A DNA stretch of 64,000 nucleotides. It comes from Chionoecetes opilio (taxonomy: Eukaryota; Arthropoda; Malacostraca; Decapoda; Majidae). This document shows, one piece after another, positions 1-64,000 of this stretch (position 1 is its first letter; each line of letters begins with the position of its first letter). The position numbers were made by a program, and so were the translations under genes. The notes under the pieces are model-generated. The model did not search any database. It had not been told where the DNA came from and saw only the letters and a program-made list of their open reading frames with translations. The stretch is from assembly GCA_016584305.1 (NCBI GenBank), contig JACEEZ010015176.1, positions 62,001 to 126,000 on the forward strand. Reading direction: 5' to 3'.

Positions 1-238
1 GGCAGCATTGTGTCAATGACGCGAGTGAAATCACTTCAAATCAGTTACTTGGAAAACGCACAAGCGGGTGGATGTTGTTATGTTGTTCGCCGCAATCAAT
101 ATCCTTCTACATGGCTGTACAGTGTTCCACGTACACCAGCATGTAAACCCAATAACGAAAATGTTTTTGTACTTATGAAATAAACAATGTCCGTAGCAAT
201 TATGATCTCCTTTTCATCGTATTACTGGATAACGACAT
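1..238. other. No recognised feature
   Basis: I see no coding exon, SINE box or terminal repeat in this stretch at the window edge. Confidence 0.4.
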
Positions 239-404
239 AGGAATATTTATGGTTATACTTTCTAAGTATATTGCAGATATAGTAATGTTTTTATAAGTGT
301 TGAACAGCCCATTAGTCTATTAATCAGCTAATGGGTTGTGCAACACCCCTTAAAACATTACTATATCTGCAATATATTTAGAAAGTATAACCATAAATAT
401 TCCT
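239..404. repeat. Foldback/MITE-like hairpin
   Basis: The two halves are near-perfect reverse complements. The left arm starts AGGAATATTTATGG and the right arm ends CCATAAATATTCCT. The arms are about 75 bp and meet around ATTAGTCTATTAATCAGCTAAT. There is no coding capacity and no clear target duplication. It is either a small foldback transposon or a DNA hairpin. Confidence 0.75.
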
Positions 405-539
405 CAATCAGTTAATATAATAGCGGCAAATGGTCATATGCCCTACGGCGGGCCGCTGGGAGCGGCCCACCGGTGAGCCTCTGAGCAAATCCTCAGCGGC
501 CCTACGTCGTACACTTCCGTCGGGCCGCCGGTAAGACAT

Positions 540-565
540 ACGGAGGGCCTCCGGAGGCCCTCCGT
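540..565. repeat. 26-bp perfect palindrome
   Basis: GC-rich perfect inverted repeat with no spacer, centred on CCGG and with outer bases ACGGAGGG/CCCTCCGT. Function unknown; it could be a cruciform-prone site or part of an unclassified repeat. Confidence 0.7.
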
Positions 566-594
566 CTTTGTGTTTGCTGGGTCGTGAGACACGA

Positions 595-695
595 AAAATA
601 CTTACCCCTTGTGGTGGTGGGTGACAACCTGCTACCCCGGGACACAGGGCTATTGTGGCATCCGTGTTACCACAGTTACCGTAAATGGCGGCGTA
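595..695 (-). repeat. Tail fragment of SINE-A
   Basis: The stretch 'gtggtggtgggtgacaac...ccgggacacagggc...gttaccacagttacc' resembles the tail of the tRNA-derived SINE copies at 2847-3303. The tRNA-like head is absent, so this is a truncated copy just outside the Copia element. Confidence 0.55.
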
Positions 696-733
696 CAAGT
701 TGACTCTTTGAGCCTGAAAAAATCTCTCCAAAA

Positions 734-738
734 CTAGG
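734..738. repeat. Left target-site duplication of Copia (CTAGG)
   Basis: CTAGG lies directly before the 5' LTR and again directly after the 3' LTR at 37276-37280. A 5-bp duplication is the normal Copia integration signature, so both ends belong to one insertion 36.5 kb apart. Confidence 0.9.
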
Positions 739-887
739 TGTTGATGTGTGGAACAAGGGTGAACTCCTTTTTGAATATGGAGCGCTATGACGTCATGACA
801 TGACATCCCTGTCATGGCGGACCAGCTGATCGACGAATGGTCAACTGACGGCAGTTGATCCCCGGCGCCCGGTGAGTGAACACAACA
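739..887 (+). repeat. Copia 5' LTR (149 bp)
   Basis: Starts TGTTGATGTG and ends GAACACAACA, giving the canonical TG...CA ends. It matches the split 3' LTR (29350-29423 plus 37202-37275) apart from a T-run length change, GCGC versus GCCC, and GTCAAC versus GTCAGC. It should hold the element's promoter, but I cannot place a TATA box confidently. Confidence 0.9.
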
Positions 888-888
888 C

Positions 889-900
889 TGGTAGCAGAGC
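889..900 (+). other. Copia primer-binding site
   Basis: TGGTAGCAGAGC begins two bases after the LTR. It is complementary to the CCA-bearing 3' end of initiator methionine tRNA, the usual primer for Copia elements (established knowledge). Confidence 0.8.
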
Positions 901-914
901 GTAGTTACTGCACT

Positions 915-1191
915 ATGGCGTCGTCCAAGTGGCCCCCCAAGTTTGTTGATGAGTGGACTGTGGGCGTACGAGAATTGGAGGAAAGACATTGAAATATGGT
1001 GTGAACTGACGGATTTGAAGAAAGAGAAACAGGCGTTAGCCATCCATTTGTTTTTGGGTGGCCGGGCAAGACAAGCGTCGTCTGAGATGGACATGGTGGA
1101 TCTGAAAAAGGAAAATGGCGTGGATATTTTACTGGAGAAACTTGATGGCTTGTTTTTGGTGGATAAAGGCCGCCGACAATTTGCGGCATTC
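915..1191 (+). pseudogene. Copia gag, piece 1
   Basis: An ATG at 915 opens a short frame. After a one-base-scale frameshift near 960 the frame continues with the conserved Copia gag segment YENWRKDIEIWCELTDL, then LAIHLFLGGRARQASSEM and DGLFLVDKGRRQFAAFQ. It corresponds to the UBN2/copia-type gag N-terminal region that builds the particle. The frame is cut after AAFQ by the 1.3-kb element and resumes at 2494 with LYNF. Confidence 0.85.
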
Positions 1192-2493
1192 CAGGGCAGG
1201 GATGCTCGAAAATCCCTCGTAAGGGACAACTTATGAGTGTATGGCTACAATAACCTTACGAGGGTGGGCTGAGGGAGATGTTCGTATCGAGCAGTCACTC
1301 CCGTACGGTGATCGGTGGCCTCTGGGGGGGGAATATTAGGGATATGTGTGGGGAAATTCTGCTGACCAATCACAGAGCAGCGCCTCGCATGACGCGGCCT
1401 TATCTAGCCAATCATCATGCTGTCAGGGAGCCCGATAAATGAATTAAAAGACTTCAAATGCCGCTGTTGTGCTAAAATCGGCCTCTTTCGGAAATCGTCC
1501 CGCGGACGCTTATTTAACCTAAATAACTCTACAAAACTTAACACATACCTATCATAAACCTTACCTAACCTAAACATAACTTAAATATAACTTAACCTTA
1601 ACCTAAATACTATATTTTCCGGTGTTATGCTAAAATCGGCCAATTTTAGCACAACACCGCCAGAATGTTACGATAATACATAGCTGCCATATTAACCTTT
1701 CAGCGTAATATTCGCCCGCTGAATACTAGAGAGACGTACCCAGGGTATACCTTGATGCGCTGATCATAGGTTCGAGTCCTGCGTGCCCGAAATTAGCATC
1801 TATGGAGTATGGACCATTGCTGACCCGGCGTATCGAGACGTGCCGTATTCGTAGCCGCGGTGGTCTCTGTTATAGTGGACGAGAACTGCGCGTTCGCTCA
1901 TTAGGTCAGACAAGACGCACTGAGGGACTAACACTTCACTCTGACATACGTGACACTTGTGTACAAGGATAGTATAACTTTATAATATCCTTGCTTGTGT
2001 GTATACGTGCGTGTGTACTAGTACGTCAGACATTTGATACCACCACCACCGACCGCATCATTATAGCTGCCAAACTTGTATGATGAACTATACGTTTTGA
2101 TTCAAGAAGTCGACCGATATATATATTTAATATATTAGGTTTGCCCTAATATGAATTTATTACAAGTATAGGTATTGTATGTTAAATATGATATATATGG
2201 AGTCAATGAAGCAATAAACACATCACATGTCAAACAGGCAAGCATGAAATGGCTCTATAATACGCAATAAACAAAGTATAGTAATACAACTTGTAATTTA
2301 TTGTTTGTTGATCTCTAGCCGCTTCAAATTTCACTCCCTTAGGGAGTTAAGGGTGCTCCAGACCACCCTTAGCCTCGTGGTCCCGTACCAAGTGAGAAAA
2401 TGGTTTGAGCATCTCCCTTAGAGGCGCTACGAGGTAAAAGTCCCCTAGGGTAATACTTACGGGCCCGTAACTCTTTCGAGCATCTCCCCCCTG
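1192..2493 (+). mobile_element. 1.3-kb TIR element, copy 1 (inserted in Copia gag)
   Basis: Begins CAGGGCAGGGATGCTCGAAA and ends with the inverse ...TTTCGAGCATCT...CCCTG, giving ~20-bp imperfect terminal inverted repeats. Copies lie at 8963-10287 (inverted) and 21633-22905. The subterminal regions are themselves partly palindromic ('cctcgtaaggga', 'cttacgaggg'). It carries no transposase. It contains a pol III-type B box, GGTTCGAGTCC, at 1769-1779, but no convincing A box. The Copia gag frame resumes immediately afterwards. I found no clean target duplication, so the superfamily is open; the CAGGG start hints at hAT. Confidence 0.85.
1737..1790 (+). other. tRNA-like segment with B box inside the 1.3-kb element
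   Basis: GTACCCAGGGTATACC is followed by a perfect B box, GGTTCGAGTCC, and GCGTGCCCG. It looks like the 3' half of a tRNA or tRNA-derived sequence. It recurs inverted in copy 2 (near 9663-9720) and decayed in copy 3. It is not a functional tRNA because no cloverleaf 5' half is evident. Confidence 0.45.
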
Positions 2494-2563
2494 GAGTTAT
2501 ATAATTTTCGGAGGAGCAGTGATATGGAGATCAGGAAATTTGTGTCAGTGTTTGAAGTTTAAA
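2494..2563 (+). pseudogene. Copia gag, piece 2
   Basis: Encodes ELYNFRRSSDMEIRKFVSVFE, the direct continuation of the gag piece that stops at 1191. The next insertion follows VFE. The same TTTGAA codons occur at 2551-2556 and again at 11028-11033, where gag continues as FEHTYFKFNKQG. Confidence 0.8.
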
Positions 2564-2846
2564 CTAGGGTTGTGCGGTATCAAGAAAATACCGGTATTGC
2601 CGATACCAGTTTGTGGGAGTAATACCGGTACGTCCTCACACCGGTATCAATTACGATACCGGTATACCGATACCGTACAGTTATACCGGTATCGGTATTT
2701 GTTTTTTTCGTGTTTTTTTTTACTTGTCCATTCTCAGACAATTATTAACCTCTACAGCATCGCCCCCCCCTTAAATAAAGTTTCCTATAGCGTCGGCCAT
2801 TTCTTTTTTTACAATTATAAACCCCTACCGTGCAGCATAGGTAAAG

Positions 2847-3303
2847 CCGGTAAGGTAAAGATGGGAGCATATGCTTAGCTGGGCGTGGCATGCGGTGCTC
2901 ATCTCCATGGCATTAGCCCTTAGAGCCTGTGGTGGGTGAGAACCCGTTACCCCCGCACACAGGGCTAGTGTGACTCCCGGGTTACCACAGACCACAGTAC
3001 AGCATAAAGGTAAGGTAAAGATGGGAGCATACGCTAAGCTGCGCGTGGCATGCGGTGCTCATCTACGTGGCATTAGCCCTTAGAGCCTGTGGTGGGTGAG
3101 AACCCGTTACCCCGGGACACAGGGCTAGTGTGACTCCCGGGTTACCACAGTTACCTTCCCCAGGTTACCCCAGGTACCCATTTATCAACCCCGAAAGGAA
3201 GGAAGAACAGCTGGGTAGGCTGGTCACCGACTTGCCCTGGCCCGGGATCGAACCAGGGCCAGCAGATTTGTAGCCAGGCACGCTAGCCACTGCACCACGG
3301 AGG
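2847..3303 (-). repeat. tRNA-derived SINE-A with duplicated tail
   Basis: Read on the minus strand, the head has an A-box-like GTGGTGCAGTGGCTAGCG (about 3281-3299) and a B box, GGTTCGATCCC (3244-3254). A CCCAGGTACCCATTTAT-type body and a tail follow. The tail (TAAGGTAAAGATGGGAGCATA...GGTTACCACAG) is present twice, 2847-2993 and 3012-3151. Related copies lie at 595-695 and 37715-37882. Confidence 0.8.
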
Positions 3304-3575
3304 CGACGTACAGCATAGACCCCCCTAAAATAAAGTTTCCTGTGGTGTCGGCCATTGACAAATTTAAGGGGGGACCGAGTAAACTATGGCCTAGGCCCCG
3401 CACCCCAGAGGAAAAAATATGTTTTCAATGAAAATCTGAATGCTGGACATTTTTTATTTGCTCGAACACTGTTACATTGCATGTACCATAATATGCCACA
3501 AATTAGTACCAATGTAATGTAAAATATGGGTGGAAAAAGTTTCAATTAAACTAATATGAAATCTGAACCACATTT

Positions 3576-3955
3576 GGTAAAATTTTAGAGTCCTTTCCCG
3601 CCCTTATTAGTGGTTTTATTTTATCCAGACCTTCACAAATCCCTTCAGATACCTCTAAAACGTAATAATAAAGTGGGGGAGATTAAAAAATAAAAAATAA
3701 ATTACTAACCTAACCTAACCTAACTTGGTAAAATTGTAGTCCTTTCCCACCCTTATATCTCGTTAGGAGGTTATTGGTTAGGTTAGAAATTTTATTTTGG
3801 GGGCCAGGGCGGGGGTAATATAGGGGGGAGGGGGCGTTGAAGGGGGCATCTCTCCCCCACTTTATAATTACGTTTTAGAGGTATCTGAAGAGATCTGTGA
3901 AGGTCTGGAGAAAAAAGAAACTAATTAGGGCTGGAAAGGACTCTAGAATTTTACC
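3576..3955. mobile_element. Foldback MITE (TAGAGTCCTTTCCCGCCCTT arms)
   Basis: The left arm GGTAAAATTTTAGAGTCCTT and right arm AAAGGACTCTAGAATTTTACC are inverted, and the homology continues inward for about 110 bp. The centre contains short CCTAACCTAA tracts. The same arms bound 12841-13882. No coding capacity. Confidence 0.7.
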
Positions 3956-4240
3956 CCACATTTCATTCAGGGCCCCGCACTCCCACGTACCGGCCTATAT
4001 AGGGCCTCGCACACCGTAAATCCGCCCCTGGCGTCGGCCATCTCTTTTTTTTTTTAATTCGTAACCCTTGCCGTACAGCATAGACCCCCCTAACATAAAG
4101 TTTTATGTGGCGTAGGCCATTTTTTTATTTTTTTTTTACAATTCTTAACCCCTACCGTACAGCATAGACCCCCCTAAAATAAAATGTTATTTGGCGTAGG
4201 CCATTTCTTTTTTTGCATCAATAATCTAATATACTATAGG

Positions 4241-4486
4241 AGTAGCCGTGTGTGTGTGTGTGTGTGTGTACTGTGTGTGCATCTAAGTATGATGGTAGTA
4301 TCAGTATCTTTATTATTATCATTATGATCATTATCAATATTATTATTATTATTATTATTATAATTATTATTATCATTATTGTTATCAATATTATTGTTAG
4401 TATCACTATTATTGTTATGATTATTTTATCTGAGTTATTATTATTATTATTATAACTTATTATTATCATTAATACCATTGACATTA

Positions 4487-4521
<35 letters not shown>

Positions 4522-4742
4522 GTTGTTTTTATTATTATAATAATTTCATCATTTATTTTTAATTATTATTATTGTTATTATTTCAAAGGCGTAGAGCCGT
4601 AGACGGAGACACGTGAAACGCGAGTTCCTTCAAAATAGATGGTAAAGGTACGAGGGGTCAGTCTTATCTGAGGTGTGAACACACACACACACACATACAC
4701 AGTCACACACACACACACACACATATATATATACACACACAC
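4241..4742. repeat. Microsatellites: (GT)n, (ATT)n, (CA)n
   Basis: (TG)n at 4247-4275, an imperfect ATT/TTA tract at about 4303-4580, and (CA)n plus (TA)n at 4679-4742. Long open frames here (poly-Ile or poly-His/Thr) are artefacts of the repeats. Confidence 0.9.
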
Positions 4743-4935
4743 GGGTACTCCGTGGTGTAAGGGAAGCACGCTCGGTTCACAACCCGGGTTCGATCCCCGG
4801 GCAGAGCGGAAACAGATGGGTTGTTTCCTTAAAACCCGAGCCCCTGTCCACCCAGCAGTGAATGGGTACCGGGTGTTAGCTGGGGGTTTGTGACCTGCTC
4901 TCCTAGGTGATGGGCTGATGGGCAGATTTTCAGTG
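4743..4935 (+). repeat. tRNA-derived SINE-B
   Basis: The head CTCCGTGGTGTAAGGGAAGC resembles an A box and is followed by a perfect B box, GGTTCGATCCC, at 4787-4797. The body (cagagcggaaacagatgggttgtttcc...) is SINE-like and not tRNA. Preceded by a CA/TA microsatellite. Confidence 0.7.
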
Positions 4936-5195
4936 ATTGGTACCATGTGGAGGTACTAAACAAAAATGGTATATTATGAAAGCTTATTATGTCTACTTTC
5001 CATAACTGTTTGCTGGACACCTGTATCTTGTAGCTTTATATGTGTAATTTGCTTTCAAAGATGACTACCCCGCAGTGAAAATGCATCATTTTTGGCCTTT
5101 TTTAAAAATCACTTACAGAACAGCAATACAGTAAAACCCTTATAACTCGGCACTGTATAACTCGGAATTTGATATAACTCGGCATGGCAGACTAA

Positions 5196-5196
5196 T

Positions 5197-5276
<80 letters not shown>

Positions 5277-5311
5277 ACACCCACCCACACCCACACCCAC
5301 ACCCACACACC

Positions 5312-5358
<47 letters not shown>
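5196..5358. repeat. Poly-T followed by (CA)n/(CCCACA)n tract
   Basis: T(~38) at 5196-5234 is followed by about 120 bp of CA repeats interrupted by CCCA units. No coding meaning. Confidence 0.9.
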
Positions 5359-5361
<3 letters not shown>

Positions 5362-5365
5362 TGCC

Positions 5366-5690
5366 CATAGCACATGTAGGCAGTGAGCTCCAGGGGTGGA
5401 ATGATAGGCCCTGGAGGCTCACTCGAGGGCTGTGATGGTTGGCCCTCGCCCGTGGTGGCGCAGGCAGGATTGTTATAGTGACGCCTGTGATTAGAGGCTC
5501 ATGCCGCCCCGTGTCCTCCCATGCACTCACAGTCGAAGGTAGAGTTAATGGACAGGGCATGTGGGTGTTCTTAGGCCACTCGACGGTGCAAAAAGATTTC
5601 AAGTGGATTTATGGGTCTCACTCGGGATCGAACTCGGGTCTTCGAGAACGCCACTCGGTGACGCTAACCACTCTGCTACCGCCTCACCTA
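5366..5690 (-). repeat. tRNA-derived SINE-C, copy 1
   Basis: On the minus strand the head reads GAGGCGGTAGCAGAGTGG (A box, about 5665-5690) and has a B box, AGTTCGATCCC, at 5624-5634. The body is shared with copies at 38110-38368 and 46738-47076 ('ggccactcgacg', 'catgtgggtgttctta', 'ctcgcccgtggtggcgcaggc'). Confidence 0.85.
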
Positions 5691-5864
5691 AACTGCATCT
5701 CATGGTTTTCACTCGGCATATCATGCCCTCACAACCTCTTCTGTGAACATGTAAACAGAAAGTTGGCAAAAAATAATGTATCTCGGCATATTGATGTTAT
5801 AACTGCATCTCTTCGCTTACACTCTGCATATCGTCAGTCGCATAAAGTCGTATTTTTGTCCTTT

Positions 5865-6440
5865 TGATCTTTTCCTGCAAGCTCAGGCTCTTCAATTTCA
5901 TTCCCTTCCTGCTGGAGACACCCTTGCGTGATGGAGCTGACATCTTGAAATACAGTACTGTATGATGTAATCCCAAAACACGTAAAATAGGTGGCAAAGT
6001 AAAGCAAAGGTCGGGAACCAGCGTGTAGGCTGTCAGCTGCTGAGCCGTGTTTATGTCGTCAAAGCACCGTCTTGGACACGAATTCCGTTTTTTGTCGAAA
6101 TTGAAAAAGGATTGGTTTCTGCTTCAAAAACACAACAAGCTTGGTAGGAGCCGAAATAATAATCAATGCAAAACATTGCAAACAATATCACAGAGTAGTA
6201 TAACACACATTTCAGCAAGTGTTATTGGATTGGGTTTCGTAATCCAAGACGGTGCTTGGACGACAAAAACACGGCTCAGCCTACGCACTGGTTCCCGATC
6301 TTCATTTAATTTGCCACCTATTTTACGTGTTTTGGGATTACATCATACAGTACTGTATATCAAGATGTCAGCTCCATCACGCAAGGGTGTCTCCAGCAGG
6401 AAGGGAATGAAATTGAAGAGCCTGAGCCTGCAGGAAAAGG
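5865..6440. repeat. Inverted duplication of the transposase 5' region
   Basis: 5865-6090 is the reverse complement of 6238-6440. Both arms include the ATG and first codons of the HTH segment, 'cagtactgta', 'ttacgtgttttgggatt' and 'gcaccgtcttgg'. The loop is about 150 bp. Confidence 0.75.
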
Positions 6441-6540
6441 TGAAAGTGCTGGCAAGGATGGATGCAGGTGCGTCCATGTGTGCTATTTGTGCTGAGTTTG
6501 ATATCAAATCCAGCACATTCTACCCGTTCATTGGTAAGTG
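6365..6540 (+). pseudogene. pogo/Tigger transposase, N-terminal psq/CENP-B HTH fragment
   Basis: The ATG at 6365 opens MSAPSRKGVSSRKG followed by KSLSLQEKVKVLARMDAGAS and a putative second helix, CAEFDIKSSTFYPF. That layout is the psq-type helix-turn-helix at the front of CENP-B/pogo/Tigger transposases, which binds the element's ends. The Tigger HTH at 62650-62810 has the matching pattern (SLSIAQKVELLQKLDRGVS). The catalytic DDE region is missing here. Confidence 0.65.
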
Positions 6541-6813
6541 TAGTTTTTATGCTTTTACAGTACTGTATTTCCTTTTTTTTTTTTTTATTTATTATATAAC
6601 CCATATCAGAGGAGGACATTGAATAACTCGGCACATTGAATAACTCGGCAAGGGCCAGAGCCCCTATCGTGCCGAGTTATAAGGGTTTTACTGTACCTCC
6701 ATATATGATATTAATTATTATACAGAAAGCAGAGGAATATATATTTATATCATTGTTGTCAGCCACATAATATCTACAATATAATGTATGTTATGCCAAG
6801 TTGAATATTTGTC

Positions 6814-8731
6814 CTATTGATACAATAGGTCAGTGATTCCTATGCTACTGTGCAGTATTTTCTCTGCAGTATTTATTGTGGGTAAATAGCCCACCTTATC
6901 AACCTTTATGTTTGTATTGTTATTGGTTAGTATGTTGAAACCAGTCCATGAACATGTGCTTTGTGGGATCACTTTGCCGCACCAGCGACCATGCAAGGTT
7001 TTTGTTCTTGGCTAGCGTAGCTTCTGTCTGTGTATCTGCAGGATGAAGTGGGGCTATTGGAGGTGGACATTTCCTCTCACTGCAATCATAGTGAGACAGT
7101 ACAGGTTCTATTGTAGGGAGTGATCTTTTCTTGTCTTTCTGCACAGCTGTACGATGAGGTGGTGGAAGGGCAATAGAAACCTGTGGCTGAATGATTATTC
7201 CATTCACACGATGAGATGTCCCAGCACCACTTAGAGTTTCCTCTTGTCTGTCTATATTGTCATATGCCAGTACTGTTGGAACACCAACATGTGTTTGTGT
7301 TGGTAACAAAACACCAAGACCAGCTTGTTGTTCCAATTTCTGTAGACACAGTGCTGTATCTATTTCTTCAAGCTTTGAATATGATATGCCATGACCCAAA
7401 CGATTTAAGATTTTTATAAGCTCTACATTTCCAGTGAGGGTTTTCACAGCCCATGCCAACAAAATCTGCTTTGAACTTTTCATTTGACCCAATGTCACTC
7501 CATATATGAGATCTTGACAAAGTGACTAGACCACTTTTTTTACACGAGCTGCTGGAGTAGTTTCAAAGTCTCTAGTTCCAGTGAGAAGAGTAGTCATGAA
7601 CAACTTTAAGGGCTTTGGTATGTTTACATATTGTTCATTGAGCTCATCAGGATGTGGCGGCCATGGCTGCTCATACTGTTCAGTTTTTATGAGTTTTCGC
7701 AGATGTATTGCCGTTTTTGACAATGAATGTTCCATGCTCTGCTCATCAGATGAATACAGCTCAAGTTTTTCCTTCACTGCCATGTAATCTCTGGCTAGTT
7801 GCTCAAAGGTCAGATTGTCAGGGCTGATCAGCAGTCTGTTGTTGTTACCATGAAAGATGTTGAGACATGGTCCAAATTCTGCTTCAAGTTTGCGTCGTAC
7901 GTGTTTCTTGGTATGCATCTTGATGTTTGTCACTCCTTCAGCATTCATATATGATACCAACTTTTCTGTTAAGTCAGTCATCTGTGATATATGGGGCTTC
8001 GCAATTAACTCCTGTCTGATATGATCAAAAAGTTGCTGGTAAGCATATGATTCAGAGGCTGTATATGCTTCATCTTCCTCGTTGTCTTTGTTCCCAGCCA
8101 TTTGTTGAGGTCTTTGTTGTGTGTATTCAAGATAGCAAGATTTATGGTAGTGTGCTTCAGCAGCCACTATCTCACGTGATGTCATGGCCAGGATATGTTG
8201 ATCAATACTTCTCTGACCTTCAGACCGTTCTTGAGTCAAGTATCTGCAGGCAGCTTCTCGTATAGTCTTGTCTGCTCGTAACTCAACTGATTGAGTCAAT
8301 TTTTCACGACTAAGGCTCCTTTTTGCATATTTTGAGTCCTTGTCACAAAATATACATTTTGCAGGATATGTGCGTGACTTGCTACTTCCAGCCTCTCGCT
8401 GAGTTCGTTTCTATTCAGTGTTCAATTGCTCAGGAAGGTGAGTTTTAGTTTCTAGTTTGCTCAAAGATTTCCTGTGTGTGAATCCATTTCGACATGATGT
8501 TTCATAATATATGTCTGGCATCTCCTCAGATTGTGTATCAAGTTCAAGTATTGGACCATATCTTCTAATTTTAGCTGCATTAACAAGTGTCTTCCATGAC
8601 TCAAGGTCCTTTGGTCTGGTTAAGTTATTGAGTGGTACCTGTTTGTTACACAGTATGCAGAGGGCAGTCTCCATTTTTTTATGTTTTTCCGATGGTCCCA
8701 AGAGTGGATCGTAATCCTCATCAGAAGCCAT
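6814..8731 (-). pseudogene. Orphan repeat-associated ORF (unassigned family), two in-frame TAG stops
   Basis: From the ATG at 8731 one frame runs to about 6960, interrupted only by TAG at 8411-8413 and TAG at 7526-7528, and shifts frame near 6960 to end at 6814. That is about 640 codons. The N-terminal part has paired cysteines (CILCNKQ; KCIFCDKD beyond the first stop) and HYHKSCYLEY, suggesting zinc binding. Downstream are VKTLTGNVELIKILNRLGHG, EEIDTALCLQKL and LAYDNIDRQEETLSG. I recognise these as blocks that recur in many unnamed invertebrate repeat proteins, but I cannot name the function. A transposase or transposon-accessory protein is possible. The 3' end looks truncated at AT-rich DNA before the pogo-like element. 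Confidence 0.6.
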
Positions 8732-8962
8732 ATTTCTTAATCAGATCTCTGAAATTAGAGAAAAATAATATTATATTCTCTGATTGAAAGTATTTACTTA
8801 CCTCATCACAATAACTTGTTCACATGTATCAGTTAAATGATTTACATAATCAATTTCGCACTTTTTATGGTACAATGAACATATAAACTTAAAATCACTG
8901 TACAGGACAAAAGCTACCCCATTGGAATGTCCAGCAAGCATTTTTGGTAATGGTTCACCATT

Positions 8963-10287
8963 CTGGGCAGAGATGCTCGAAAGAGTTACGGGCCCGTAAG
9001 TACTCCCCTAAGGGACTTTTACCTCGTAGCGCCTCTAAGGGAGATGCTCAAACCATTTTTTCACTTGCTACGGGACCGCGAGGCTAAGGGTGGTCGGGAG
9101 CACCCTTAACTCCCTAAGGGAGTGAAATTTGAAGTGGCTAGACGTCAACAAACAATACATTACAAGTTGTATCACTATACTTTATGTTTATTGTGTATTA
9201 TAGTCATTTCATGCTTGCCTGTTTGAAATGTGATGTGTTTATTGCTTCATTGACTCCATATATATCATATTTAACATACAATACCTATAGTACTTGTAAT
9301 AAATTCATATCAGGGCAAACCTATATATTAAATATATATATCGGTCGACTTCTTGAATCAAAACGTACAGTTCATCATACACGTTTGGCAGCTATAATGA
9401 TGCGGTGGTGGTGGTGGTATCAAATTTCTGACGTACTAGTACACACGCACGTATACACACAAGCAAGGATATTATAAAGTTATACTATCCTTGCACACAA
9501 GTGTCACGTGTGTCACAGTGAGGTGTTAGCCCCCCCCCGTGTCTTGTCTGACCTAAAGAGCGAACGCGCAGTTCTTGTCCACTATAACAGAGTACCGCCA
9601 GGGCCACGGATACGGCATACGTACGGCGCTGGCCAGCAGTGGTCTATAGATACTATTTTCGGGCACGCGAGACTCGAACCTATGATCAGCGCATCAAGGT
9701 ATACCCTGGGTACGTCTCTGTAGTAATCAGTGGGAGAATATTACGCTGAAAGGCTAATGTGGCAGCTGTATTATCGTAACATTCTGGCGATAGTGAGCTA
9801 AAATCGGCCCTATTTCGGAAAAAAGCCTATCTTAGCTCAACACCGGCAAACATAGTGTTTAGGTTAAGTTATGTTTAGGTCTGGTTTAGGTTAGGTAAGG
9901 TTTATGATAGGTTTGTGTTAAGTGTTGTAGAGTTATTTAGGTTAAATAAGCGTCCGCGGGACGATTTCTCGAAAGAGGCCGATTTTAGCATAACAGCGGC
10001 ATTTGAAGTCTCTTTAAATTTATTTATCGGCCTCCCTGACAGCTGAGAGCATGATGATTGGCTAGATAAGGCCGCGTCATGAAGGGCGCTGCTCTGTGAT
10101 TGGTTAGCAGAATTTTCCCACACATATCCCTAGAATATCCCTATATTCCCCACCCAGAGGCCACCGATAACCGTACGGGAGTGACGGCTCGGTACGAGCA
10201 TCTCCCTCAGCCCACCCTCGTAAGGTTATTGTAGCCATACACTCGTAAGTTGTCCCTTACGAGGGATTTTCGAGCATCCCTGCCCTG
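8963..10287 (-). mobile_element. 1.3-kb TIR element, copy 2 (inverted)
   Basis: Close reverse complement of 1192-2493 across its whole length, including CTCGTAAGTTGTCCC at the end, the 'gaccaatcacagagcag' core and the B-box segment. It lies inside the 8.5-kb element, so it is a separate insertion from copy 1. No clean target duplication. Confidence 0.85.
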
Positions 10288-10494
10288 GATGATAGATTAA
10301 AGGGATTTTTAGTGCCTCTAGATGGTACCAACCGACCAGGTTGGCCCATGGACTATCCGGGGTGGTGGCTTCCCCCAACACAAAGCACTAGGGATGAATG
10401 ATAAAAATGTTGATATGGAGACGGGGCCACACGAGCGTTGCTCTGGCCCTGTAAAAATACAACTAGATGAAGATCAATACACACAGTCAGTCAC

Positions 10495-10665
10495 ACACAC
10501 ACATATCTTTGAAATAATTATATTAATAATATAATAATAATAATAATTTGGATCATAATAATAATGACAATAATGAAAATGATGATGCTATTATTAACCG
10601 TAATAATAGTAGACTAAGACTAATAATAATAATAATAATAATAACAATAATGAAAATTTTATCTA
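10495..10665. repeat. Imperfect (AAT)n microsatellite
   Basis: AATAATAAT-type repeats with interruptions follow a short (CA)n run. No gene in 10288-10880; the rest of this stretch is terminal DNA of the 8.5-kb element. Confidence 0.8.
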
Positions 10666-11024
10666 GGCTAGATTTGTATAGTGACGCCTGTGTGATAGGT
10701 AATGCTCCGTTTTCTGTGATGGTCTTACGGGGGGACTCTTCCCTCAGGGGTAGAGGGAGGGAGGGAGGTTGTCAGAGCGGCATTGTCAGCTGAGCTGTTA
10801 TCGGCCAATGATAACACGCGCCTCAGATTCTGAGGCTCTGAGCCAATGAGCGTTACGCTACCATACGTGTCTCGGCAGTCCGGTCTGTTGCGAGAAAGAA
10901 ACACAATACCGAAATCCAATACCGACCAAATAATATACCGATACCGGTATACCGATGCACCACCAATACCGAAAACAAAAAATACCGGTATTTCGGTATA
11001 CCGAAAACCGGTGCACATCCCTAG

Positions 11025-11686
11025 AACTTTGAACACACATATTTCAAGTTCAACAAGCAAGGTACGTCTCTTCCAGATCCAGTTATGGCTTTCATATTAC
11101 TTGCTTCATGCCGATTGAGGGACAGTGAGCAACAATTAGTGATGTCTGCAATCACAGAGGTGTCATATGGCAACATGAAAAATACTTTGAACCGCATATT
11201 CGCTGGGGAAATCAGTGCGCAGTTTGAATCTGTACCAGCCGGGCCTGTCTGTGGTGTAAAAAGTGAGCCAGTTTTATGGGAGAAGAGATGACGGGTCAGA
11301 GTGAAGGTGTGGTGAAGGAGGAAGAGGCATTATATGTCGAGGTTTTCAGCGTGGTAGATCAGGGTATGGAGGCGGTCGCAGGGGCAGACAATCAAGCAGG
11401 GCAAGAGGCTATCCCAGTTCATCCACAAGGAGGCAGAATCCACTAGGGCCGGATGGTAGGGTGACCCAAAGGGGCATGATATGTGACTCAACGATTCCAT
11501 TGGGTCAGGTACTGTCCAGATGCTTATGAAAATAATGGAAGTTGTGGGAGTTCTGCTGCAGCAAGTGGCAGTCTTGAGGGAGATCCTGAGACAGCATATT
11601 TATCATTATTTTTAGGTTATGCTGGAGACGGAGATAGTGATGTTAAATTAAGTGGGCTTGTGAAAGATACCAAGGGCTGTGCAGTA
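11025..11686 (+). pseudogene. Copia gag piece 3, zinc knuckle and protease start
   Basis: Resumes with FEHTYFKFNKQG, then PDPVMAFILLASCRLRDSE and MSAITEVSYGNMKNTL, standard Copia gag. After a frameshift near 11288 an Arg/Gly-rich stretch leads to a damaged zinc knuckle (CDSTIHWVRYC at about 11490, first Cys replaced by Gly). It then reads LSGLVKDTKGCAVL, the lead-in to the aspartic protease active site. The pogo-type element interrupts exactly after CAVL. Confidence 0.85.
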
Positions 11687-12289
11687 CTGGGAGGTCCCGA
11701 AGATACGAGCAGTTAGGTTCCACCTGGCATACTCGTAAAGCGAAATCTCGTTTTAACGAAACACATAACTAATGGTAAAATATAGGTTTGGTTCCAGGAC
11801 CCCATCAATTTAAAAAAGAAAAGAAAAAAAAAAAGACATGTTTTTCAAGCTAAAATAAACTATAGCAAACACAAAAAAAACACAGCGTCTATATTGCCCA
11901 CACTGTACTACCTATTCTGTAGAAAAAGCATTCTGAAAGAGAAAATGGCACACAAAATAACATAACTGCACATTAAATAAACATAAAACATGCATAACAA
12001 GCAAAAGACTTTGTAATGTAGGGAACGCCGCATGATACAAGAGAAGGTAGTGTAGCGGTCCCAAGGTTGGGGCCGCACACTTGCTAATTACCCCTAAAGG
12101 TCAGGCCGCGCCATATGCTTAATTACCCTTCAGGTCACGCCTTGCTAGGGGTGACCTGACTGGTCCCAAGGTTGGGGCAGCACACCTGCTAATTACCCCT
12201 AAATGTCAGGCCGCGCCATATGCTTAATTACCCTTCAGGTCACGGCTTGCTACGGGTGACCTCACTGGGGTCAACCAACCCAGCAAACA

Positions 12290-12840
12290 TGGGCTATGCG
12301 GGCCTGTGTCGGCTTGTGCCGGGTACGTATCGGCAACGGCGGCAGGGCGACTGGTTTCGGCAAATCGGATGAAGCCGATGTCGGCCCCGCAGTGGGAACT
12401 ATATATCGGGCCAATTATTGATAAATTCGTACAGGCCCAACACAGTCTTCCTTGACTCGGCCCAAGGATAATATATTAAGTGGATGTGACATGAATGGCC
12501 GGGCCGAAGGACTTAAATAGGGTTCAAAGCTCGGATTAATGATAATTGTTGATTATTAGGTGGCTGAATCGTAGCCAGCTGTTGGCCACTCGCGCCCGTT
12601 GTGACGGCGTTGTCTCGAAGCCAATATTCAAAATATTACCAGTGGAAGTGGCCGGGCGGCCGCGGCTCTACATTTACTGCTCTTACAGGCCTCTCAGGCT
12701 GAGGATCGACTTCATCTACTCCACAAAGACTTATAAAGGTACGTAGGAAAGGGTGGTGACAACTTAGAGATGATAAATGCTCAAATATATAGACAAGACT
12801 TATAAAAGCCTCAGAACTTGCCTTTACCTCCGATAAATAC
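12290..12840. other. No gene seen; left arm of the CCCAGCAAACAT element
   Basis: Non-coding by eye, with 'gccggg', 'cggcccg' motifs recalling the minisatellite near 20.7 kb ('ggcctgcttgtggcac'). No splice-bounded open frame was convincing. Confidence 0.4.
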
Positions 12841-13882
12841 TAGAGTCCTTTCCCGCCCTTATTAGTTTTTTTTTTTCTCCAGACCTTAACAGATCATTTC
12901 AGATACCTCTAACACGTAAATATAAAGTAGGGAAAGATGCCACCTGCAACCCCCTGCCCCCAGTGGCGTCACCAGGAACAAAAATTTGGGGGGGCTTTAG
13001 CCCCGGGGTGGTGATGGGCTATCCAGCTGGGGGGTCGGGGGGTAATTTTGAAAATTAATCAGTTCCAGGGTAATTTTGAGGCCCAAAAAAGAGAAGAAAG
13101 TGGAATTAAGCTTTAATTACATGACACATAAATTAATAGTTATACCAGGCATCATACCATAGTAACTATATTTGATAATTTATATTTTTTATTTAATATC
13201 TCTATAATAGAATATACTTAGTAATTTCAAGGTTTGTTAGCAAACATATTTCAACATTTAAATGAAACATCAGACCAATTTTTCTATAAAAGTGTGAAAA
13301 ATAAGGTTTTGCTCTGGCATGGAAAATTGGATAAATAATCCTGTTTATTGTTTTTGGGTAGCAGGCTACTAGCAGCAATTTAGGGGGGACTGAGTCCTTG
13401 ACTTGGGGGGGCTAAGTCCCCCTTAGCCCCCCACGGTGACGCACTGCCTGCCCCCCCTAAATGACTCCATCCTCTGGATCCCCCAAAATAATTGTACTAA
13501 CCTAACCTCACTATAACTTTACCAAACCTTTTACCAATAACCCCCTAGCGAGATTAAATTGCGGGGAACTAGAATTTACCAGCGGGTTGGGTTTATATTG
13601 AGGAAAGGTTAGAAAATTAATTTTTTTGATTCTCTAGGGGGTTATTATAAGGTTAGGCGGGGTTTAGTGAGGTAGGTGGGTTTTATTGGGGTTTAGGGGG
13701 TATAGGAGGGTAGAAATTAAATTTACCATAGTATATTTTTGGGGGGTTAAGGGGTCGTTTAGGGGGGGGGGAGGGGAAAGGGGGCAGCTCCCCTCATTTT
13801 TAAAATTTACGTGTTAGAGGTACACAAGTGATCGTGAAGGTCGGAGGAAAAACCCCCGAAATAAGGGGGGAAAGGATCTAGA
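12841..13882. mobile_element. Foldback MITE, second copy, interrupted
   Basis: Left arm TAGAGTCCTTTCCCGCCCTT (12841) and right arm ending AGGGGGGAAAGGATCTAGAA match the arms of 3576-3955. A hAT MITE sits in the left half. The right half has expanded G runs relative to the first copy. Confidence 0.65.
12961..13446. mobile_element. hAT MITE with 8-bp duplication CCTGCCCC
   Basis: Ends CAGTGGCGTCACC and GGTGACGCACTG are inverted. CCTGCCCC occurs directly before (12953-12960) and after (13447-13454), the 8-bp signature of hAT transposition. Near the ends GGGGGGGCTTTAGCCCC and GGGGGGCTAAGTCCCCC add further symmetry. No coding capacity. Confidence 0.85.
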
Positions 13883-15404
13883 ATTGTACCGTTTCAGGGA
13901 GTTAAGTAAAAGGGCTTGTACGGGAAAAGATGTTTACGGGTGATTGGGTTCTACTGTAAGCAGTTTAAAGCATTCAAGGCACGGTTAAAACCGCCCCTAA
14001 AGTTATAGAACTAAAATTTTGCGCTTTTCTAACCCATAACCCGTCGGAAATGAGATTTTACACATGGGGGTCTGGAGGGGCGAAACCCCTCCCCCCCCCC
14101 CTAGCGACCCCAGCGGGGTTATAATAGGAAAAGTAACAAGCCCAGGCTGGGTTTTAGTTAACTAGCGGGGGGAGGGGTCTGAATGGGCGCAGCCCCCCAG
14201 TTATTCAGGAGAATTTGGCAGAGAGGATTTTGTCAAAAGTTTACGGTGTTGTAGAATGGGTGTCGATGTAGCCTTTGATACAGCAGTACGCCCCCTACTG
14301 GGCTAATTTTTAGAACATGACTGGTCATTAATTTTGATCATTTTTTGTTTCAAGTCTTTTTCCCCTTTCTATGTTTATAGAGTGTTTTTTCCCTCTTCTC
14401 CACACCTTGCTAAAAGCTTTTGCTTGTAAAGGGTGTTTGCAACCCCATATCCTGTTATAATCATCAAAAAAATATGTAAAATGGCAAACATAATAAAGGA
14501 AAAAGTTAAAGGAGAGAACGAGTGGAAAGAGCAAAAAAAATGGTCAAAAAAATAAAATGTTCTTAGGTAGGTTAGTTTAAGGGAAAGGTAAGTTGGGTTT
14601 AGTTTAAGGAAAAGGCCCCAGTTGGGTTAGTTTTAAGGGAAAGGGCTAATTGGTTTAGTTTGGGGTGATTAAGTTATTTAATAGTTCTTTGGGTTTATTT
14701 TTTGATACTTTACAAAGGGAGAGGTTTTTTTCTGTAAAAACGTCTAAAAAGTGTATTTTTAGAAAGCTGCACTATTTTTAAACTTATCTTCATTTAAAGA
14801 AGCAACACCTCCCGGTTCTACTGCAGTTTTGATACTACAAGGCAGTATTAAACTCCCTTTCAATTTGTAAATCTGACCATTAGCAGATTTCTAAAAATTG
14901 GTACTTTCAACCATTAATTAGATGTGGTTAAAAAAATTCTATTCCTATGTACTGGTGTGTTAAGAATATGGTCTTTTAAAAAAAATGGGGAAATCCCTAT
15001 TGCAGTTATCCCCCCATAACTTGTTCAGGTTGGCTACGCAACCAATGTCCGGTTAGGTTAGTGGGATTTTTTTACCACTCTGTGCCTGATTAATTTAGGT
15101 AAAGATGCAACGGTAGGATTTGGTGATTTAAATTTTTATTTTATGCGACACCCGAAAGGCAGAAATGGTGTGGGAAAAAAAAAAGAAAAATGTGTAAATG
15201 ACCAAATTTTAGGATACATAAGGATTACTAAAAAATTACTCTCAATTTAAGGATTTTACAATGCAACTAGTTAAGTAATCATAAAATAGTTTAGACAACT
15301 TTTTCACCTTTATGTTTTTGCACCAACATTTTTTGTATGGGGTTATTTTATAGGGTTTTTGAGTGGTCAGGGCGTACCCAGAAAATTGAAAAGGGGGGGC
15401 CAAA
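13883..15404. other. No gene seen; repetitive G/A-rich DNA
   Basis: Contains CCTAACC/GGTTAGG fragments, long G runs and a block at 14030-14200 with 'ccagcggggtt' and 'ctagcgggggg'. Frames here are short and lack conserved motifs. Confidence 0.45.
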
Positions 15405-16013
15405 TATATTTTAAAATTATATTATATATATATAAAATAAAAAAATATAAAAAATTTAAAATAAAAAAAAAAAAATAAAAAAAAAAAAAAAAAAAAAAAA
15501 AATTATATATAATATAAAAAAAATCAAAATATACAATAAATAAAAATATTAAACAAATTATAATAAAGTAAAATAAGAAAAAATAATTTATATATTTAAA
15601 ATCAAGAAATAATAAAAAAAAAAAATAATATGAAAAAAATAATATAAAAAAAGTTAAAAATCCTTTATATAAAAAAAAAAATAAAAAAAAAAAAAAAAAA
15701 AAAAAAAATATATATAAATAGAAAAAAAAGAAAAAAAAAAATATGGGAAAAAAAAAAAAAATATAAGAATCAAAAAAAAACTTTTTTTTTTTTTTTTAAA
15801 TAAAAGTAATTTTGTTTATCTATCTATTATCTATCTACTATCTATCTATCTTCTTTTCTATCTATCTATCTACTATCTATTATTATTATTATATTATTAT
15901 TATTATAATTATTATCTATAAATTATAAACTATATTATTAAATATATTATATAATAATTAATATATATATAATATTATTTAAAAAAATTATAAAAATATA
16001 TATATATATATAT
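15405..16013. repeat. AT-rich low-complexity tract
   Basis: Dominated by poly-A, AAT and TA runs with a TCTA/TATC microsatellite at 15818-15878. No coding meaning. Confidence 0.9.
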
Positions 16014-18660
16014 ATTATTGGGGTGGCCCTTAGTATGATGAAAAATTTTAAATTTTTGAGAAACTTTAGGTTCCTAACCCGGTATATGTTCAGTTATAAA
16101 AAATACATGTGAGAAAATTTTTCAGCCGAATCGGTTCCAAAAAAGATTTTTCCACGCCTCCCCAAATTTTACCCTGGCCCTGGCTCCAGGTCCCCCTCAT
16201 TTGAGGTTTTACCCCGCCAAAAGGGGGGGTTCGTGTTTGCCGGGTCCTCACTGGGGCCTGGGGTGGGCCAGGCCCGGGGAAAGGGCCCTTTCCCGGTGGT
16301 CCGCCACCATTTGAAGGAGGAACTAAAAGCTGTCCTACCTTTGTGAGGGACCGTTGAACTCTTGGATGAGCGAAAATCCTCTTTCCGCGTGGTATTCACC
16401 ACAGCGGGTTTCCGGGGCGATCGAGAGGACCGCTGGAACCCCTCGTCTCTGCCACGAGTCCGGGGCAGACGGGAAGGCCTATCCCGGTAGCTTCCGGAAG
16501 AAGTGGAGAGGAGTCCACGACGAAATCTTCCCGGTGGAGACTCGGACCGACTTTTTTGGGAAACGGGACTCTTTTTTGGAGCCGTGTCCTTCCGTCAAAA
16601 TTCCCTCGTCGTAAAGGGCCCGTAACCATGGCGTTTTTGGGCTGCAGGCATGTCGGATCGAAGAAGGACAGCCCAACCCGTTTTTCTGACACGTACCCCA
16701 GATGGGTTTACAGTTGACAGCGCGACGTCTCCGATCTCGGGTCGATTCTTTTTTAGGGCCGGGGCCTTGTGAGTTCGAGGTCGAGCGGGGGCTTGAACGA
16801 GAAAGAAGCCTCAACCAGGCCTTTTCGTAGACCCGGACGACGAAAGGAAAAACCGCTGGAGCCCCGCTCCCCTTTTTTGTCAAAGGGGAACTGGGCCCCC
16901 GGAACATCCCCAAACTTTAAGGGAAAAAGAGGACTTTGCACCACGGCTGGTGCATTGTCCCGGAGAAAAGGGAAACGAATTCCACGGGAGGGGCACCACC
17001 CAGGAAAATGATGAAAGTTTTACCCAAATTCCCCCGGAGTCATCGCGAAGGTCCTCACGCTTTGAAAGGGCTTGGAAAAGCCATGAAGAGCCCATCCTTG
17101 ACGTCCTCTAGAACAGTCGCCCCCTTCCTCCCATGATTCCCGTGCCGAAGTCCTCTCGGTCGAGCTCTCCCAGAGGTTGGAAGCGTTGAAGAGCAGAGCG
17201 GGGGGATAGGAACACCCAAGAACACGGACGAACACGCATTTTACCACAGCTCCAGGATAGGGGAGACAGGGGAAAGCAGCAGGGTTTTCCCCCTTTTCTG
17301 TTTTGTGGGAAAAAGGCCCGTTTTTTGCGGGGGCCCGGGTTTGGGGCCGTGGTTGAAGGACACCGACTACCTGATCCCGGGCTTTTCCCAAGTCTCCCGG
17401 GCCAGGACCACCGCGCCGCCATGCTCTCTCCCGGCCACTGCCCCAAATTGGCGACGGCGAGCAGTTGGGCGCCTCCCAAACCCCAAAGATGATCGGGGAC
17501 GGTCCACATGTTCTTTCGGGTCAGGTCCATCACGAGGGTTGCCATCCCCGTGGACCACCCGCGGAGTTTTCCTGACCGAAAATCCTTTTGGGTCTTTGAG
17601 GCCAGGCCGCACGATGTTTCAAGCGTTGGGCGGAGGTGAGCGGTTGATGTGAGCTTTCGATTCTGCCTAGGCAAGTGCGGCTTCAGCGAGTAGTCCGGAA
17701 CGATCGGTCAGTTGGTTCACCAGCGTGGCCGCCAGTGCTGAGAGACCAGTTTTCGTGGCCCGTTTCGCCCGTTCGCAGGACCCCCCTCCAACTGCCCCCC
17801 GTATTATCTGAGACAACAGTGAAGGTTGGAGCTGGACGACGGCGAGGACTCGGCGCGCCCCAGATGAGGAAGGGCAGCCTCTTTTTGTTTTCGGGGGGAG
17901 AAAGCAGCCCTTTTTCCCAAACGAAGAGAGCCCGTCTCCGACAGAAAGGACGGAAACGACGCCGCCCCATCCTTTTCCCACGTCGGTCCGTGGGGGGAGG
18001 GGGAACTCTTTGTCTCTGGTGGTTCCCTGGTCAGCGCATTCCCGGTGCCAGCAAGAGGTTTTCGAGAAGTACCCCAAAATCCTTTTTTTCGAGATTTGAG
18101 TCCGATCCCATACGACCTTTTTGAGGAGCCGTATCCCCATGGAGCTTCTCAATCTTGGGGACAATGTTGTCTTTCGGATCATTTTGGGGACCGGCCAACC
18201 CAAAAACGAGCACCATGGGGGGGACGGCCAGGTGACACGCGGGGAGAGTCATCTTTTTTTAGCTGTAGACGGTGGAGAAGACCCGAGAACTCTCTTTTGG
18301 GAAGGGGGTTTGGAGCCCCTTACCTCCCTTTGGGGGGCCACAAGAAAATCTTTTCTCCAGTCGCCCTATCAAATGAAAAAGAAAGGAGAATTTTTCAGAA
18401 ATTAAATTTTTGACAAGTAGAAAACGAATTCGGGAAAGGGAAAAAAATTTTGAAAATAGGAGGAGGAAAAGGAGTATGTTCCAAAAACACCATGACCCGT
18501 CGAAGAGAAAAGAGGGAAAAAATTCGGGTCATGGTGCAACATTTCCTACGGGCCCAATTCCATAAAAAAATTTAGGGTGATTTCCACTTTAATGGTAACA
18601 AATTCCCCGGGTTTGGAACAAAAACAATTTTCCCAAATTTTTTTTTTAAGGACCCCCTAA
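16014..18660 (-). pseudogene. Decayed transposase-like gene, copy A (same family as 53.5-55.8 kb)
   Basis: A GC-rich block (about 16170-18410) lies between AT-rich ends reading TTGGGGTGGCCC on the left and, inverted, TTAGGGGGTCC on the right. On the minus strand around 16750-16950, three frames together match the copy B segment beginning RWMAKAIYCLKLQMLKSQL. Shared positions include the W, K-x-x-(F/Y), LK, M, Q-(F/L)-x-L-T, R-x-x-LFV and VY-x-K-W. Frameshifts are very frequent and C/G runs are long, so the gene is broken or the consensus here is poor. No ATG can be chosen. Confidence 0.5.
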
Positions 18661-19633
18661 TATATAAAAATTTTAAATATAATTATATATATTATATAAA
18701 TATAAAAAATTATAAAAATTTTTTTAAAAAATTTTGAAAAAAAATTTTAATAATATATTGGTGCACTATATTATATTGGGGTATATTTTTTTTTTTGCAA
18801 AAGGGGGGGGGATGGCCGCATGGCCTCCATCCCGGTACGCATGATTGTTCTAATTTTATTGTAAGGTGTAAATTTAAGTGATTGAGGGTTTAAAAATCTT
18901 TTTTGGGGAAAATTATTGGCCGAAGAAAATATAAAAATCTGCAAAAAGTTATTTAAACTTATGAAGTGCAGGGGGCATGAAAATCTACTTAGTTTTTTTT
19001 TTCAGAGCAATTGTGACAAAGCCTTTTTGGGGTGGGGGAAGGCACCACAGGGGGCATGGACATGGGTATCTTTAATGAAAAGAAGAGGACACAGTGGGGG
19101 CGTACAGGCAGCCCCTGCACATTTGACAGATGGGGGGAATTTTTATTTTTCGATTGCTATGGGTGAACTAAAAAACCCTGGGTTTTATAAGTTCCATGGT
19201 TTAGGTAAAACCCGATAATTTTCGAGCATTCGGAATTTTTTCCTTAACCTAACCTAACCTAATTTTAGAGCTGATAGACTTTTAGGCTAAATTTTTCCTT
19301 TTTCTTTTTTGTTAACGTCGTTTTTTCCCATAATGTTTTTGAGGTTAGACGATCGATGAGACTATCCAATGTATCTCGGGTCAGCATGTAGATTTGCAAA
19401 AGCATCTAAATTTCATGACTGTCACATATAGTAAGTACATAGTTCATGAAGAGTGCGTGCAGAAGGATAAACAGCTAAATAAGAGCCATAAGAGTTTCCA
19501 TGTTATAAACTTACGTTATGCGGTTAAAATTGTAAATAATATAATATATATATATAATATATAGGATATTTATGGTATATATAGATGACTACAGTTATAT
19601 ATGATCATATGCGCACACTATATATATATATAT

Positions 19634-19673
<40 letters not shown>

Positions 19674-20255
19674 TATATAATTATGGATATTTAATATTTA
19701 TTCATTATGTATTGAATTTGGATTCTTTCTATGTTATTGTTCTGTCATTATTAGAAATTTACCACATTATATGGATTTTTTCCACTTTTTTTTTGTGTTT
19801 TGTTTTACAAAACAAGTACAGTGATATATTTATGAAAATATATTTATATACACAATTCATGGTTTCATTTACAGTATTAATACTTGTAAGCACGCCTGAT
19901 GGATGTAGTAGTGCACACATTGTTGAATGCATTGCCGACTGACCAGTGCCAGAGCTGCCTCACCACAGGGCAGACTGATATACGCAGCCGACGGATGATC
20001 GATTATGGCTGTTAATTGAGAGTCTAGTATAGTGATATTTGTATTTTTGTTGCACTGATAGGCCTATGGTCCCTAGCTCCAACTGTAAAGAGTTGAGAAC
20101 CATTCAATCCTGGCACAGGTTATTCAATCACAAACTGTGTTCATTTAAAAGGGGGCGCAGGTGTGTAGCGCGACGACTAGCTTGCCTGCCGGATAGCTAC
20201 CCCTGCCACGGATACGCTCACGCTGCAGTGACGTCTCACAGGAAACATTGTGGTA
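18661..20255. other. No gene seen; AT-rich and microsatellite DNA
   Basis: TA/AT tracts at 18650-18790 and 19530-19690, a short CCTAACCTAACCTAA run at 19244-19262 (TTAGG-type), and a weak echo of the LINE-tail motif 'gaggttagacg' near 19340. The open frame at 18916-19218 shows no recognisable motif. Confidence 0.45.
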
Positions 20256-20588
20256 CACGCTCCAGGACCAGAACATTATCATCAGATTCGCTTATTAACC
20301 AAATAAGTCGACAAAACTTAACACCAAAACCTATCTTAATACACAAACCAACCTAAATCAAATTAAACAAGCCTACACTTAACATTAAAATAGAGACCTA
20401 ATCAAACTTAAGGAATATAATATACCTTGCTATTATCTATATAAAAAATAAAGGTTTAAATTGGGTAGTAGACGTTTGCTTAGGTTTTCATTAGGTTGGT
20501 AAATTTTGGATAGGTTTGACGTTAGTTTTGTAGACATTTAGTAAAAATAAGCGAATCTGACGATAATGTATACTGTCCAGAGGCGTGA
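20256..20588. repeat. Foldback repeat
   Basis: Left arm 'cacgctccaggaccagaac' to 'cagattcgcttatt' is the inverse of 'aataagcgaatctg...tgtccagaggcgtg'. Arms are about 75 bp. The inner sequence 'ttattaacc...aaaacttaaca' recalls part of the 1.3-kb elements (near 1505-1560). Confidence 0.6.
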
Positions 20589-20714
20589 TCACATGTTGTT
20601 CTTGTGTGATGCATCTGTCGTGCCGAATAAAACAGTGCGCAGTGTGGCAGGGTAACTAGTCCGGCGTGTACACCAGGCATGAGGATACGGGTAAAGCGAT
20701 TCAGGCTGCTATAT

Positions 20715-20965
20715 GGCCCATACTGGTGGCATTAATTTCAAATGCTAAGTCGGCCTGCTTGTGGCACTATCAAATGCTACAGGCGGCATGTCTTGTGGCA
20801 CTAGTTGGATGAGTAAATTGGCCTGCTTGGGCACGATCAGTTTCTGTGTAGGCCCGCTTATGGCACTATTTGGATGCAAATCAGCTGCTGGTGCACGATG
20901 CAGTTGCATGTGATGCCCGATTATGGCACGATATAGATGCTATGTAGGCCGTGTGCGCCTCAGTA
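20715..20965. repeat. Degenerate minisatellite
   Basis: Five to six imperfect repeats, roughly 45 bp each, built on 'ggcctgcttgtggcac(t/g)at...gatgc(a)aat'. Typical subterminal repeats of the surrounding element. Confidence 0.6.
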
Positions 20966-21353
20966 GTGGCATAGTTTGGTTACGGTTTGCCGGAAACAGA
21001 TCTGACACAGAAAAGGAAACGTAAAGTTACAAACCGAAACAGGCCCGGGGGTGCAAACATGATACGCACAAGTGTCGTCCGCAGCCAGGCGATAACTCAT
21101 TACAGTTTGCAGATTCAATGCCAAATGCCGTTTGTGATTTCCCGGGCACTAATTTGATCCCCGGCCCGCATGAAATGTTTGCGGGGGAATCCCCCTTTTG
21201 TCCACCTGGGGGGGTTTTGGCGCGCTTTTGAACTTGATAATTTTACCCACCCCAGTTTAAATTCTTCATTGGTTTTTTTTCGTCTCTTTATTAAAAAAAT
21301 AGACCCTAATTTACACATTTTCTTTCACGATTCTCGTATACGGACCTCCTGTA

Positions 21354-21632
21354 CTGGCTCAGGGTTTCTACTACGGTGTGGGGAATTTGGCTGGCTTAAT
21401 GGTTTTCTGAGTAGCCTTATGATTATAAAGGGGGATAGATTGTGGAAGAGAATCTCTTCACGTTTCCCTTTTGCTGTGGTGTCACTGTCCCCCCCTTAAA
21501 CGGCCCACACTAAAAATACTATTGTATTGGAAATATGAGGCAAAAATTTGTGCGGATGGGGCTTGTAATTTTCCATTACTTTGAGCGGGCGTTCCGTGAA
21601 AAAAGGCAGAGAGGTAAAACTTTGCTAAAAAA
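21354..21632 (+). pseudogene. Copia protease, piece 4
   Basis: Joins functionally to CAVL at 11686. The expected aspartic protease loop is blurred by indels. In overlapping frames I read LRCGEFGWLNGFLSSL, which matches the Copia block following the protease active site, and then KYEAKICADG-like residues after a shift. Heavily frameshifted compared with the Copia pieces outside 12.9-23.2 kb. Confidence 0.6.
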
Positions 21633-22905
21633 GGGCAGGGATGCTCGAAAATCCCCTTCGTGGGCAACTTACGATGTAGGGACAATAACCTTACGAGGTT
21701 TGGCTGGGGGCCTACCCGGCCCGTCACCCGGGGGTACGGTTATCGTGGCCCTCTGGGGGGATTAGGGATTTTCTGGGGATATTTTTGGGGAAAATTCTGC
21801 TAACCAATCACAGAGCAGCCCCCTTTGACGCGGCCTTATCTACCCAAATCATCTGCTCTCAGCTGTCAGGGAGGCCGTAAAAAATTTAAAAAGAGACTTA
21901 AAATCCCGTGTTATGCAAAAATGGGCCTCTTTCGAGAATCGTCCCCGGACCTTTTTTAACCTAATAATCTACAACCTTAAAACCAACCTATCAAAAACCC
22001 TTTCCCTACCAAAACCCAACCAAAAACATTTTACCTAAACACTATGTTTTCCCGGGTGTTGAGCAAAGATAGGCTTTTTTTCCGAAAGGGCCGATTTTCT
22101 CACTATCGCCAGAATGTTCATAATACGTTTGCCCTTGCCTTTCAGGTAATATTCTCCCACTGATTACTACAGAGACGTACCCGGGGTATACCTTGGGTGC
22201 CTGATCATATTTGGGTCCGGTGCCCGAAATAGTTTTCTATAGACCCCTCGGGCCCCCGTAGTAGCCCTATCCGTGGCCCGGCGGTACTCTGTTTTTGTTT
22301 ACAAAACTCGCGTTCGCTCTTTTAGGGGGACAAGACACGGGGGGGGCTAACACCTCACTGGGGACACACCTGACACTTGTGTGGCAAAGGTATATAACTT
22401 TATAATATCCTTGCTTGTGTGTATTTCCCTGGTGTTACTAGTCGTCAGAAATTTGATCCCCCCCACCCCCCGCATCATTTTAGTGCCCAAAAAGGTATGT
22501 AACTTACGTTTTTATTCAAAGTCACCGATATATATATTTTAAAATATAGGTTTTTCCCTGAATTTAATTTTTTACAAGTACTATGGTATTGTATGTTAAA
22601 AATTAAAATATATGGGGTCAAAGAAGCATAAAAACATCACTTTTTAAAAAGGCAACTAAATGACTATAAAACACATAAAAATAAAGTTAGTGATACAAAT
22701 TTTAAAAGTATTGTTTGTTGCGTCTAGCCACTTCAAATTTCACTCCCTTTTTGGGAGTTAAGGGTGCTCCCCACCACCCCTTTGCCTCCGGTCCCGTAGC
22801 AAGTGAAAAAAAGGTTTTTAGCATCTCCCCTTTGAGGCGCTACGGGGTAAAGTCCCTTAGGGGGTACTTTCGGGGGCCCCTAACTCTTTCGAGCATCTCT
22901 CCCCA
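21633..22905 (+). mobile_element. 1.3-kb TIR element, copy 3 (inserted in Copia)
   Basis: Starts GGGCAGGGATGCTCGAAAATCC and ends CTTTCGAGCATCTCTCCCC. It is collinear with copies 1 and 2 throughout, including the nitrogenous core 'aaccaatcacagagcag' and 'cacttcaaatttcactccct'. It is much more diverged, mostly by lengthened C/G/T runs. Confidence 0.8.
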
Positions 22906-23216
22906 GGGCAAGATTCGTGGAAGGGTGTTGATCTACAAAAGTCAGCTCGGGCATTATCTATTGCCGATATCAGCGTGACAAGGCTGGAGTTAGGGGGGAA
23001 TGTTTCTTTGGCTGCTGGAAGGGGGGGGATGTGAAGAAGACGCTTTTAAAAATTCACGGCATTTGGGCATGGACACCCCACATCAGCAAGCTTACAAAAT
23101 CATCATAAGCAGGGATTGAAATTCAGAACTGGAACGTGCTGTCCAAAGGTAAACCGAGGAGTGTGAGGTTTTTATTTAAAAATTTTGGAAGGCTAAGCCA
23201 TTCCCATAGTTAGCAT
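22906..23216 (+). pseudogene. Copia pre-integrase region, piece 5
   Basis: Reads RGRVLIYKSQLGHYLLPI, then after shifts NVSLAAG, KKTLLKIHG, and AGIEIQ. This is the GAG-pre-integrase block, where the family has LLKLHxQFGH and an N-terminal zinc-binding His/Cys set. The sequence then fades through AKPFPIV into the integrase start. It stops at GTTAGCAT, which is repeated at 25557, where integrase continues with SMPMASK. Confidence 0.7.
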
Positions 23217-23539
23217 CCACTGATCTATATAACATTGGCTCGCGGGAGTGGCGTGGGCTAGAGCTGTGGCCGAGAAACTGAAGTCACCAGCCGCCATCTT
23301 GTCATAACCACAACAATACTGGGGCGCCCCGGCCAGGCAGTGGGCTGGGTGTTGGCTGCTGGCATGTGAATAGCCTATATTACCACCCCTACTAACTACG
23401 TGCTCTGTGTGCGCGATCCATACTAACTACTACTACTATTACTACCATACTACTACTAGTACCACCCTACAACTACGTGTTAACACCTACTATGAACTTC
23501 CAAACCTAGTTGCAGACGTCGATACCTGCCAAGGTCATT

Positions 23540-23935
23540 TATTTTACGGTGATACACAGACCAATACGGTGTGGTTGCGAGGGGCGTCGGTAAACGGGTC
23601 CAGTGACCGGTGTCTTGCGAGGCCGTACAGGTGTGTAGTGTGACAGGTGGTGTTGTTGCGTAGGCCCGTACAGGGTGTAGTGACAGGTTCTTACGAGCCC
23701 GTACAGGTGTGGTATGTACTAGGTGTCCCGTTTGCGAGGGGCCGTACATGGTGTATAGTGACAGGTGGGTGTTTGCGAGGCCATACAGGTGTGTAGTGAA
23801 CAGGTGTGTTGCGAGGAGGACCGTACAGGTGTGTAGTACAGGTGTCCTTGCGAGGCCGTACAGGTGTGTATGACAGGTGTGTGCCGTGAGGGGTGTCCGT
23901 TACAGGTGTGTAGTGACGTGTGGTGTATGTGGTAA
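23540..23935. repeat. Minisatellite, ~35-bp unit
   Basis: Ten or so imperfect units of 'ttgcgaggccgtacaggtgtgtagtgacaggtg' with indels. A TACTAC tract precedes it at 23420-23465. Confidence 0.75.
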
Positions 23936-23974
23936 GAGCGAGAGGCTAAGAGTGTGGCATTTGTTAGCACCCGA

Positions 23975-24115
23975 GTGTGTGTGTGTCGACCTAATGAGCG
24001 AACGCTCAGTTCTCGTCCACGTGTAAACGGCGCAGCCCCGTACCGCCGCGGCCACGGTACGTCGGCTAGCACACAGTGGTCCTCTCTCTCTGAAGCTACT
24101 CTCGGGATTACAGGA
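23975..24115. repeat. Fragment related to the 1.3-kb element
   Basis: 'cctaatgagcgaacgctcagttctcgtccac' and 'accgccgcggccacggtacg' match the inverted strand of copy 1 (about 1800-1915) and copy 2 (9550-9640). It shows that the two element families share a module. Confidence 0.6.
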
Positions 24116-24484
24116 GTTTAAATTAATCAAAACCCTTTGGCCTAATCAAAAACCTTTCTTAATTAGGTATATTGATGCTGTTCGAAAGTAGTTAAGGTTT
24201 CGTACACTGATTATGTGTGTATTTTCGTACATACCTGGGTGTCGTTTCGTACTCTAGTAGTCAAGTTCCAACTCTTGCAGCTGAGTGTACGAAACGACTA
24301 TGGTCTCACTTCATATAGACTACGAAACAACATTTTGTAATTATTGGTGACCTTGGTTTTTGCGGGGGTCCGTGTTTAAGAGGACATCAAACTACTTTTT
24401 CTTTGGCCTACAACTAGGTGCTTGTTGCAATGGAGATAGTTATTTTGCGCAACCCCCCCCCCCGCGTCGCGCCAAAAAAAACAA

Positions 24485-24850
24485 ATAATATTAATGAAAC
24501 CTAACCTTTACCTTATAAGGTTTTTAATAAACCTAACTAGCTACCTGTAAAGGTTTTAATGAAACCTAAACCCTGCTTTATAGGTTTTAATGTAAACCTA
24601 ACCTAACTTACAGGTATTTTAATTAACCCTAACCTAACCTTATAGGTTTGTAATGAAACCTATCCCTAACCTTAATAGGTTTTAATGAACTAACGCGTAG
24701 CTAGCCTTAAAGGTTTTAATGAAAACCTAACCTAGCTTTATAGGTTTTAAGGAAACCTAAACCTAACCTTAAAGGTTTTAATGAAACCTAACCTAACCTT
24801 ATATAGGTTTTTTGTTAATCAAACCTACCTAGCTTTAACCAAAGGTATAC
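24485..24850. repeat. Minisatellite, ~30-bp unit 'aacctaaccttataggttttaatgaa'
   Basis: About twelve imperfect units, each with internal symmetry (CCTAAC..AGGTT). It is TTAGG-like in composition but is not a telomere array. Confidence 0.75.
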
Positions 24851-25134
24851 TTTTTTTCCTTTTTTTTTTTCTTCCGCAAAATAAAGCTTCTCCATTTAGA
24901 ACTAAGCACCGCTGTTATTGTTGAGCTGGGTGAAAGCGCTAATGATCATTTGTGATCCCTAACCGCACTCAGGTCCTGCTTCCGTTCCCCATACTTGGTT
25001 ACCAAGTATAAAAATAACATACTTATTCTATATCTACTTATATAAAAAAAAGTGTCTCCCGTACTCCACCTTTTATTTTTTTTTAACTAGACTTGGAATG
25101 ACTGGATGGGTAGATGGATTAAGAGTGATGGGCT

Positions 25135-25282
25135 GGGTGGGGAGTGGGTGTGGGTGTGCGGTGTGTGTGTGGTTTGGGGTGGTGGGTGTGTGTTGGGTGT
25201 GTGGTGGGTGTGTGTGGGTGGGTGTGTGGTGTGGTTGTGGTTGGGTGTGTGGTTGTGGGTGACGTGTGTGTGTGTGGTGTAC
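25135..25282. repeat. (GT)n/(GGTGTG)n microsatellite
   Basis: G/T-only tract. The Cys/Val- and His/Thr-rich frames across it are artefacts. Confidence 0.9.
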
Positions 25283-25556
25283 TCCACAGAGGTGGAAAGG
25301 AATTTGCCACTTCCAGGTCCTGGTCTGTTTGTACATGAATACTATAGCCGCACAGCTTGGCATGACGAGTCCGATCACACAATACCAGTGCCAGACAGAA
25401 GCACAGTTGGCATGACGAGGCGATAACACAGCCAGACAGCAACGCGAGCCGCAGAACACAAGGCTTTGTTTTGTGGTTACGTGGCAAGATGGCGGAACAA
25501 GCTTGGAACCATTGCTGAGCCAGGCTCCGTGCGAATCCATGTTATATAGATCAGTG

Positions 25557-26266
25557 GTTAGCATGCCTATGGCATCTAAATTGAATGAGGTCATTGCTAT
25601 GGACCTAAAGGCCTGGGGCAATAAATATTTTCTGGTTGTTGTTGATTTGGCAACTAGATACTGTACGGCAACAGTAATTGGTGATAAACGTGCGTCCACC
25701 ATTATCAAGGCTGTGTTTCAGAGCTGGATTGTTACATTCGGTGCGCCTGGAAAGATCCTAACGGACAATGGCTGTGAGTTCAACAATGAAGATATGAGGT
25801 CATTTGGAGAGGCATTCAACATTAAGATTATGACAACCTCAGCGGAGAGTCCCTGGAGCAATGATGTGTGCGAACGTTTAAATGCAGTGATCGGTGATAT
25901 CGTAAGGAAAATTATGGCAGACAGCAAGTGTGACTTGGGTGTGGCTTTGGCCTGGGCAGTATCAGCGAGAAATGCCCTAACCAACTTTACGGGTTTTTCC
26001 CCTAATCAGCTAGTTTTTGGTCACAACCCTGGATTGCCTACTGTGTTTACGAATGACCCTCCAGCATTGGAATCTGCTTCGGCATCAGACATTGTGAGAA
26101 ACAATTTAAATGCTCTTCACTTGGCAAGACAAGAGTTTGTTAAGATTGAATCAGGTGAACGCTTGGCGAGGGCTTTGCGACACAACATACGTTCAAGCAA
26201 CCTTAATGATGTGCAGAATGGAGATGAGGTGTTCTACAAGAGAAACAACAGTAGTGAGTGGCACTC
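25557..26266 (+). pseudogene. Copia integrase core, piece 6
   Basis: Starts in the GTTAGCAT duplication and reads SMPMASKLNEVIAMDLKAWG. The catalytic triad is visible: D in AMDLK, D in LTDNGCEF, E in NDVCERLNAV. The last two are separated by 35 residues, as in retroviral-type integrases. The rest, to GDEVFYKRNNSSEWHS, is open in one frame. Its job was inserting the cDNA into the host genome. The C-terminal domain is split off by the copied segment at 26267. Confidence 0.9.
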
Positions 26267-26623
26267 AAATTGGATAGCCACACATACCTGGCCAGACATA
26301 GCCTTTGATGTGTGCGAATTGAGTGTGGCATGTAGTCGGGCGATCGTGGCTGATCTTCTGCGGCTTAACAAGGTGATAGGAAGAGTGAAGACAGATATTG
26401 TGAAGTTATATATGCTAAAGATGGAGGAACTGGAAGATTGCTAGTTGGAGTGCTTTTCAGCAGTGGCGGGGCGCGGTACCAAATTTTTGGGGGGGTGTTA
26501 CGCGGTACTGCGGTACCTCAGCATGCCCAGTGCGTTACGGCGGTACTGTGGTATTTTTTCAGGGCCCCCTGGTGCGTTCCGCGGTACTGCGGTACTGCTG
26601 GTAGCGTTTATCTGGTTTCTAAA
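26267..26623 (+). repeat. Copied RT/MITE segment inserted in integrase
   Basis: This piece duplicates 27953-28305 in direct orientation: the last ~190 bp of the Copia RT region (WIATHTWPDIAFDVCELSV...) plus the first ~160 bp of the hAT MITE, ending at TGGTTTCTAAA. Integrase continues directly after it (IVIVIGKDGKQ). The junctions share only AAATT/AAA microhomology. Because it contains MITE sequence, it was copied after the MITE landed. Confidence 0.85.
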
Positions 26624-28146
26624 ATTGTAATTGTAATTGGCAAGGATGGAAAGCAGATTTTGGTGAGACATGGGGGTGTCTATGGGAGAGTTCACGAGTG
26701 TCGGTTGGTGCGTGCTCCAGGTAGGGACTCGACAGCTGGAGGAGATATTGACAATATTCAGACTGTGCAGAAAGAGGACAAGAAAACAGGACCATCATCG
26801 AAGGAGTATCCACCTGATGAGGAGTCGGAGAGTGGGGTGAGAGTGAGCCTGAAGTCGGTGATGATTCAAGCGAGTCAAGCGAACCAGGCCTTGAGTCAGC
26901 TCCAAATCAGCCTACAAGACTCACCTCTGGTCAACGAATACAGGGTGTACGAACTGAGAGCGGTGAATTGGTGTCTGGGCGTGTGGTGGGTAGAGCTGGT
27001 AAGGCCACCGGAAAATATAAGGACTGTTATAATTTTAGGTAGGACTTGGATGGAAGCATCTCCTGGGCAGATCTGAACAGGGACTTTAGCACTTGGGAGG
27101 TGGTCGATGATACTACAGAGATAATGGTTCTTTTCAACTCAGAGGAGGTGCTGTGTGCCAAGGAGAAAGAGATTATAAACTGGCAAGAAAATGATGTATA
27201 TGAGGAGGTGGAAGATGTTGAACAGGTGGCATTCTTGGTATGGTGGGTTGTGACAGAAAAAGTCAAAGGAGGACAGACAGTGGTGAAGGCACGTTTGGTT
27301 GCGAGGGGATTCAAAGAGGACAAAGGTGAAATTCGGAAAGATTCGCCTACATGTTCTAAGGAAGCGGTGCGTTTGGCACTAGCAATTGCTGCTTCCACCG
27401 GTTGGAACTGTCACTCCCTAGATGTGAAAGCTGCCTATTTGCAGGGTAACGAGATTGGGAGAGTTGTACATCTAAGACCTCCGCCGGAGTTTGCTGATGG
27501 ACAACTATGGAAGCTGAAGAAGACTGTTTACGGTTTGTGTGATGCGGGCTAGACATTGGTACCTGCGAGTGAAAAATCAGTTACTAGATCTCGGAGCTAT
27601 GGTGTCTGCACTGGATTCAGCGTTGTTCTCCTGGAGATGTAACGGCAAGGTTGAAGGTGTGGTGTGTATTTACGTGGATGATTTTCTTTGGACTGGGACT
27701 CCTGATTTCATGAAGAAGAAGCATGTGATAGACCCGTTAAGTCAAGTTTTCCTCATCGGTAGCACCGTCCAAGGCATTTAAGTATGTGGGTCTGAACATT
27801 GTCTCCTATGAGGATGGAAGTATAACATTGGACCAGCTTCAGTATGCATCGACCTTGACTCCAGTACCAGTCTGCAGACAACGGGCAACTGTAAAATCGA
27901 GCGAATTGTCAGAGTCAGAAAGGTCGGAATATAGGGCTCTAGTGGGCCAATTAAATTGGATAGCCACGCATACCCTGCCAGACATAGCCTTTGATGTGTG
28001 CGAGTTGAGTGTGGCATGTAGTCGGGCGATCGTGGCTGATCTTCTGCGGCTTAATAAGGTGATAGCAAGAGTGAAGACAGATATTGTGAAGTAATATATG
28101 CCAAAGATGGAGGAACTGGAAGATTGCTACTTGGAGTGCTTTTCAG
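26624..28146 (+). pseudogene. Copia integrase C-terminus and reverse transcriptase, piece 7
   Basis: Begins IVIVIGKDGKQILVRHGG, the end of integrase, then an acidic linker and the RT. Visible RT blocks are KARLVARGFKED, SLDVKAAYLQGN (catalytic Asp), KLKKTVYGL and VCIYVDDFLW (YVDD catalytic pair). Lesions are an extra G near 27545 (YGL-CDA-G, stop), a one-base shift near 27765, and TAA at 28092, where the copied segment still has TTA. The last codons, LECFS, abut the MITE. Confidence 0.9.
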
Positions 28147-28673
28147 CAGTGGCGGGCGCGGTACCAAAATTTTGGGGGTGCGTTATGCGGTATTGCAGTA
28201 CCTCAGCATGCCCAGTGCGTTACGCGGTACTGTGGTACTTTTTCAGGGCCCCCTGGTGCGTTCCGCGGTACTGTGGTACTGCGGTAGCGTTATCTGGTTT
28301 CTAAAGCGGTACTGCAATACCAGAAAAAAATAGCTGTGCGATACCAAAAACACCTATATGTTAAAAAAAAGACAGTTGAAACACCAAAAATCACATTTCA
28401 ATACAAAAAATGACAACTGACAAGTCACACTGTAAAAAAACAAGTCTTCTGTCTTCACTTAGTCCTGCTCCACCTCCTCAGCTCAGCTTATTTGAAAAAA
28501 GGGTTAATTTATTTTTTGAAAAGTCGTCTTTGTCGGTACCGCGGAAAGTACCGCGGGAAATTTGAATGTGGTAGCGGTACTGCGGTACTTTCAGCGATCC
28601 TTTGCGGTACTGCGTTATGTGGCACCGGTTTGGTAGTGCGGTAGTACCGCAGTACCGCAAGTGCCCAGCTCTG
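28147..28673. mobile_element. hAT MITE with 8-bp duplication CTTTTCAG
   Basis: Left CAGTGGCGGGCGCGGTAC and right GTACCGCAAGTGCCCAGCTCTG form imperfect inverted ends. CTTTTCAG flanks it at 28139-28146 and 28674-28681. Many GCGGTAC motifs cluster near both ends. It separates the Copia RT from RNase H. No coding capacity. Confidence 0.88.
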
Positions 28674-29133
28674 CTTTTCAGATGCCTCGTTTGCCAACTT
28701 AGCGGGCAATGGGTCACAAGTAGGTTTTGCTATATTCTTACGGGACAATGGTGGGAAGAGATGTCCCGTTTACTGGCAGTCAAAGAAGATCAAGAGAGTT
28801 GTTAAATCCACCCTGTCCGCTGAGGCCCTGGCGCTGTTGGAGTGTGCTGAGACAGCAGTGTATCTGGCTAAGCTTCTGCATGAAATCTCCAACTGTGGGA
28901 TTCTTAAGATAAGGTGTTTCACAGATAACAAGAGCCTGGTAGATGCTCTTCACTCGTGTCGGTGTGTAGAAGATAGGAGACTGCGGATTGACATTGCTGT
29001 GTTATGTGATATGTTGGAGCGTGGAGAGGTTACCGAAGTGGCTTGGGTGGATAAGTCTGGACAACTAGCTGATTGCCTCACCAAGAAGGGGGCATCAACC
29101 GAGCGACTGCGAGCTGCAGTCGGTCGGAACTAG
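28674..29133 (+). pseudogene. Copia RNase H, piece 8
   Basis: Reads FSDASFANLAGN (first catalytic Asp), STLSAEALALLECAE (Glu) and RCFTDNKSLVDAL (Asp), ending QLADCLTKKG and a TAG at 29131. This is the typical Copia RNase H tail that degrades the RNA template during cDNA synthesis. A frameshift occurs near 28790 (SKKIKRVVKS). Otherwise it is well preserved. Confidence 0.88.
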
Positions 29134-29327
29134 AATAGCTGTCCAGGGGGAAGAAGCTATGTATTGGGATACTTATTTCGAAGAAAGTGGAAGAAGCAGC
29201 TATGTATTTGGATACATATTCGTGGTCCTTCCCAAGAACTGGGAAGAAGAACCTATGTATTTGGATACATATTTTGTGGTCCTTCACAAGCACTGGGAAG
29301 AAGAGAAGAAGGACGGAAGTGTTGTCA
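29134..29327 (+). repeat. Copia 3' untranslated repeats
   Basis: 'ctatgtatttggatacatattcgtggtccttc' occurs about three times in tandem with variation, between the RNase H stop and the polypurine tract. Confidence 0.7.
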
Positions 29328-29349
29328 ACTAAGAAGAGAAGGACGAGAG
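29328..29349 (+). other. Copia polypurine tract
   Basis: AAGAAGAGAAGGACGAGAG lies directly before the 3' LTR, where plus-strand priming occurs in LTR elements. Confidence 0.7.
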
Positions 29350-29423
29350 TGTTGATGTGTGGAACAAGGGTGAACTCCTTTTGAATATGGAGCCCTATGA
29401 CGTCATGACATGACATCCCTGTC
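29350..29423 (+). repeat. Copia 3' LTR, left part
   Basis: Starts TGTTGATGTGTGGAAC and matches the 5' LTR up to CATCCCTGTC, where the Gypsy insertion begins. The rest of the LTR is at 37202-37275. Confidence 0.88.
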
Positions 29424-29431
29424 TCATCCAC

Positions 29432-30036
29432 TGTCGCCACTGTTAGTGCCGCGTTCTTGCTAAGCACCTTTTGCCATGCACGTTGGTCATGCATGGGTTG
29501 GAATAATCAGTCGGTTATCTTTCTTGGTTTTAATAAAGGATAACAAAGTACTTTCATTCACTTGTAGTATTCAGGGACTCTCACTTTCACTCTGTGTTCA
29601 CTCGCGTGTAGAATGTTCAATGTCTCTCACTCTGTCTCTCGTGTTCACTCTGTCTCACGGATGTTTGAATCGTGAGGTGGCCTCGCACACTCAGTCACGT
29701 GTGTGTCTTTCGTGGACCAAAAGTTATCTGCCCAAAAAGTGAGAGTCTTTTCACAACTAACCTATGAACATGACATCACGTCACGTCACGTTTTGGAGCT
29801 ACCAATAAGAGACAAGACATACACTGTCCTCCCTTTCTCTTCAGCCAATCATGAAAGGCAAGGAAAGGCTGAATTTACACTTTTCGTTATCTAAACCTAA
29901 ATCTTTGTTTTGACAAGCAGGAAGAATTATCGGTTTTACAAGAATTCTGGCGTACATTTTCTCGCTCTCTCTCTCGCTAATAAATCAATCTAGCTAACTT
30001 ATTTCTATCCTTATTCAGACTAAAACACCTATTACA
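29432..30036 (-). repeat. Gypsy 3' LTR
   Basis: On the minus strand it begins TGTAATAGGTGTTTTAG and ends GGCACTAACAGTGGCGACA. About 605 bp; matches 36618-37201. Confidence 0.9.
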
Positions 30037-30838
30037 GGGCTCGGCAGGCTACCGCTTGTCGTCCCGACAAGACTTCTGTTTTCACTAATTTGCGAGCAAT
30101 GCATGATGAAATATTTCTATCTTAATTCATATTTCCTGACTGAATCTAAATGCAGTTATCATTCTATCATATTATACCATCTAAGTAATTAATTATGTTA
30201 CGTTGCTTGATAAAACCTATGACAGGGTTCGGGTCATGAAGAACATGTTTGTGTGATGATGCAACTTGATGTGTAGTGGCTTCTTGTACATAAAGAACAT
30301 TTCTAGGAATCCAATAAGTAATGATAATTAGTAGTACAATTAACAGGATGTACCAATTTGACTGTTAAGCTATTCTTTTCCACCAGTATTCTGTCCTTGA
30401 TTTATGTCAGGGTGTCTCAATTGTAGATAATCTTTTCTATTTCCAAGGGGATTCACACAGATTGGTTAACAACAATCAAAATTTCTACCTTCCTAACTAA
30501 GGCTCTGGGCCTCACAGGGTCCCAGGCCGGTGTTAGGCATCCTAACAAAATTCATGTCAACAACCTCAGGTTTTCTGTAAAAGGAGTTACAATCTACACC
30601 TAGTTCCAATAACAATTAATTTACATATGCTTCAAATTCGTCTTGTAAGAGAATTTCTGTTACGTTACAAACTAACATAACTTGGTTGGAATCCTTTTCA
30701 CTAAATTCCTTGCAATAGCTGTGCAATTTCTTTCTGTACTCATGTGTTTCATTTGTGTCATTTAACATGTCTACATTACTATTTGGTGTACTTATGTTTG
30801 TTTCTTCTATTGAATTTTCAGGTGACCTTTCTACGTCA
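30037..30838 (-). other. Gypsy region between integrase and 3' LTR
   Basis: No open frame of note; the position where some Gypsy elements carry env. I see no transmembrane or cysteine-rich coding segment, so an env gene is absent or lost. Confidence 0.55.
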
Positions 30839-31939
30839 TTATGTGTTGTCTATCTGTGTCTCTCTAGTCATATTTGTTTTCTTAAGGTGATCTGCATGTT
30901 TGATTATTTCCTCTCCCGAGTCTAGAGATTGAATCTTGAACTTGTTTCCTCCTGCACTTGCAATTATTTTATAAGGACCTTTAAACTTGGGTGATAACTT
31001 ATTACTGTGGGCAATAGGTACATGGAGTTTTGCCATTACTAAATCTCCATGTCGTAACTTTACATCGCGTGCCGTTTTATGTTGCTGTTTCTGCATTTCC
31101 TCTGAGTATTCTTTCATGTGGCTTCTTACTCTCTGGTGAATGACTTGAAATTTGTGTAATCTATTTGCCACGTAATCATCCTGATTATACACAGGCTTGG
31201 GTTCTGCATCTAAGAGTTCATATGGAAGAACTTTATCTTCCCCAAACAATATGTAATGTGACGTTTCTCCGGTGGCTGAGTTTATCTGGGAGTTCAGTGC
31301 ACATTTGACATGTGGGATCCACGTATCCCATGCCATACTGTACGGATCAATTAGACTCCTCAAACAGGTTATTACTTTGCGATTCAGTCTTTCTACTACT
31401 CCATTACTCTGAGGTCTATAGGCTTGTACATTTATTTTCTTGATGTTAAATAATTTACATAGTCCTTCTAGTATCTGCTTGTTGAACTCTGTACCGTTGT
31501 CTGACACAATTACCTTTGGTGTCGTGAAATTGCAAATTATTTGCTCGAATATTATTGATGCGACCGTTTCAGCCTTTTTATTATTCATGGGCTGTATGAT
31601 GCAATATCGGGAAAAATAGTCGATGGCGACTAGCAAGTATTTGTATCCATTTTCTGACAGTGGAAGCTCGAGTGTATCGATGTGAACTCTTTCCCATGGT
31701 TTCTGGGGTATAGGGTACGTTAGCATTGGTGCTGGGGAACGCGTGTTACCCTTCACTTCGGCGCAAATCGTGCAGTTATCTACGTGGAAATATATGTCTT
31801 TTCTCATGCCGGGCCAGAAGTACTTTAGTTGTGCTTGCTTGTAAGTCTTATCTTTTCCGGGGTGTCCGCTGTGGGCACTGTTATGGAGCATCTTTAATAC
31901 TTCTGGGACTAGTGTCTGAGGGATTACTAATTGTTTCAC
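30839..31939 (-). CDS. Gypsy integrase
   Basis: 366 codons open. The N-terminal HHCC zinc domain has H19, H23, C56 and C59. The core triad is D88 (HIDTLEL), D147 (VSDNGTEF) and E183 (NGVVERLNR), giving the D-x35-E spacing that marks active retroviral-type integrases. Near the C-terminus KLSPKFKGPYKI is a GPY/F module; no chromodomain follows. The product joins element cDNA to host DNA. In the original polyprotein this follows RNase H. A frameshift near 31900 now separates it, so the ATG here is not the natural start. Confidence 0.88.
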   Translation of the reverse strand: MKQLVIPQTLVPEVLKMLHNSAHSGHPGKDKTYKQAQLKYFWPGMRKDIYFHVDNCTICAEVKGNTRSPAPMLTYPIPQKPWERVHIDTLELPLSENGYKYLLVAIDYFSRYCIIQPMNNKKAETVASIIFEQIICNFTTPKVIVSDNGTEFNKQILEGLCKLFNIKKINVQAYRPQSNGVVERLNRKVITCLRSLIDPYSMAWDTWIPHVKCALNSQINSATGETSHYILFGEDKVLPYELLDAEPKPVYNQDDYVANRLHKFQVIHQRVRSHMKEYSEEMQKQQHKTARDVKLRHGDLVMAKLHVPIAHSNKLSPKFKGPYKIIASAGGNKFKIQSLDSGEEIIKHADHLKKTNMTRETQIDNT

Positions 31940-32768
31940 TATACCTCGTGTTACGTCTGCATACTATTTCTGCGTTTCTGTATAATAATTCCTTGCATAT
32001 TTCGAAATAGTTTATCTTGTATTTAGCGGGTAGTTGTGGTTCTTGACTACCTGTCGGGTCTGTTAGGTACGTTACTACTGTGCTCCACATGGCATCCTTT
32101 TCCAGTTCTGTGCTGACTAGGTCTGTATCTAGTGTGATTAATTCTTCAATACTACATATTGAGGTCATTACCTCTGTTTCTGGGCTAATGTTCCTCGAGA
32201 ATGCGTCTGCGGCTACGTTTTTCTTTCCTGGTATGTATTCAAAACTGACTTCGTAATTCTGTAACGTCGTGAACCATCTGGCGAGTCTGCCTCTGAGGTT
32301 TTTGTGCTTGAACAGGTTCTGTATTGCCGTGTGATCAGTCCACACTCTTATCTTGTAACCTAGCAATGTGTCTCTAAATTTTTCTAGACAGTATATTACT
32401 GCTAAAGTCTCACATTCTGTGATGTTGTAATTCTTTTCTGCGGTTGTGCATAGTCTAGATGCATAAGCTATCGGTTGGAACGTTCCCTTTCTTTCCTGCA
32501 TTAATATTCCTCCTAGCCCTATATCTGAGGCGTCGGTGCATAGGATAAATTCCTTCGTGTAATCTGGGAAGATTAGTACTGGTGAATTGGTTAGTTTTGA
32601 TTTGAGCGTTTCAAATGCTTGCTCTTGAGCGTGTCCCCAAGTAAAAGTCTGATTATTTTTCAATAGTGTGTTTAGGGGTTGTGCTATATCGGCGTATCCC
32701 TTTATAAAGATTCTATAGTAACCTGTTAGACCAAGGAAACTTCTTCCTTTCTCAACTGTGGTTGGCAC
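31881..32768 (-). pseudogene. Gypsy RT end and RNase H
   Basis: Opens with RSFLGLTGYYRIFIKGYADI, the RT connection region. RNase H then carries FILCTDASDIGLGGIL (Asp), NITECETLAVIYCLEKF (Glu) and VWTDHTAIQNL (Asp). ADAFSRN follows, the usual end of RNase H. The frame shifts just before the integrase segment (VCRRNTRYSET versus the integrase frame). It removes template RNA during reverse transcription. Confidence 0.85.
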
Positions 32769-33493
32769 TGGGAAATTTCTTACGGCGTCGAGTTTGGACG
32801 GTACTGTTCTTAATCCATGTTTATCTATTTGGTGTCCTAGGTAAGTAACCTTGTCTTGTAGGAAAACATTTCTCTATTTTCACTTTCAATCCGGCTGATG
32901 CTAGCCTAGAGAAAACCAAGTCTAGTTTCTTAAAATGTTCCTCTGCCGTCTGCGATACTATTGAGTATGTCATCTAGGAATACACTTGCTGTGTTTCCTA
33001 TAAGCCCTTGCAATACTGTGTTCATCAGTCTCATGTACGTTAATGGACTGTTGGATAATCCAAATGGCATGCGTTTAAATCTGTAGTGTCCAGTCGGTGT
33101 GGAAAAAGCTGTCATGTCTTTAGATTCATCTTGCATTTCTATCTGCCAGAAGGCTGACTTTATGTCTATTGTGCTGAATAGTTTATTTTCTGTTCCTAGA
33201 CTGCGAAGAATGTCAGAGATTACTGGTAATGGTAGACAATCTGGGATAGTGCGTTTGTTTAACTCCCTGTAGTCGATGACTGGGCGTACTGAACCGTCTG
33301 ACTTTGGTACTAGGATAAGAGGAAAGTTCCACTCACTATCACTAGGTTCAATCACATCTTGTGTGAGCATTTCACTGATCAATTGATTTACTGTGGCGAG
33401 CTTTGAATACGGCAATCTATATGCTGGTATATAAATCGGCTGTGTACCTGATTTTAATTTTATTTGATGTTTCAAAACGTCAGTCTTTCCCAA
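32769..33493 (-). pseudogene. Gypsy reverse transcriptase
   Basis: The readable part includes QDVIEPSDSEWNFPLILVPK, RPVIDYRELNK, LFSTIDIKSAFWQIEM (catalytic Asp) and FKRMPFGLSNSP. It ends SVFLDDILNS, where the FLDD box holds the catalytic pair. A one-base loss just after it (near 32945) ends the frame, and another shift is needed before 32768. Same polyprotein as the neighbouring segments. Confidence 0.87.
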
Positions 33494-33547
33494 AGCGTCC
33501 CCTGGTAAGGCTATTGCGTGCTCGTGTTTCGTTAACAGTGATAAGAG

Positions 33548-33916
33548 TTAGTGCTCTAAATCAGGTGGGCTGGTAGGTTTAAGGTGGTTGAGGAGATCTC
33601 TCCCAACCTCTACATCTTTTTGGACTGAGCAGACGAATGGGTCAGTTGCATTATCTGAGTTCTGGGTTTCATTTACTATTTTAATTGGGTGTTTACAGAC
33701 TTGGAATGATCCTATCTGGGTTCCAGGTTTCAAAGTGATGTTCTTATTCAGTGTACTCATTACTAAAACTTCTAATTTCCCATTCTCTGATTTATAAACA
33801 GCAGAATCAAGTTGTGTTCCTCTTACTCTAATGGATTCTGGCATTGTAAATACTTCTGTATCCTGCTTTAATCCTTTTAACTCCAGTGTTACCTTGTTAA
33901 TTGACATGGCATGCAA
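33548..33916 (-). pseudogene. Gypsy protease-RT linker segment
   Basis: 122 codons reading MHAMSINKVTLELKG... to SPPDLEH. It lies between protease and RT and has no catalytic motif I recognise; many Gypsy polyproteins have such a conserved spacer. Separated from the RT frame by a stop and shift around 33540. Confidence 0.65.
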
Positions 33917-33952
33917 TAGCGTATCACATGTCCTGAAATAATTCTCATGGCT

Positions 33953-34716
33953 TCATCTGGGTCTGTCTGTAACTTGTTCCTTTGATACTGTCTCAGTGCA
34001 TTTACTAACTTGTGTTACCTTTTCATGCCTGGTATTAGGCTTTTTGCTTGTCTTTGGTGTGACTTCACTACTCATCTGTTCCGGTGCAGTGTGTAGGAGT
34101 TCAGGGACCTTGAGAAGTAATTTTTCCTTTCTCTTGGACTTATCAGTAGCCTTTGATCGCTCTGCCACGCTATCGGGGGTTTTAATAGCATAATTAGTAT
34201 TCGTATTTAGCACGCCTATACCGGGTTCTGGATTCAGAAATGGGATGAATTTGTATGAACAGTGAACACCACGGTCTGGTGGAGATACTGTGATCTCTTG
34301 CTCGCGCATTGTAGCAAATCCTATTAACAAATCTCCAGGGAAAAATGGTTTGTCTACCACCATCGCGGTTATAGTGAAATCAAAATAATCTCCTAATGTA
34401 GCAGTGACTTGAGTTTTTCTAACTGTACGTAATTTTTCGCCTGTCACGCCTTGCAGTGTGTATGGCACTGGCTCAATAAACTTAACACCTGGTCTTACTT
34501 TATTTAAGACGTCAAGACTTATTATGTTCACCATGGATCCTGTGTCTAGGAAAATCTGAGTGGGCGTGTGGTAAACTTTGCCTTCAATCAATGGGCCTTC
34601 AGTGTGCTTGTTTATCGGGATTATCAGTTTTGTTTCTCTTTCTACATTCTCTAAGTCTTCAGTTTGTCGGTTCTTTTGACTTATTTGAAGAGTAGTGTTC
34701 CCTTCCTTGTGTTTAC
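33953..34716 (-). pseudogene. Gypsy aspartic protease
   Basis: The frame is open upstream of the first ATG (34591), reading from about 34716 with LIIPINKHTEGPL. The active site is IFLDTGSMVNIIS. A basic, Ser/Thr/Lys-rich tail follows. The protease cuts the Gag-Pol polyprotein into mature proteins. The frame differs from the zinc-knuckle frame that ends at 34717, so a ribosomal frameshift or a mutation links them. Confidence 0.8.
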
Positions 34717-35121
34717 CTACGAAGGGGGTCCTGTACGAAAATTTTGAGCTCGAAGACTGTTAGCTCGCCGTGCGTGACAATCTCTGGTTTTGTGTCCTAT
34801 GTATTTGTGGTAGCTACACCAAGGTTCCTGGTAGCAATTTCTTTCGGTGTGTCCGGTATATTGACAATTACCGCAAGATGTTGAATTGTAACAATCCATC
34901 GCGACGTGGCCCGGTCGTCCACACTGATAACATTCAACTTGAGGAGGGCGTTGCCATGAGACGTTGCGAGGTCTGTTTTCTGTTGGGCCTCCACTATGTG
35001 ATAAAGACCTACTGTAACGTGTTCCCGAGTTACTAGCCTGTGGCGGTGGAGTGTGGGTTGATCGTATCGGCATCACATACGAGTCGTGTCGAGGATTTGT
35101 CTCGGCATATCCTCTTAGCAT
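34717..35121 (-). CDS. Gypsy nucleocapsid (zinc knuckles)
   Basis: Encodes two canonical CX2CX4HX4C knuckles, CYQCGRPGHVAMDC and CGNCQYTGHTERNC, and a variant third, CSYHKYIGHKTRDC, where the second Cys is His. They bind element RNA during packaging. The basic, Pro/Ser-rich lead RPRNVSWQRPP is typical. The frame overlaps the upstream gag frame by seven bases in another frame, so the natural start is in gag, not at this ATG. Confidence 0.82.
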   Translation of the reverse strand: MLRGYAETNPRHDSYVMPIRSTHTPPPQASNSGTRYSRSLSHSGGPTENRPRNVSWQRPPQVECYQCGRPGHVAMDCYNSTSCGNCQYTGHTERNCYQEPWCSYHKYIGHKTRDCHARRANSLRAQNFRTGPPS

Positions 35122-35705
35122 GCAATCAATTCTCCTAAGGACTGTGTTTCCTTCAAATCCTTGTACAGCCTTTCGCTTGTAACGTCATCACAATCACTTA
35201 AAATTTTCGAGAACATGATTAATTTAGATACTAGTGTTACTGACATGTGGTCACCGTCCAGTGGCAGTGTCCACTCGGAGGCCCTGAGCAGTTTCTCCAT
35301 ATCCTTTCCCCACAGATCAAGCTTTGCAACATACTCTGTAACTAGTTGTGAGGCTGGACGTTTAAGTGCAAGCATTTTAACCATAGCCCGGAGGGGGTCT
35401 TGGTCACTTTTCTTCGAGAAGTGCCGTCTGAACACCTGAACATAAGCGTTGTAATCATCTAGCTCTTCTAATTGTCTGTAACAGATAACATGCCTTGCCC
35501 TGCCGTTTTCGGCGTCTACATGTTGTTTAAGCACTTCTATCTTCAATCTTTCTGAGGTAAGTTTCTTATTTGCAATCAGGGTGTCCACTCTAAGCAGGAA
35601 TTGATTTATTTCAATCGTGTTCGCATCCCCAGAAAACTTAGGTACTCCGGCAGCAGAGGTAATAATCTCATGTCTAACAATCCTTCCTTGTTCTTCATCC
35701 CCCAT
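35115..35705 (-). CDS. Gypsy gag capsid region
   Basis: 196 codons from MGDEEQGRIVRHEI. The segment GVPKFSGDANTIEINQFLLRVD resembles the retrotransposon gag N-terminal pattern, followed by a helix-rich capsid-like stretch. It would form the particle shell. The ATG at 35705 fits the first good start after the leader. The frame ends at LGELIAC just where the zinc-knuckle frame begins. Confidence 0.75.
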   Translation of the reverse strand: MGDEEQGRIVRHEIITSAAGVPKFSGDANTIEINQFLLRVDTLIANKKLTSERLKIEVLKQHVDAENGRARHVICYRQLEELDDYNAYVQVFRRHFSKKSDQDPLRAMVKMLALKRPASQLVTEYVAKLDLWGKDMEKLLRASEWTLPLDGDHMSVTLVSKLIMFSKILSDCDDVTSERLYKDLKETQSLGELIAC

Positions 35706-36617
35706 GTTTATTTGTATTTGTCTTTAATGTAGCCTACGATATGATCTAGTGACTACTGGACTCTTTCTTAGCTGTCTTTTTTGAACTCTTGAGGTCGGTG
35801 ACATTTACAGAATATTAAGACTTCATACCTGGCTGGACTGATGACGAGGAGAGAGAGCAGAGGTAATATTTAAAACCTTGTGGTCTGGGATGGGTGTGGG
35901 TGGCGTCGGCGAGGGGACATACAGACACACAACACAACACCTTTCTTCGTATATCAGGATCTCCTGTTAATTAGAGAGGAATTAGTTCTACAATATCAAT
36001 ATATAGATAACACGTGACTTAAAAGGAAGGTATTATACTTCACAGGAGGGTATTGTGGTTGATTGAAGTTCTCGTGGAGCGGCGACGAAGGGTAGCGGGT
36101 GATGTCGAACTGCCTTTCAGAGTAACACTGGGTGTGTGTCACTGGTCAGGATGGTAGGAATTTTGGGGTCGGGCTGGCAGCGAAGGATGTCGTGACGGGA
36201 CTTTTTGTTTGCTTGTGTTTTACTTCGGCTTGTGTTACTTCGTTTCTTCTGTCTTCTTTCCTGCTTCTGGTTTTCTTGCTTGTGCTTTTCTTGTGTCTTC
36301 TTTCTTCTTAGTGCGTGCCGGTTTCTTTCTAAGGCGTGAAAGGAGGCGAGTGAGGAATGCGAGTGTGTGAGTGTGTGTAGGTAGGTTGGCGCGGGGTGTC
36401 GTGTAGGCCTATAGCTGGCGGTGTAGGTAGGTATGAGCTGGCTGCGAGGGTTGGCACGGTGAGTCACGTACGGAGTGATGTGGTGACTGTCGTTGATTTT
36501 CTTCTATTTCTTCTTGTTGCTAGCTTTTCTTGGTTTTCTTATGTTTTCCAGTCTCTTTGGAGTTATTATACGTGGTTTCAGATCCTTTTCGCAACCATCC
36601 ACTGTTACTGGCACCAC
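35706..36617 (-). other. Gypsy 5' leader and primer-binding site
   Basis: Untranslated region between the 5' LTR and gag. Directly after the LTR on the minus strand is TGGTGCCAGTAAC (about 36604-36616), a plausible primer-binding site complementary to a CCA-ended tRNA; I cannot name the isoacceptor. The Lys/Arg/Gln-rich frame at 36117-36467 has no known motif. Confidence 0.6.
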
Positions 36618-37201
36618 TGTCGCCACTGTTAGTGCCGCGTTCTTGCTAAGCACTGTTTGCCATGCACGTTGGTCATGCATGGGTTGGAATAATCAGTCTG
36701 TTATCTTTCTTGGTTTTAATAAAGGATAACAAAGTACTTTCATTCACTTGCAGTATTCAGGGACTCTCACTTTCACTCTGTGTTCCTCGCGTGTAGAATG
36801 TTCAATGTCTCTCACTCTGTCTTACGGATGTTTGAATCGTGAGGTGGCCTCGCACACTCGGTCACGTGTGTGTCTTTCGTGGACCAAAAGTTATCTGCCC
36901 AAAAAGTGAGTCTTTTCACAACTAACCTATGAACATGACGTCACGTCACGTCACGTTTTGGAGCTACCAATAAGAGACAAGACATACACTGTCCTCCCTT
37001 TCTCTTCAGCCAATCATGAAAGGAAAGGAAAGGCTGAATTTACACTTTTCGTTATCTAAACCTTAATCTTTGTTTTGACAAGCAGGAAGAATTATCGGTT
37101 TTACAAGAATTCTGGTGTACATTTTCTCGCTCTCTCTCTCGCTAATAAATCAATCTAGCTAACTTATTTCTATCCTTATTCAGACTAAAACACCTATTAC
37201 A
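36618..37201 (-). repeat. Gypsy 5' LTR
   Basis: Direct copy of 29432-30036, slightly shorter through a deletion of about 13 bp in a 'ctctcactctgtctc' stretch. Ends TGTAAT/GCGACA on the minus strand. Confidence 0.9.
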
Positions 37202-37275
37202 ATGGCGGACCAGCTGATCGACGAATGGTCAGCTGACGGCAGTTGATCCCCGGCGCCCGGTGAGTGAACACAACA
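37202..37275 (+). repeat. Copia 3' LTR, right part
   Basis: ATGGCGGACCAGCTGATC to GAACACAACA, identical to the end of the 5' LTR except for one base (GTCAGC for GTCAAC). CTAGG follows. Confidence 0.88.
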
Positions 37276-37280
37276 CTAGG

Positions 37281-37714
37281 GGTAGATTATACGGCTGGGA
37301 TAAAATGTGAACCCTTACCACCGAGTGTCAAACAAGTGGATCAGCACTACTAACAATCGCTGTACACCACTTACTGTAACTCTAGCAGGTTACCACAAAT
37401 ATTTCCAACTAAAACTTGTGTTCGGTGAACTTACTTTACATATTTAACACAAATTAATATATAAATAATAAAATAATAATAACAAAAATTCAGTTTATAT
37501 CAACACAAAACCATAGCTGTTTCCAACAGCTGATACACAGATTGTAAACACTGACCGGAATGCCACTGAACCCAAGCAGCCAGTCAGACAACTACAATAT
37601 CCACTTCCAAGGTCGCTCTCGAACTGCCTGGCTGCTCGCTGACCGCCTCCCGACTGATACGGCAAGTATAGGCCTAACCCATAATCTTGAGGTCGACTTT
37701 TACGCCGCATTTAC
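37281..37714. other. No gene seen; flank of the Copia insertion
   Basis: Non-coding. 'acgccgcatttacggtaac' at 37703 is the inverse of 'gttaccgtaaatggcggcgt' at 680-700, so the two flanks of the Copia share an inverted stretch. Confidence 0.45.
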
Positions 37715-37882
37715 GGTAACTTTCCTAGGTTTCCCCAGGTTTCCCCAGGTACCCATTTATTGACCAACCTCGAAAGGAAAGATGAACGCTGAATGGGCTG
37801 GCCCCTGACTCCCTGGCCCAGATTTCAACCAGGGTCCGCAGATTCGTAGCTAGGCGTGCTATCCACTACACCACGGAGACGA
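37715..37882 (-). repeat. SINE-A copy
   Basis: 'ccccaggtacccatttat', 'ctcgaaaggaaagatgaac' and the head 'cgtctccgtggtgtagtgg' (inverted) match 3145-3303. The B box is mutated (GGTTGAAATC). Confidence 0.75.
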
Positions 37883-38109
37883 CAAATGCAAATACAGTGC
37901 CTGTGATTTATTTGTAATAGTTACTTACACAATGCCTGTGAATAACATTAATTTTAATGTTTTCAGGGTTCATTGCATTTAGTACCACAGATTTTAGTCA
38001 TAGAAATATGCAGCCAATGAGTGTGATGTAATTTTATGATGAACAAATGCCTATAATATTTTTTTTTGAGGTACTCGTACAGTGCTTGATTTCTAAGATT
38101 TTTTTTTTT

Positions 38110-38368
38110 CTTTTTTTTCAGGCTCGGATGGTAGGCTCTGGAGGTTCACGTGAGGGCTCTGATGGTTGGTCCTCGCCCGTGGTGGCGCAGGCAGGGATTC
38201 TTATAGTGCCGCCCCCCTGTGTCCTCCAATCGAAGTTAGAGTTGATGGGCAGGGCATGTGGGTGTTCTTAGGCCACTCGACGGTGCAGAAGGTTTGGTTT
38301 TCTCGGGATCGAACTCGGGTCACCGAGAACGCAGTCGGAGACGCTAACCACTCCGCTACCGCCTCCCC
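38110..38368 (-). repeat. SINE-C, copy 2
   Basis: Head with GGAGGCGGTAGCGGAGTGG and B box AGTTCGATCCC at 38304-38314. Body as in copy 1, with a short internal deletion. Confidence 0.82.
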
Positions 38369-40690
38369 ACCTTTACTTTAACAACTGTAAAATAATTTTC
38401 TTTTGTGTTCATGCATGCAATAACACACATTTTCTTTTCTAGATTTATGCATAGTGATATTTATTTTGAAAATTAACATTATATACAAGCGTCTGATCTT
38501 TCTTAGTTTCTCATACAGTACTGTAATAGTTCTTGTCCCTGACACTATACTCAAATCACCATACCTACTTACTGAATTGTCGTGTACTCTGGCACCCACC
38601 CATCAGCATAATGGTCATGAATCATCATAGATTTTTTTTTTATTATATTCATTACCCAGCTCATTGGATATCCTAAAAAAATCCCCATGGCGAGTGTGTT
38701 GCTGGGAGGCGGGAGGGTGCCTGAGTGCGACAAATCAGTAACTCTGGTCTGGGTTATATGAGTAGTCTCAGGTTCCTATTATCCATAAGAGTTGTGGAAG
38801 AATGTGCTCAGGACTCAGTATTGTAATCAGGTATGCCTTGCAGTTTGCTGCAGTCAAATTACCTTTTCTGACAAGTACTTCTAAAGATTAGCTGTGATTA
38901 TTATTGCAATTACTTGTTAAGAAGGAGAATCAATTTTTCTTTATTTTGTACTAGAAGTATATTTATATGTAAGGTATTACATCAATAAAAAGAAACAGTA
39001 CATGTAGTCTTACATTTTCTCTAGTACTATGTAGTCTTAAATTTTCCCTAGTACTATGTAAAGTCGTACATTTTCCCTAACAACCAAATATTGACTCTTG
39101 TGAAATATCAAACTGGTACTGAAATTACAAACCGTTATGTAATGTAGTATATACACGTATATTTAATATCACTGAAGAAATATTACTAAAAAAGGCACAT
39201 TATACACCAGAAAAAGAAAAAGAGAAACGATGTACGTGTGAGGCTACTGTTACTGTCCCACAACTCAACAACACTGATGATCATATAAATCACCATTAAC
39301 AATGTGTCAAACAACACAGTTCACACACTTCTCCACAAACATAACATACTATAACACTAACTCATGAACACAATTATCCTCTAATACCTCTCTTTGCCTC
39401 TTTTCCCGATTGAGAGAAGTATAACACACACTGATCATGGCTCAGGCTGGTCTACATCTACTATCGGCCCCCTCACTCCTCTCACACACTTCCTTCTAAT
39501 CGTCCATACCCTCTCAAATAACACTTTATACACACCAACTGATGCCATATTTACTGCAAGTCCAAGGAAGTATTTCATCAACCAACACTCACTGCAGCAG
39601 AACAGCTGCATTGCATTCCAATTGGCCATCCCTTCCTCATTCATGACCACATATATACATACAGCTCTTCTCTCACTATCATATATCCTGCAATACAGTA
39701 CCAAGTGCTGACTGTCTATCCCCCCCTCATCTGCATCTTAACAACTGTCTTCATGTCCCTCACACTAACATACCATACACAGTGGTTTTGATCCTTAAAA
39801 CAGCTCACTACCATCATAGAACCATTCATTCACAAGTTCGGCTTCCTTCATTCGTCCCTATCTACACTAACACATACATACACCAAATGGTGAACTGGCT
39901 ATTGCCCCCATTCAAAATTCATCTAAAACATCTCGCCCATGACTTACAATTCCTTATCCTCCACATACTTATTTATTTCACTTTTCCACATACAGTACAT
40001 GCATTCCACGGACTAGTTCATGGCCCCTTGAACACCTCAAGGTTGCCTAGTTTATCTGTCATTCAAACACTCATTTTACAAAATCTGCTTCTCTATCCAT
40101 TCCATTCATACACCTTGCGTACCCACCTACTATTCATTCGTTCTAATCTCACTTTACGCCACCGCCATCCGTATCCTTCACTTGACTCATTCTCTCCATC
40201 TCATCCTTGCCTCATATTCTCCACTTCCCACATCTTCCTCTCCATTTCTTTTATTATCTTATCTATAAACTTCTAGCACAAGACACATTCCTTTTTTATT
40301 TGCGCTTCACTCATTCCAGCCTGCCTTAGGCATTCGGCAGCATTCCATTCATTGCACCCTTCACACTCCCCTGCAACTGCTTGACCACGTCTTACCTCTT
40401 CGGCGTCCCACAAGGTAAATAAACAAACTCAACATGAGTTTATATGGGTTGTATATTAAGAGAAACCTCAACCACACTATCTATCTATCTATATTACTAT
40501 GAGCTTAAGGGTGCTCATCAGAAATCTTAGCATTACTAACAAATATGGTGGATGGATGATCGAACAATCGAAAGATTGTTCGAACATACATCTTAATGCG
40601 TTACGAATGTGGCAAGATTATCTTAGTGCTAAGATGATCTTTGTGACCGTTACAAACGTTCGAACATCCAGCCCATGGTAGGGCCTGTTG
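38369..40690. other. No gene supported
   Basis: A/T-rich and C/T-rich intergenic DNA. Contains three close repeats 'gtactatgtagtctta(c)attttc' near 39000-39080 and hairpins near 40555-40585 ('tgatcgaacaatcgaaagattgttcgaaca'). The long frames at 39394-40276 are composition-driven, with no motifs or splice context. Confidence 0.5.
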
Positions 40691-40691
40691 A

Positions 40692-41770
40692 TCAGAGCAG
40701 ATCATTATGGCAGAATATTTGCAAGTACAAATAAGAATGCTTATTGAAAATTTGTAAAGATCTTGGATGATTCAGTACTTTTGGTTGAATAATGATACCT
40801 AAATTTGCCAAAGGCAATGAGCAATCTCTGACAGACCTGGTCACATAATTATGGTATACAAAGGTGTGAAAACAGTCATATTTCCTAGTCACTTTCTTTT
40901 TTTGCGGTTTGCATCTGTTGCCATCTTTTACTGGTATTTTCTGAATTACTGATCTACTGGTCTTGTTAAATGCATTCCTCCCCACCACCTGTGGTCTTGT
41001 TGTAAAAGACTTGTCACCTTGTAATTGCATAAATTGATTAGTATCCTCACATTTCATTGCCTTCACTGATAAAGTTTGGAACACTACTTAATTCTGTTTT
41101 ACAAACTTTGCATAAATATATACCTTGGATTTGAATTGATCATATACATTTTGGATATCTGTTTATATAAATATTAAAAAGCAATCCAGCACTATCTTCC
41201 CCATGTTTTTGCTTCAAGCACTTGGCCAGTTCTCTATTCATCGAAAGGTGATGATGGTCAAACTCAGCAACGACATGTAGTCTTAATACCTGAAAATAAA
41301 GGTAGGTAGAGGATAAGACAACAGAAAAGACATGAATATTGGACATGTGTAAGTGTGAGAAGAATCATTTCTGTAAAGTGTAAATATACTTTAAGAATAT
41401 CTAAGAGGGAAGGTGGACAGTTAAAGAACTGGTGCATGCCAGGTGTATGAACATCAGCAAATGATGATTTTTCTACTGCAGCTGCCACCTTTAGAAAATC
41501 AAATGGAGAGATCAAAGGTTTTAGTGGAAAACAAAAACTTGTTTACATTAAACTGTTAAATATCAAACTTACTTGCTGGATCACAGAAGCTGTGTAGATA
41601 GGATGGTCAAGGCACAATGCAGTAGCTTCTTCTTATGAGACTAGAGAGCACAGCGTCCCACTACTGTCTGCAGGAATTTCACTGGGCAAAAAACACTGGC
41701 AGAGGCCTCTGCTTCTGATCATCTGGTAGCATGTGTTGGAGCCACCCAACACATGGGTATCACTGTAGAA
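40692..41770 (-). other. Possible exons of an unrecognised gene (weak)
   Basis: On the minus strand several short open segments have plausible splice signals. One has a donor CAGCAA|GTAAGT near 41575. A segment VAAAVEKSSFADVHTPGMHQ follows TTTTCTAAAG (about 41490), and LRLHVVAEFDHHHLSMNREL follows TTATTTTCAG (about 41289). The first block is closed by a nearby stop and frame joins are ambiguous, so I do not build a model. No product recognised. Confidence 0.25.
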
Positions 41771-43234
41771 ATAATAACCAAAATTATAAGGTGATAGGGG
41801 TAAAGTGACCTGACCAACTTACCAAACAAATTCACTTATGCATTCCACACTGGGTAGGCTTATTCTACTTTGTAATTAATTTTGTAAGTGCTTCGCAAGA
41901 CAATATATGAGAAAAATCGTTTTATAGCACAGACAATTTTGTACAAAAGCACTGTTATTCATGAGCAAACTCATATATTTTGTTATTTTACAGTAAATAA
42001 ACACATATTACTGGTGACAACAAAATACAGCATAGAGCTGGTGAAACAAGTCAGCCAGAGCTGATAGGCAACTTTACCTGCAGAGCCACAGACCGATGCT
42101 GATTCCGGCAGCTAAGATTCTTGACACAAGGGGCATATTTTTGTAATGCCACTATTAGATTAAAATAATCAAGCCATGTCACCAGAGTGCACAATGATCC
42201 TAAGGGTAATGCTACATCTAACAAGAATAACTTAATAAAGCAAGGTGAAGCTACTATTCAATTCAGGGGTCAACAGATGAGAGCACACAGGTGACATGGT
42301 TGTGTAAACCAGTGCTTACTAATTGTATTTCAAATCAACTAAAATAAACATCAAGTGAAGGGAAATAATAAGATGAGGAATGAGAAAACACAAGATTTCA
42401 AAGTATATATGTTGGGTGAATCAAATTAATTAGACCAGGGGATTCTGACAATGCCTGAATCCAGACAGGAAAGGACCATTCATCCTAAAGGAGCCATGAT
42501 CCCGTGCCTAGCTAGCACCATCTAGGTCGTCCCACATTAACAAGTTTACAGAGCCACATGCAGACGGCAGACACAAAGCAGAGGCTGGGTAGAAACAAGT
42601 TTGTTGTAAGCTAAGGTAGACCTGGAAGATTGACTTGAGTTGGTATTGTCAATGAATCCCGTGACATAAGCTCTCTTCCTTCAGATAATATATAGCAAAC
42701 ACCACTAAGGTTGCATGAGCTAGTCATTTCTAATAAAAACGTTGGGGATTAAGGTTTGCAATGATTGTTTTCAAGTTTCCCCACTAACACAACTTTCTGT
42801 CATGCAACCTTCTTTTTTTAAGGTACAAAAATTTACCCAGTGGGAGGCATTCCCTGCCATGAACATGCTACTTTATATTTAAACACCCATTTTTTTACTT
42901 TAAATTTATTTTGCTTAACCTATATGAAAACATTGAAAATGAGCCAATGGTCTCAATTGCACAAAAAGTCACTATGTAAAGTAAGAGATATTGATACAAG
43001 ATCTCAAAGCCTTAAGTTAAAAATCAGTAACTTGATCTGAACAATGGAAATATATTTGCTTTGTCACACAACTAGAAATTTGGCAAGGTTTGTAAATTCT
43101 TATGTTAACTTTCTAAACTGAAAATCAAGGAAAATTACACTAGTTCAAAATACATTTTGAGTATAAGATAGATTTTAGCTACTTTGAAAGTAGCACAAGT
43201 GGCAGGGTGGGTTGAGTGGTCACGGCTCAAGAGT
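41771..43234. other. No gene seen; intergenic or 3' UTR
   Basis: AT-rich. AATAAA on the minus strand at 42905-42910 could serve the gene ending at 43235. Confidence 0.4.
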
Positions 43235-43528
43235 CTATTGACCAGGTATTACATCTGCTTGGTTGTCCCCATTGGTCTCCAAGATTACATTCTCTATTAT
43301 TTCTGGGGCCGGAGGAGCCATTGGTACATCGGTGTTTAACTCTTTCTTATCCTCTACATCCTCCCCGTTCTCCTTTGCCTGGTCCATGGCCTGGGATTTT
43401 GCCCCCTCCCCCTCGGGGGCGTCCGAACTCTCCGCATTAGCTTCACTAGTGGCTGACGCCTCCCCTTTATTTTCCTCATCTTTAATGTTGCCTTGCATGG
43501 CTGCTTCCGCCAATATTTTATCCACATC
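43235..43528 (-). CDS. Terminal coding exon of an unidentified gene
   Basis: The acceptor 'acacaatttacag' ends at 43529. The exon reads DVDKILAEAAMQGN then a very acidic, low-complexity tail rich in Glu, Asp, Ala, Ser and Asn (AESSDAPEGEGAKSQAMDQ), then MAPPAPEIIENVILETNG, and ends ADVIPGQ with a stop at 43235. Phase 0 matches the donor of the exon at 44430-44618. Probably a disordered C-terminal tail. I do not recognise the protein. Codon use is ordinary and there are no lesions, unlike the surrounding elements. Confidence 0.6.
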   Translation of the reverse strand, partial: DVDKILAEAAMQGNIKDEENKGEASATSEANAESSDAPEGEGAKSQAMDQAKENGEDVEDKKELNTDVPMAPPAPEIIENVILETNGDNQADVIPGQ

Positions 43529-44429
<901 letters not shown>

Positions 44430-44618
44430 CTCCTCTGGATGGGCCCCTATGTACTCGAGCTTGGCTTCCCGTAGCATAGTGGTCACCTTGTTCCTCTGCT
44501 CCTTGAACTCATCCCAATCCTCTTTACTCTTTGTTTTTTTTGCTTTCTGGTGTAACTTGTGTTTCTTGATGATTTCATTTTTCATTCCCTCTGTTACCCA
44601 AGGCTTGTTCATCTCTCC
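44430..44618 (-). CDS. Internal coding exon (63 codons, phase 0/0)
   Basis: The acceptor TTTCTCAACCAG and donor GAG|GTAAGT are both strong. The exon reads GEMNKPWVTEGMKNEIIKK, a basic helical stretch, then EDWDEFKEQRNKVTTMLREA and ends GAHPEE. Exactly 189 bp. The pattern PW(V/I)T...K-x-x-x-(W/F)..(F/Y)..R-N-x-V resembles the linker between endonuclease and RT in LINE proteins (known family feature). It could therefore be a gene exon of LINE origin, or a chance likeness. Upstream exons were not found. Confidence 0.55.
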
Positions 44619-45544
44619 CTGGTTGAGAAAAATATTTTGGAATGATACATATTTAATTAACACATACAAAATCATCTAAAGATACATATGCAAGAGTTAA
44701 CCTACAGTATGGTACACGGGGATACCTGAATATCACAGGGATTACACACCGAAACCCCCGCAAATACGTACTCCAAAACTGTGAATAATGCAGACTTCTC
44801 CCTCCTAAGCCCACAAACCCAAATAAAAACCCAAAACCCCCCAAATTTAAAGTTTCCCGCCTCCATGCTTATAGAGCGTGGAGGAGCGTATTCCCGCAAC
44901 ACATGTTTTTTGAACAATTCACCATAGAAAAATAGCAGAAATAAGTCTAAACTGCAGAAATAAGCCTAAACAATACCAAACCCATCTTTTAGCCTCCTAA
45001 CCGTATCACCCTAACTTAACTTAACCTAAACCAAACCCTAAATTATAGCCACCTAAATTAACTCAGCACCATGAAAGTGTTAGCGGCATATGAAAACAAA
45101 AGCAATGGAGGTCACAAGAAGAGTAAGGCTAAAGTAAAGTAAAGTAAACACGATCCTTTCACCATCCTATTAAAGATGTTTTATATCTCCTAAAGTAGTG
45201 ATTAATGACAGAAACTCAAAAGAACATCAGAGTTTCTCAAAATCCATTAAACTAAACAGAAACATTACTGTTTACACATTAACGTGTATTTGATACACAC
45301 GCATTACCTTAGTCTGTGAAAATTCATTAGTATTTTTTACAGCATATATCATATTAAATTGAGTGCTAACAGAATACAAAAAGTCGACTTGCGCCTGCAG
45401 GGCTGCAGTTGGACCACGCTGTAGTTGAAAATTTTACACTCAACCCTCTGCTATCACACATACAGCTATCGCGTTTTATGGCTATTACGCATACCTAAAT
45501 GTACCTCAACCCTCGGCTATAGCATTTCACGGCTATTACGCATA
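44619..45544. other. No gene supported
   Basis: Non-coding. Short 'ccctaacttaacttaacctaa' runs at 45008-45060; the frames at 44653-44917 show no motif. Confidence 0.4.
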
Positions 45545-46703
45545 CAGTCAAACCTTGATATAACGGACTAAAGGGGGGGATGAGTGGTCCGATAAAGCCG
45601 ATTGTCCGTTATAGCGAGGGTATTTTCCCAAGGGTGGAAAAATATATGGAAAAAAAAAGTTAAATAAATGAGAAATAATCACACAACCAGACTGTGTAGC
45701 TATGTTGGGAGGTAAACAGTGACTAGCACTACATGCTGAATTTGGTCTGCTCCTACACGTGAAATAAATTAGAAATAATCTCAAACACAACCAGACCATG
45801 TAGCTATGTTGGGAGGTAAACAGTGACTAGCGCTACATCAGGGATTTGGCACACTCGCCCACGACTGTTCGGGACTGGTATTAGGAGAGGTAGTAAGTAT
45901 CCAGGCTCGCTCATTACTGCTTGGTATGCTATGAAATTTCATTATTCTAGTTGAATGTAGACATAATCACATTTGAATTGCTATTATTCATACATGAGTA
46001 AAGATATGAAAATACTTTCAAGGCGCTCATCCACACCTGGCAGCGCGGCCGCGGCCGCGGCAGCAGCAGCAGCAGCAGCATCATGAGACATTATAATCAC
46101 CCCAAAATAGATATAAAGGAAGAAAAAGTCTCCCGTAAAGTGATGGGTTATCCCTAAAATGTTGATGCTTTCTCTCACCGTCTGGCTAGTCAAGCTCAAG
46201 CTCTAGTGAAAGGTAAACAAACTACGAGCCAGATTCAGCCGTGGCTTCCAAAGGTATTGCTTATTATCATGACTAATGCTCATTATTATATATATTATAT
46301 GGTTGTGAAGTGCAGTTCTATACACGTGTCACTATTTAGGTCAGTGTAGCACTGCGTGTCACCTTAGATAAGGGTGATTTAGGGTGTTGAGGTGACAGGG
46401 AGACGTAGCAGCGGCCACGCCATAACACTAATAGTCACTATTTTAAACAATACACACCTTCTACCACTAAATCACTAGCAACACAGGCTCCTTCCTTATA
46501 TATCTTAATATGTGATACAACAAAACTCCTTAAAACCCAAGCATTCCAAAGTAAAATGAAAAAATAATACAATTATGTTGAGTTGACAATTCGAGCGGCG
46601 ATAAGCGGTCTGATATGAAGAATAAAAAAGGAAAAAAAACAAAACAATTGTCACACAAATAGAGTTCGTTACATTCGAAGTCCGTTACATCGAGGTTTGA
46701 CTG
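45545..46703. mobile_element. Tigger/pogo-like element with TIR CAGTCAAACCTTGATATAAC
   Basis: TA|CAGTCAAACCTTGATATAAC at the left and, inverted, CAGTCAAACCTCGATGTAAC at the right, with TA on both sides. The first ~420 bp match 59086-59525. No transposase. Confidence 0.8.
45984..46091 (-). other. Short poly-alanine frame inside the Tigger-like element
   Basis: ATG at 46091 reads MSHD, about twelve Ala codons (GCT/GCG/GCC mix), then LPGVDERLESIFISLLMYE and stop. The GC-rich 'gcggccgcggccgcgg' at 46044-46059 is unusual for this AT-rich area. Probably a trinucleotide repeat, possibly the remnant of a transposase tail. No function claimed. Confidence 0.35.
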
Positions 46704-46737
46704 TACCTACATTTTTTTCCAACAAACATTTCTTGTT

Positions 46738-47076
46738 ATAGCTTCTGTAGGCAGTGACCTCCAGGGCTTGGATGGTAGGGCCTGGAAGCTCACTTGGGGG
46801 CTGTGATGGTCGGCTCTCGCCTGTGGTGGCGCAGGCAGGAATTTTATAGTGGCGCCTGTGATTACAGACTCGTGCTGCCCCCTGTGTCCTCCAATGCACT
46901 CGCCGTTGAAGGTAGAGTTAATGGGCAGCATGTGGGTATTCTTAGGCCACTCGACGATTGCCAAAATATTGTGGCACCTGGCGGGATTTGAATCCGGTAA
47001 ATGCCAGCTGCCAATGCCGGTTGAATCCAGCTTGCCATGTCCAGTCGCTAACCATTCGGGCACCGCCTCCCCTGAA
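46738..47076 (-). repeat. SINE-C, copy 3
   Basis: Same body as copies 1 and 2; the head GGAGGCGGTGCCCGAATGG and B box region (GGATTCAAATCCC) are more mutated. Confidence 0.8.
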
Positions 47077-47575
47077 CCAACGCACCAACCATGTCTATCA
47101 CACTATGGTTGCCATGGCTGCAGCCAGACTTGGCCAGACCTAGTGAGCCTAAGCAAGGGCTTGCGGATTGATTGGTTATGACGTCAGGGGCTGCATACAC
47201 AAAGTTTGTTACTGAACCTTAACAGCTGTTCAGGCCAGGAAATTCCAATTAGCTAATATTTGACCGTTAAGCACTTAAAGTGTATTCACAAAACTTGTTA
47301 GGTTTTAACAGTACTGGTAAGGCCTTAAATGTGCCATGGAGCACTATTACCTCTTCATAATCAGGTGTTGGGGCTGCTAGTCAAACATGGCGGCCCAAGG
47401 ACAACATTCTCGTCAGCTGTGCATATATAAACAAAGACAAGACATGTATACAGCTGATTATGCTTTGTTATTATGATAATGGTATTTTCAATCACTATAA
47501 CATTGAAATGGAGACTATTGCCGAAATACCCTTGTAACTATCAACATTTTGCTATATTTAGCGTTGCTGAGCGGT
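47077..47575. other. No gene seen
   Basis: Non-coding, with internal symmetry around 'ttaacagctgtt...aacagtactg', perhaps a decayed MITE. Confidence 0.35.
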
Positions 47576-47765
47576 CTTCTTCTTCTTTTTGTTTAATGTC
47601 AGATTTTTCCATAATATCTGCTGAGGTTAGACGGCCTATGATACGCTTCCAACTATCTCTGTCCATTGCGTCAACTTCTCAATGCCCAATGCTGCCAAAA
47701 CCTCTTTAACACACTGCCTCCATGTCTTCCTTGGCCTGCCCGGTGGACAGCTGTAATCCCCTCTC
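47576..47765 (-). pseudogene. LINE ORF2 C-terminal remnant
   Basis: On the minus strand, with one shift, it reads like GRPRKTWRQCVKEVL, then DAMDRDSWKRIIGRLTSADI. The pattern RPRK-W-x-x-C-V...DR-x-x-W-(R/K)-x-x-I is the usual end of many arthropod LINE reverse transcriptases. Only the 3' end remains, consistent with 5' truncation. Confidence 0.6.
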
Positions 47766-48439
47766 CTCCATAACAAACCTGGAGACCTGTCAGAAATGCT
47801 GGGTTTTGGGTGGGATCCGAAGAAAGTGGAAACGAGATTTGTGCAGGGAGTATATTATGTGGATGCCATAAAATATATCCGGTAAACTCTCTATGGGATG
47901 ACATAGGCCAAAAATACATAAAAATACAAATCCCATAAAGTCTATGGGAATTAGGTACCTTATTTCTGGAAAATTCCTAACTTAACCTAATGAGGTATTT
48001 CTGACGATGTTTAATGTGACCATCATTCCTAACACATCAAAATGCTTAAGAAAAGAGCACTTCTAACCTCCTACTCAATTGCTGGTTGAAAGTATAAAAT
48101 TAATGAAAAAAGTGGTAAAATATGTGGTCATCTTGAGGATCCTGGCACCAATTAGAATTATTAATATTACCATATTTTACGGCTTATAAGACGCTGCATC
48201 TTGGAAGACGCACCCTGATTTTGGAAGGAAATTTCTAAGAAAAAAATAAAGATTTTCTAAAGATGGGCGGTAGTAAAATCTACTGATTTTCTCGGTAGGC
48301 GGTGGTCTGAAGTGTCTTTCTGCTGCTTCTGTTCCCATGTTATTTGGCATATCATACAATTTCTAGCTTGTATGTGATAATTTCCTGGACTGAAAAGAGC
48401 TTGTAATACGTGTGACAGCCTGGTGGTAAATGATACATC

Positions 48440-48568
48440 AACACTAGCAGACGATAGTTGGCGCTGTTGGAATGGACTCGGTCGTCAGATGGTCATTGCG
48501 GAGTCGATAGGAATCTTTAAAAGGAGTCTGGATAAATTAATGGATGGGGAAGAGAGGTGGATGTAGGT
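48440..48568 (+). pseudogene. LINE C-terminal remnant
   Basis: Encodes ESIGIFKRSLDKLMDGEERWM and stop, preceded by 'RWNGLGRQ'-like residues. W-N-x-L...S(I/V)x-x-FKR-x-LDK is the standard LINE RT tail pattern. Confidence 0.5.
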
Positions 48569-48805
48569 GGTGTTAAGTAACAGGAACTACCACGTGTAGG
48601 TCTCACAGCCTCTTGTAGCTTCCTTATTTTCTTATGTTGGCGCCAATCTGCCGAGGCGGAAAGTCTCCTGCCAGTACCATAGTAAACATCACAGTGAGGA
48701 CAGATCAGTTGATTTGAATGTCTTATGGTATTCGAAATACTCTTAACAAGTAAGTACAGTACTGAGGTTACATCATATAAGAGGCTGAATTGAATAGCTA
48801 CTTAA

Positions 48806-49083
48806 GGGGAGAGTCCGCCGTGAATTTTAAATTGCATCTACGGTCATGAATAATTTATCAGTTGTGTATATTAGTACCCTTGTTATCACATGAAAATTTC
48901 AAGCTGAACAGATGAAAGGAAAAATTTGAAAAAATTAAAGAACCTATTTTTGTCAGTTTTTGATGAAATTTTGAATTGCATCTCCTCAGCCATTTTTTGA
49001 CCAATTTCATTGTGACATGAGCATATGATAATTCATTGTTATTCTAACAATTTGTTCTGAGAATATTTTGAAAATTGTTTTCG

Positions 49084-49120
<37 letters not shown>

Positions 49121-50469
49121 ATATTTTTTAAGGACAATTTTCCAATACAGGGAGGTCCCGTTATACGAGCATTCGGTATACGAGAATCCGATGATACGAG
49201 ATGTGTAAATTAGGGTCTATTTTCAATATACGAGATCAAAAATCCAATGATACGACATTCAAACTGGGGTGAGTAAAATTATCAAGTTCAAAATGTGCGC
49301 CCTACCACTCCCGGGCTGGACAAAGGGGGATTTGGTTGACCCCAGTGAGGTCACCCCTAGCAAGCCGTGACTTGAAGGGTAATTAAGCATATGGCGCTGC
49401 CTAACATTTAGGGGTAATTAGCAGGTATGCGGCCCCAACCTTGGGACCGCAGTCAGGTCACCCCTAGCAAGGCGTGACCTGAAGGGTAATTAAGCATATG
49501 GCGCGGCCTGACCTTTAGGGGAAATTAGCAGGTGTGCAGCCCCAACCTTGGGACCGCTACACTACCTTCTCTTGTATCACGCGGCGTCCCCTACATTACA
49601 ACGTCTTTTTTGCTTGTTATGCATGTTTTATGTTTAATTAATGTGCAGTTATGTTATTTTGTGTGCTATTTTTTCTTTCAGAATGCTTTTTCTACAGAAT
49701 AGGTAGTACAGTGTGGGTAATATAGACGCTGTGTTTTTTTTGTGTTTGCTATAGTTTATTTTAGCTTGAAAAACATGTCTATTTTTTTCTTTTTTTTAAA
49801 TTGATGGGGTCCTGGAACCAAACCTATATTTTACCATTAGTTATGTGTTTCGTTATACGAGATTTCGCTTTACGAGTATGCCAGGTGGAACCTAACTGCT
49901 CATATCTTCGGGACCTCCCTGTATTAATTAATCGCTCAAAGGCGAGGGTGTCAGGGTGCGCCACGCCCCTCATTGTTGCAAGGTTCGATAAAAATTCACC
50001 AGGTGCATAGCTTTCGGTTGGAATTCCTTTGTCTGTCTTCCTCTTCTTGTTTATTGTCTTCTTCGGTGTAATTCTTCTCTTTTCTTTCTTTTCTAGTCCT
50101 TTTTGGATGTATACATTTGTTCCAAACATTTTTGTGAACAGGTTGCACTTTTCATATCCAAAATTGTTCCAGAATTGCAGAATTGAAAACCTGGGTAACA
50201 AACTTCACCCTGAAGATTGCTGTTTTTTTTTTTTATATAGGCTTGGTTTTGATATATGGGAAAATTATCCCAAATTTTTTTTTTTTTTTTTTTTTTTTAC
50301 AAGTTTTGAAAGTTTAAATGCCCCTCGCTATGGGCATTTAAAAAAATGTCAAGACTGAAAAAAATTCCACCAATCGAAAGCTAAGGGATAGGGTGTTGCC
50401 ATAGACCATATAACTCAAATTCGCATATTAAATTTTTTTCTTTTCATATTGTCACGGCGGACTCTCCCC
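48806..50469. mobile_element. TTAA-flanked element 1 (TIR GGGGAGAGTCCGCCGTGA)
   Basis: Perfect 18-bp inverted ends, GGGGAGAGTCCGCCGTGA and TCACGGCGGACTCTCCCC, with TTAA at 48802-48805 and 50470-50473. TTAA targets mark piggyBac and Kolobok groups; the G-rich start leans to Kolobok (inference). Contains poly-A at 49089-49118 and pogo copy P2. Without P2 it is about 0.9 kb and non-coding. Confidence 0.82.
49148..49921 (+). mobile_element. pogo-type element P2
   Basis: TA|CAGGGAGGTCCCGTTATACG ... ACCTCCCTG|TA. Two ~106-bp tandem units with 'ttaattacccttcaggtcac' (inverted) lie in its left half. Non-autonomous, well preserved. Confidence 0.9.
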
Positions 50470-50480
50470 TTAACCCGTCG

Positions 50481-50694
50481 AGTGCCAGCGACGTAGATCT
50501 ACGTCGGCAGGGCGTGTCATCCCCAGTGCCAGCGACGTAGATCTACGTCGGCAGGGCGTGTCACCCCCAGTGCCAGCGACGTAGATCTACGTCGGCAGGG
50601 CTTGTCACCCCCAGTGCCAGCGACGTAGATCTACGTCGGCAGGGCATGTCACCCCCAGTGCCAGCGACGTAGATTTACGTCGGTATAATTAAAA
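50481..50694. repeat. 44-bp palindromic minisatellite, five copies
   Basis: Units start at 50481, 50525, 50569, 50613 and 50657, exactly 44 bp apart. Each contains the perfect palindrome CGACGTAGATCTACGTCG; the last has one change (gatttacg). The flanks of each unit (cagtgccag, cagggcgtgtcacccc) are also conserved, so there are no variable spacers. Confidence 0.92.
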
Positions 50695-50716
50695 ATTTAT
50701 TTTAGCAAAACTATTC

Positions 50717-51012
50717 ACTTATTATTTTCCATTTCCACATAGGGTGACACATGCACCCTTTGAGCGATGTGGCAACAGTATAGCATGTGGATAAGGCTGC
50801 ACTCACACCAAGCGAGTCGAGTTGAGTCGAGTCAAGGAGAGCAATTGTCATAACGAGTGATCGAAGACTCGTTGTGATTCGAATTGACTCGACTGAACTC
50901 GAATTGTTTGGTGTAAAACGAATCGCTTATTATTTTCCATTTCCACATAGGGTTACACATGCACCCTTTGAGTGATGTGGCAACATTATAGCATGTGGAT
51001 AAGGCTGCACTT
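50717..51012. repeat. Direct repeat, two ~85-bp copies
   Basis: 'cttattattttccatttccacataggg' to 'tatagcatgtggataaggctgcact' occurs at about 50717-50800 and 50926-51011 with few changes. Between them lie several 'gagtcgagt' motifs. Confidence 0.85.
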
Positions 51013-51700
51013 AGGCCCGGTTCACACTTCACATATTTGCTACATGCGTCTTGTTATCGTGACGTCATCGTGACGTCACGATGACGTTACCTCGTCACTG
51101 GTCACTCCCGCCCGCTCGCAGTATAAAAATTGCAGTATAAAACCACCTTGCTTTCCTTACTTCCTCCCTTTTGTACCCCATGACACACCTATTACTCCCT
51201 TCACTATATCCCTCTCCAGTCCCTGCTCTACCTATATAGCGCTACAATCCCCTGACAACAGGCTATTGCAAAGGTTACAAGTGAATTCTGTATAGCGGGG
51301 TCCACAGGTGTTGCCACATATCGCAGTCATGGCGTTATTTTTCAAGTCACTAATAATTACTACCTATTACACGGCCTGTAGAGGGTGTTGGTGGCGTTGG
51401 TTGGTTGGTGGTTGAAAATGATTATTAGATTATGAAAATGTATTTGCAGTCTGTATACTTCAAGGGTTGAAATGTAGTCATGCATCACACGCAAACAATA
51501 AACTCTAGGGATAAAAAACCCGAAATGTAGCAAAAATGTTCATAGCTAATTTTGACATGAAAAATACATTTGTTAAGGGTTTGTTTGTCATTATATTGTT
51601 TAATTTAACCAATAGACCACAAATAAAAAATAAAAAAAAATTGAAAATCGGCCAGCACTGGCGTAGGTCAAAGGTAAAAAAATTGGGCAGCACCCGACGG
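51013..51700. other. No gene seen in TTAA element 2
   Basis: Contains the symmetric 'cgtgacgtcatcgtgacgtcacgatgacg' near 51059-51085. No conserved frame. Confidence 0.4.
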
Positions 51701-51899
51701 GTTAAGCTAACATCCTACAACATTCGTCTTGGAAGACGCATGAGTATTTTTCAGGTTTTTTTAAAGTGGAAAAAGTGCGTCTCATAAGCCGTAAAATACG
51801 GTAGTTACTATTAGTTCTATTGTTCGGCTATAGCGCCGCTTATAGTGGCACCAATAAGGTGGGATAGCCGAGGGTTGAGTGTGCGTGTGTATATATATA

Positions 51900-52724
51900 C
51901 AGGGAGGTCCCGTTATACGAGCATTCGGTATACGAGAATCCGATGATATGAGATGTGTAAATTAGGGTCTATTTTCAATATAAGAGATCGAAAATCCAAT
52001 GCTACGACATTCAAACTGGGGTGAGTAAAATTATCAAGTTCAAAATGTGCGCCCTACCACTCCCGGGCTGGACAAAGGGGGATTTGGTTGACCCCAGTGA
52101 GGTCAGCCCTAGGAAGCCGTGACCTGAAGGGTAATTAAGCACATGGCGCGGCCTGACATTTAGGGATAATTAGCAGGTGTGTGGCCCCAACCTTGGGACC
52201 GCAATCAGGTCATCCCTAGCAAGGCTATAGGCACAAATGTTATATATATATATAAAAAAAAAAAAAAAAAAAAGGCGTGACCTGAAGGGTAATTAAGCAT
52301 ATGGCGCGGCCTGACCTTTAGGGGTAATTAGCAGGTGTGCGGCCCCAATATTGGGACCGCTACACTACCTTCTCTTGTATCACGCGGCGTCCCCTACAGC
52401 ACAACGTCTTTTTTGCTTGTTATGCATGTTTTATGTTTAATTAATGTGCAGATATGTTATTTTGTGTGCTATTTTCTCTTTCAGAATGCTTTTTCTACAG
52501 AATAGGTAGTACAGTGTGGGTAATATAGACGCTGTGTGTTTGTTGTGTTTACTATAGTTTATTTTAGCTTGAAAAACATGTCTTTTATTTTTATTTTTTT
52601 TAATTGATGGGGTCCTGGAACCAAACCTATATTTTACCATTAGTTATGTGTTTCGTTATACGAGATTTCGCTTTACGAGTATGCCAGGTGGAACCTAACT
52701 GCTCGTATCTTCGGGACCTCCCTG
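51900..52724 (+). mobile_element. pogo-type element P3
   Basis: Same ends and TA duplication as P2. A 50-bp insertion (52226-52273: 'tataggcacaaatg', TA run, A-run) interrupts it, flanked by AGGC on both sides; it looks like a short polyadenylated insertion. Confidence 0.88.
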
Positions 52725-52778
52725 TATATATATAAAATATATATATATATATATATTTTATATATATAATATATATAA

Positions 52779-52813
<35 letters not shown>

Positions 52814-53247
52814 CCGTATTTGCCGGCGCATAAGACGCACCTCCGCATAAGACGCACCCCTATTTTACAAGAGGTTTTGTGAAGAAAAAAATGTACAATG
52901 ACGCGTTGCCTTACTGAACGCAGCCTTTGCCTGAAGACGCTATTAGTGACTCATGACTGCTCAGTGTACAGAAGTACTGCATTTCAGGACTTCAGTATTA
53001 GCCATGTTTTGGTGAGTACAAGTAATACAATCTGTGCTGTTTGGGCATGTTTGAGTGAATTCTTATTGTGTGTGTGGGGGGGGGGGGGGGGGGGGGGTAG
53101 AGGTAACCATCAGATAATCCGGACTTTCGGCAAATTCGATCCAGGCCTCCCCCCAATTAGATCGAATTATAGAGGGTTTACTGTACGCGAAATTTACTTT
53201 ACGCAGTTTGTGTCCAGGGATACAACCCTTGAGTAAATAGAGGGTAC

Positions 53248-53293
<46 letters not shown>

Positions 53294-53333
53294 TATATAT
53301 ATAATATATATATATATATATAATTAGGGGAGT
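52725..53333. repeat. TA microsatellites and element ends
   Basis: (TA)n at 52725-52813; a left end TACCGTATTTGCCGGCGCATAAG at 52812 related to the 48170 element; a G-run at 53076-53097; right ends 'gagggtttactgta' (53187) and 'gagggtacctgta' (53252) of two other TA-type elements; (TA)n to 53325. All are truncated pieces. Confidence 0.65.
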
Positions 53334-56026
53334 CCCAAAATGCAAAAGTTTTGAAATGTTGCACGCTCGTGTGTTATTCCGGTTCTCTCATAGTAAAACA
53401 GTATTGCGTTGAAATTTTGGGCAAATTGAGTAATATTTAGGGGTCCCGACAAAGTGAACATTTAGGTGACGTGACTCGAATTTCAGGATTTTTCTAAATT
53501 TCCACTTTTTTTCTCCCTCAGGTTATCAACATGGCAACAAGAGCCGCTAGTAATCTTTGGCTGATCGACAAGGCTCCAATCGATGAAATCACCGGAGCCC
53601 GGCTACCATCGAAGGAGCAGGTCCTCCTCCGCTACTACCACCACCACCGGGAGATGGGGAAGACGGCGAGCGGGAGCAGGAAGGCGGTGGTGGAGGAGGT
53701 TCTCCCCTTCTGGTCGCGCGCCGGGATTCCGACAACTACAGTAATACACGCCAGCACGAAGCTGTCAAAGCTGGTAAAGGCGTACAATGACCTCAAGAAG
53801 AACAAGAACAAAGACATGCCGAAACATCGTATGGATGAGGAGATTTTCAAAGGAGACCTCCAAGAAATCTTCGACCTCGCACACTCCTCCTCTCTCCAAC
53901 GGGCAGACGTGAAGGACGAGGACAAGGAGTTCCTACGGAGTCAGAGAGAAGACAAGAGGGGAATCATCCATGGCTGGAATTGACCTCGTGACAGCGAAGA
54001 AGGTGGAGAAGCAGGTCGAACGCGGAACTCGACTCAAGCAGCTCCGGGAACGTGAAGACAGCGACATTGCCAGGCTGACTGAAAGGGCGGAAATCCCAAG
54101 CCAAAGCAGTAGCAGCAGCAGCAGTCCTGTGTCGACGACGTCATCACCGACTCGTAGATCCCGAAGCCAGAGGAAAAAACTCAAACAGTCGCCATCGATC
54201 TCCGTGAAGGATCTTAACCTCATTTCAACTTGGGATCGAGAGAAGTTGTCGGTGCGGCAAGCAACGTCAACGTTCCCAGCTACCGCTCAAGTTCTTGGAA
54301 TGGACATTGGGAGTATGGCGGTCTCGAAGAGCACGGTCCATCGAGCACGAATTGCGGGGAGAGAGCAAGCCGCCGAGAAGATCATGGAACTGCGGAACCG
54401 GGAAAGATCCCTGAGAGGTTGGTCCTGCATTGGGACGAAAAAACTCCTCCCGTCCCTCTCTGGCGATACGGGGGGACCGCATCGCCGTCCTCCTCACAGG
54501 GGAAGATGACGCCGAGTTCCTTCTTGGGGTCCCGGCAAGCTCGGATTCGACGGCAGAAACGTTGGCTGCAGTGGTCTTGAAGGAGGTGGACGAAGCGGGC
54601 GTCAGGGACAAGATCATCGCCTTCTGTTTCGACACCACGGCTTCGAACACTAGCATGGTGCAAGGTGCTTGCATTTGGATTGAGCAAGACCTCGGACGAA
54701 GCTTGCTTTGGTTGGCCTGCCGCCATCATGTCCACGAGTGACCTCAAGGATGTCTTCGAAGCCACCCTCGGCTCTTCCTCTGGTCCTGACATTGGAATCT
54801 TCAAACGACTCCGTGATCGATGGTCCTTCGTGGATTCCTCGCAGAGAGAGACGGTGGGAAAACATCGGAGGACCTCGTAGAGTTCTTCGCACCAATGACT
54901 GCCAGCAAGCTGAAGGACGACACATTGGCCTTCCTGAAGGAGGCTCTGATGTCGAAGAACCATCCCAGGGAGGACTATGAAGAACTCTCCCATCTCTCCT
55001 ACCTGTTCCTCGGTGGTTCCACAGGTGGTTAAGCCAAACCATTCCGCCGTCCTGGAGCTCTCCATCAAGCCCGGTGGATGGCCAAGGCCATCTACTGCCT
55101 CAAGCTTCAGATGCTGAAATCCCAGCTGTCGCTGACTGGTCGAGAGAAGGCCGGAGTGGAACGAGTGGCCCTCTTCGTTGCTCTGGTGTACTGCAAGCAA
55201 TGGCATGAGGCACCGATCTCTTGTGAAAGCTCCGTTGAACGACATGCTCTTCCTCGAGATCCTCAAGACATACCCCGACCAAACCGTTGCCAAGGCAGCA
55301 AACAAGCCCTGCGACGCCACCTGTGGTACGTTTCCCAGGAAAACGCGGGACTGGCCTTCTTCGACCTCAAGGATTGATGTGGAGGAGAAGAAGCAGATGG
55401 TCAGGCATTTGGGCAAGCCGCCTCGAAGAAGGAACTCAAGCGATTGGAGGGAAAAAAGATGACGATGTCTTCCTCCCTCTTGTCCTTCGTCACTTCGAAG
55501 ACACGGTCCTTCTTTCAGAAACTCGACGCGGACGAGGGCTTCCTGGCAAAGGACCCGGCATTGTGGGAGGACGACCGATTCAAGGACGCTCGGAAACGGG
55601 CACTTGGCCTCCGAGGGGTCAACGATGCCGCGGAGCGGGGGATCGCCCTAGTCCAGCGCTACCTGGGGTCCACGAAGTCGGCCGCACAGAAGAAGTATCT
55701 CCTCCAGTTAGTCCACCACCATCGGAAACTTGTGGGGCGGGAAAAGAAGGAGGACCTTCAAAAGAAGGCTTTCTGAATGGAAACAATGAAAACTGTCTGT
55801 TTTGGTTTCCTTATAAGTTTCTTTCTAAAAATGTGGGATGTTTTGAGTTTTTTCTTTGTTTTTTAAGGTTATTAGAAAATTGTTCAGTTTGTCGCGACCC
55901 CTAAATATTCTCCGAATTTCATCTAATTTCACAGGAACTCTTCTTATGCATGTGTGAACAGAAGTAAAACACGAGCAATTGAAAAAAAAAAAAAGTTTTA
56001 TTTTTTCCCTCTATGATCTTGGGACC

Positions 56027-56031
<5 letters not shown>
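53334..56031 (+). mobile_element. DNA element carrying transposase-like copy B
   Basis: Left TTAGGGGAGTCCCAA and, inverted, right TTAGGGTCCCAAG, both set in (TA)n. The coding block occupies 53531-55776. Ends resemble those of the decayed copy at 16014-18660. TA duplication is likely but cannot be counted within TA repeats. Confidence 0.6.
53531..55776 (+). pseudogene. Transposase-like protein, copy B (unassigned DDE-type family)
   Basis: ATG at 53531 opens 150 codons (LPSKEQVLLRYYHHHREMGK, VEEVLPFWSRAGIPTTTVIH). The product continues in other frames as MAGIDLVTAKKVEKQVERG, a Ser-rich linker, VLHWDEK, KIIAFCFDTTASNTSMVQGA, LLWLACRHHVHE, HQARWMAKAIYCLKLQM, and a tail DAAERGIALVQRYLGSTK. At least seven frameshifts break it. 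WD-x-K and FDTTASN are candidate catalytic aspartates. I recognise the block pattern from many unnamed cnidarian and arthropod repeat proteins, but no formal family name. GC-rich compared with its flanks. Confidence 0.6.
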
Positions 56032-56115
<84 letters not shown>

Positions 56116-56479
56116 GCCAAATTCCCAACATCCGACCTCCAAACATCCGACTTGTCCAAACAACCGACCTTTTTACACACCCACATTTGTGTCTTGTTTT
56201 GGCCATTATTTTACTTTGTTTGTTTTTTAGTTTTAGAAAAAAATTGATTTGTGGCTTATTTATGCATGAATTTTTCTTTCGCGTATACCACTGGATCGGC
56301 CTTCAAGAGCTGCATCTTTTATGTTCTATACCATTTGTCCTTACGTTTATGGTTACTGTGATATCCGAAAAATCCGACTATTCCAATTATCCGACCTACC
56401 TTCGGTCCCTCCAAGGTCGGATAATTAAACTTAGCTTGTTGTATATATAATATATATATATATATTATATATATATATA
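56032..56479. mobile_element. MITE-like inverted-end element in TA repeats
   Basis: About 56112-56446. 'agccaaattcccaacatccgacct' on the left and, inverted, 'agctaagtttaattatccgacct' on the right, with more 'atccgac' motifs inside. (TA)n flanks both sides (56030-56110, 56440-56479). Confidence 0.55.
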
Positions 56480-57032
56480 CAGGGAGGTCCCGTTATACGA
56501 GCATTCGCTATACGAGAAATCAATTATACGAGCTGAGTAAATTGGTGGTAAAAAGTGGAAGAGGTCTGCGCACCCCTCCCTTGTCCCTTACCTACCCTAC
56601 CCTCTCTTGTATCACGCGGCGTCCCCTACAGTACAACGTCTTTTTTGCTTGTATTGTGCCTTGAGTCGATTTTAGTGATTTGTTGGTTTACTTAATGTGC
56701 TTATTGTGACTTATTTGTGCTCTGTCCTACTGTGCTGTCACACTCTTAATTCACTGTGTTTTGTGTGGTGGTGTGGTGGTGTGATGTTATTTTGTGTGCT
56801 ATTTTCTCTTTCAGAATGCTTTTTCTACAGAATAGGTAGTACAGTGTGGACGAACAGACGCTGTGTGTTTGTTGTCTTTGGTATAGTTTATTTTAGCTTG
56901 AAAAACATGTCTTTGATGGGGTCCTGGAACCAAACCTATATTTTACCATTAGTTATGTATTTCGCTATACGAGATTTCGCTTTACGAGTATGCCAGGTGG
57001 AACCTAACTGCTCGTATCTTCGGGACCTCCTG
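56480..57032 (+). mobile_element. pogo-type element P4 (internally deleted variant)
   Basis: Ends as P2. The middle lacks the ~106-bp units and instead has 'gccttgagtcgattttagtg' and a GTGGTGTGGTG run. Confidence 0.85.
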
Positions 57033-57068
57033 TATTTATTATAATAATGATATATATATATATATATA

Positions 57069-57111
<43 letters not shown>

Positions 57112-57116
<5 letters not shown>

Positions 57117-57822
57117 AACCTCAATTTCCGCGGATAATAGGGGGGAGCACTGGTCCGGGAACCGCAAAAGTCCGGGAATCGCATGTATAAAAAAAAAAAA
57201 AAAAAAAATAAAAACGTCCGATCCCATTACCCACCCCCGGACGTTTATCCTACTCTAGTATTTACTGTCCGGCAACTGACAATATCAATTACCCCGCCGC
57301 GGACTTTTACGTCCGCTGAGCATGCAGCCACCTGGCGGGAGGCAGCAGAAAGTGTTCAAGTCTCAAGAGACGTTCCTGCACCAGGGGCAGTGGGGGTCAG
57401 GGGACTAACGGAGGCTGTGCAGGTGAACCGTGAGTGTCGTGTGCCCAAATGTAAACAATACGACCGCTGAGCATGCTGCCACCTGGCGGGAGGCAGCAGA
57501 AAGTGTTCAATAGTCTCAGAAATGTTCTTGCACCAGGGGCAGTGGGAGTCAGGTGACTGACGGAGGCTGTGCAGGTGAACCGTGAATGTTGTGCCCAAAT
57601 GTAAACAATACGACCGCTGAGCATGCTGCCACCTGGCGGGAGGCGCGGACACTGACCAGGGGTGACAGGAGACGCTCGGACCGCCGGACAACTTGGTCAA
57701 TTTACGAACAGGACCAGGCATGTCAACGTTAAAAAAAAAAAAAAAAAAAATGTCCGAGACTGACATCCCCGGACCTCGGATTTTGTCCGGCAAATCCGAT
57801 ATCCGGGAAATTTGTATATATA
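57112..57822 (-). repeat. Element with three tandem ~150-bp LINE-derived units
   Basis: Units start at 57315, 57466 and 57616. On the minus strand each encodes pieces of a LINE RT tail: PPARWQHAQRSYCLHLG, then SPDSHCPWCKNISETIEHFLL, a C-x2-C...H zinc-finger-like end. The first two units are complete, the third partial. Outer sequences 'cctcaatttccgcggata' and 'tatccgggaaatttg' may be ends of a TA-type element. Confidence 0.7.
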
Positions 57823-57830
57823 TATATATA

Positions 57831-58178
57831 CAGGAGAACCTCGTTTATCCGGCACCCTCGGGGGGGAGCGCATGCGCCGGATAACTCATTTTGCCGTTGT
57901 TTTGAGAGTTACTCTTATGAAATCCCCCAAAATCTTTTTTTTTTTTTTTTTTTTTTTTTCCATCACAAGGAACTGGCCAAGGGCACAACAAAAATGGGTA
58001 ACACAAAGGCCGCTTAGTTGCCAGTCCCTATAAAGAAGACAGTCAGAGAATAAAATAAAAAAGTGGGGTGAGCCAATTTAGTTCGGGAGGTGTCTTGTTA
58101 CTCTTCTTTTGAAAAGATGTAGGTCATAGGAAAGTGGAAAAACAGAAACAGGAAGAGAGTTCCAGAGTTTATCAGTGG

Positions 58179-58234
<56 letters not shown>

Positions 58235-58300
58235 GATCGATTAGTGCCGTTGTTTTGAGGCTGCCGTTGTTTTAAATGCCGGTTAAACGAGGTTCTCCTG
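57831..58300. mobile_element. Tigger-like MITE (TIR CAGGAGAACCTCGTTTATCC)
   Basis: TA|CAGGAGAACCTCGTTTATCC and the inverse ...AAACGAGGTTCTCCTG|TA. 'gccgttgttttgag' near both ends strengthens the symmetry. Holds T- and A-runs and a LINE tail. Confidence 0.82.
58081..58180 (-). pseudogene. LINE C-terminal remnant inside the MITE
   Basis: Reads DKLWNSLPVSVFPLSYDLHL, then FKRRVTRHLPN and stop. LWNSLP...YDL..FKRR is the common LINE RT tail. The A-run beside it (58181-58230) lies upstream of the coding sense, so it is not the LINE poly-A tail. Confidence 0.6.
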
Positions 58301-58310
58301 TATATATATA

Positions 58311-59075
58311 CAGGGAGGTCCCGAAGATACGAGCAGTTAGGTTCCACCTGGCATACTCGTAAAACGAAATCTCGTATAACGAAACACATAACTAATGGTA
58401 AAATATAGGTTTGGTTCCAGGACCCCATCATTTAAAAAAAAAAAAAAAAAATTTCAAGCTAAAATAAACTATAGCAAACACAACAAACACACAGCGTCTA
58501 TATTACCCACACTGTACTACCTATTATGTAGAGAAAGCATTCTGAAAGAGAAAATAGCACACAAAATAACATAACTGCACATTAACTAAACATAAAACAT
58601 GCATAACAAGCAAAAAAGACGTTGTAATGTATGGGACGCCATGTGATACAAGAGAAGGTAGTGGAGCGGTTCCAAGGTTGGGGCCCCACACCTGCTAATT
58701 ACCCCTAAAGGTCAGGTCGCGCCATATCCTTAATTACCCTTCAGGTCACGCCTTGTTAGGGGTGACCTGACTGCGGTCCCAAGGTTGGGGCCGCATACCT
58801 GCTAATTATCCCTAAATGTCAGGCCCCACCATATGCTTAATTACCCTTCAGGTCACGGCTTGCTAAGGGTGACCTCACTGGGGTCAACCAAATCCCCCTT
58901 TGTTCAGCCTGGGAGTGGTAGGGCGCGCATTTTGAACTTGATAATTTTACTCACCCCAGTTTGAATGTCGTATCATTGGATTTTCGATCTCGTATATTGA
59001 AAATAGACCTTAATTTACACATCTCGTATCATCGGATTCTCGTATACCGAATGCTCGTATAACGGGACCTCCCTG
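58311..59075 (-). mobile_element. pogo-type element P5 (inverted)
   Basis: Reverse complement of the P2 arrangement; both ~106-bp units present. TA on both sides. Confidence 0.9.
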
Positions 59076-59085
59076 TATATATATA

Positions 59086-59525
59086 CAGTCAACCCTCGAT
59101 TTAATGGACTAAAAGAGGGGAGAAGTGGTCCGTTAAAGCCGATTGTCCGTTAGAGCGAGGGTATTTTCCCAAGGGTGTGAAAATATAGGAAAAGCACAGG
59201 AAAAATTGTGAAATATATGAGAAATAATCACAAACACAACCAGACCGTGTAGCTAAGTGGGAGGTAAACAGTGACTGGCGCTACATGCTGGATTTGGTAC
59301 GCCCCTACACGCTGTGAAATAAATGAAAAGTAATCACAAACACAACCAGACCGTGTAGCTATGTTGGGAGGTAAACAGTGAATGGCGCTACATCAGGGAT
59401 TGGCACATTCGCCTACGACTGTTCGGGACTGGTATTAGGACTCGAGGTAGTAAGTATCCAGGCTCGCTCATTACTGCTTGGTATACTATAAAATATAATT
59501 ATTCTAGGTGAATGTAGACATACAA
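59086..59525 (+). mobile_element. Truncated Tigger-like element (CAGTCAACCCTCGATTTAAT end)
   Basis: Matches the left 420 bp of 45545-46703 and stops at 'gaatgtagacata', where ATTTAAATC-rich DNA begins. An internal repeat of 'gtagctatgttgggaggtaaacagtga' is shared. Confidence 0.75.
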
Positions 59526-60219
59526 TCGCATAAATAAAAAAAATCCGATTTATTTGATTTAAATAGATTTTTTTTAAATATTAATTTGATGTTCTATATG
59601 AAATCAAACTATACTACATGATATTGTTTAGCATATTCATAACTAAAGAGATCGAATAAATGAATAAAAAATGCATATAGCATGAAATAAAGATGAATTT
59701 ACATATTTTCTATTTCTGTGATGGACGTTTTCACATCAATAGGCCTATGTCTATAAAGCGCATTTTCGCGATGTTTGCCAGGCCGGTCTAAACTGGTCTA
59801 GGCTGGCCCTTAGTATACTTAATATTTATACCCATTAGTATAGTTATAACAGGTTCACAATCTCTTATCCAAAACCTTGGGACCAGACACTTTTCGGATT
59901 TCGGAATTTTTCGGATTTCAGAATGGAAGATTTTTAGCGTAGATTTTAACGCTTTTTAGATAAAACATTACAAAGGGAACAGGTGGCTCTTGAATCCCCT
60001 GAATAAATAATTAAAAAAAGATAAAACATTAAAGTAATCGTCCAGACCATTTCATCATTTCTGATTTAATGCAGTCAAAATATAGCCATGATCGAGTATA
60101 TCAACAATATGTTGTCACATTTTGCATCCAGTCACCCGTTTTTAAATGATCCGCATTCAAAATCTGTAAATTCCTCGTGCTCTCAAAACACAACTGTTTA
60201 TCAGCAGACGACGCACCAT

Positions 60220-60770
60220 GGGTCGGCAACGTCACAACAGGGAGCCTCCCAGCACCGCCTGATACATATGCGCGGAGATTCTGAGAAAAATGTAGTACTT
60301 GGGGAATTTTGGGTGTTTCTGATATATTTTTTGTGCGATGTGGCATGTACTTGCATCCTGTGTGGGTGCAGCGTGGGGGCTGTGCCTTTACCGAGAGCTT
60401 AGCACCCATTTGCAAACTGTGGGGCGACGATATACGTGTGCAGATGTGTGCAGCGGCGGCAAGCGGCGGGTAGTAGCAAGGCCACCGAGATGAGAGGGCT
60501 GCAGTACCCTGGCTACTACCAGCCGCTCCCTGTCGCTCCATAGGTCTGCACACATATATCGTCGCCGTGTGGGTTGTGAATGGGTGCTAAGCTCTCGGGA
60601 ATGGCACGGCTTTCTTGCCGTGCCCATGCAGGATGCAAGTATGTGCCATGTCGCACAAAAAATATACCAGAAGCACCCAAAATTCCCCAAGTACTACATT
60701 TTTCTCAGAGTCTCCGTGTGTCTGTGTCGGGCGGGGCTGGGAGGCTTACCTCTTGTGTCGTCGCCAGCAA
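60220..60770. repeat. Large inverted repeat in the Tigger 3' region
   Basis: Left arm about 60220-60420 and right arm about 60575-60765 pair ('gaaaaatgtagtacttgggg' with 'ccaagtactacatttttc', 'cgagagcttagcaccca' with 'tgggtgctaagctctcg'). The ~150-bp loop holds 'agtagcaaggccaccgagatgagagg'. Confidence 0.8.
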
Positions 60771-61146
60771 GTTTCGCGCCACGGCTGGAATGTGGCTGTT
60801 GTTTTTCCCGCACTTTTTACAAGTCATATTTTTAGGGAAATAAGGCGTGAAAATTAATATTTTTTTGTGGATTAGGTATTTTGAATGAACATTCAACATA
60901 ATTATGCAAAGAAAAAATGGGTCTGGACGATTACTTTAAGTAAAACTTTAAGCATAAACTGGCTCAAACTAAGCTAAACACAAGAAAATATACTTACATG
61001 CAGTAAAAGCACAAAATAACTAGTTTGAGGATTCTGGAGAAGTGGGTAGATTAATGTCGTCATCGTTGTTATGGTGACCATCGTCTTCGGGTTGAAGTTG
61101 GACATCTGATGATGGGCCAGCAACAGGATTCTCAAGTTCAGCAGCA

Positions 61147-62863
61147 CTACGAGACGGCCTTTTTAAAGACTTCCTCCAGTGTCATTTGTTTCATTAATAG
61201 AGGTTTCTGTCTAAGCAATCTCTCTTTGATTGAATAAACTGCCATAATCTCATGGACACTGATAAATGTACGTTGTTCCATGCCACCAATTAACTGATCA
61301 CACAGTTTTACCATATCATCTATGGGCATTTTTTCACCTGTGTTCATAATGTCTTCATCCTCATCACTACTATCCTCATGCTTATTGTTATCTAACACCA
61401 TTTCAGCAATTTCTCCATCACTCAAGGAATGCACAACAGGAGCGTCATTGTCAACATTTAGTACTTCTTCGATATCAGCTGACTCTAACGTATTTACATT
61501 TTCTCTTGCAACACTTTTGGCATAAGCAATGAGGTTTGATATCATCTTCCTCTCGTTAGTGACACGGAACCCTTCAAAGTCTTCATCTGTAGGCTCATTT
61601 TCATCAAACATTGTTGTAGGCCAAAGTTTGTGCCAAGCATTTTTTAATGTTTCTTTAGTTACATCTTTCCAAGCATTAACAAGTGCATAAATGGCATCCT
61701 TAAGGGTGAACTCTTTCAGGAAGTCTTTGATATCTACGCCTCTGTTGACTGCATCAAGCATGCAGTTCAGAAAAAAGTTTTTATACTTTGTCTTCATTGA
61801 GTGCAAAATTCCTTGGTCACAAGGTTGTATTAAAGATGTCACATTAGGGGGGGAAGATAAATGCCAAAAACATTATTTTTCACAAGAACCTCAGCAGGGG
61901 GATGTGCGGAACAGTTGTCTAGAAGCAATAAAAAATTTCAGTTTTCTTCCAGTCCAGCTTTCCTACAATGAGCTCGTGCAGCTGGTACGAAATGGTTATT
62001 GAACCAATCGGTAAACATTTCTCTGGTTACCCATGCTTTCTTGTTTGCACAATAATGCACAGGTAGATTTGTTACACCTTTAAAACATCTTGGATGTTGG
62101 CTTTTTCCAAGCACTGCCAACTTTAACATGTGTGTGCCTGCAGCATTTGCACACGCAAGAACAGTCATCCTGTCCTTAAGTGTCCTTAAAACCTGATGGT
62201 GCTCTTTCATCTGCCGTTGTTAGTTTTTCTAGTGACGTAGCGCCAGTAGAGTGCAGTTTCATCAGCATTGTATATTTGCTCCGGACCGAGGTTTTCATTA
62301 GATACCATATTGGGAAATTCATCAATGTAACGTTCAGCTGCATCATAATCAGCAGAAGCTTTTTCACCACAGATTTTCAGATATTTTATACCGTGACGCT
62401 TCTTAAATTTCTGCAGCCAACCTTCTGAATTTTCACATTCACCTTTAATGCTCAGTTCTTCATGGTATTTTCTAGCTTGTTTTATTACCATCAAACCAGT
62501 CAGTGGCATACGTTCACTTATTCGTTGTCGAACCCACTCCATCAGCACACGGTCAAGATCTTCGTTTTTTGCCCTATGTAGCGTTTTCCTATTTTTCATT
62601 AGTTTCTGGTCATCACTGTCACTGTAAAACTTCAACAACTTATGTTTCAGTTTCTTTAGGTCGTATATTGTTGTAGTTCCCACACCATAATCTTCAGTAA
62701 GACACCGCGCAGATACACCACGATCAAGCTTCTGCAATAACTCTACTTTCTGTGCTATCGATAATGACAGGCGCTTCCTTTTCTGTCTCTCACTGTTATC
62801 CATAGGGGAATTTGCAGCTCTTTTAGGCATTTTCACAGTCCTCAAAGTAAAAAAAATCTGCAA
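61147..62863 (-). pseudogene. Tigger (pogo-group) transposase, few lesions
   Basis: From about 62830, MPKRAANSPMDNSERQKRKR starts the protein. A psq HTH (SLSIAQKVELLQKLDRGVS...TTIYDLKK) and a CENP-B/Tc5-type HTH (WVRQRISERMPLTG...WLQKFKKRHGIK) follow. The DDE core has QIYNADETALYW, LLDNCSAHPP (about 61920) and LIQPCDQGI as its three catalytic Asp sites, giving the DDD form of pogo elements. An acidic tail ends KKAVS at 61147. Frames shift near 62210, 61940 and 61860, so it is broken by only three small lesions. It would bind the 20-bp ends and cut them out at TA. Confidence 0.85.
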
Positions 62864-63081
62864 AAATTAACAAAATATCCGTGAACAGCAGAGCGACGTG
62901 CGTCTGACTGGTAGAAGCACTGAGACAACACTGCATGTCCTGGGTTGACCGTTGGGCGTTTCGGGTGAAGTTTGGCGCCAAACGCGAGCTTTGGTATGCA
63001 GACGACATAGTCTGGAAAAAATTTTCGATTTTCGGAGCTTTTCGGTTTTCAGAATTTCGGATAAAAGATTGTGAACCTGTA

Positions 63082-63840
63082 CCTACTTTGTATATTTATA
63101 TCTATTATCGGTATAAATAAACGTGTGGGCGTATATAGTATAATATAGGTGTGATATAATGGGCGGTCCTACCGTCCTGCAAGCCTTACCCCCCAAAGAC
63201 ACACCAAATGATTATTAATTTGACCTCCGGTAATAACCTAGCTGGCATATGAAAGCTGAACCGTGGTCATCATTTTGTCTGTGATGAGAGTCGGCTACAC
63301 AAAATATTCCCTGATTTTGCTATATCACTCTGTTTGACCTAATTTTTCAGTCATCCCTGCTACTTGACTTCCCAATCGGATTCAATGGAATTTTTGTTGT
63401 AGTAATAATTACTTCGGCGGTTAAAAAAAAAGAATTATATTTTTTGTTTGATAATCATAATGCATATTAAACTTTGGTTAATATCACTGGCTTTTTATAA
63501 ACAAAAGTAACATGCACATTCATCTTTTGGTTATAGTAGTGTGGCTTTTTGTACAGTACAACAAAAATATATATATATAACTGAGAAAAAAATAATTCTG
63601 CTGTGAAAACAGCCCCATGGCAATTTGCTATCTAAAAGTGCCACAGTGGATTCCCCCGCACCACTCATTTAGTCTCATTATGATATAATTATACTACAAT
63701 GATATAACTGGTGTTCATAAAGCCCATTGGGTTAATTTTCCTTCTTTCCCCTCTCGTTTTCAAATAATGATAAGGTTATGATTTAAATCAGTGATTTTAA
63801 AAAAAAAAATCATTTGATTTAAATCATGATTTAAATATTA
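63082..63840. other. No gene seen
   Basis: AT-rich, with GATTTAAATCA motifs at 63780-63835 that mirror those at 59550-59580 on the far side of the Tigger element. Confidence 0.4.
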
Positions 63841-63843
63841 CGG

Positions 63844-63880
63844 ATCCTGTATTAGGATTAAATTTATCCTAATACAGGAT
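63844..63880. repeat. Hairpin with 15-bp arms
   Basis: ATCCTGTATTAGGAT and ATCCTAATACAGGAT around a 7-base loop. Confidence 0.75.
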
Positions 63881-63887
63881 AATAATC

Positions 63888-63960
63888 CGGATCTTCAAGT
63901 CGCTTGTGATCCCTGTCTTACTATATGGTTGTGAGACATGGATACTAAATAGCGTCTAAT
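63888..63960 (+). pseudogene. LINE reverse transcriptase fragment
   Basis: Reads FKSLVIPVLLYGCETWILNSV and stop. The S-x-V-x-P-x-LLYGCETW block is highly typical of the region after the RT core in LINE elements. Only this short piece remains, near the window edge. Confidence 0.7.
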
Positions 63961-64000
63961 AAATAAACATCTGTGGGGTGCTGAGGGGTAAGTATGAAAA

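What the first reader, a model, noticed from the sequence alone, without database searches (positions are those of the whole stretch)
734..37280. A complete Copia retrotransposon can be traced through a 36.5-kb nest
LTRs, a CTAGG duplication, the primer site and nine collinear coding pieces identify one insertion whose own length is about 4.8 kb. Each break is filled by a different element, and in most cases coding resumes at the exact residue. Deepest line: Copia > pogo-type P1 > CCCAGCAAACAT element > foldback > hAT MITE, five levels.
Basis: partly seen in the sequence, partly recalled or inferred. Interest (0 to 1): 0.88.

Follow-up and report, generated by a model that had tools for sequence, protein, structure and literature searches.

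The report
Crustacean retrotransposon shattered by nested insertions
One small jumping element in a large, probably crustacean, genome has been cut into nine pieces by other jumping elements landing inside it and by one self-copied patch; it is a clear but ordinary kind of genome debris.

Summary
A Copia LTR retrotransposon lies in nine collinear pieces at 734-37280. It has 149-bp LTRs (the 3' one split), CTAGG on both sides and a tRNA-Met-type primer site. Contig C211 repeats the nest up to about 27.15 kb; contig C228 repeats the right-hand junction at 99.4%. Corrections: (1) the gag and protease/pre-integrase breaks hold the same 1.3-kb family, so the breaks are not all filled by different elements; (2) the integrase break holds no element but a 359-bp copy of the Copia's own RNase H plus the edge of the MITE lodged there, with 9 bp lost; (3) the window is poorly assembled at about 13-20 and 21-23 kb, so frameshifts there are not safe biology; (4) five levels are supported, but level four (foldback) only by its arms. 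The element is GalEa-like in the features tested, two of them intact only in relatives; clade placement was not tested. New member of a known kind.

The parts
734..738 (+). target-site duplication CTAGG, left
   Evidence: also left of the 5' LTR on contig C211
739..887 (+). Copia 5' LTR (149 bp, TG...CA)
   Evidence: L031 LTR match
889..900 (+). primer binding site TGGTAGCAGAGC
   Evidence: identical to the PBS given for CoRex1 and GalEa1 in PMC3587641 (passages)
915..1195 (+). gag piece A (last 5 bases = CCAGG duplication)
   Evidence: tblastn to P0168 at 937-1194, 72%; L031
1196..2489 (+). insert 1: 1.3-kb TIR transposon family (TIR GCAGRGATGCTCGAAA), copy a, 5-bp duplication CCAGG / CCTGG (imperfect)
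   Evidence: L003, L006 and L008 read ...CCAGGAGTT... without it
2490..2561 (+). gag piece B
   Evidence: P0168 93-113; L031 1795-1861
2562..11025 (+). insert 2 (limits approximate): element with ends CTAGGGTTGTGC.../...GCACATCCCTAG, carrying further elements; duplication about TTTGAA (6-8 bp)
3576..3955 (.). foldback family copy inside insert 2
8967..10283 (-). second copy of the 1.3-kb family, inside insert 2
11026..11686 (+). gag/nucleocapsid piece C up to the protease start
   Evidence: L031 1856-2518; TA at 11685-11686
11687..21351 (+). insert 3: P1, pogo-type TIR element (CWGGGAGGTCCCG, TA duplication), itself split
   Evidence: sister copies near 49145-49924, 51888-52734, 58301-59087, 56470-57041
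12279..21187 (+). CCCAGCAAACAT element inside P1 (mostly low-accuracy sequence)
   Evidence: the three sister P1 copies printed read GTCAACCAA|ATCCCCC uninterrupted; TIR; right end clean on C211
12835..13886 (.). foldback element inside the CCCAGCAAACAT element
   Evidence: arms 12836-12921 / 13805-13885, 79%
12961..13446 (+). hAT-type MITE inside the foldback, 8-bp duplication CCTGCCCC
   Evidence: read from the sequence
21352..21634 (+). protease piece (low-accuracy stretch)
   Evidence: L031 2512-2815, 75.6%; no protein match
21635..22902 (+). insert 4: third copy of the 1.3-kb family, duplication CCAGG (clean on C211)
22903..23216 (+). pre-integrase piece (low-accuracy stretch)
   Evidence: L031 2820-3137, 84%; best 50-residue stretch 80% to P0196 on C211
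23217..25556 (+). insert 5: TIR element (CACTGATCTATATAACATGGA), 8-bp duplication GTTAGCAT
25557..26264 (+). integrase piece
   Evidence: rve PF00665 E 3.5e-11; 91.8% to P0196; L031 97.0%
26265..26629 (+). self-copy: 26265-26623 copies 27951-28305 (RNase H plus first 159 bp of the MITE), then an extra ATTGTA
26630..28146 (+). integrase C-terminus, reverse transcriptase, start of RNase H (frameshifted); template at 27951-28305
   Evidence: RVT_2 PF07727 E 4.2e-18; L031 92.8%
28147..28673 (+). insert 6: hAT-type MITE, 8-bp duplication CTTTTCAG
28674..29349 (+). RNase H end (stop 29131-29133) and 3' untranslated part
   Evidence: 92.8% to P0196; L031
29350..29423 (+). 3' LTR, left half
29424..37201 (-). 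insert 7: Ty3/gypsy element with own LTRs (29428-30036, 36614-37201)
   Evidence: capsid and protease (both under the Pfam cut-off), zf-CCHC, RVT_1, RNase H, H2C2 and rve domains in order on the minus strand
37202..37275 (+). 3' LTR, right half
37276..37280 (+). target-site duplication CTAGG, right
   Evidence: same junction on contig C228

Best explanation
A single GalEa-like Copia retrotransposon inserted at CTAGG and was then interrupted eight times. Seven breaks are insertions: two copies of one 1.3-kb CCAGG-targeting TIR family, a CTAGGG-ended element, the pogo-type element P1, an 8-bp-duplicating TIR element, a hAT-type MITE and a Ty3/gypsy element in the 3' LTR. Several of these were struck again, down to five levels. 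The eighth break, in the integrase, is most likely a repair scar: 9 bp were lost and a 359-bp copy of the element's own RNase H with the MITE's edge was pasted in, so it postdates the MITE. Shown: order, boundaries, most target duplications, copies free of the inserts. Inferred: that a double-strand break was repaired by templated synthesis, the exact sequence of events, and that the broken element is now inert as a whole.
For: CTAGG on both sides and LTRs with 2 mismatches and 2 gaps in 149 aligned columns. A natural copy, L031, 4,764 bp with GAGAT on both sides, holds the nine pieces in order, neighbours touching or within 9 bp. Five further copies (L032-L036), none matching over the whole length, have their pieces abutting in the same order. 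Straight sequence at the break sites in relatives that cover them. Same order on C211 up to about 27.15 kb, nearly identical at 8.5-12.0 kb and 25.5-27.15 kb. Right junction repeated on C228 at 99.4%. P1 empty site in three sister copies. The RNase H/MITE junction was found 3 times in the assembly at up to 2 mismatches: window 26447, window 28133 and the C211 self-copy.
Against: C211 leaves the nest inside the Copia: its 3' LTR is whole and followed by GATAG, without MITE or gypsy, and its right flank matches the window's only in dispersed repeats. I read this as a misjoin at a repeat; real ectopic recombination is not excluded. The gypsy insert has no clean target duplication. Self-copy and template differ at 17 of 350 bases, against 2 of 149 for the Copia LTRs (Fisher p 0.07) and 10 of 588 for the gypsy LTRs (p 0.008), more than expected for a late patch. 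The integrase search listed 147 hits, a lower bound; only seven other copies were examined in detail.
Confidence: 0.93

Rival explanations
1. The pieces are remnants of two or more Copia insertions, or of a recombinant between Copia copies, not of one insertion.
For: Copia copies are common here (147 integrase hits), and C211 shows a switch to another copy at about 27.15 kb.
Against: CTAGG on both outer sides; each piece occurs once and in order apart from the self-copy; right junction repeated on C228.
Confidence: 0.05
2. The nest is an assembly artefact made of collapsed repeats.
For: Window and C211 disagree by about 10-40% per 500-bp bin at 12.4-25.1 kb; homopolymers are inflated in the window at 13-20 and 21-23 kb.
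Against: The order is the same on C211; junctions carry target duplications or empty sites.
Confidence: 0.03
3. The integrase patch was not made by repair in this copy but by template switching during reverse transcription, or was inherited from a parent element that already had MITE and patch.
For: Patch and template differ by 17 of 350 while the LTRs differ by 2 of 149, as if the patch predated the insertion; another copy (L037) has its own RNase H duplication.
Against: The RNase H/MITE junction was found nowhere else in the assembly at up to 2 mismatches, so no parent or sister was seen; a copy in a poorly assembled or missing stretch could have been overlooked.
Confidence: 0.25

Closest known systems
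GalEa-like Copia elements of crustaceans (GalEa1, CoRex1, CoRex2; PMC3587641, passages read)
   Same: Same PBS TGGTAGCAGAGC, short TG...CA LTRs (133 and 217 bp in the CoRex elements, 149 here), 4.8-4.9 kb, CX2CX4HX4C gag knuckle (in L031), integrase before RT, nearest named crustacean proteins from Petrolisthes and krill.
   Different: This copy is broken into nine pieces; LTR termini are TGTTG...AACA, while CoRex1 and CoRex2 have TGTTA...TATCA; RT phylogeny not tested.
Nested transposable-element clusters, as known from maize and other large genomes (recalled)
   Same: Younger elements sit inside older ones; target duplications and sister copies give the order.
   Different: Mostly DNA transposons rather than LTR elements do the nesting here, and one break is a self-copied patch.
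Templated insertions at repaired double-strand breaks, such as those of polymerase-theta end joining (recalled)
   Same: Small deletion at the break, copied insert from nearby, short junction duplication.
   Different: 359 bp is long for such inserts as recalled; the copy diverges from its template; the enzyme is unknown.

Membership tests
GalEa-like Copia | PBS TGGTAGCAGAGC | tested here: met
   window 889-900; paper passage
GalEa-like Copia | short LTRs bounded by TG...CA, element about 4.9 kb | tested here: met
   149 bp; natural copy 4,764 bp; CoRex1 217 bp and 4,949 bp, CoRex2 133 bp and 4,875 bp
GalEa-like Copia | gag zinc knuckle CX2CX4HX4C | tested here: met
   CMICDSRFHWVRYC in L031; the window copy gave no match to the motif
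GalEa-like Copia | PR-IN-RT-RH order, DD35E, TRPDI | tested here: met
   order and DD35E; the window reads TLPDI, relatives P0168 and P0194 read TRPDI
GalEa-like Copia | falls in the GalEa clade on an RT/RH tree | not tested
   no reference GalEa1, Zeco1 or outgroup sequences were at hand
Ty3/gypsy (insert 7) | RT before integrase, LTR pair, gag CCHC | tested here: met
   LTR pair; capsid and protease matches lie under the Pfam cut-off
Ty3/gypsy (insert 7) | 4-6 bp target duplication (criterion recalled) | tested here: inconclusive
   no clean duplication seen
pogo/Tigger (P1) | TA duplication and CAGGG-type TIR (criteria recalled) | tested here: met
pogo/Tigger (P1) | own transposase | not tested
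   P1 sister copies in the window are under 0.9 kb; a pogo-type transposase at 61147-62863 was not linked to P1
hAT (insert 6 and the deepest MITE) | 8-bp target duplication and CAG-type TIR (criteria recalled) | tested here: met
   CTTTTCAG, CCTGCCCC

The most novel reading that the evidence does not exclude
The integrase break is a fossil of self-templated, possibly low-fidelity, double-strand-break repair: the retrotransposon was patched with a 359-bp copy of its own downstream RNase H, carrying the edge of a transposon lodged there, and the patch differs from its template by about 5%, more than either LTR pair in the nest.
Probability: 0.4. Interest if true: 0.45.

Novelty: new member of a known kind. 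Interest (0 to 1): 0.33.

Why it matters
The nest is a readable record of which element families moved and roughly in what order in a large, probably decapod, genome. The self-copied patch shows that a break inside a transposon can be filled from the element itself, which insertion-only models of nests would misread as another insert. It also warns that apparent frameshifts in such nests can come from unpolished assembly: against the same six relatives the same Copia scores 76-80% in the protease piece and 96-97% in the integrase piece. The 1.3-kb family with a CCWGG target preference may deserve its own study.

Tried and rejected
Considered and rejected: that C211 is a clean second allele lacking the MITE and gypsy. 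Its 3' flank is GATAG, not CTAGG; its right flank shares only dispersed repeats with the window's side over the stretches compared (two stretches above 300 bp and 94%); and mismatches start abruptly at about 27.15 kb. So its 'empty sites' downstream belong to another copy and were not used as evidence; C228 shows the window's right junction with the gypsy LTR. Considered and disfavoured: that the MITE in RNase H is inherited by a Copia subfamily (3 junctions found in the assembly, the nest and its C211 copy). An early guess that the 1.3-kb family is hAT with 8-bp duplications was dropped: the duplication is 5 bp, CCAGG. A control that failed to decide: P1's right part is about 80% identical to its sister copies in the window while its left part is 95% to the closest of them, but on C211 the right part is also only about 82%. 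Scans of viral contigs (1 stretch) and prokaryote genome contigs (19 stretches) confirmed no relatives. Left open because the genome search stayed busy: the other end of the GATAG copy, genome-wide searches with the left flank and with 28672-29350, and a count of CCWGG-prefixed ends.
Full report
Setting. The window is bases 62001-126000 of a 193-kb contig (C11697) in an unnamed assembly of 1.94 Gb and 20,818 contigs. Among the named relatives of its Copia integrase in the listed hits, the closest are from the porcelain crab Petrolisthes cinctipes (74-79% over 37-49% of the query); next come a record labelled Bacteroidota MAG (66%, possibly contamination) and the krill Meganyctiphanes norvegica (64%). 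A crustacean, probably a decapod, is likely; the species is not known to me.

The Copia. CTAGG stands at 734-738 and 37276-37280. The 5' LTR is 739-887. The 3' LTR is 29350-29423 plus 37202-37275, interrupted by a Ty3/gypsy element. Two mismatches and two gaps in 149 aligned columns, a flanking base or two included, separate the LTRs. The primer site TGGTAGCAGAGC at 889-900 is the one reported for CoRex1 and GalEa1 (PMC3587641, passages). Protein searches place gag, pre-integrase, integrase, RT and RNase H in order on the plus strand; the protease piece is placed by DNA alignment only. One database protein, P0196, is 77-93% identical across the integrase, RT and RNase H pieces; its matches in the pre-integrase piece are two short fragments.

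The decisive comparison. I did not do that (see referred steps). Instead I compared the pieces, kept apart, with natural copies in the same genome. On contig C15373 a copy without these inserts runs from LTR to LTR over 4,764 bp with GAGAT on both sides, and the nine window pieces align to it in order, neighbours touching or within 9 bp. Of six copies fetched for this (L031-L036), only this one matches over both LTRs; the other five are partial, but their pieces abut in the same order. A seventh, L037, is collinear apart from an internal deletion and a roughly 340-bp RNase H duplication. Relatives that cover a break read straight through it: at the first gag break L003, L006 and L008; at the integrase patch site L003-L008, L005 being a few bases short there.

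The breaks. (1) gag, 1196-2489: 1.3-kb TIR family, CCAGG site. (2) gag, about 2562-11025: element ending CTAGGG, duplication about TTTGAA. (3) protease, 11687-21351: P1, TA duplication. (4) protease/pre-integrase, 21635-22902: the same 1.3-kb family, CCAGG. (5) integrase, 23217-25556: TIR element, 8-bp GTTAGCAT, clean on C211. (6) integrase, 26265-26629: self-copy. (7) RNase H, 28147-28673: hAT-type MITE, CTTTTCAG. (8) 3' LTR, 29424-37201: gypsy, no clean duplication. So the statement that each break holds a different element is wrong for breaks 1, 4 and 6.

The self-copy. Bases 26265-26623 repeat 27951-28305: the start of RNase H and the first 159 bp of the MITE. Relatives read GAGTGGCAC-GGTCCTGGC-ATTGTAATTGG or close to it; here the middle 9 bp are gone, the copy sits in their place, and ATTGTA is doubled. 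The junction of RNase H with the MITE was found three times in the assembly at up to two mismatches: template, copy, and the copy on C211. So the most likely template is this element's own MITE-bearing RNase H, and the patch is younger than the MITE. The two differ at 17 of 350 bases, against 10 of 588 for the gypsy LTRs (p 0.008) and 2 of 149 for the Copia LTRs (p 0.07). This is unexplained: an early patch, low-fidelity synthesis, or a lost parent element are possible.

Depth. P1 in Copia: TA duplication and relatives without it. CCCAGCAAACAT element in P1: the three sister copies printed read through the site; the right TIR is clean on C211. Foldback in that element: inverted arms 12836-12921 and 13805-13885 at 79%, and a family copy at 3576-3955, but no duplication or empty site was established. 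MITE between the arms: ends CAGTGGCGTCACC and GACGCACTG with CCTGCCCC on both sides. Five levels are supported; the fourth is the weakest.

Assembly quality. Contig C211 carries the same left flank and nest. Mismatch is 0-0.4% per 500-bp bin at 8.5-12.0 kb and 0-0.8% at 25.5-27.0 kb, 0.8-4.7% in the first 8.5 kb, but about 10-40% at 12.4-25.1 kb. In the window 15-35% of bases lie in homopolymers of four or more at 13-20 and 21-23 kb, against 3-20% in the matching C211 bins; near 12.3-13 kb C211 is the poor one, and at 20-21 and 23-25 kb neither stands out, so which contig errs there is open. Controls for the window being wrong at 21-23 kb: the third copy of the 1.3-kb family is 83% identical to the second copy in the window but 94% on C211; protease (76-80%) and pre-integrase (83-86%) score below integrase (96-97%) against the same six relatives. 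A control that does not decide: P1's right part is about 80% to its sister copies in the window, but also only about 82% on C211. C211 leaves the nest at about 27.15 kb into another Copia copy with a different flank. C228 supports the window's right junction at 99.4%. I take C211 as misjoined there; real recombination is not excluded.

Verdict. The finding is right in substance and gets an independent test. It is an example of a known phenomenon in a known element group, with one unusual scar. In print, I searched for GalEa and copia, nested decapod elements, CCWGG and CCAGG target duplications and Petrolisthes assemblies. Apart from passages of PMC3587641 I saw search listings only; no listed title describes this nest.

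Noticed in passing
1196-2489, 8967-10283, 21635-22902; genome-wide: A TIR family (GCAGRGATGCTCGAAA, 1,383 exact ends in the assembly) prefers CCWGG: in 17 end pairs that I picked from the places listed (spans 1.3-4.4 kb), 21 of 34 ends abut CCWGG, 8 of 17 have identical flanking 5-mers (one of them CCTTG) and 7 of 17 have CCWGG on both sides. No transposase was sought; superfamily unknown to me.
   Followed up: partly
12300-25300: Window and contig C211 disagree by about 10-40%; the window's homopolymers are inflated at 13-20 and 21-23 kb, so frameshifts there are not safe to read as biology.
   Followed up: yes
contig C211 against window about 27150: C211 switches from the nest to another Copia copy with an unrelated flank; probable misjoin, possible ectopic recombination.
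   Followed up: partly
L037 (C19672:132500-142000), 4013-6037: Another Copia copy with an internal deletion and a roughly 340-bp RNase H duplication of its own.
   Followed up: no
37287 onward: The Copia's right flank is itself a common repeat: many of the listed genome hits begin at query positions 5-7, so the Copia landed beside the end of another element.
   Followed up: no
61147-62863: Broken pogo-type transposase (CENP-B_N, HTH_Tnp_Tc5, DDE_1); whether it serves P1 was not tested.
   Followed up: no
6920-8731: Three minus-strand open frames inside insert 2 without a Pfam match at E 0.01.
   Followed up: no
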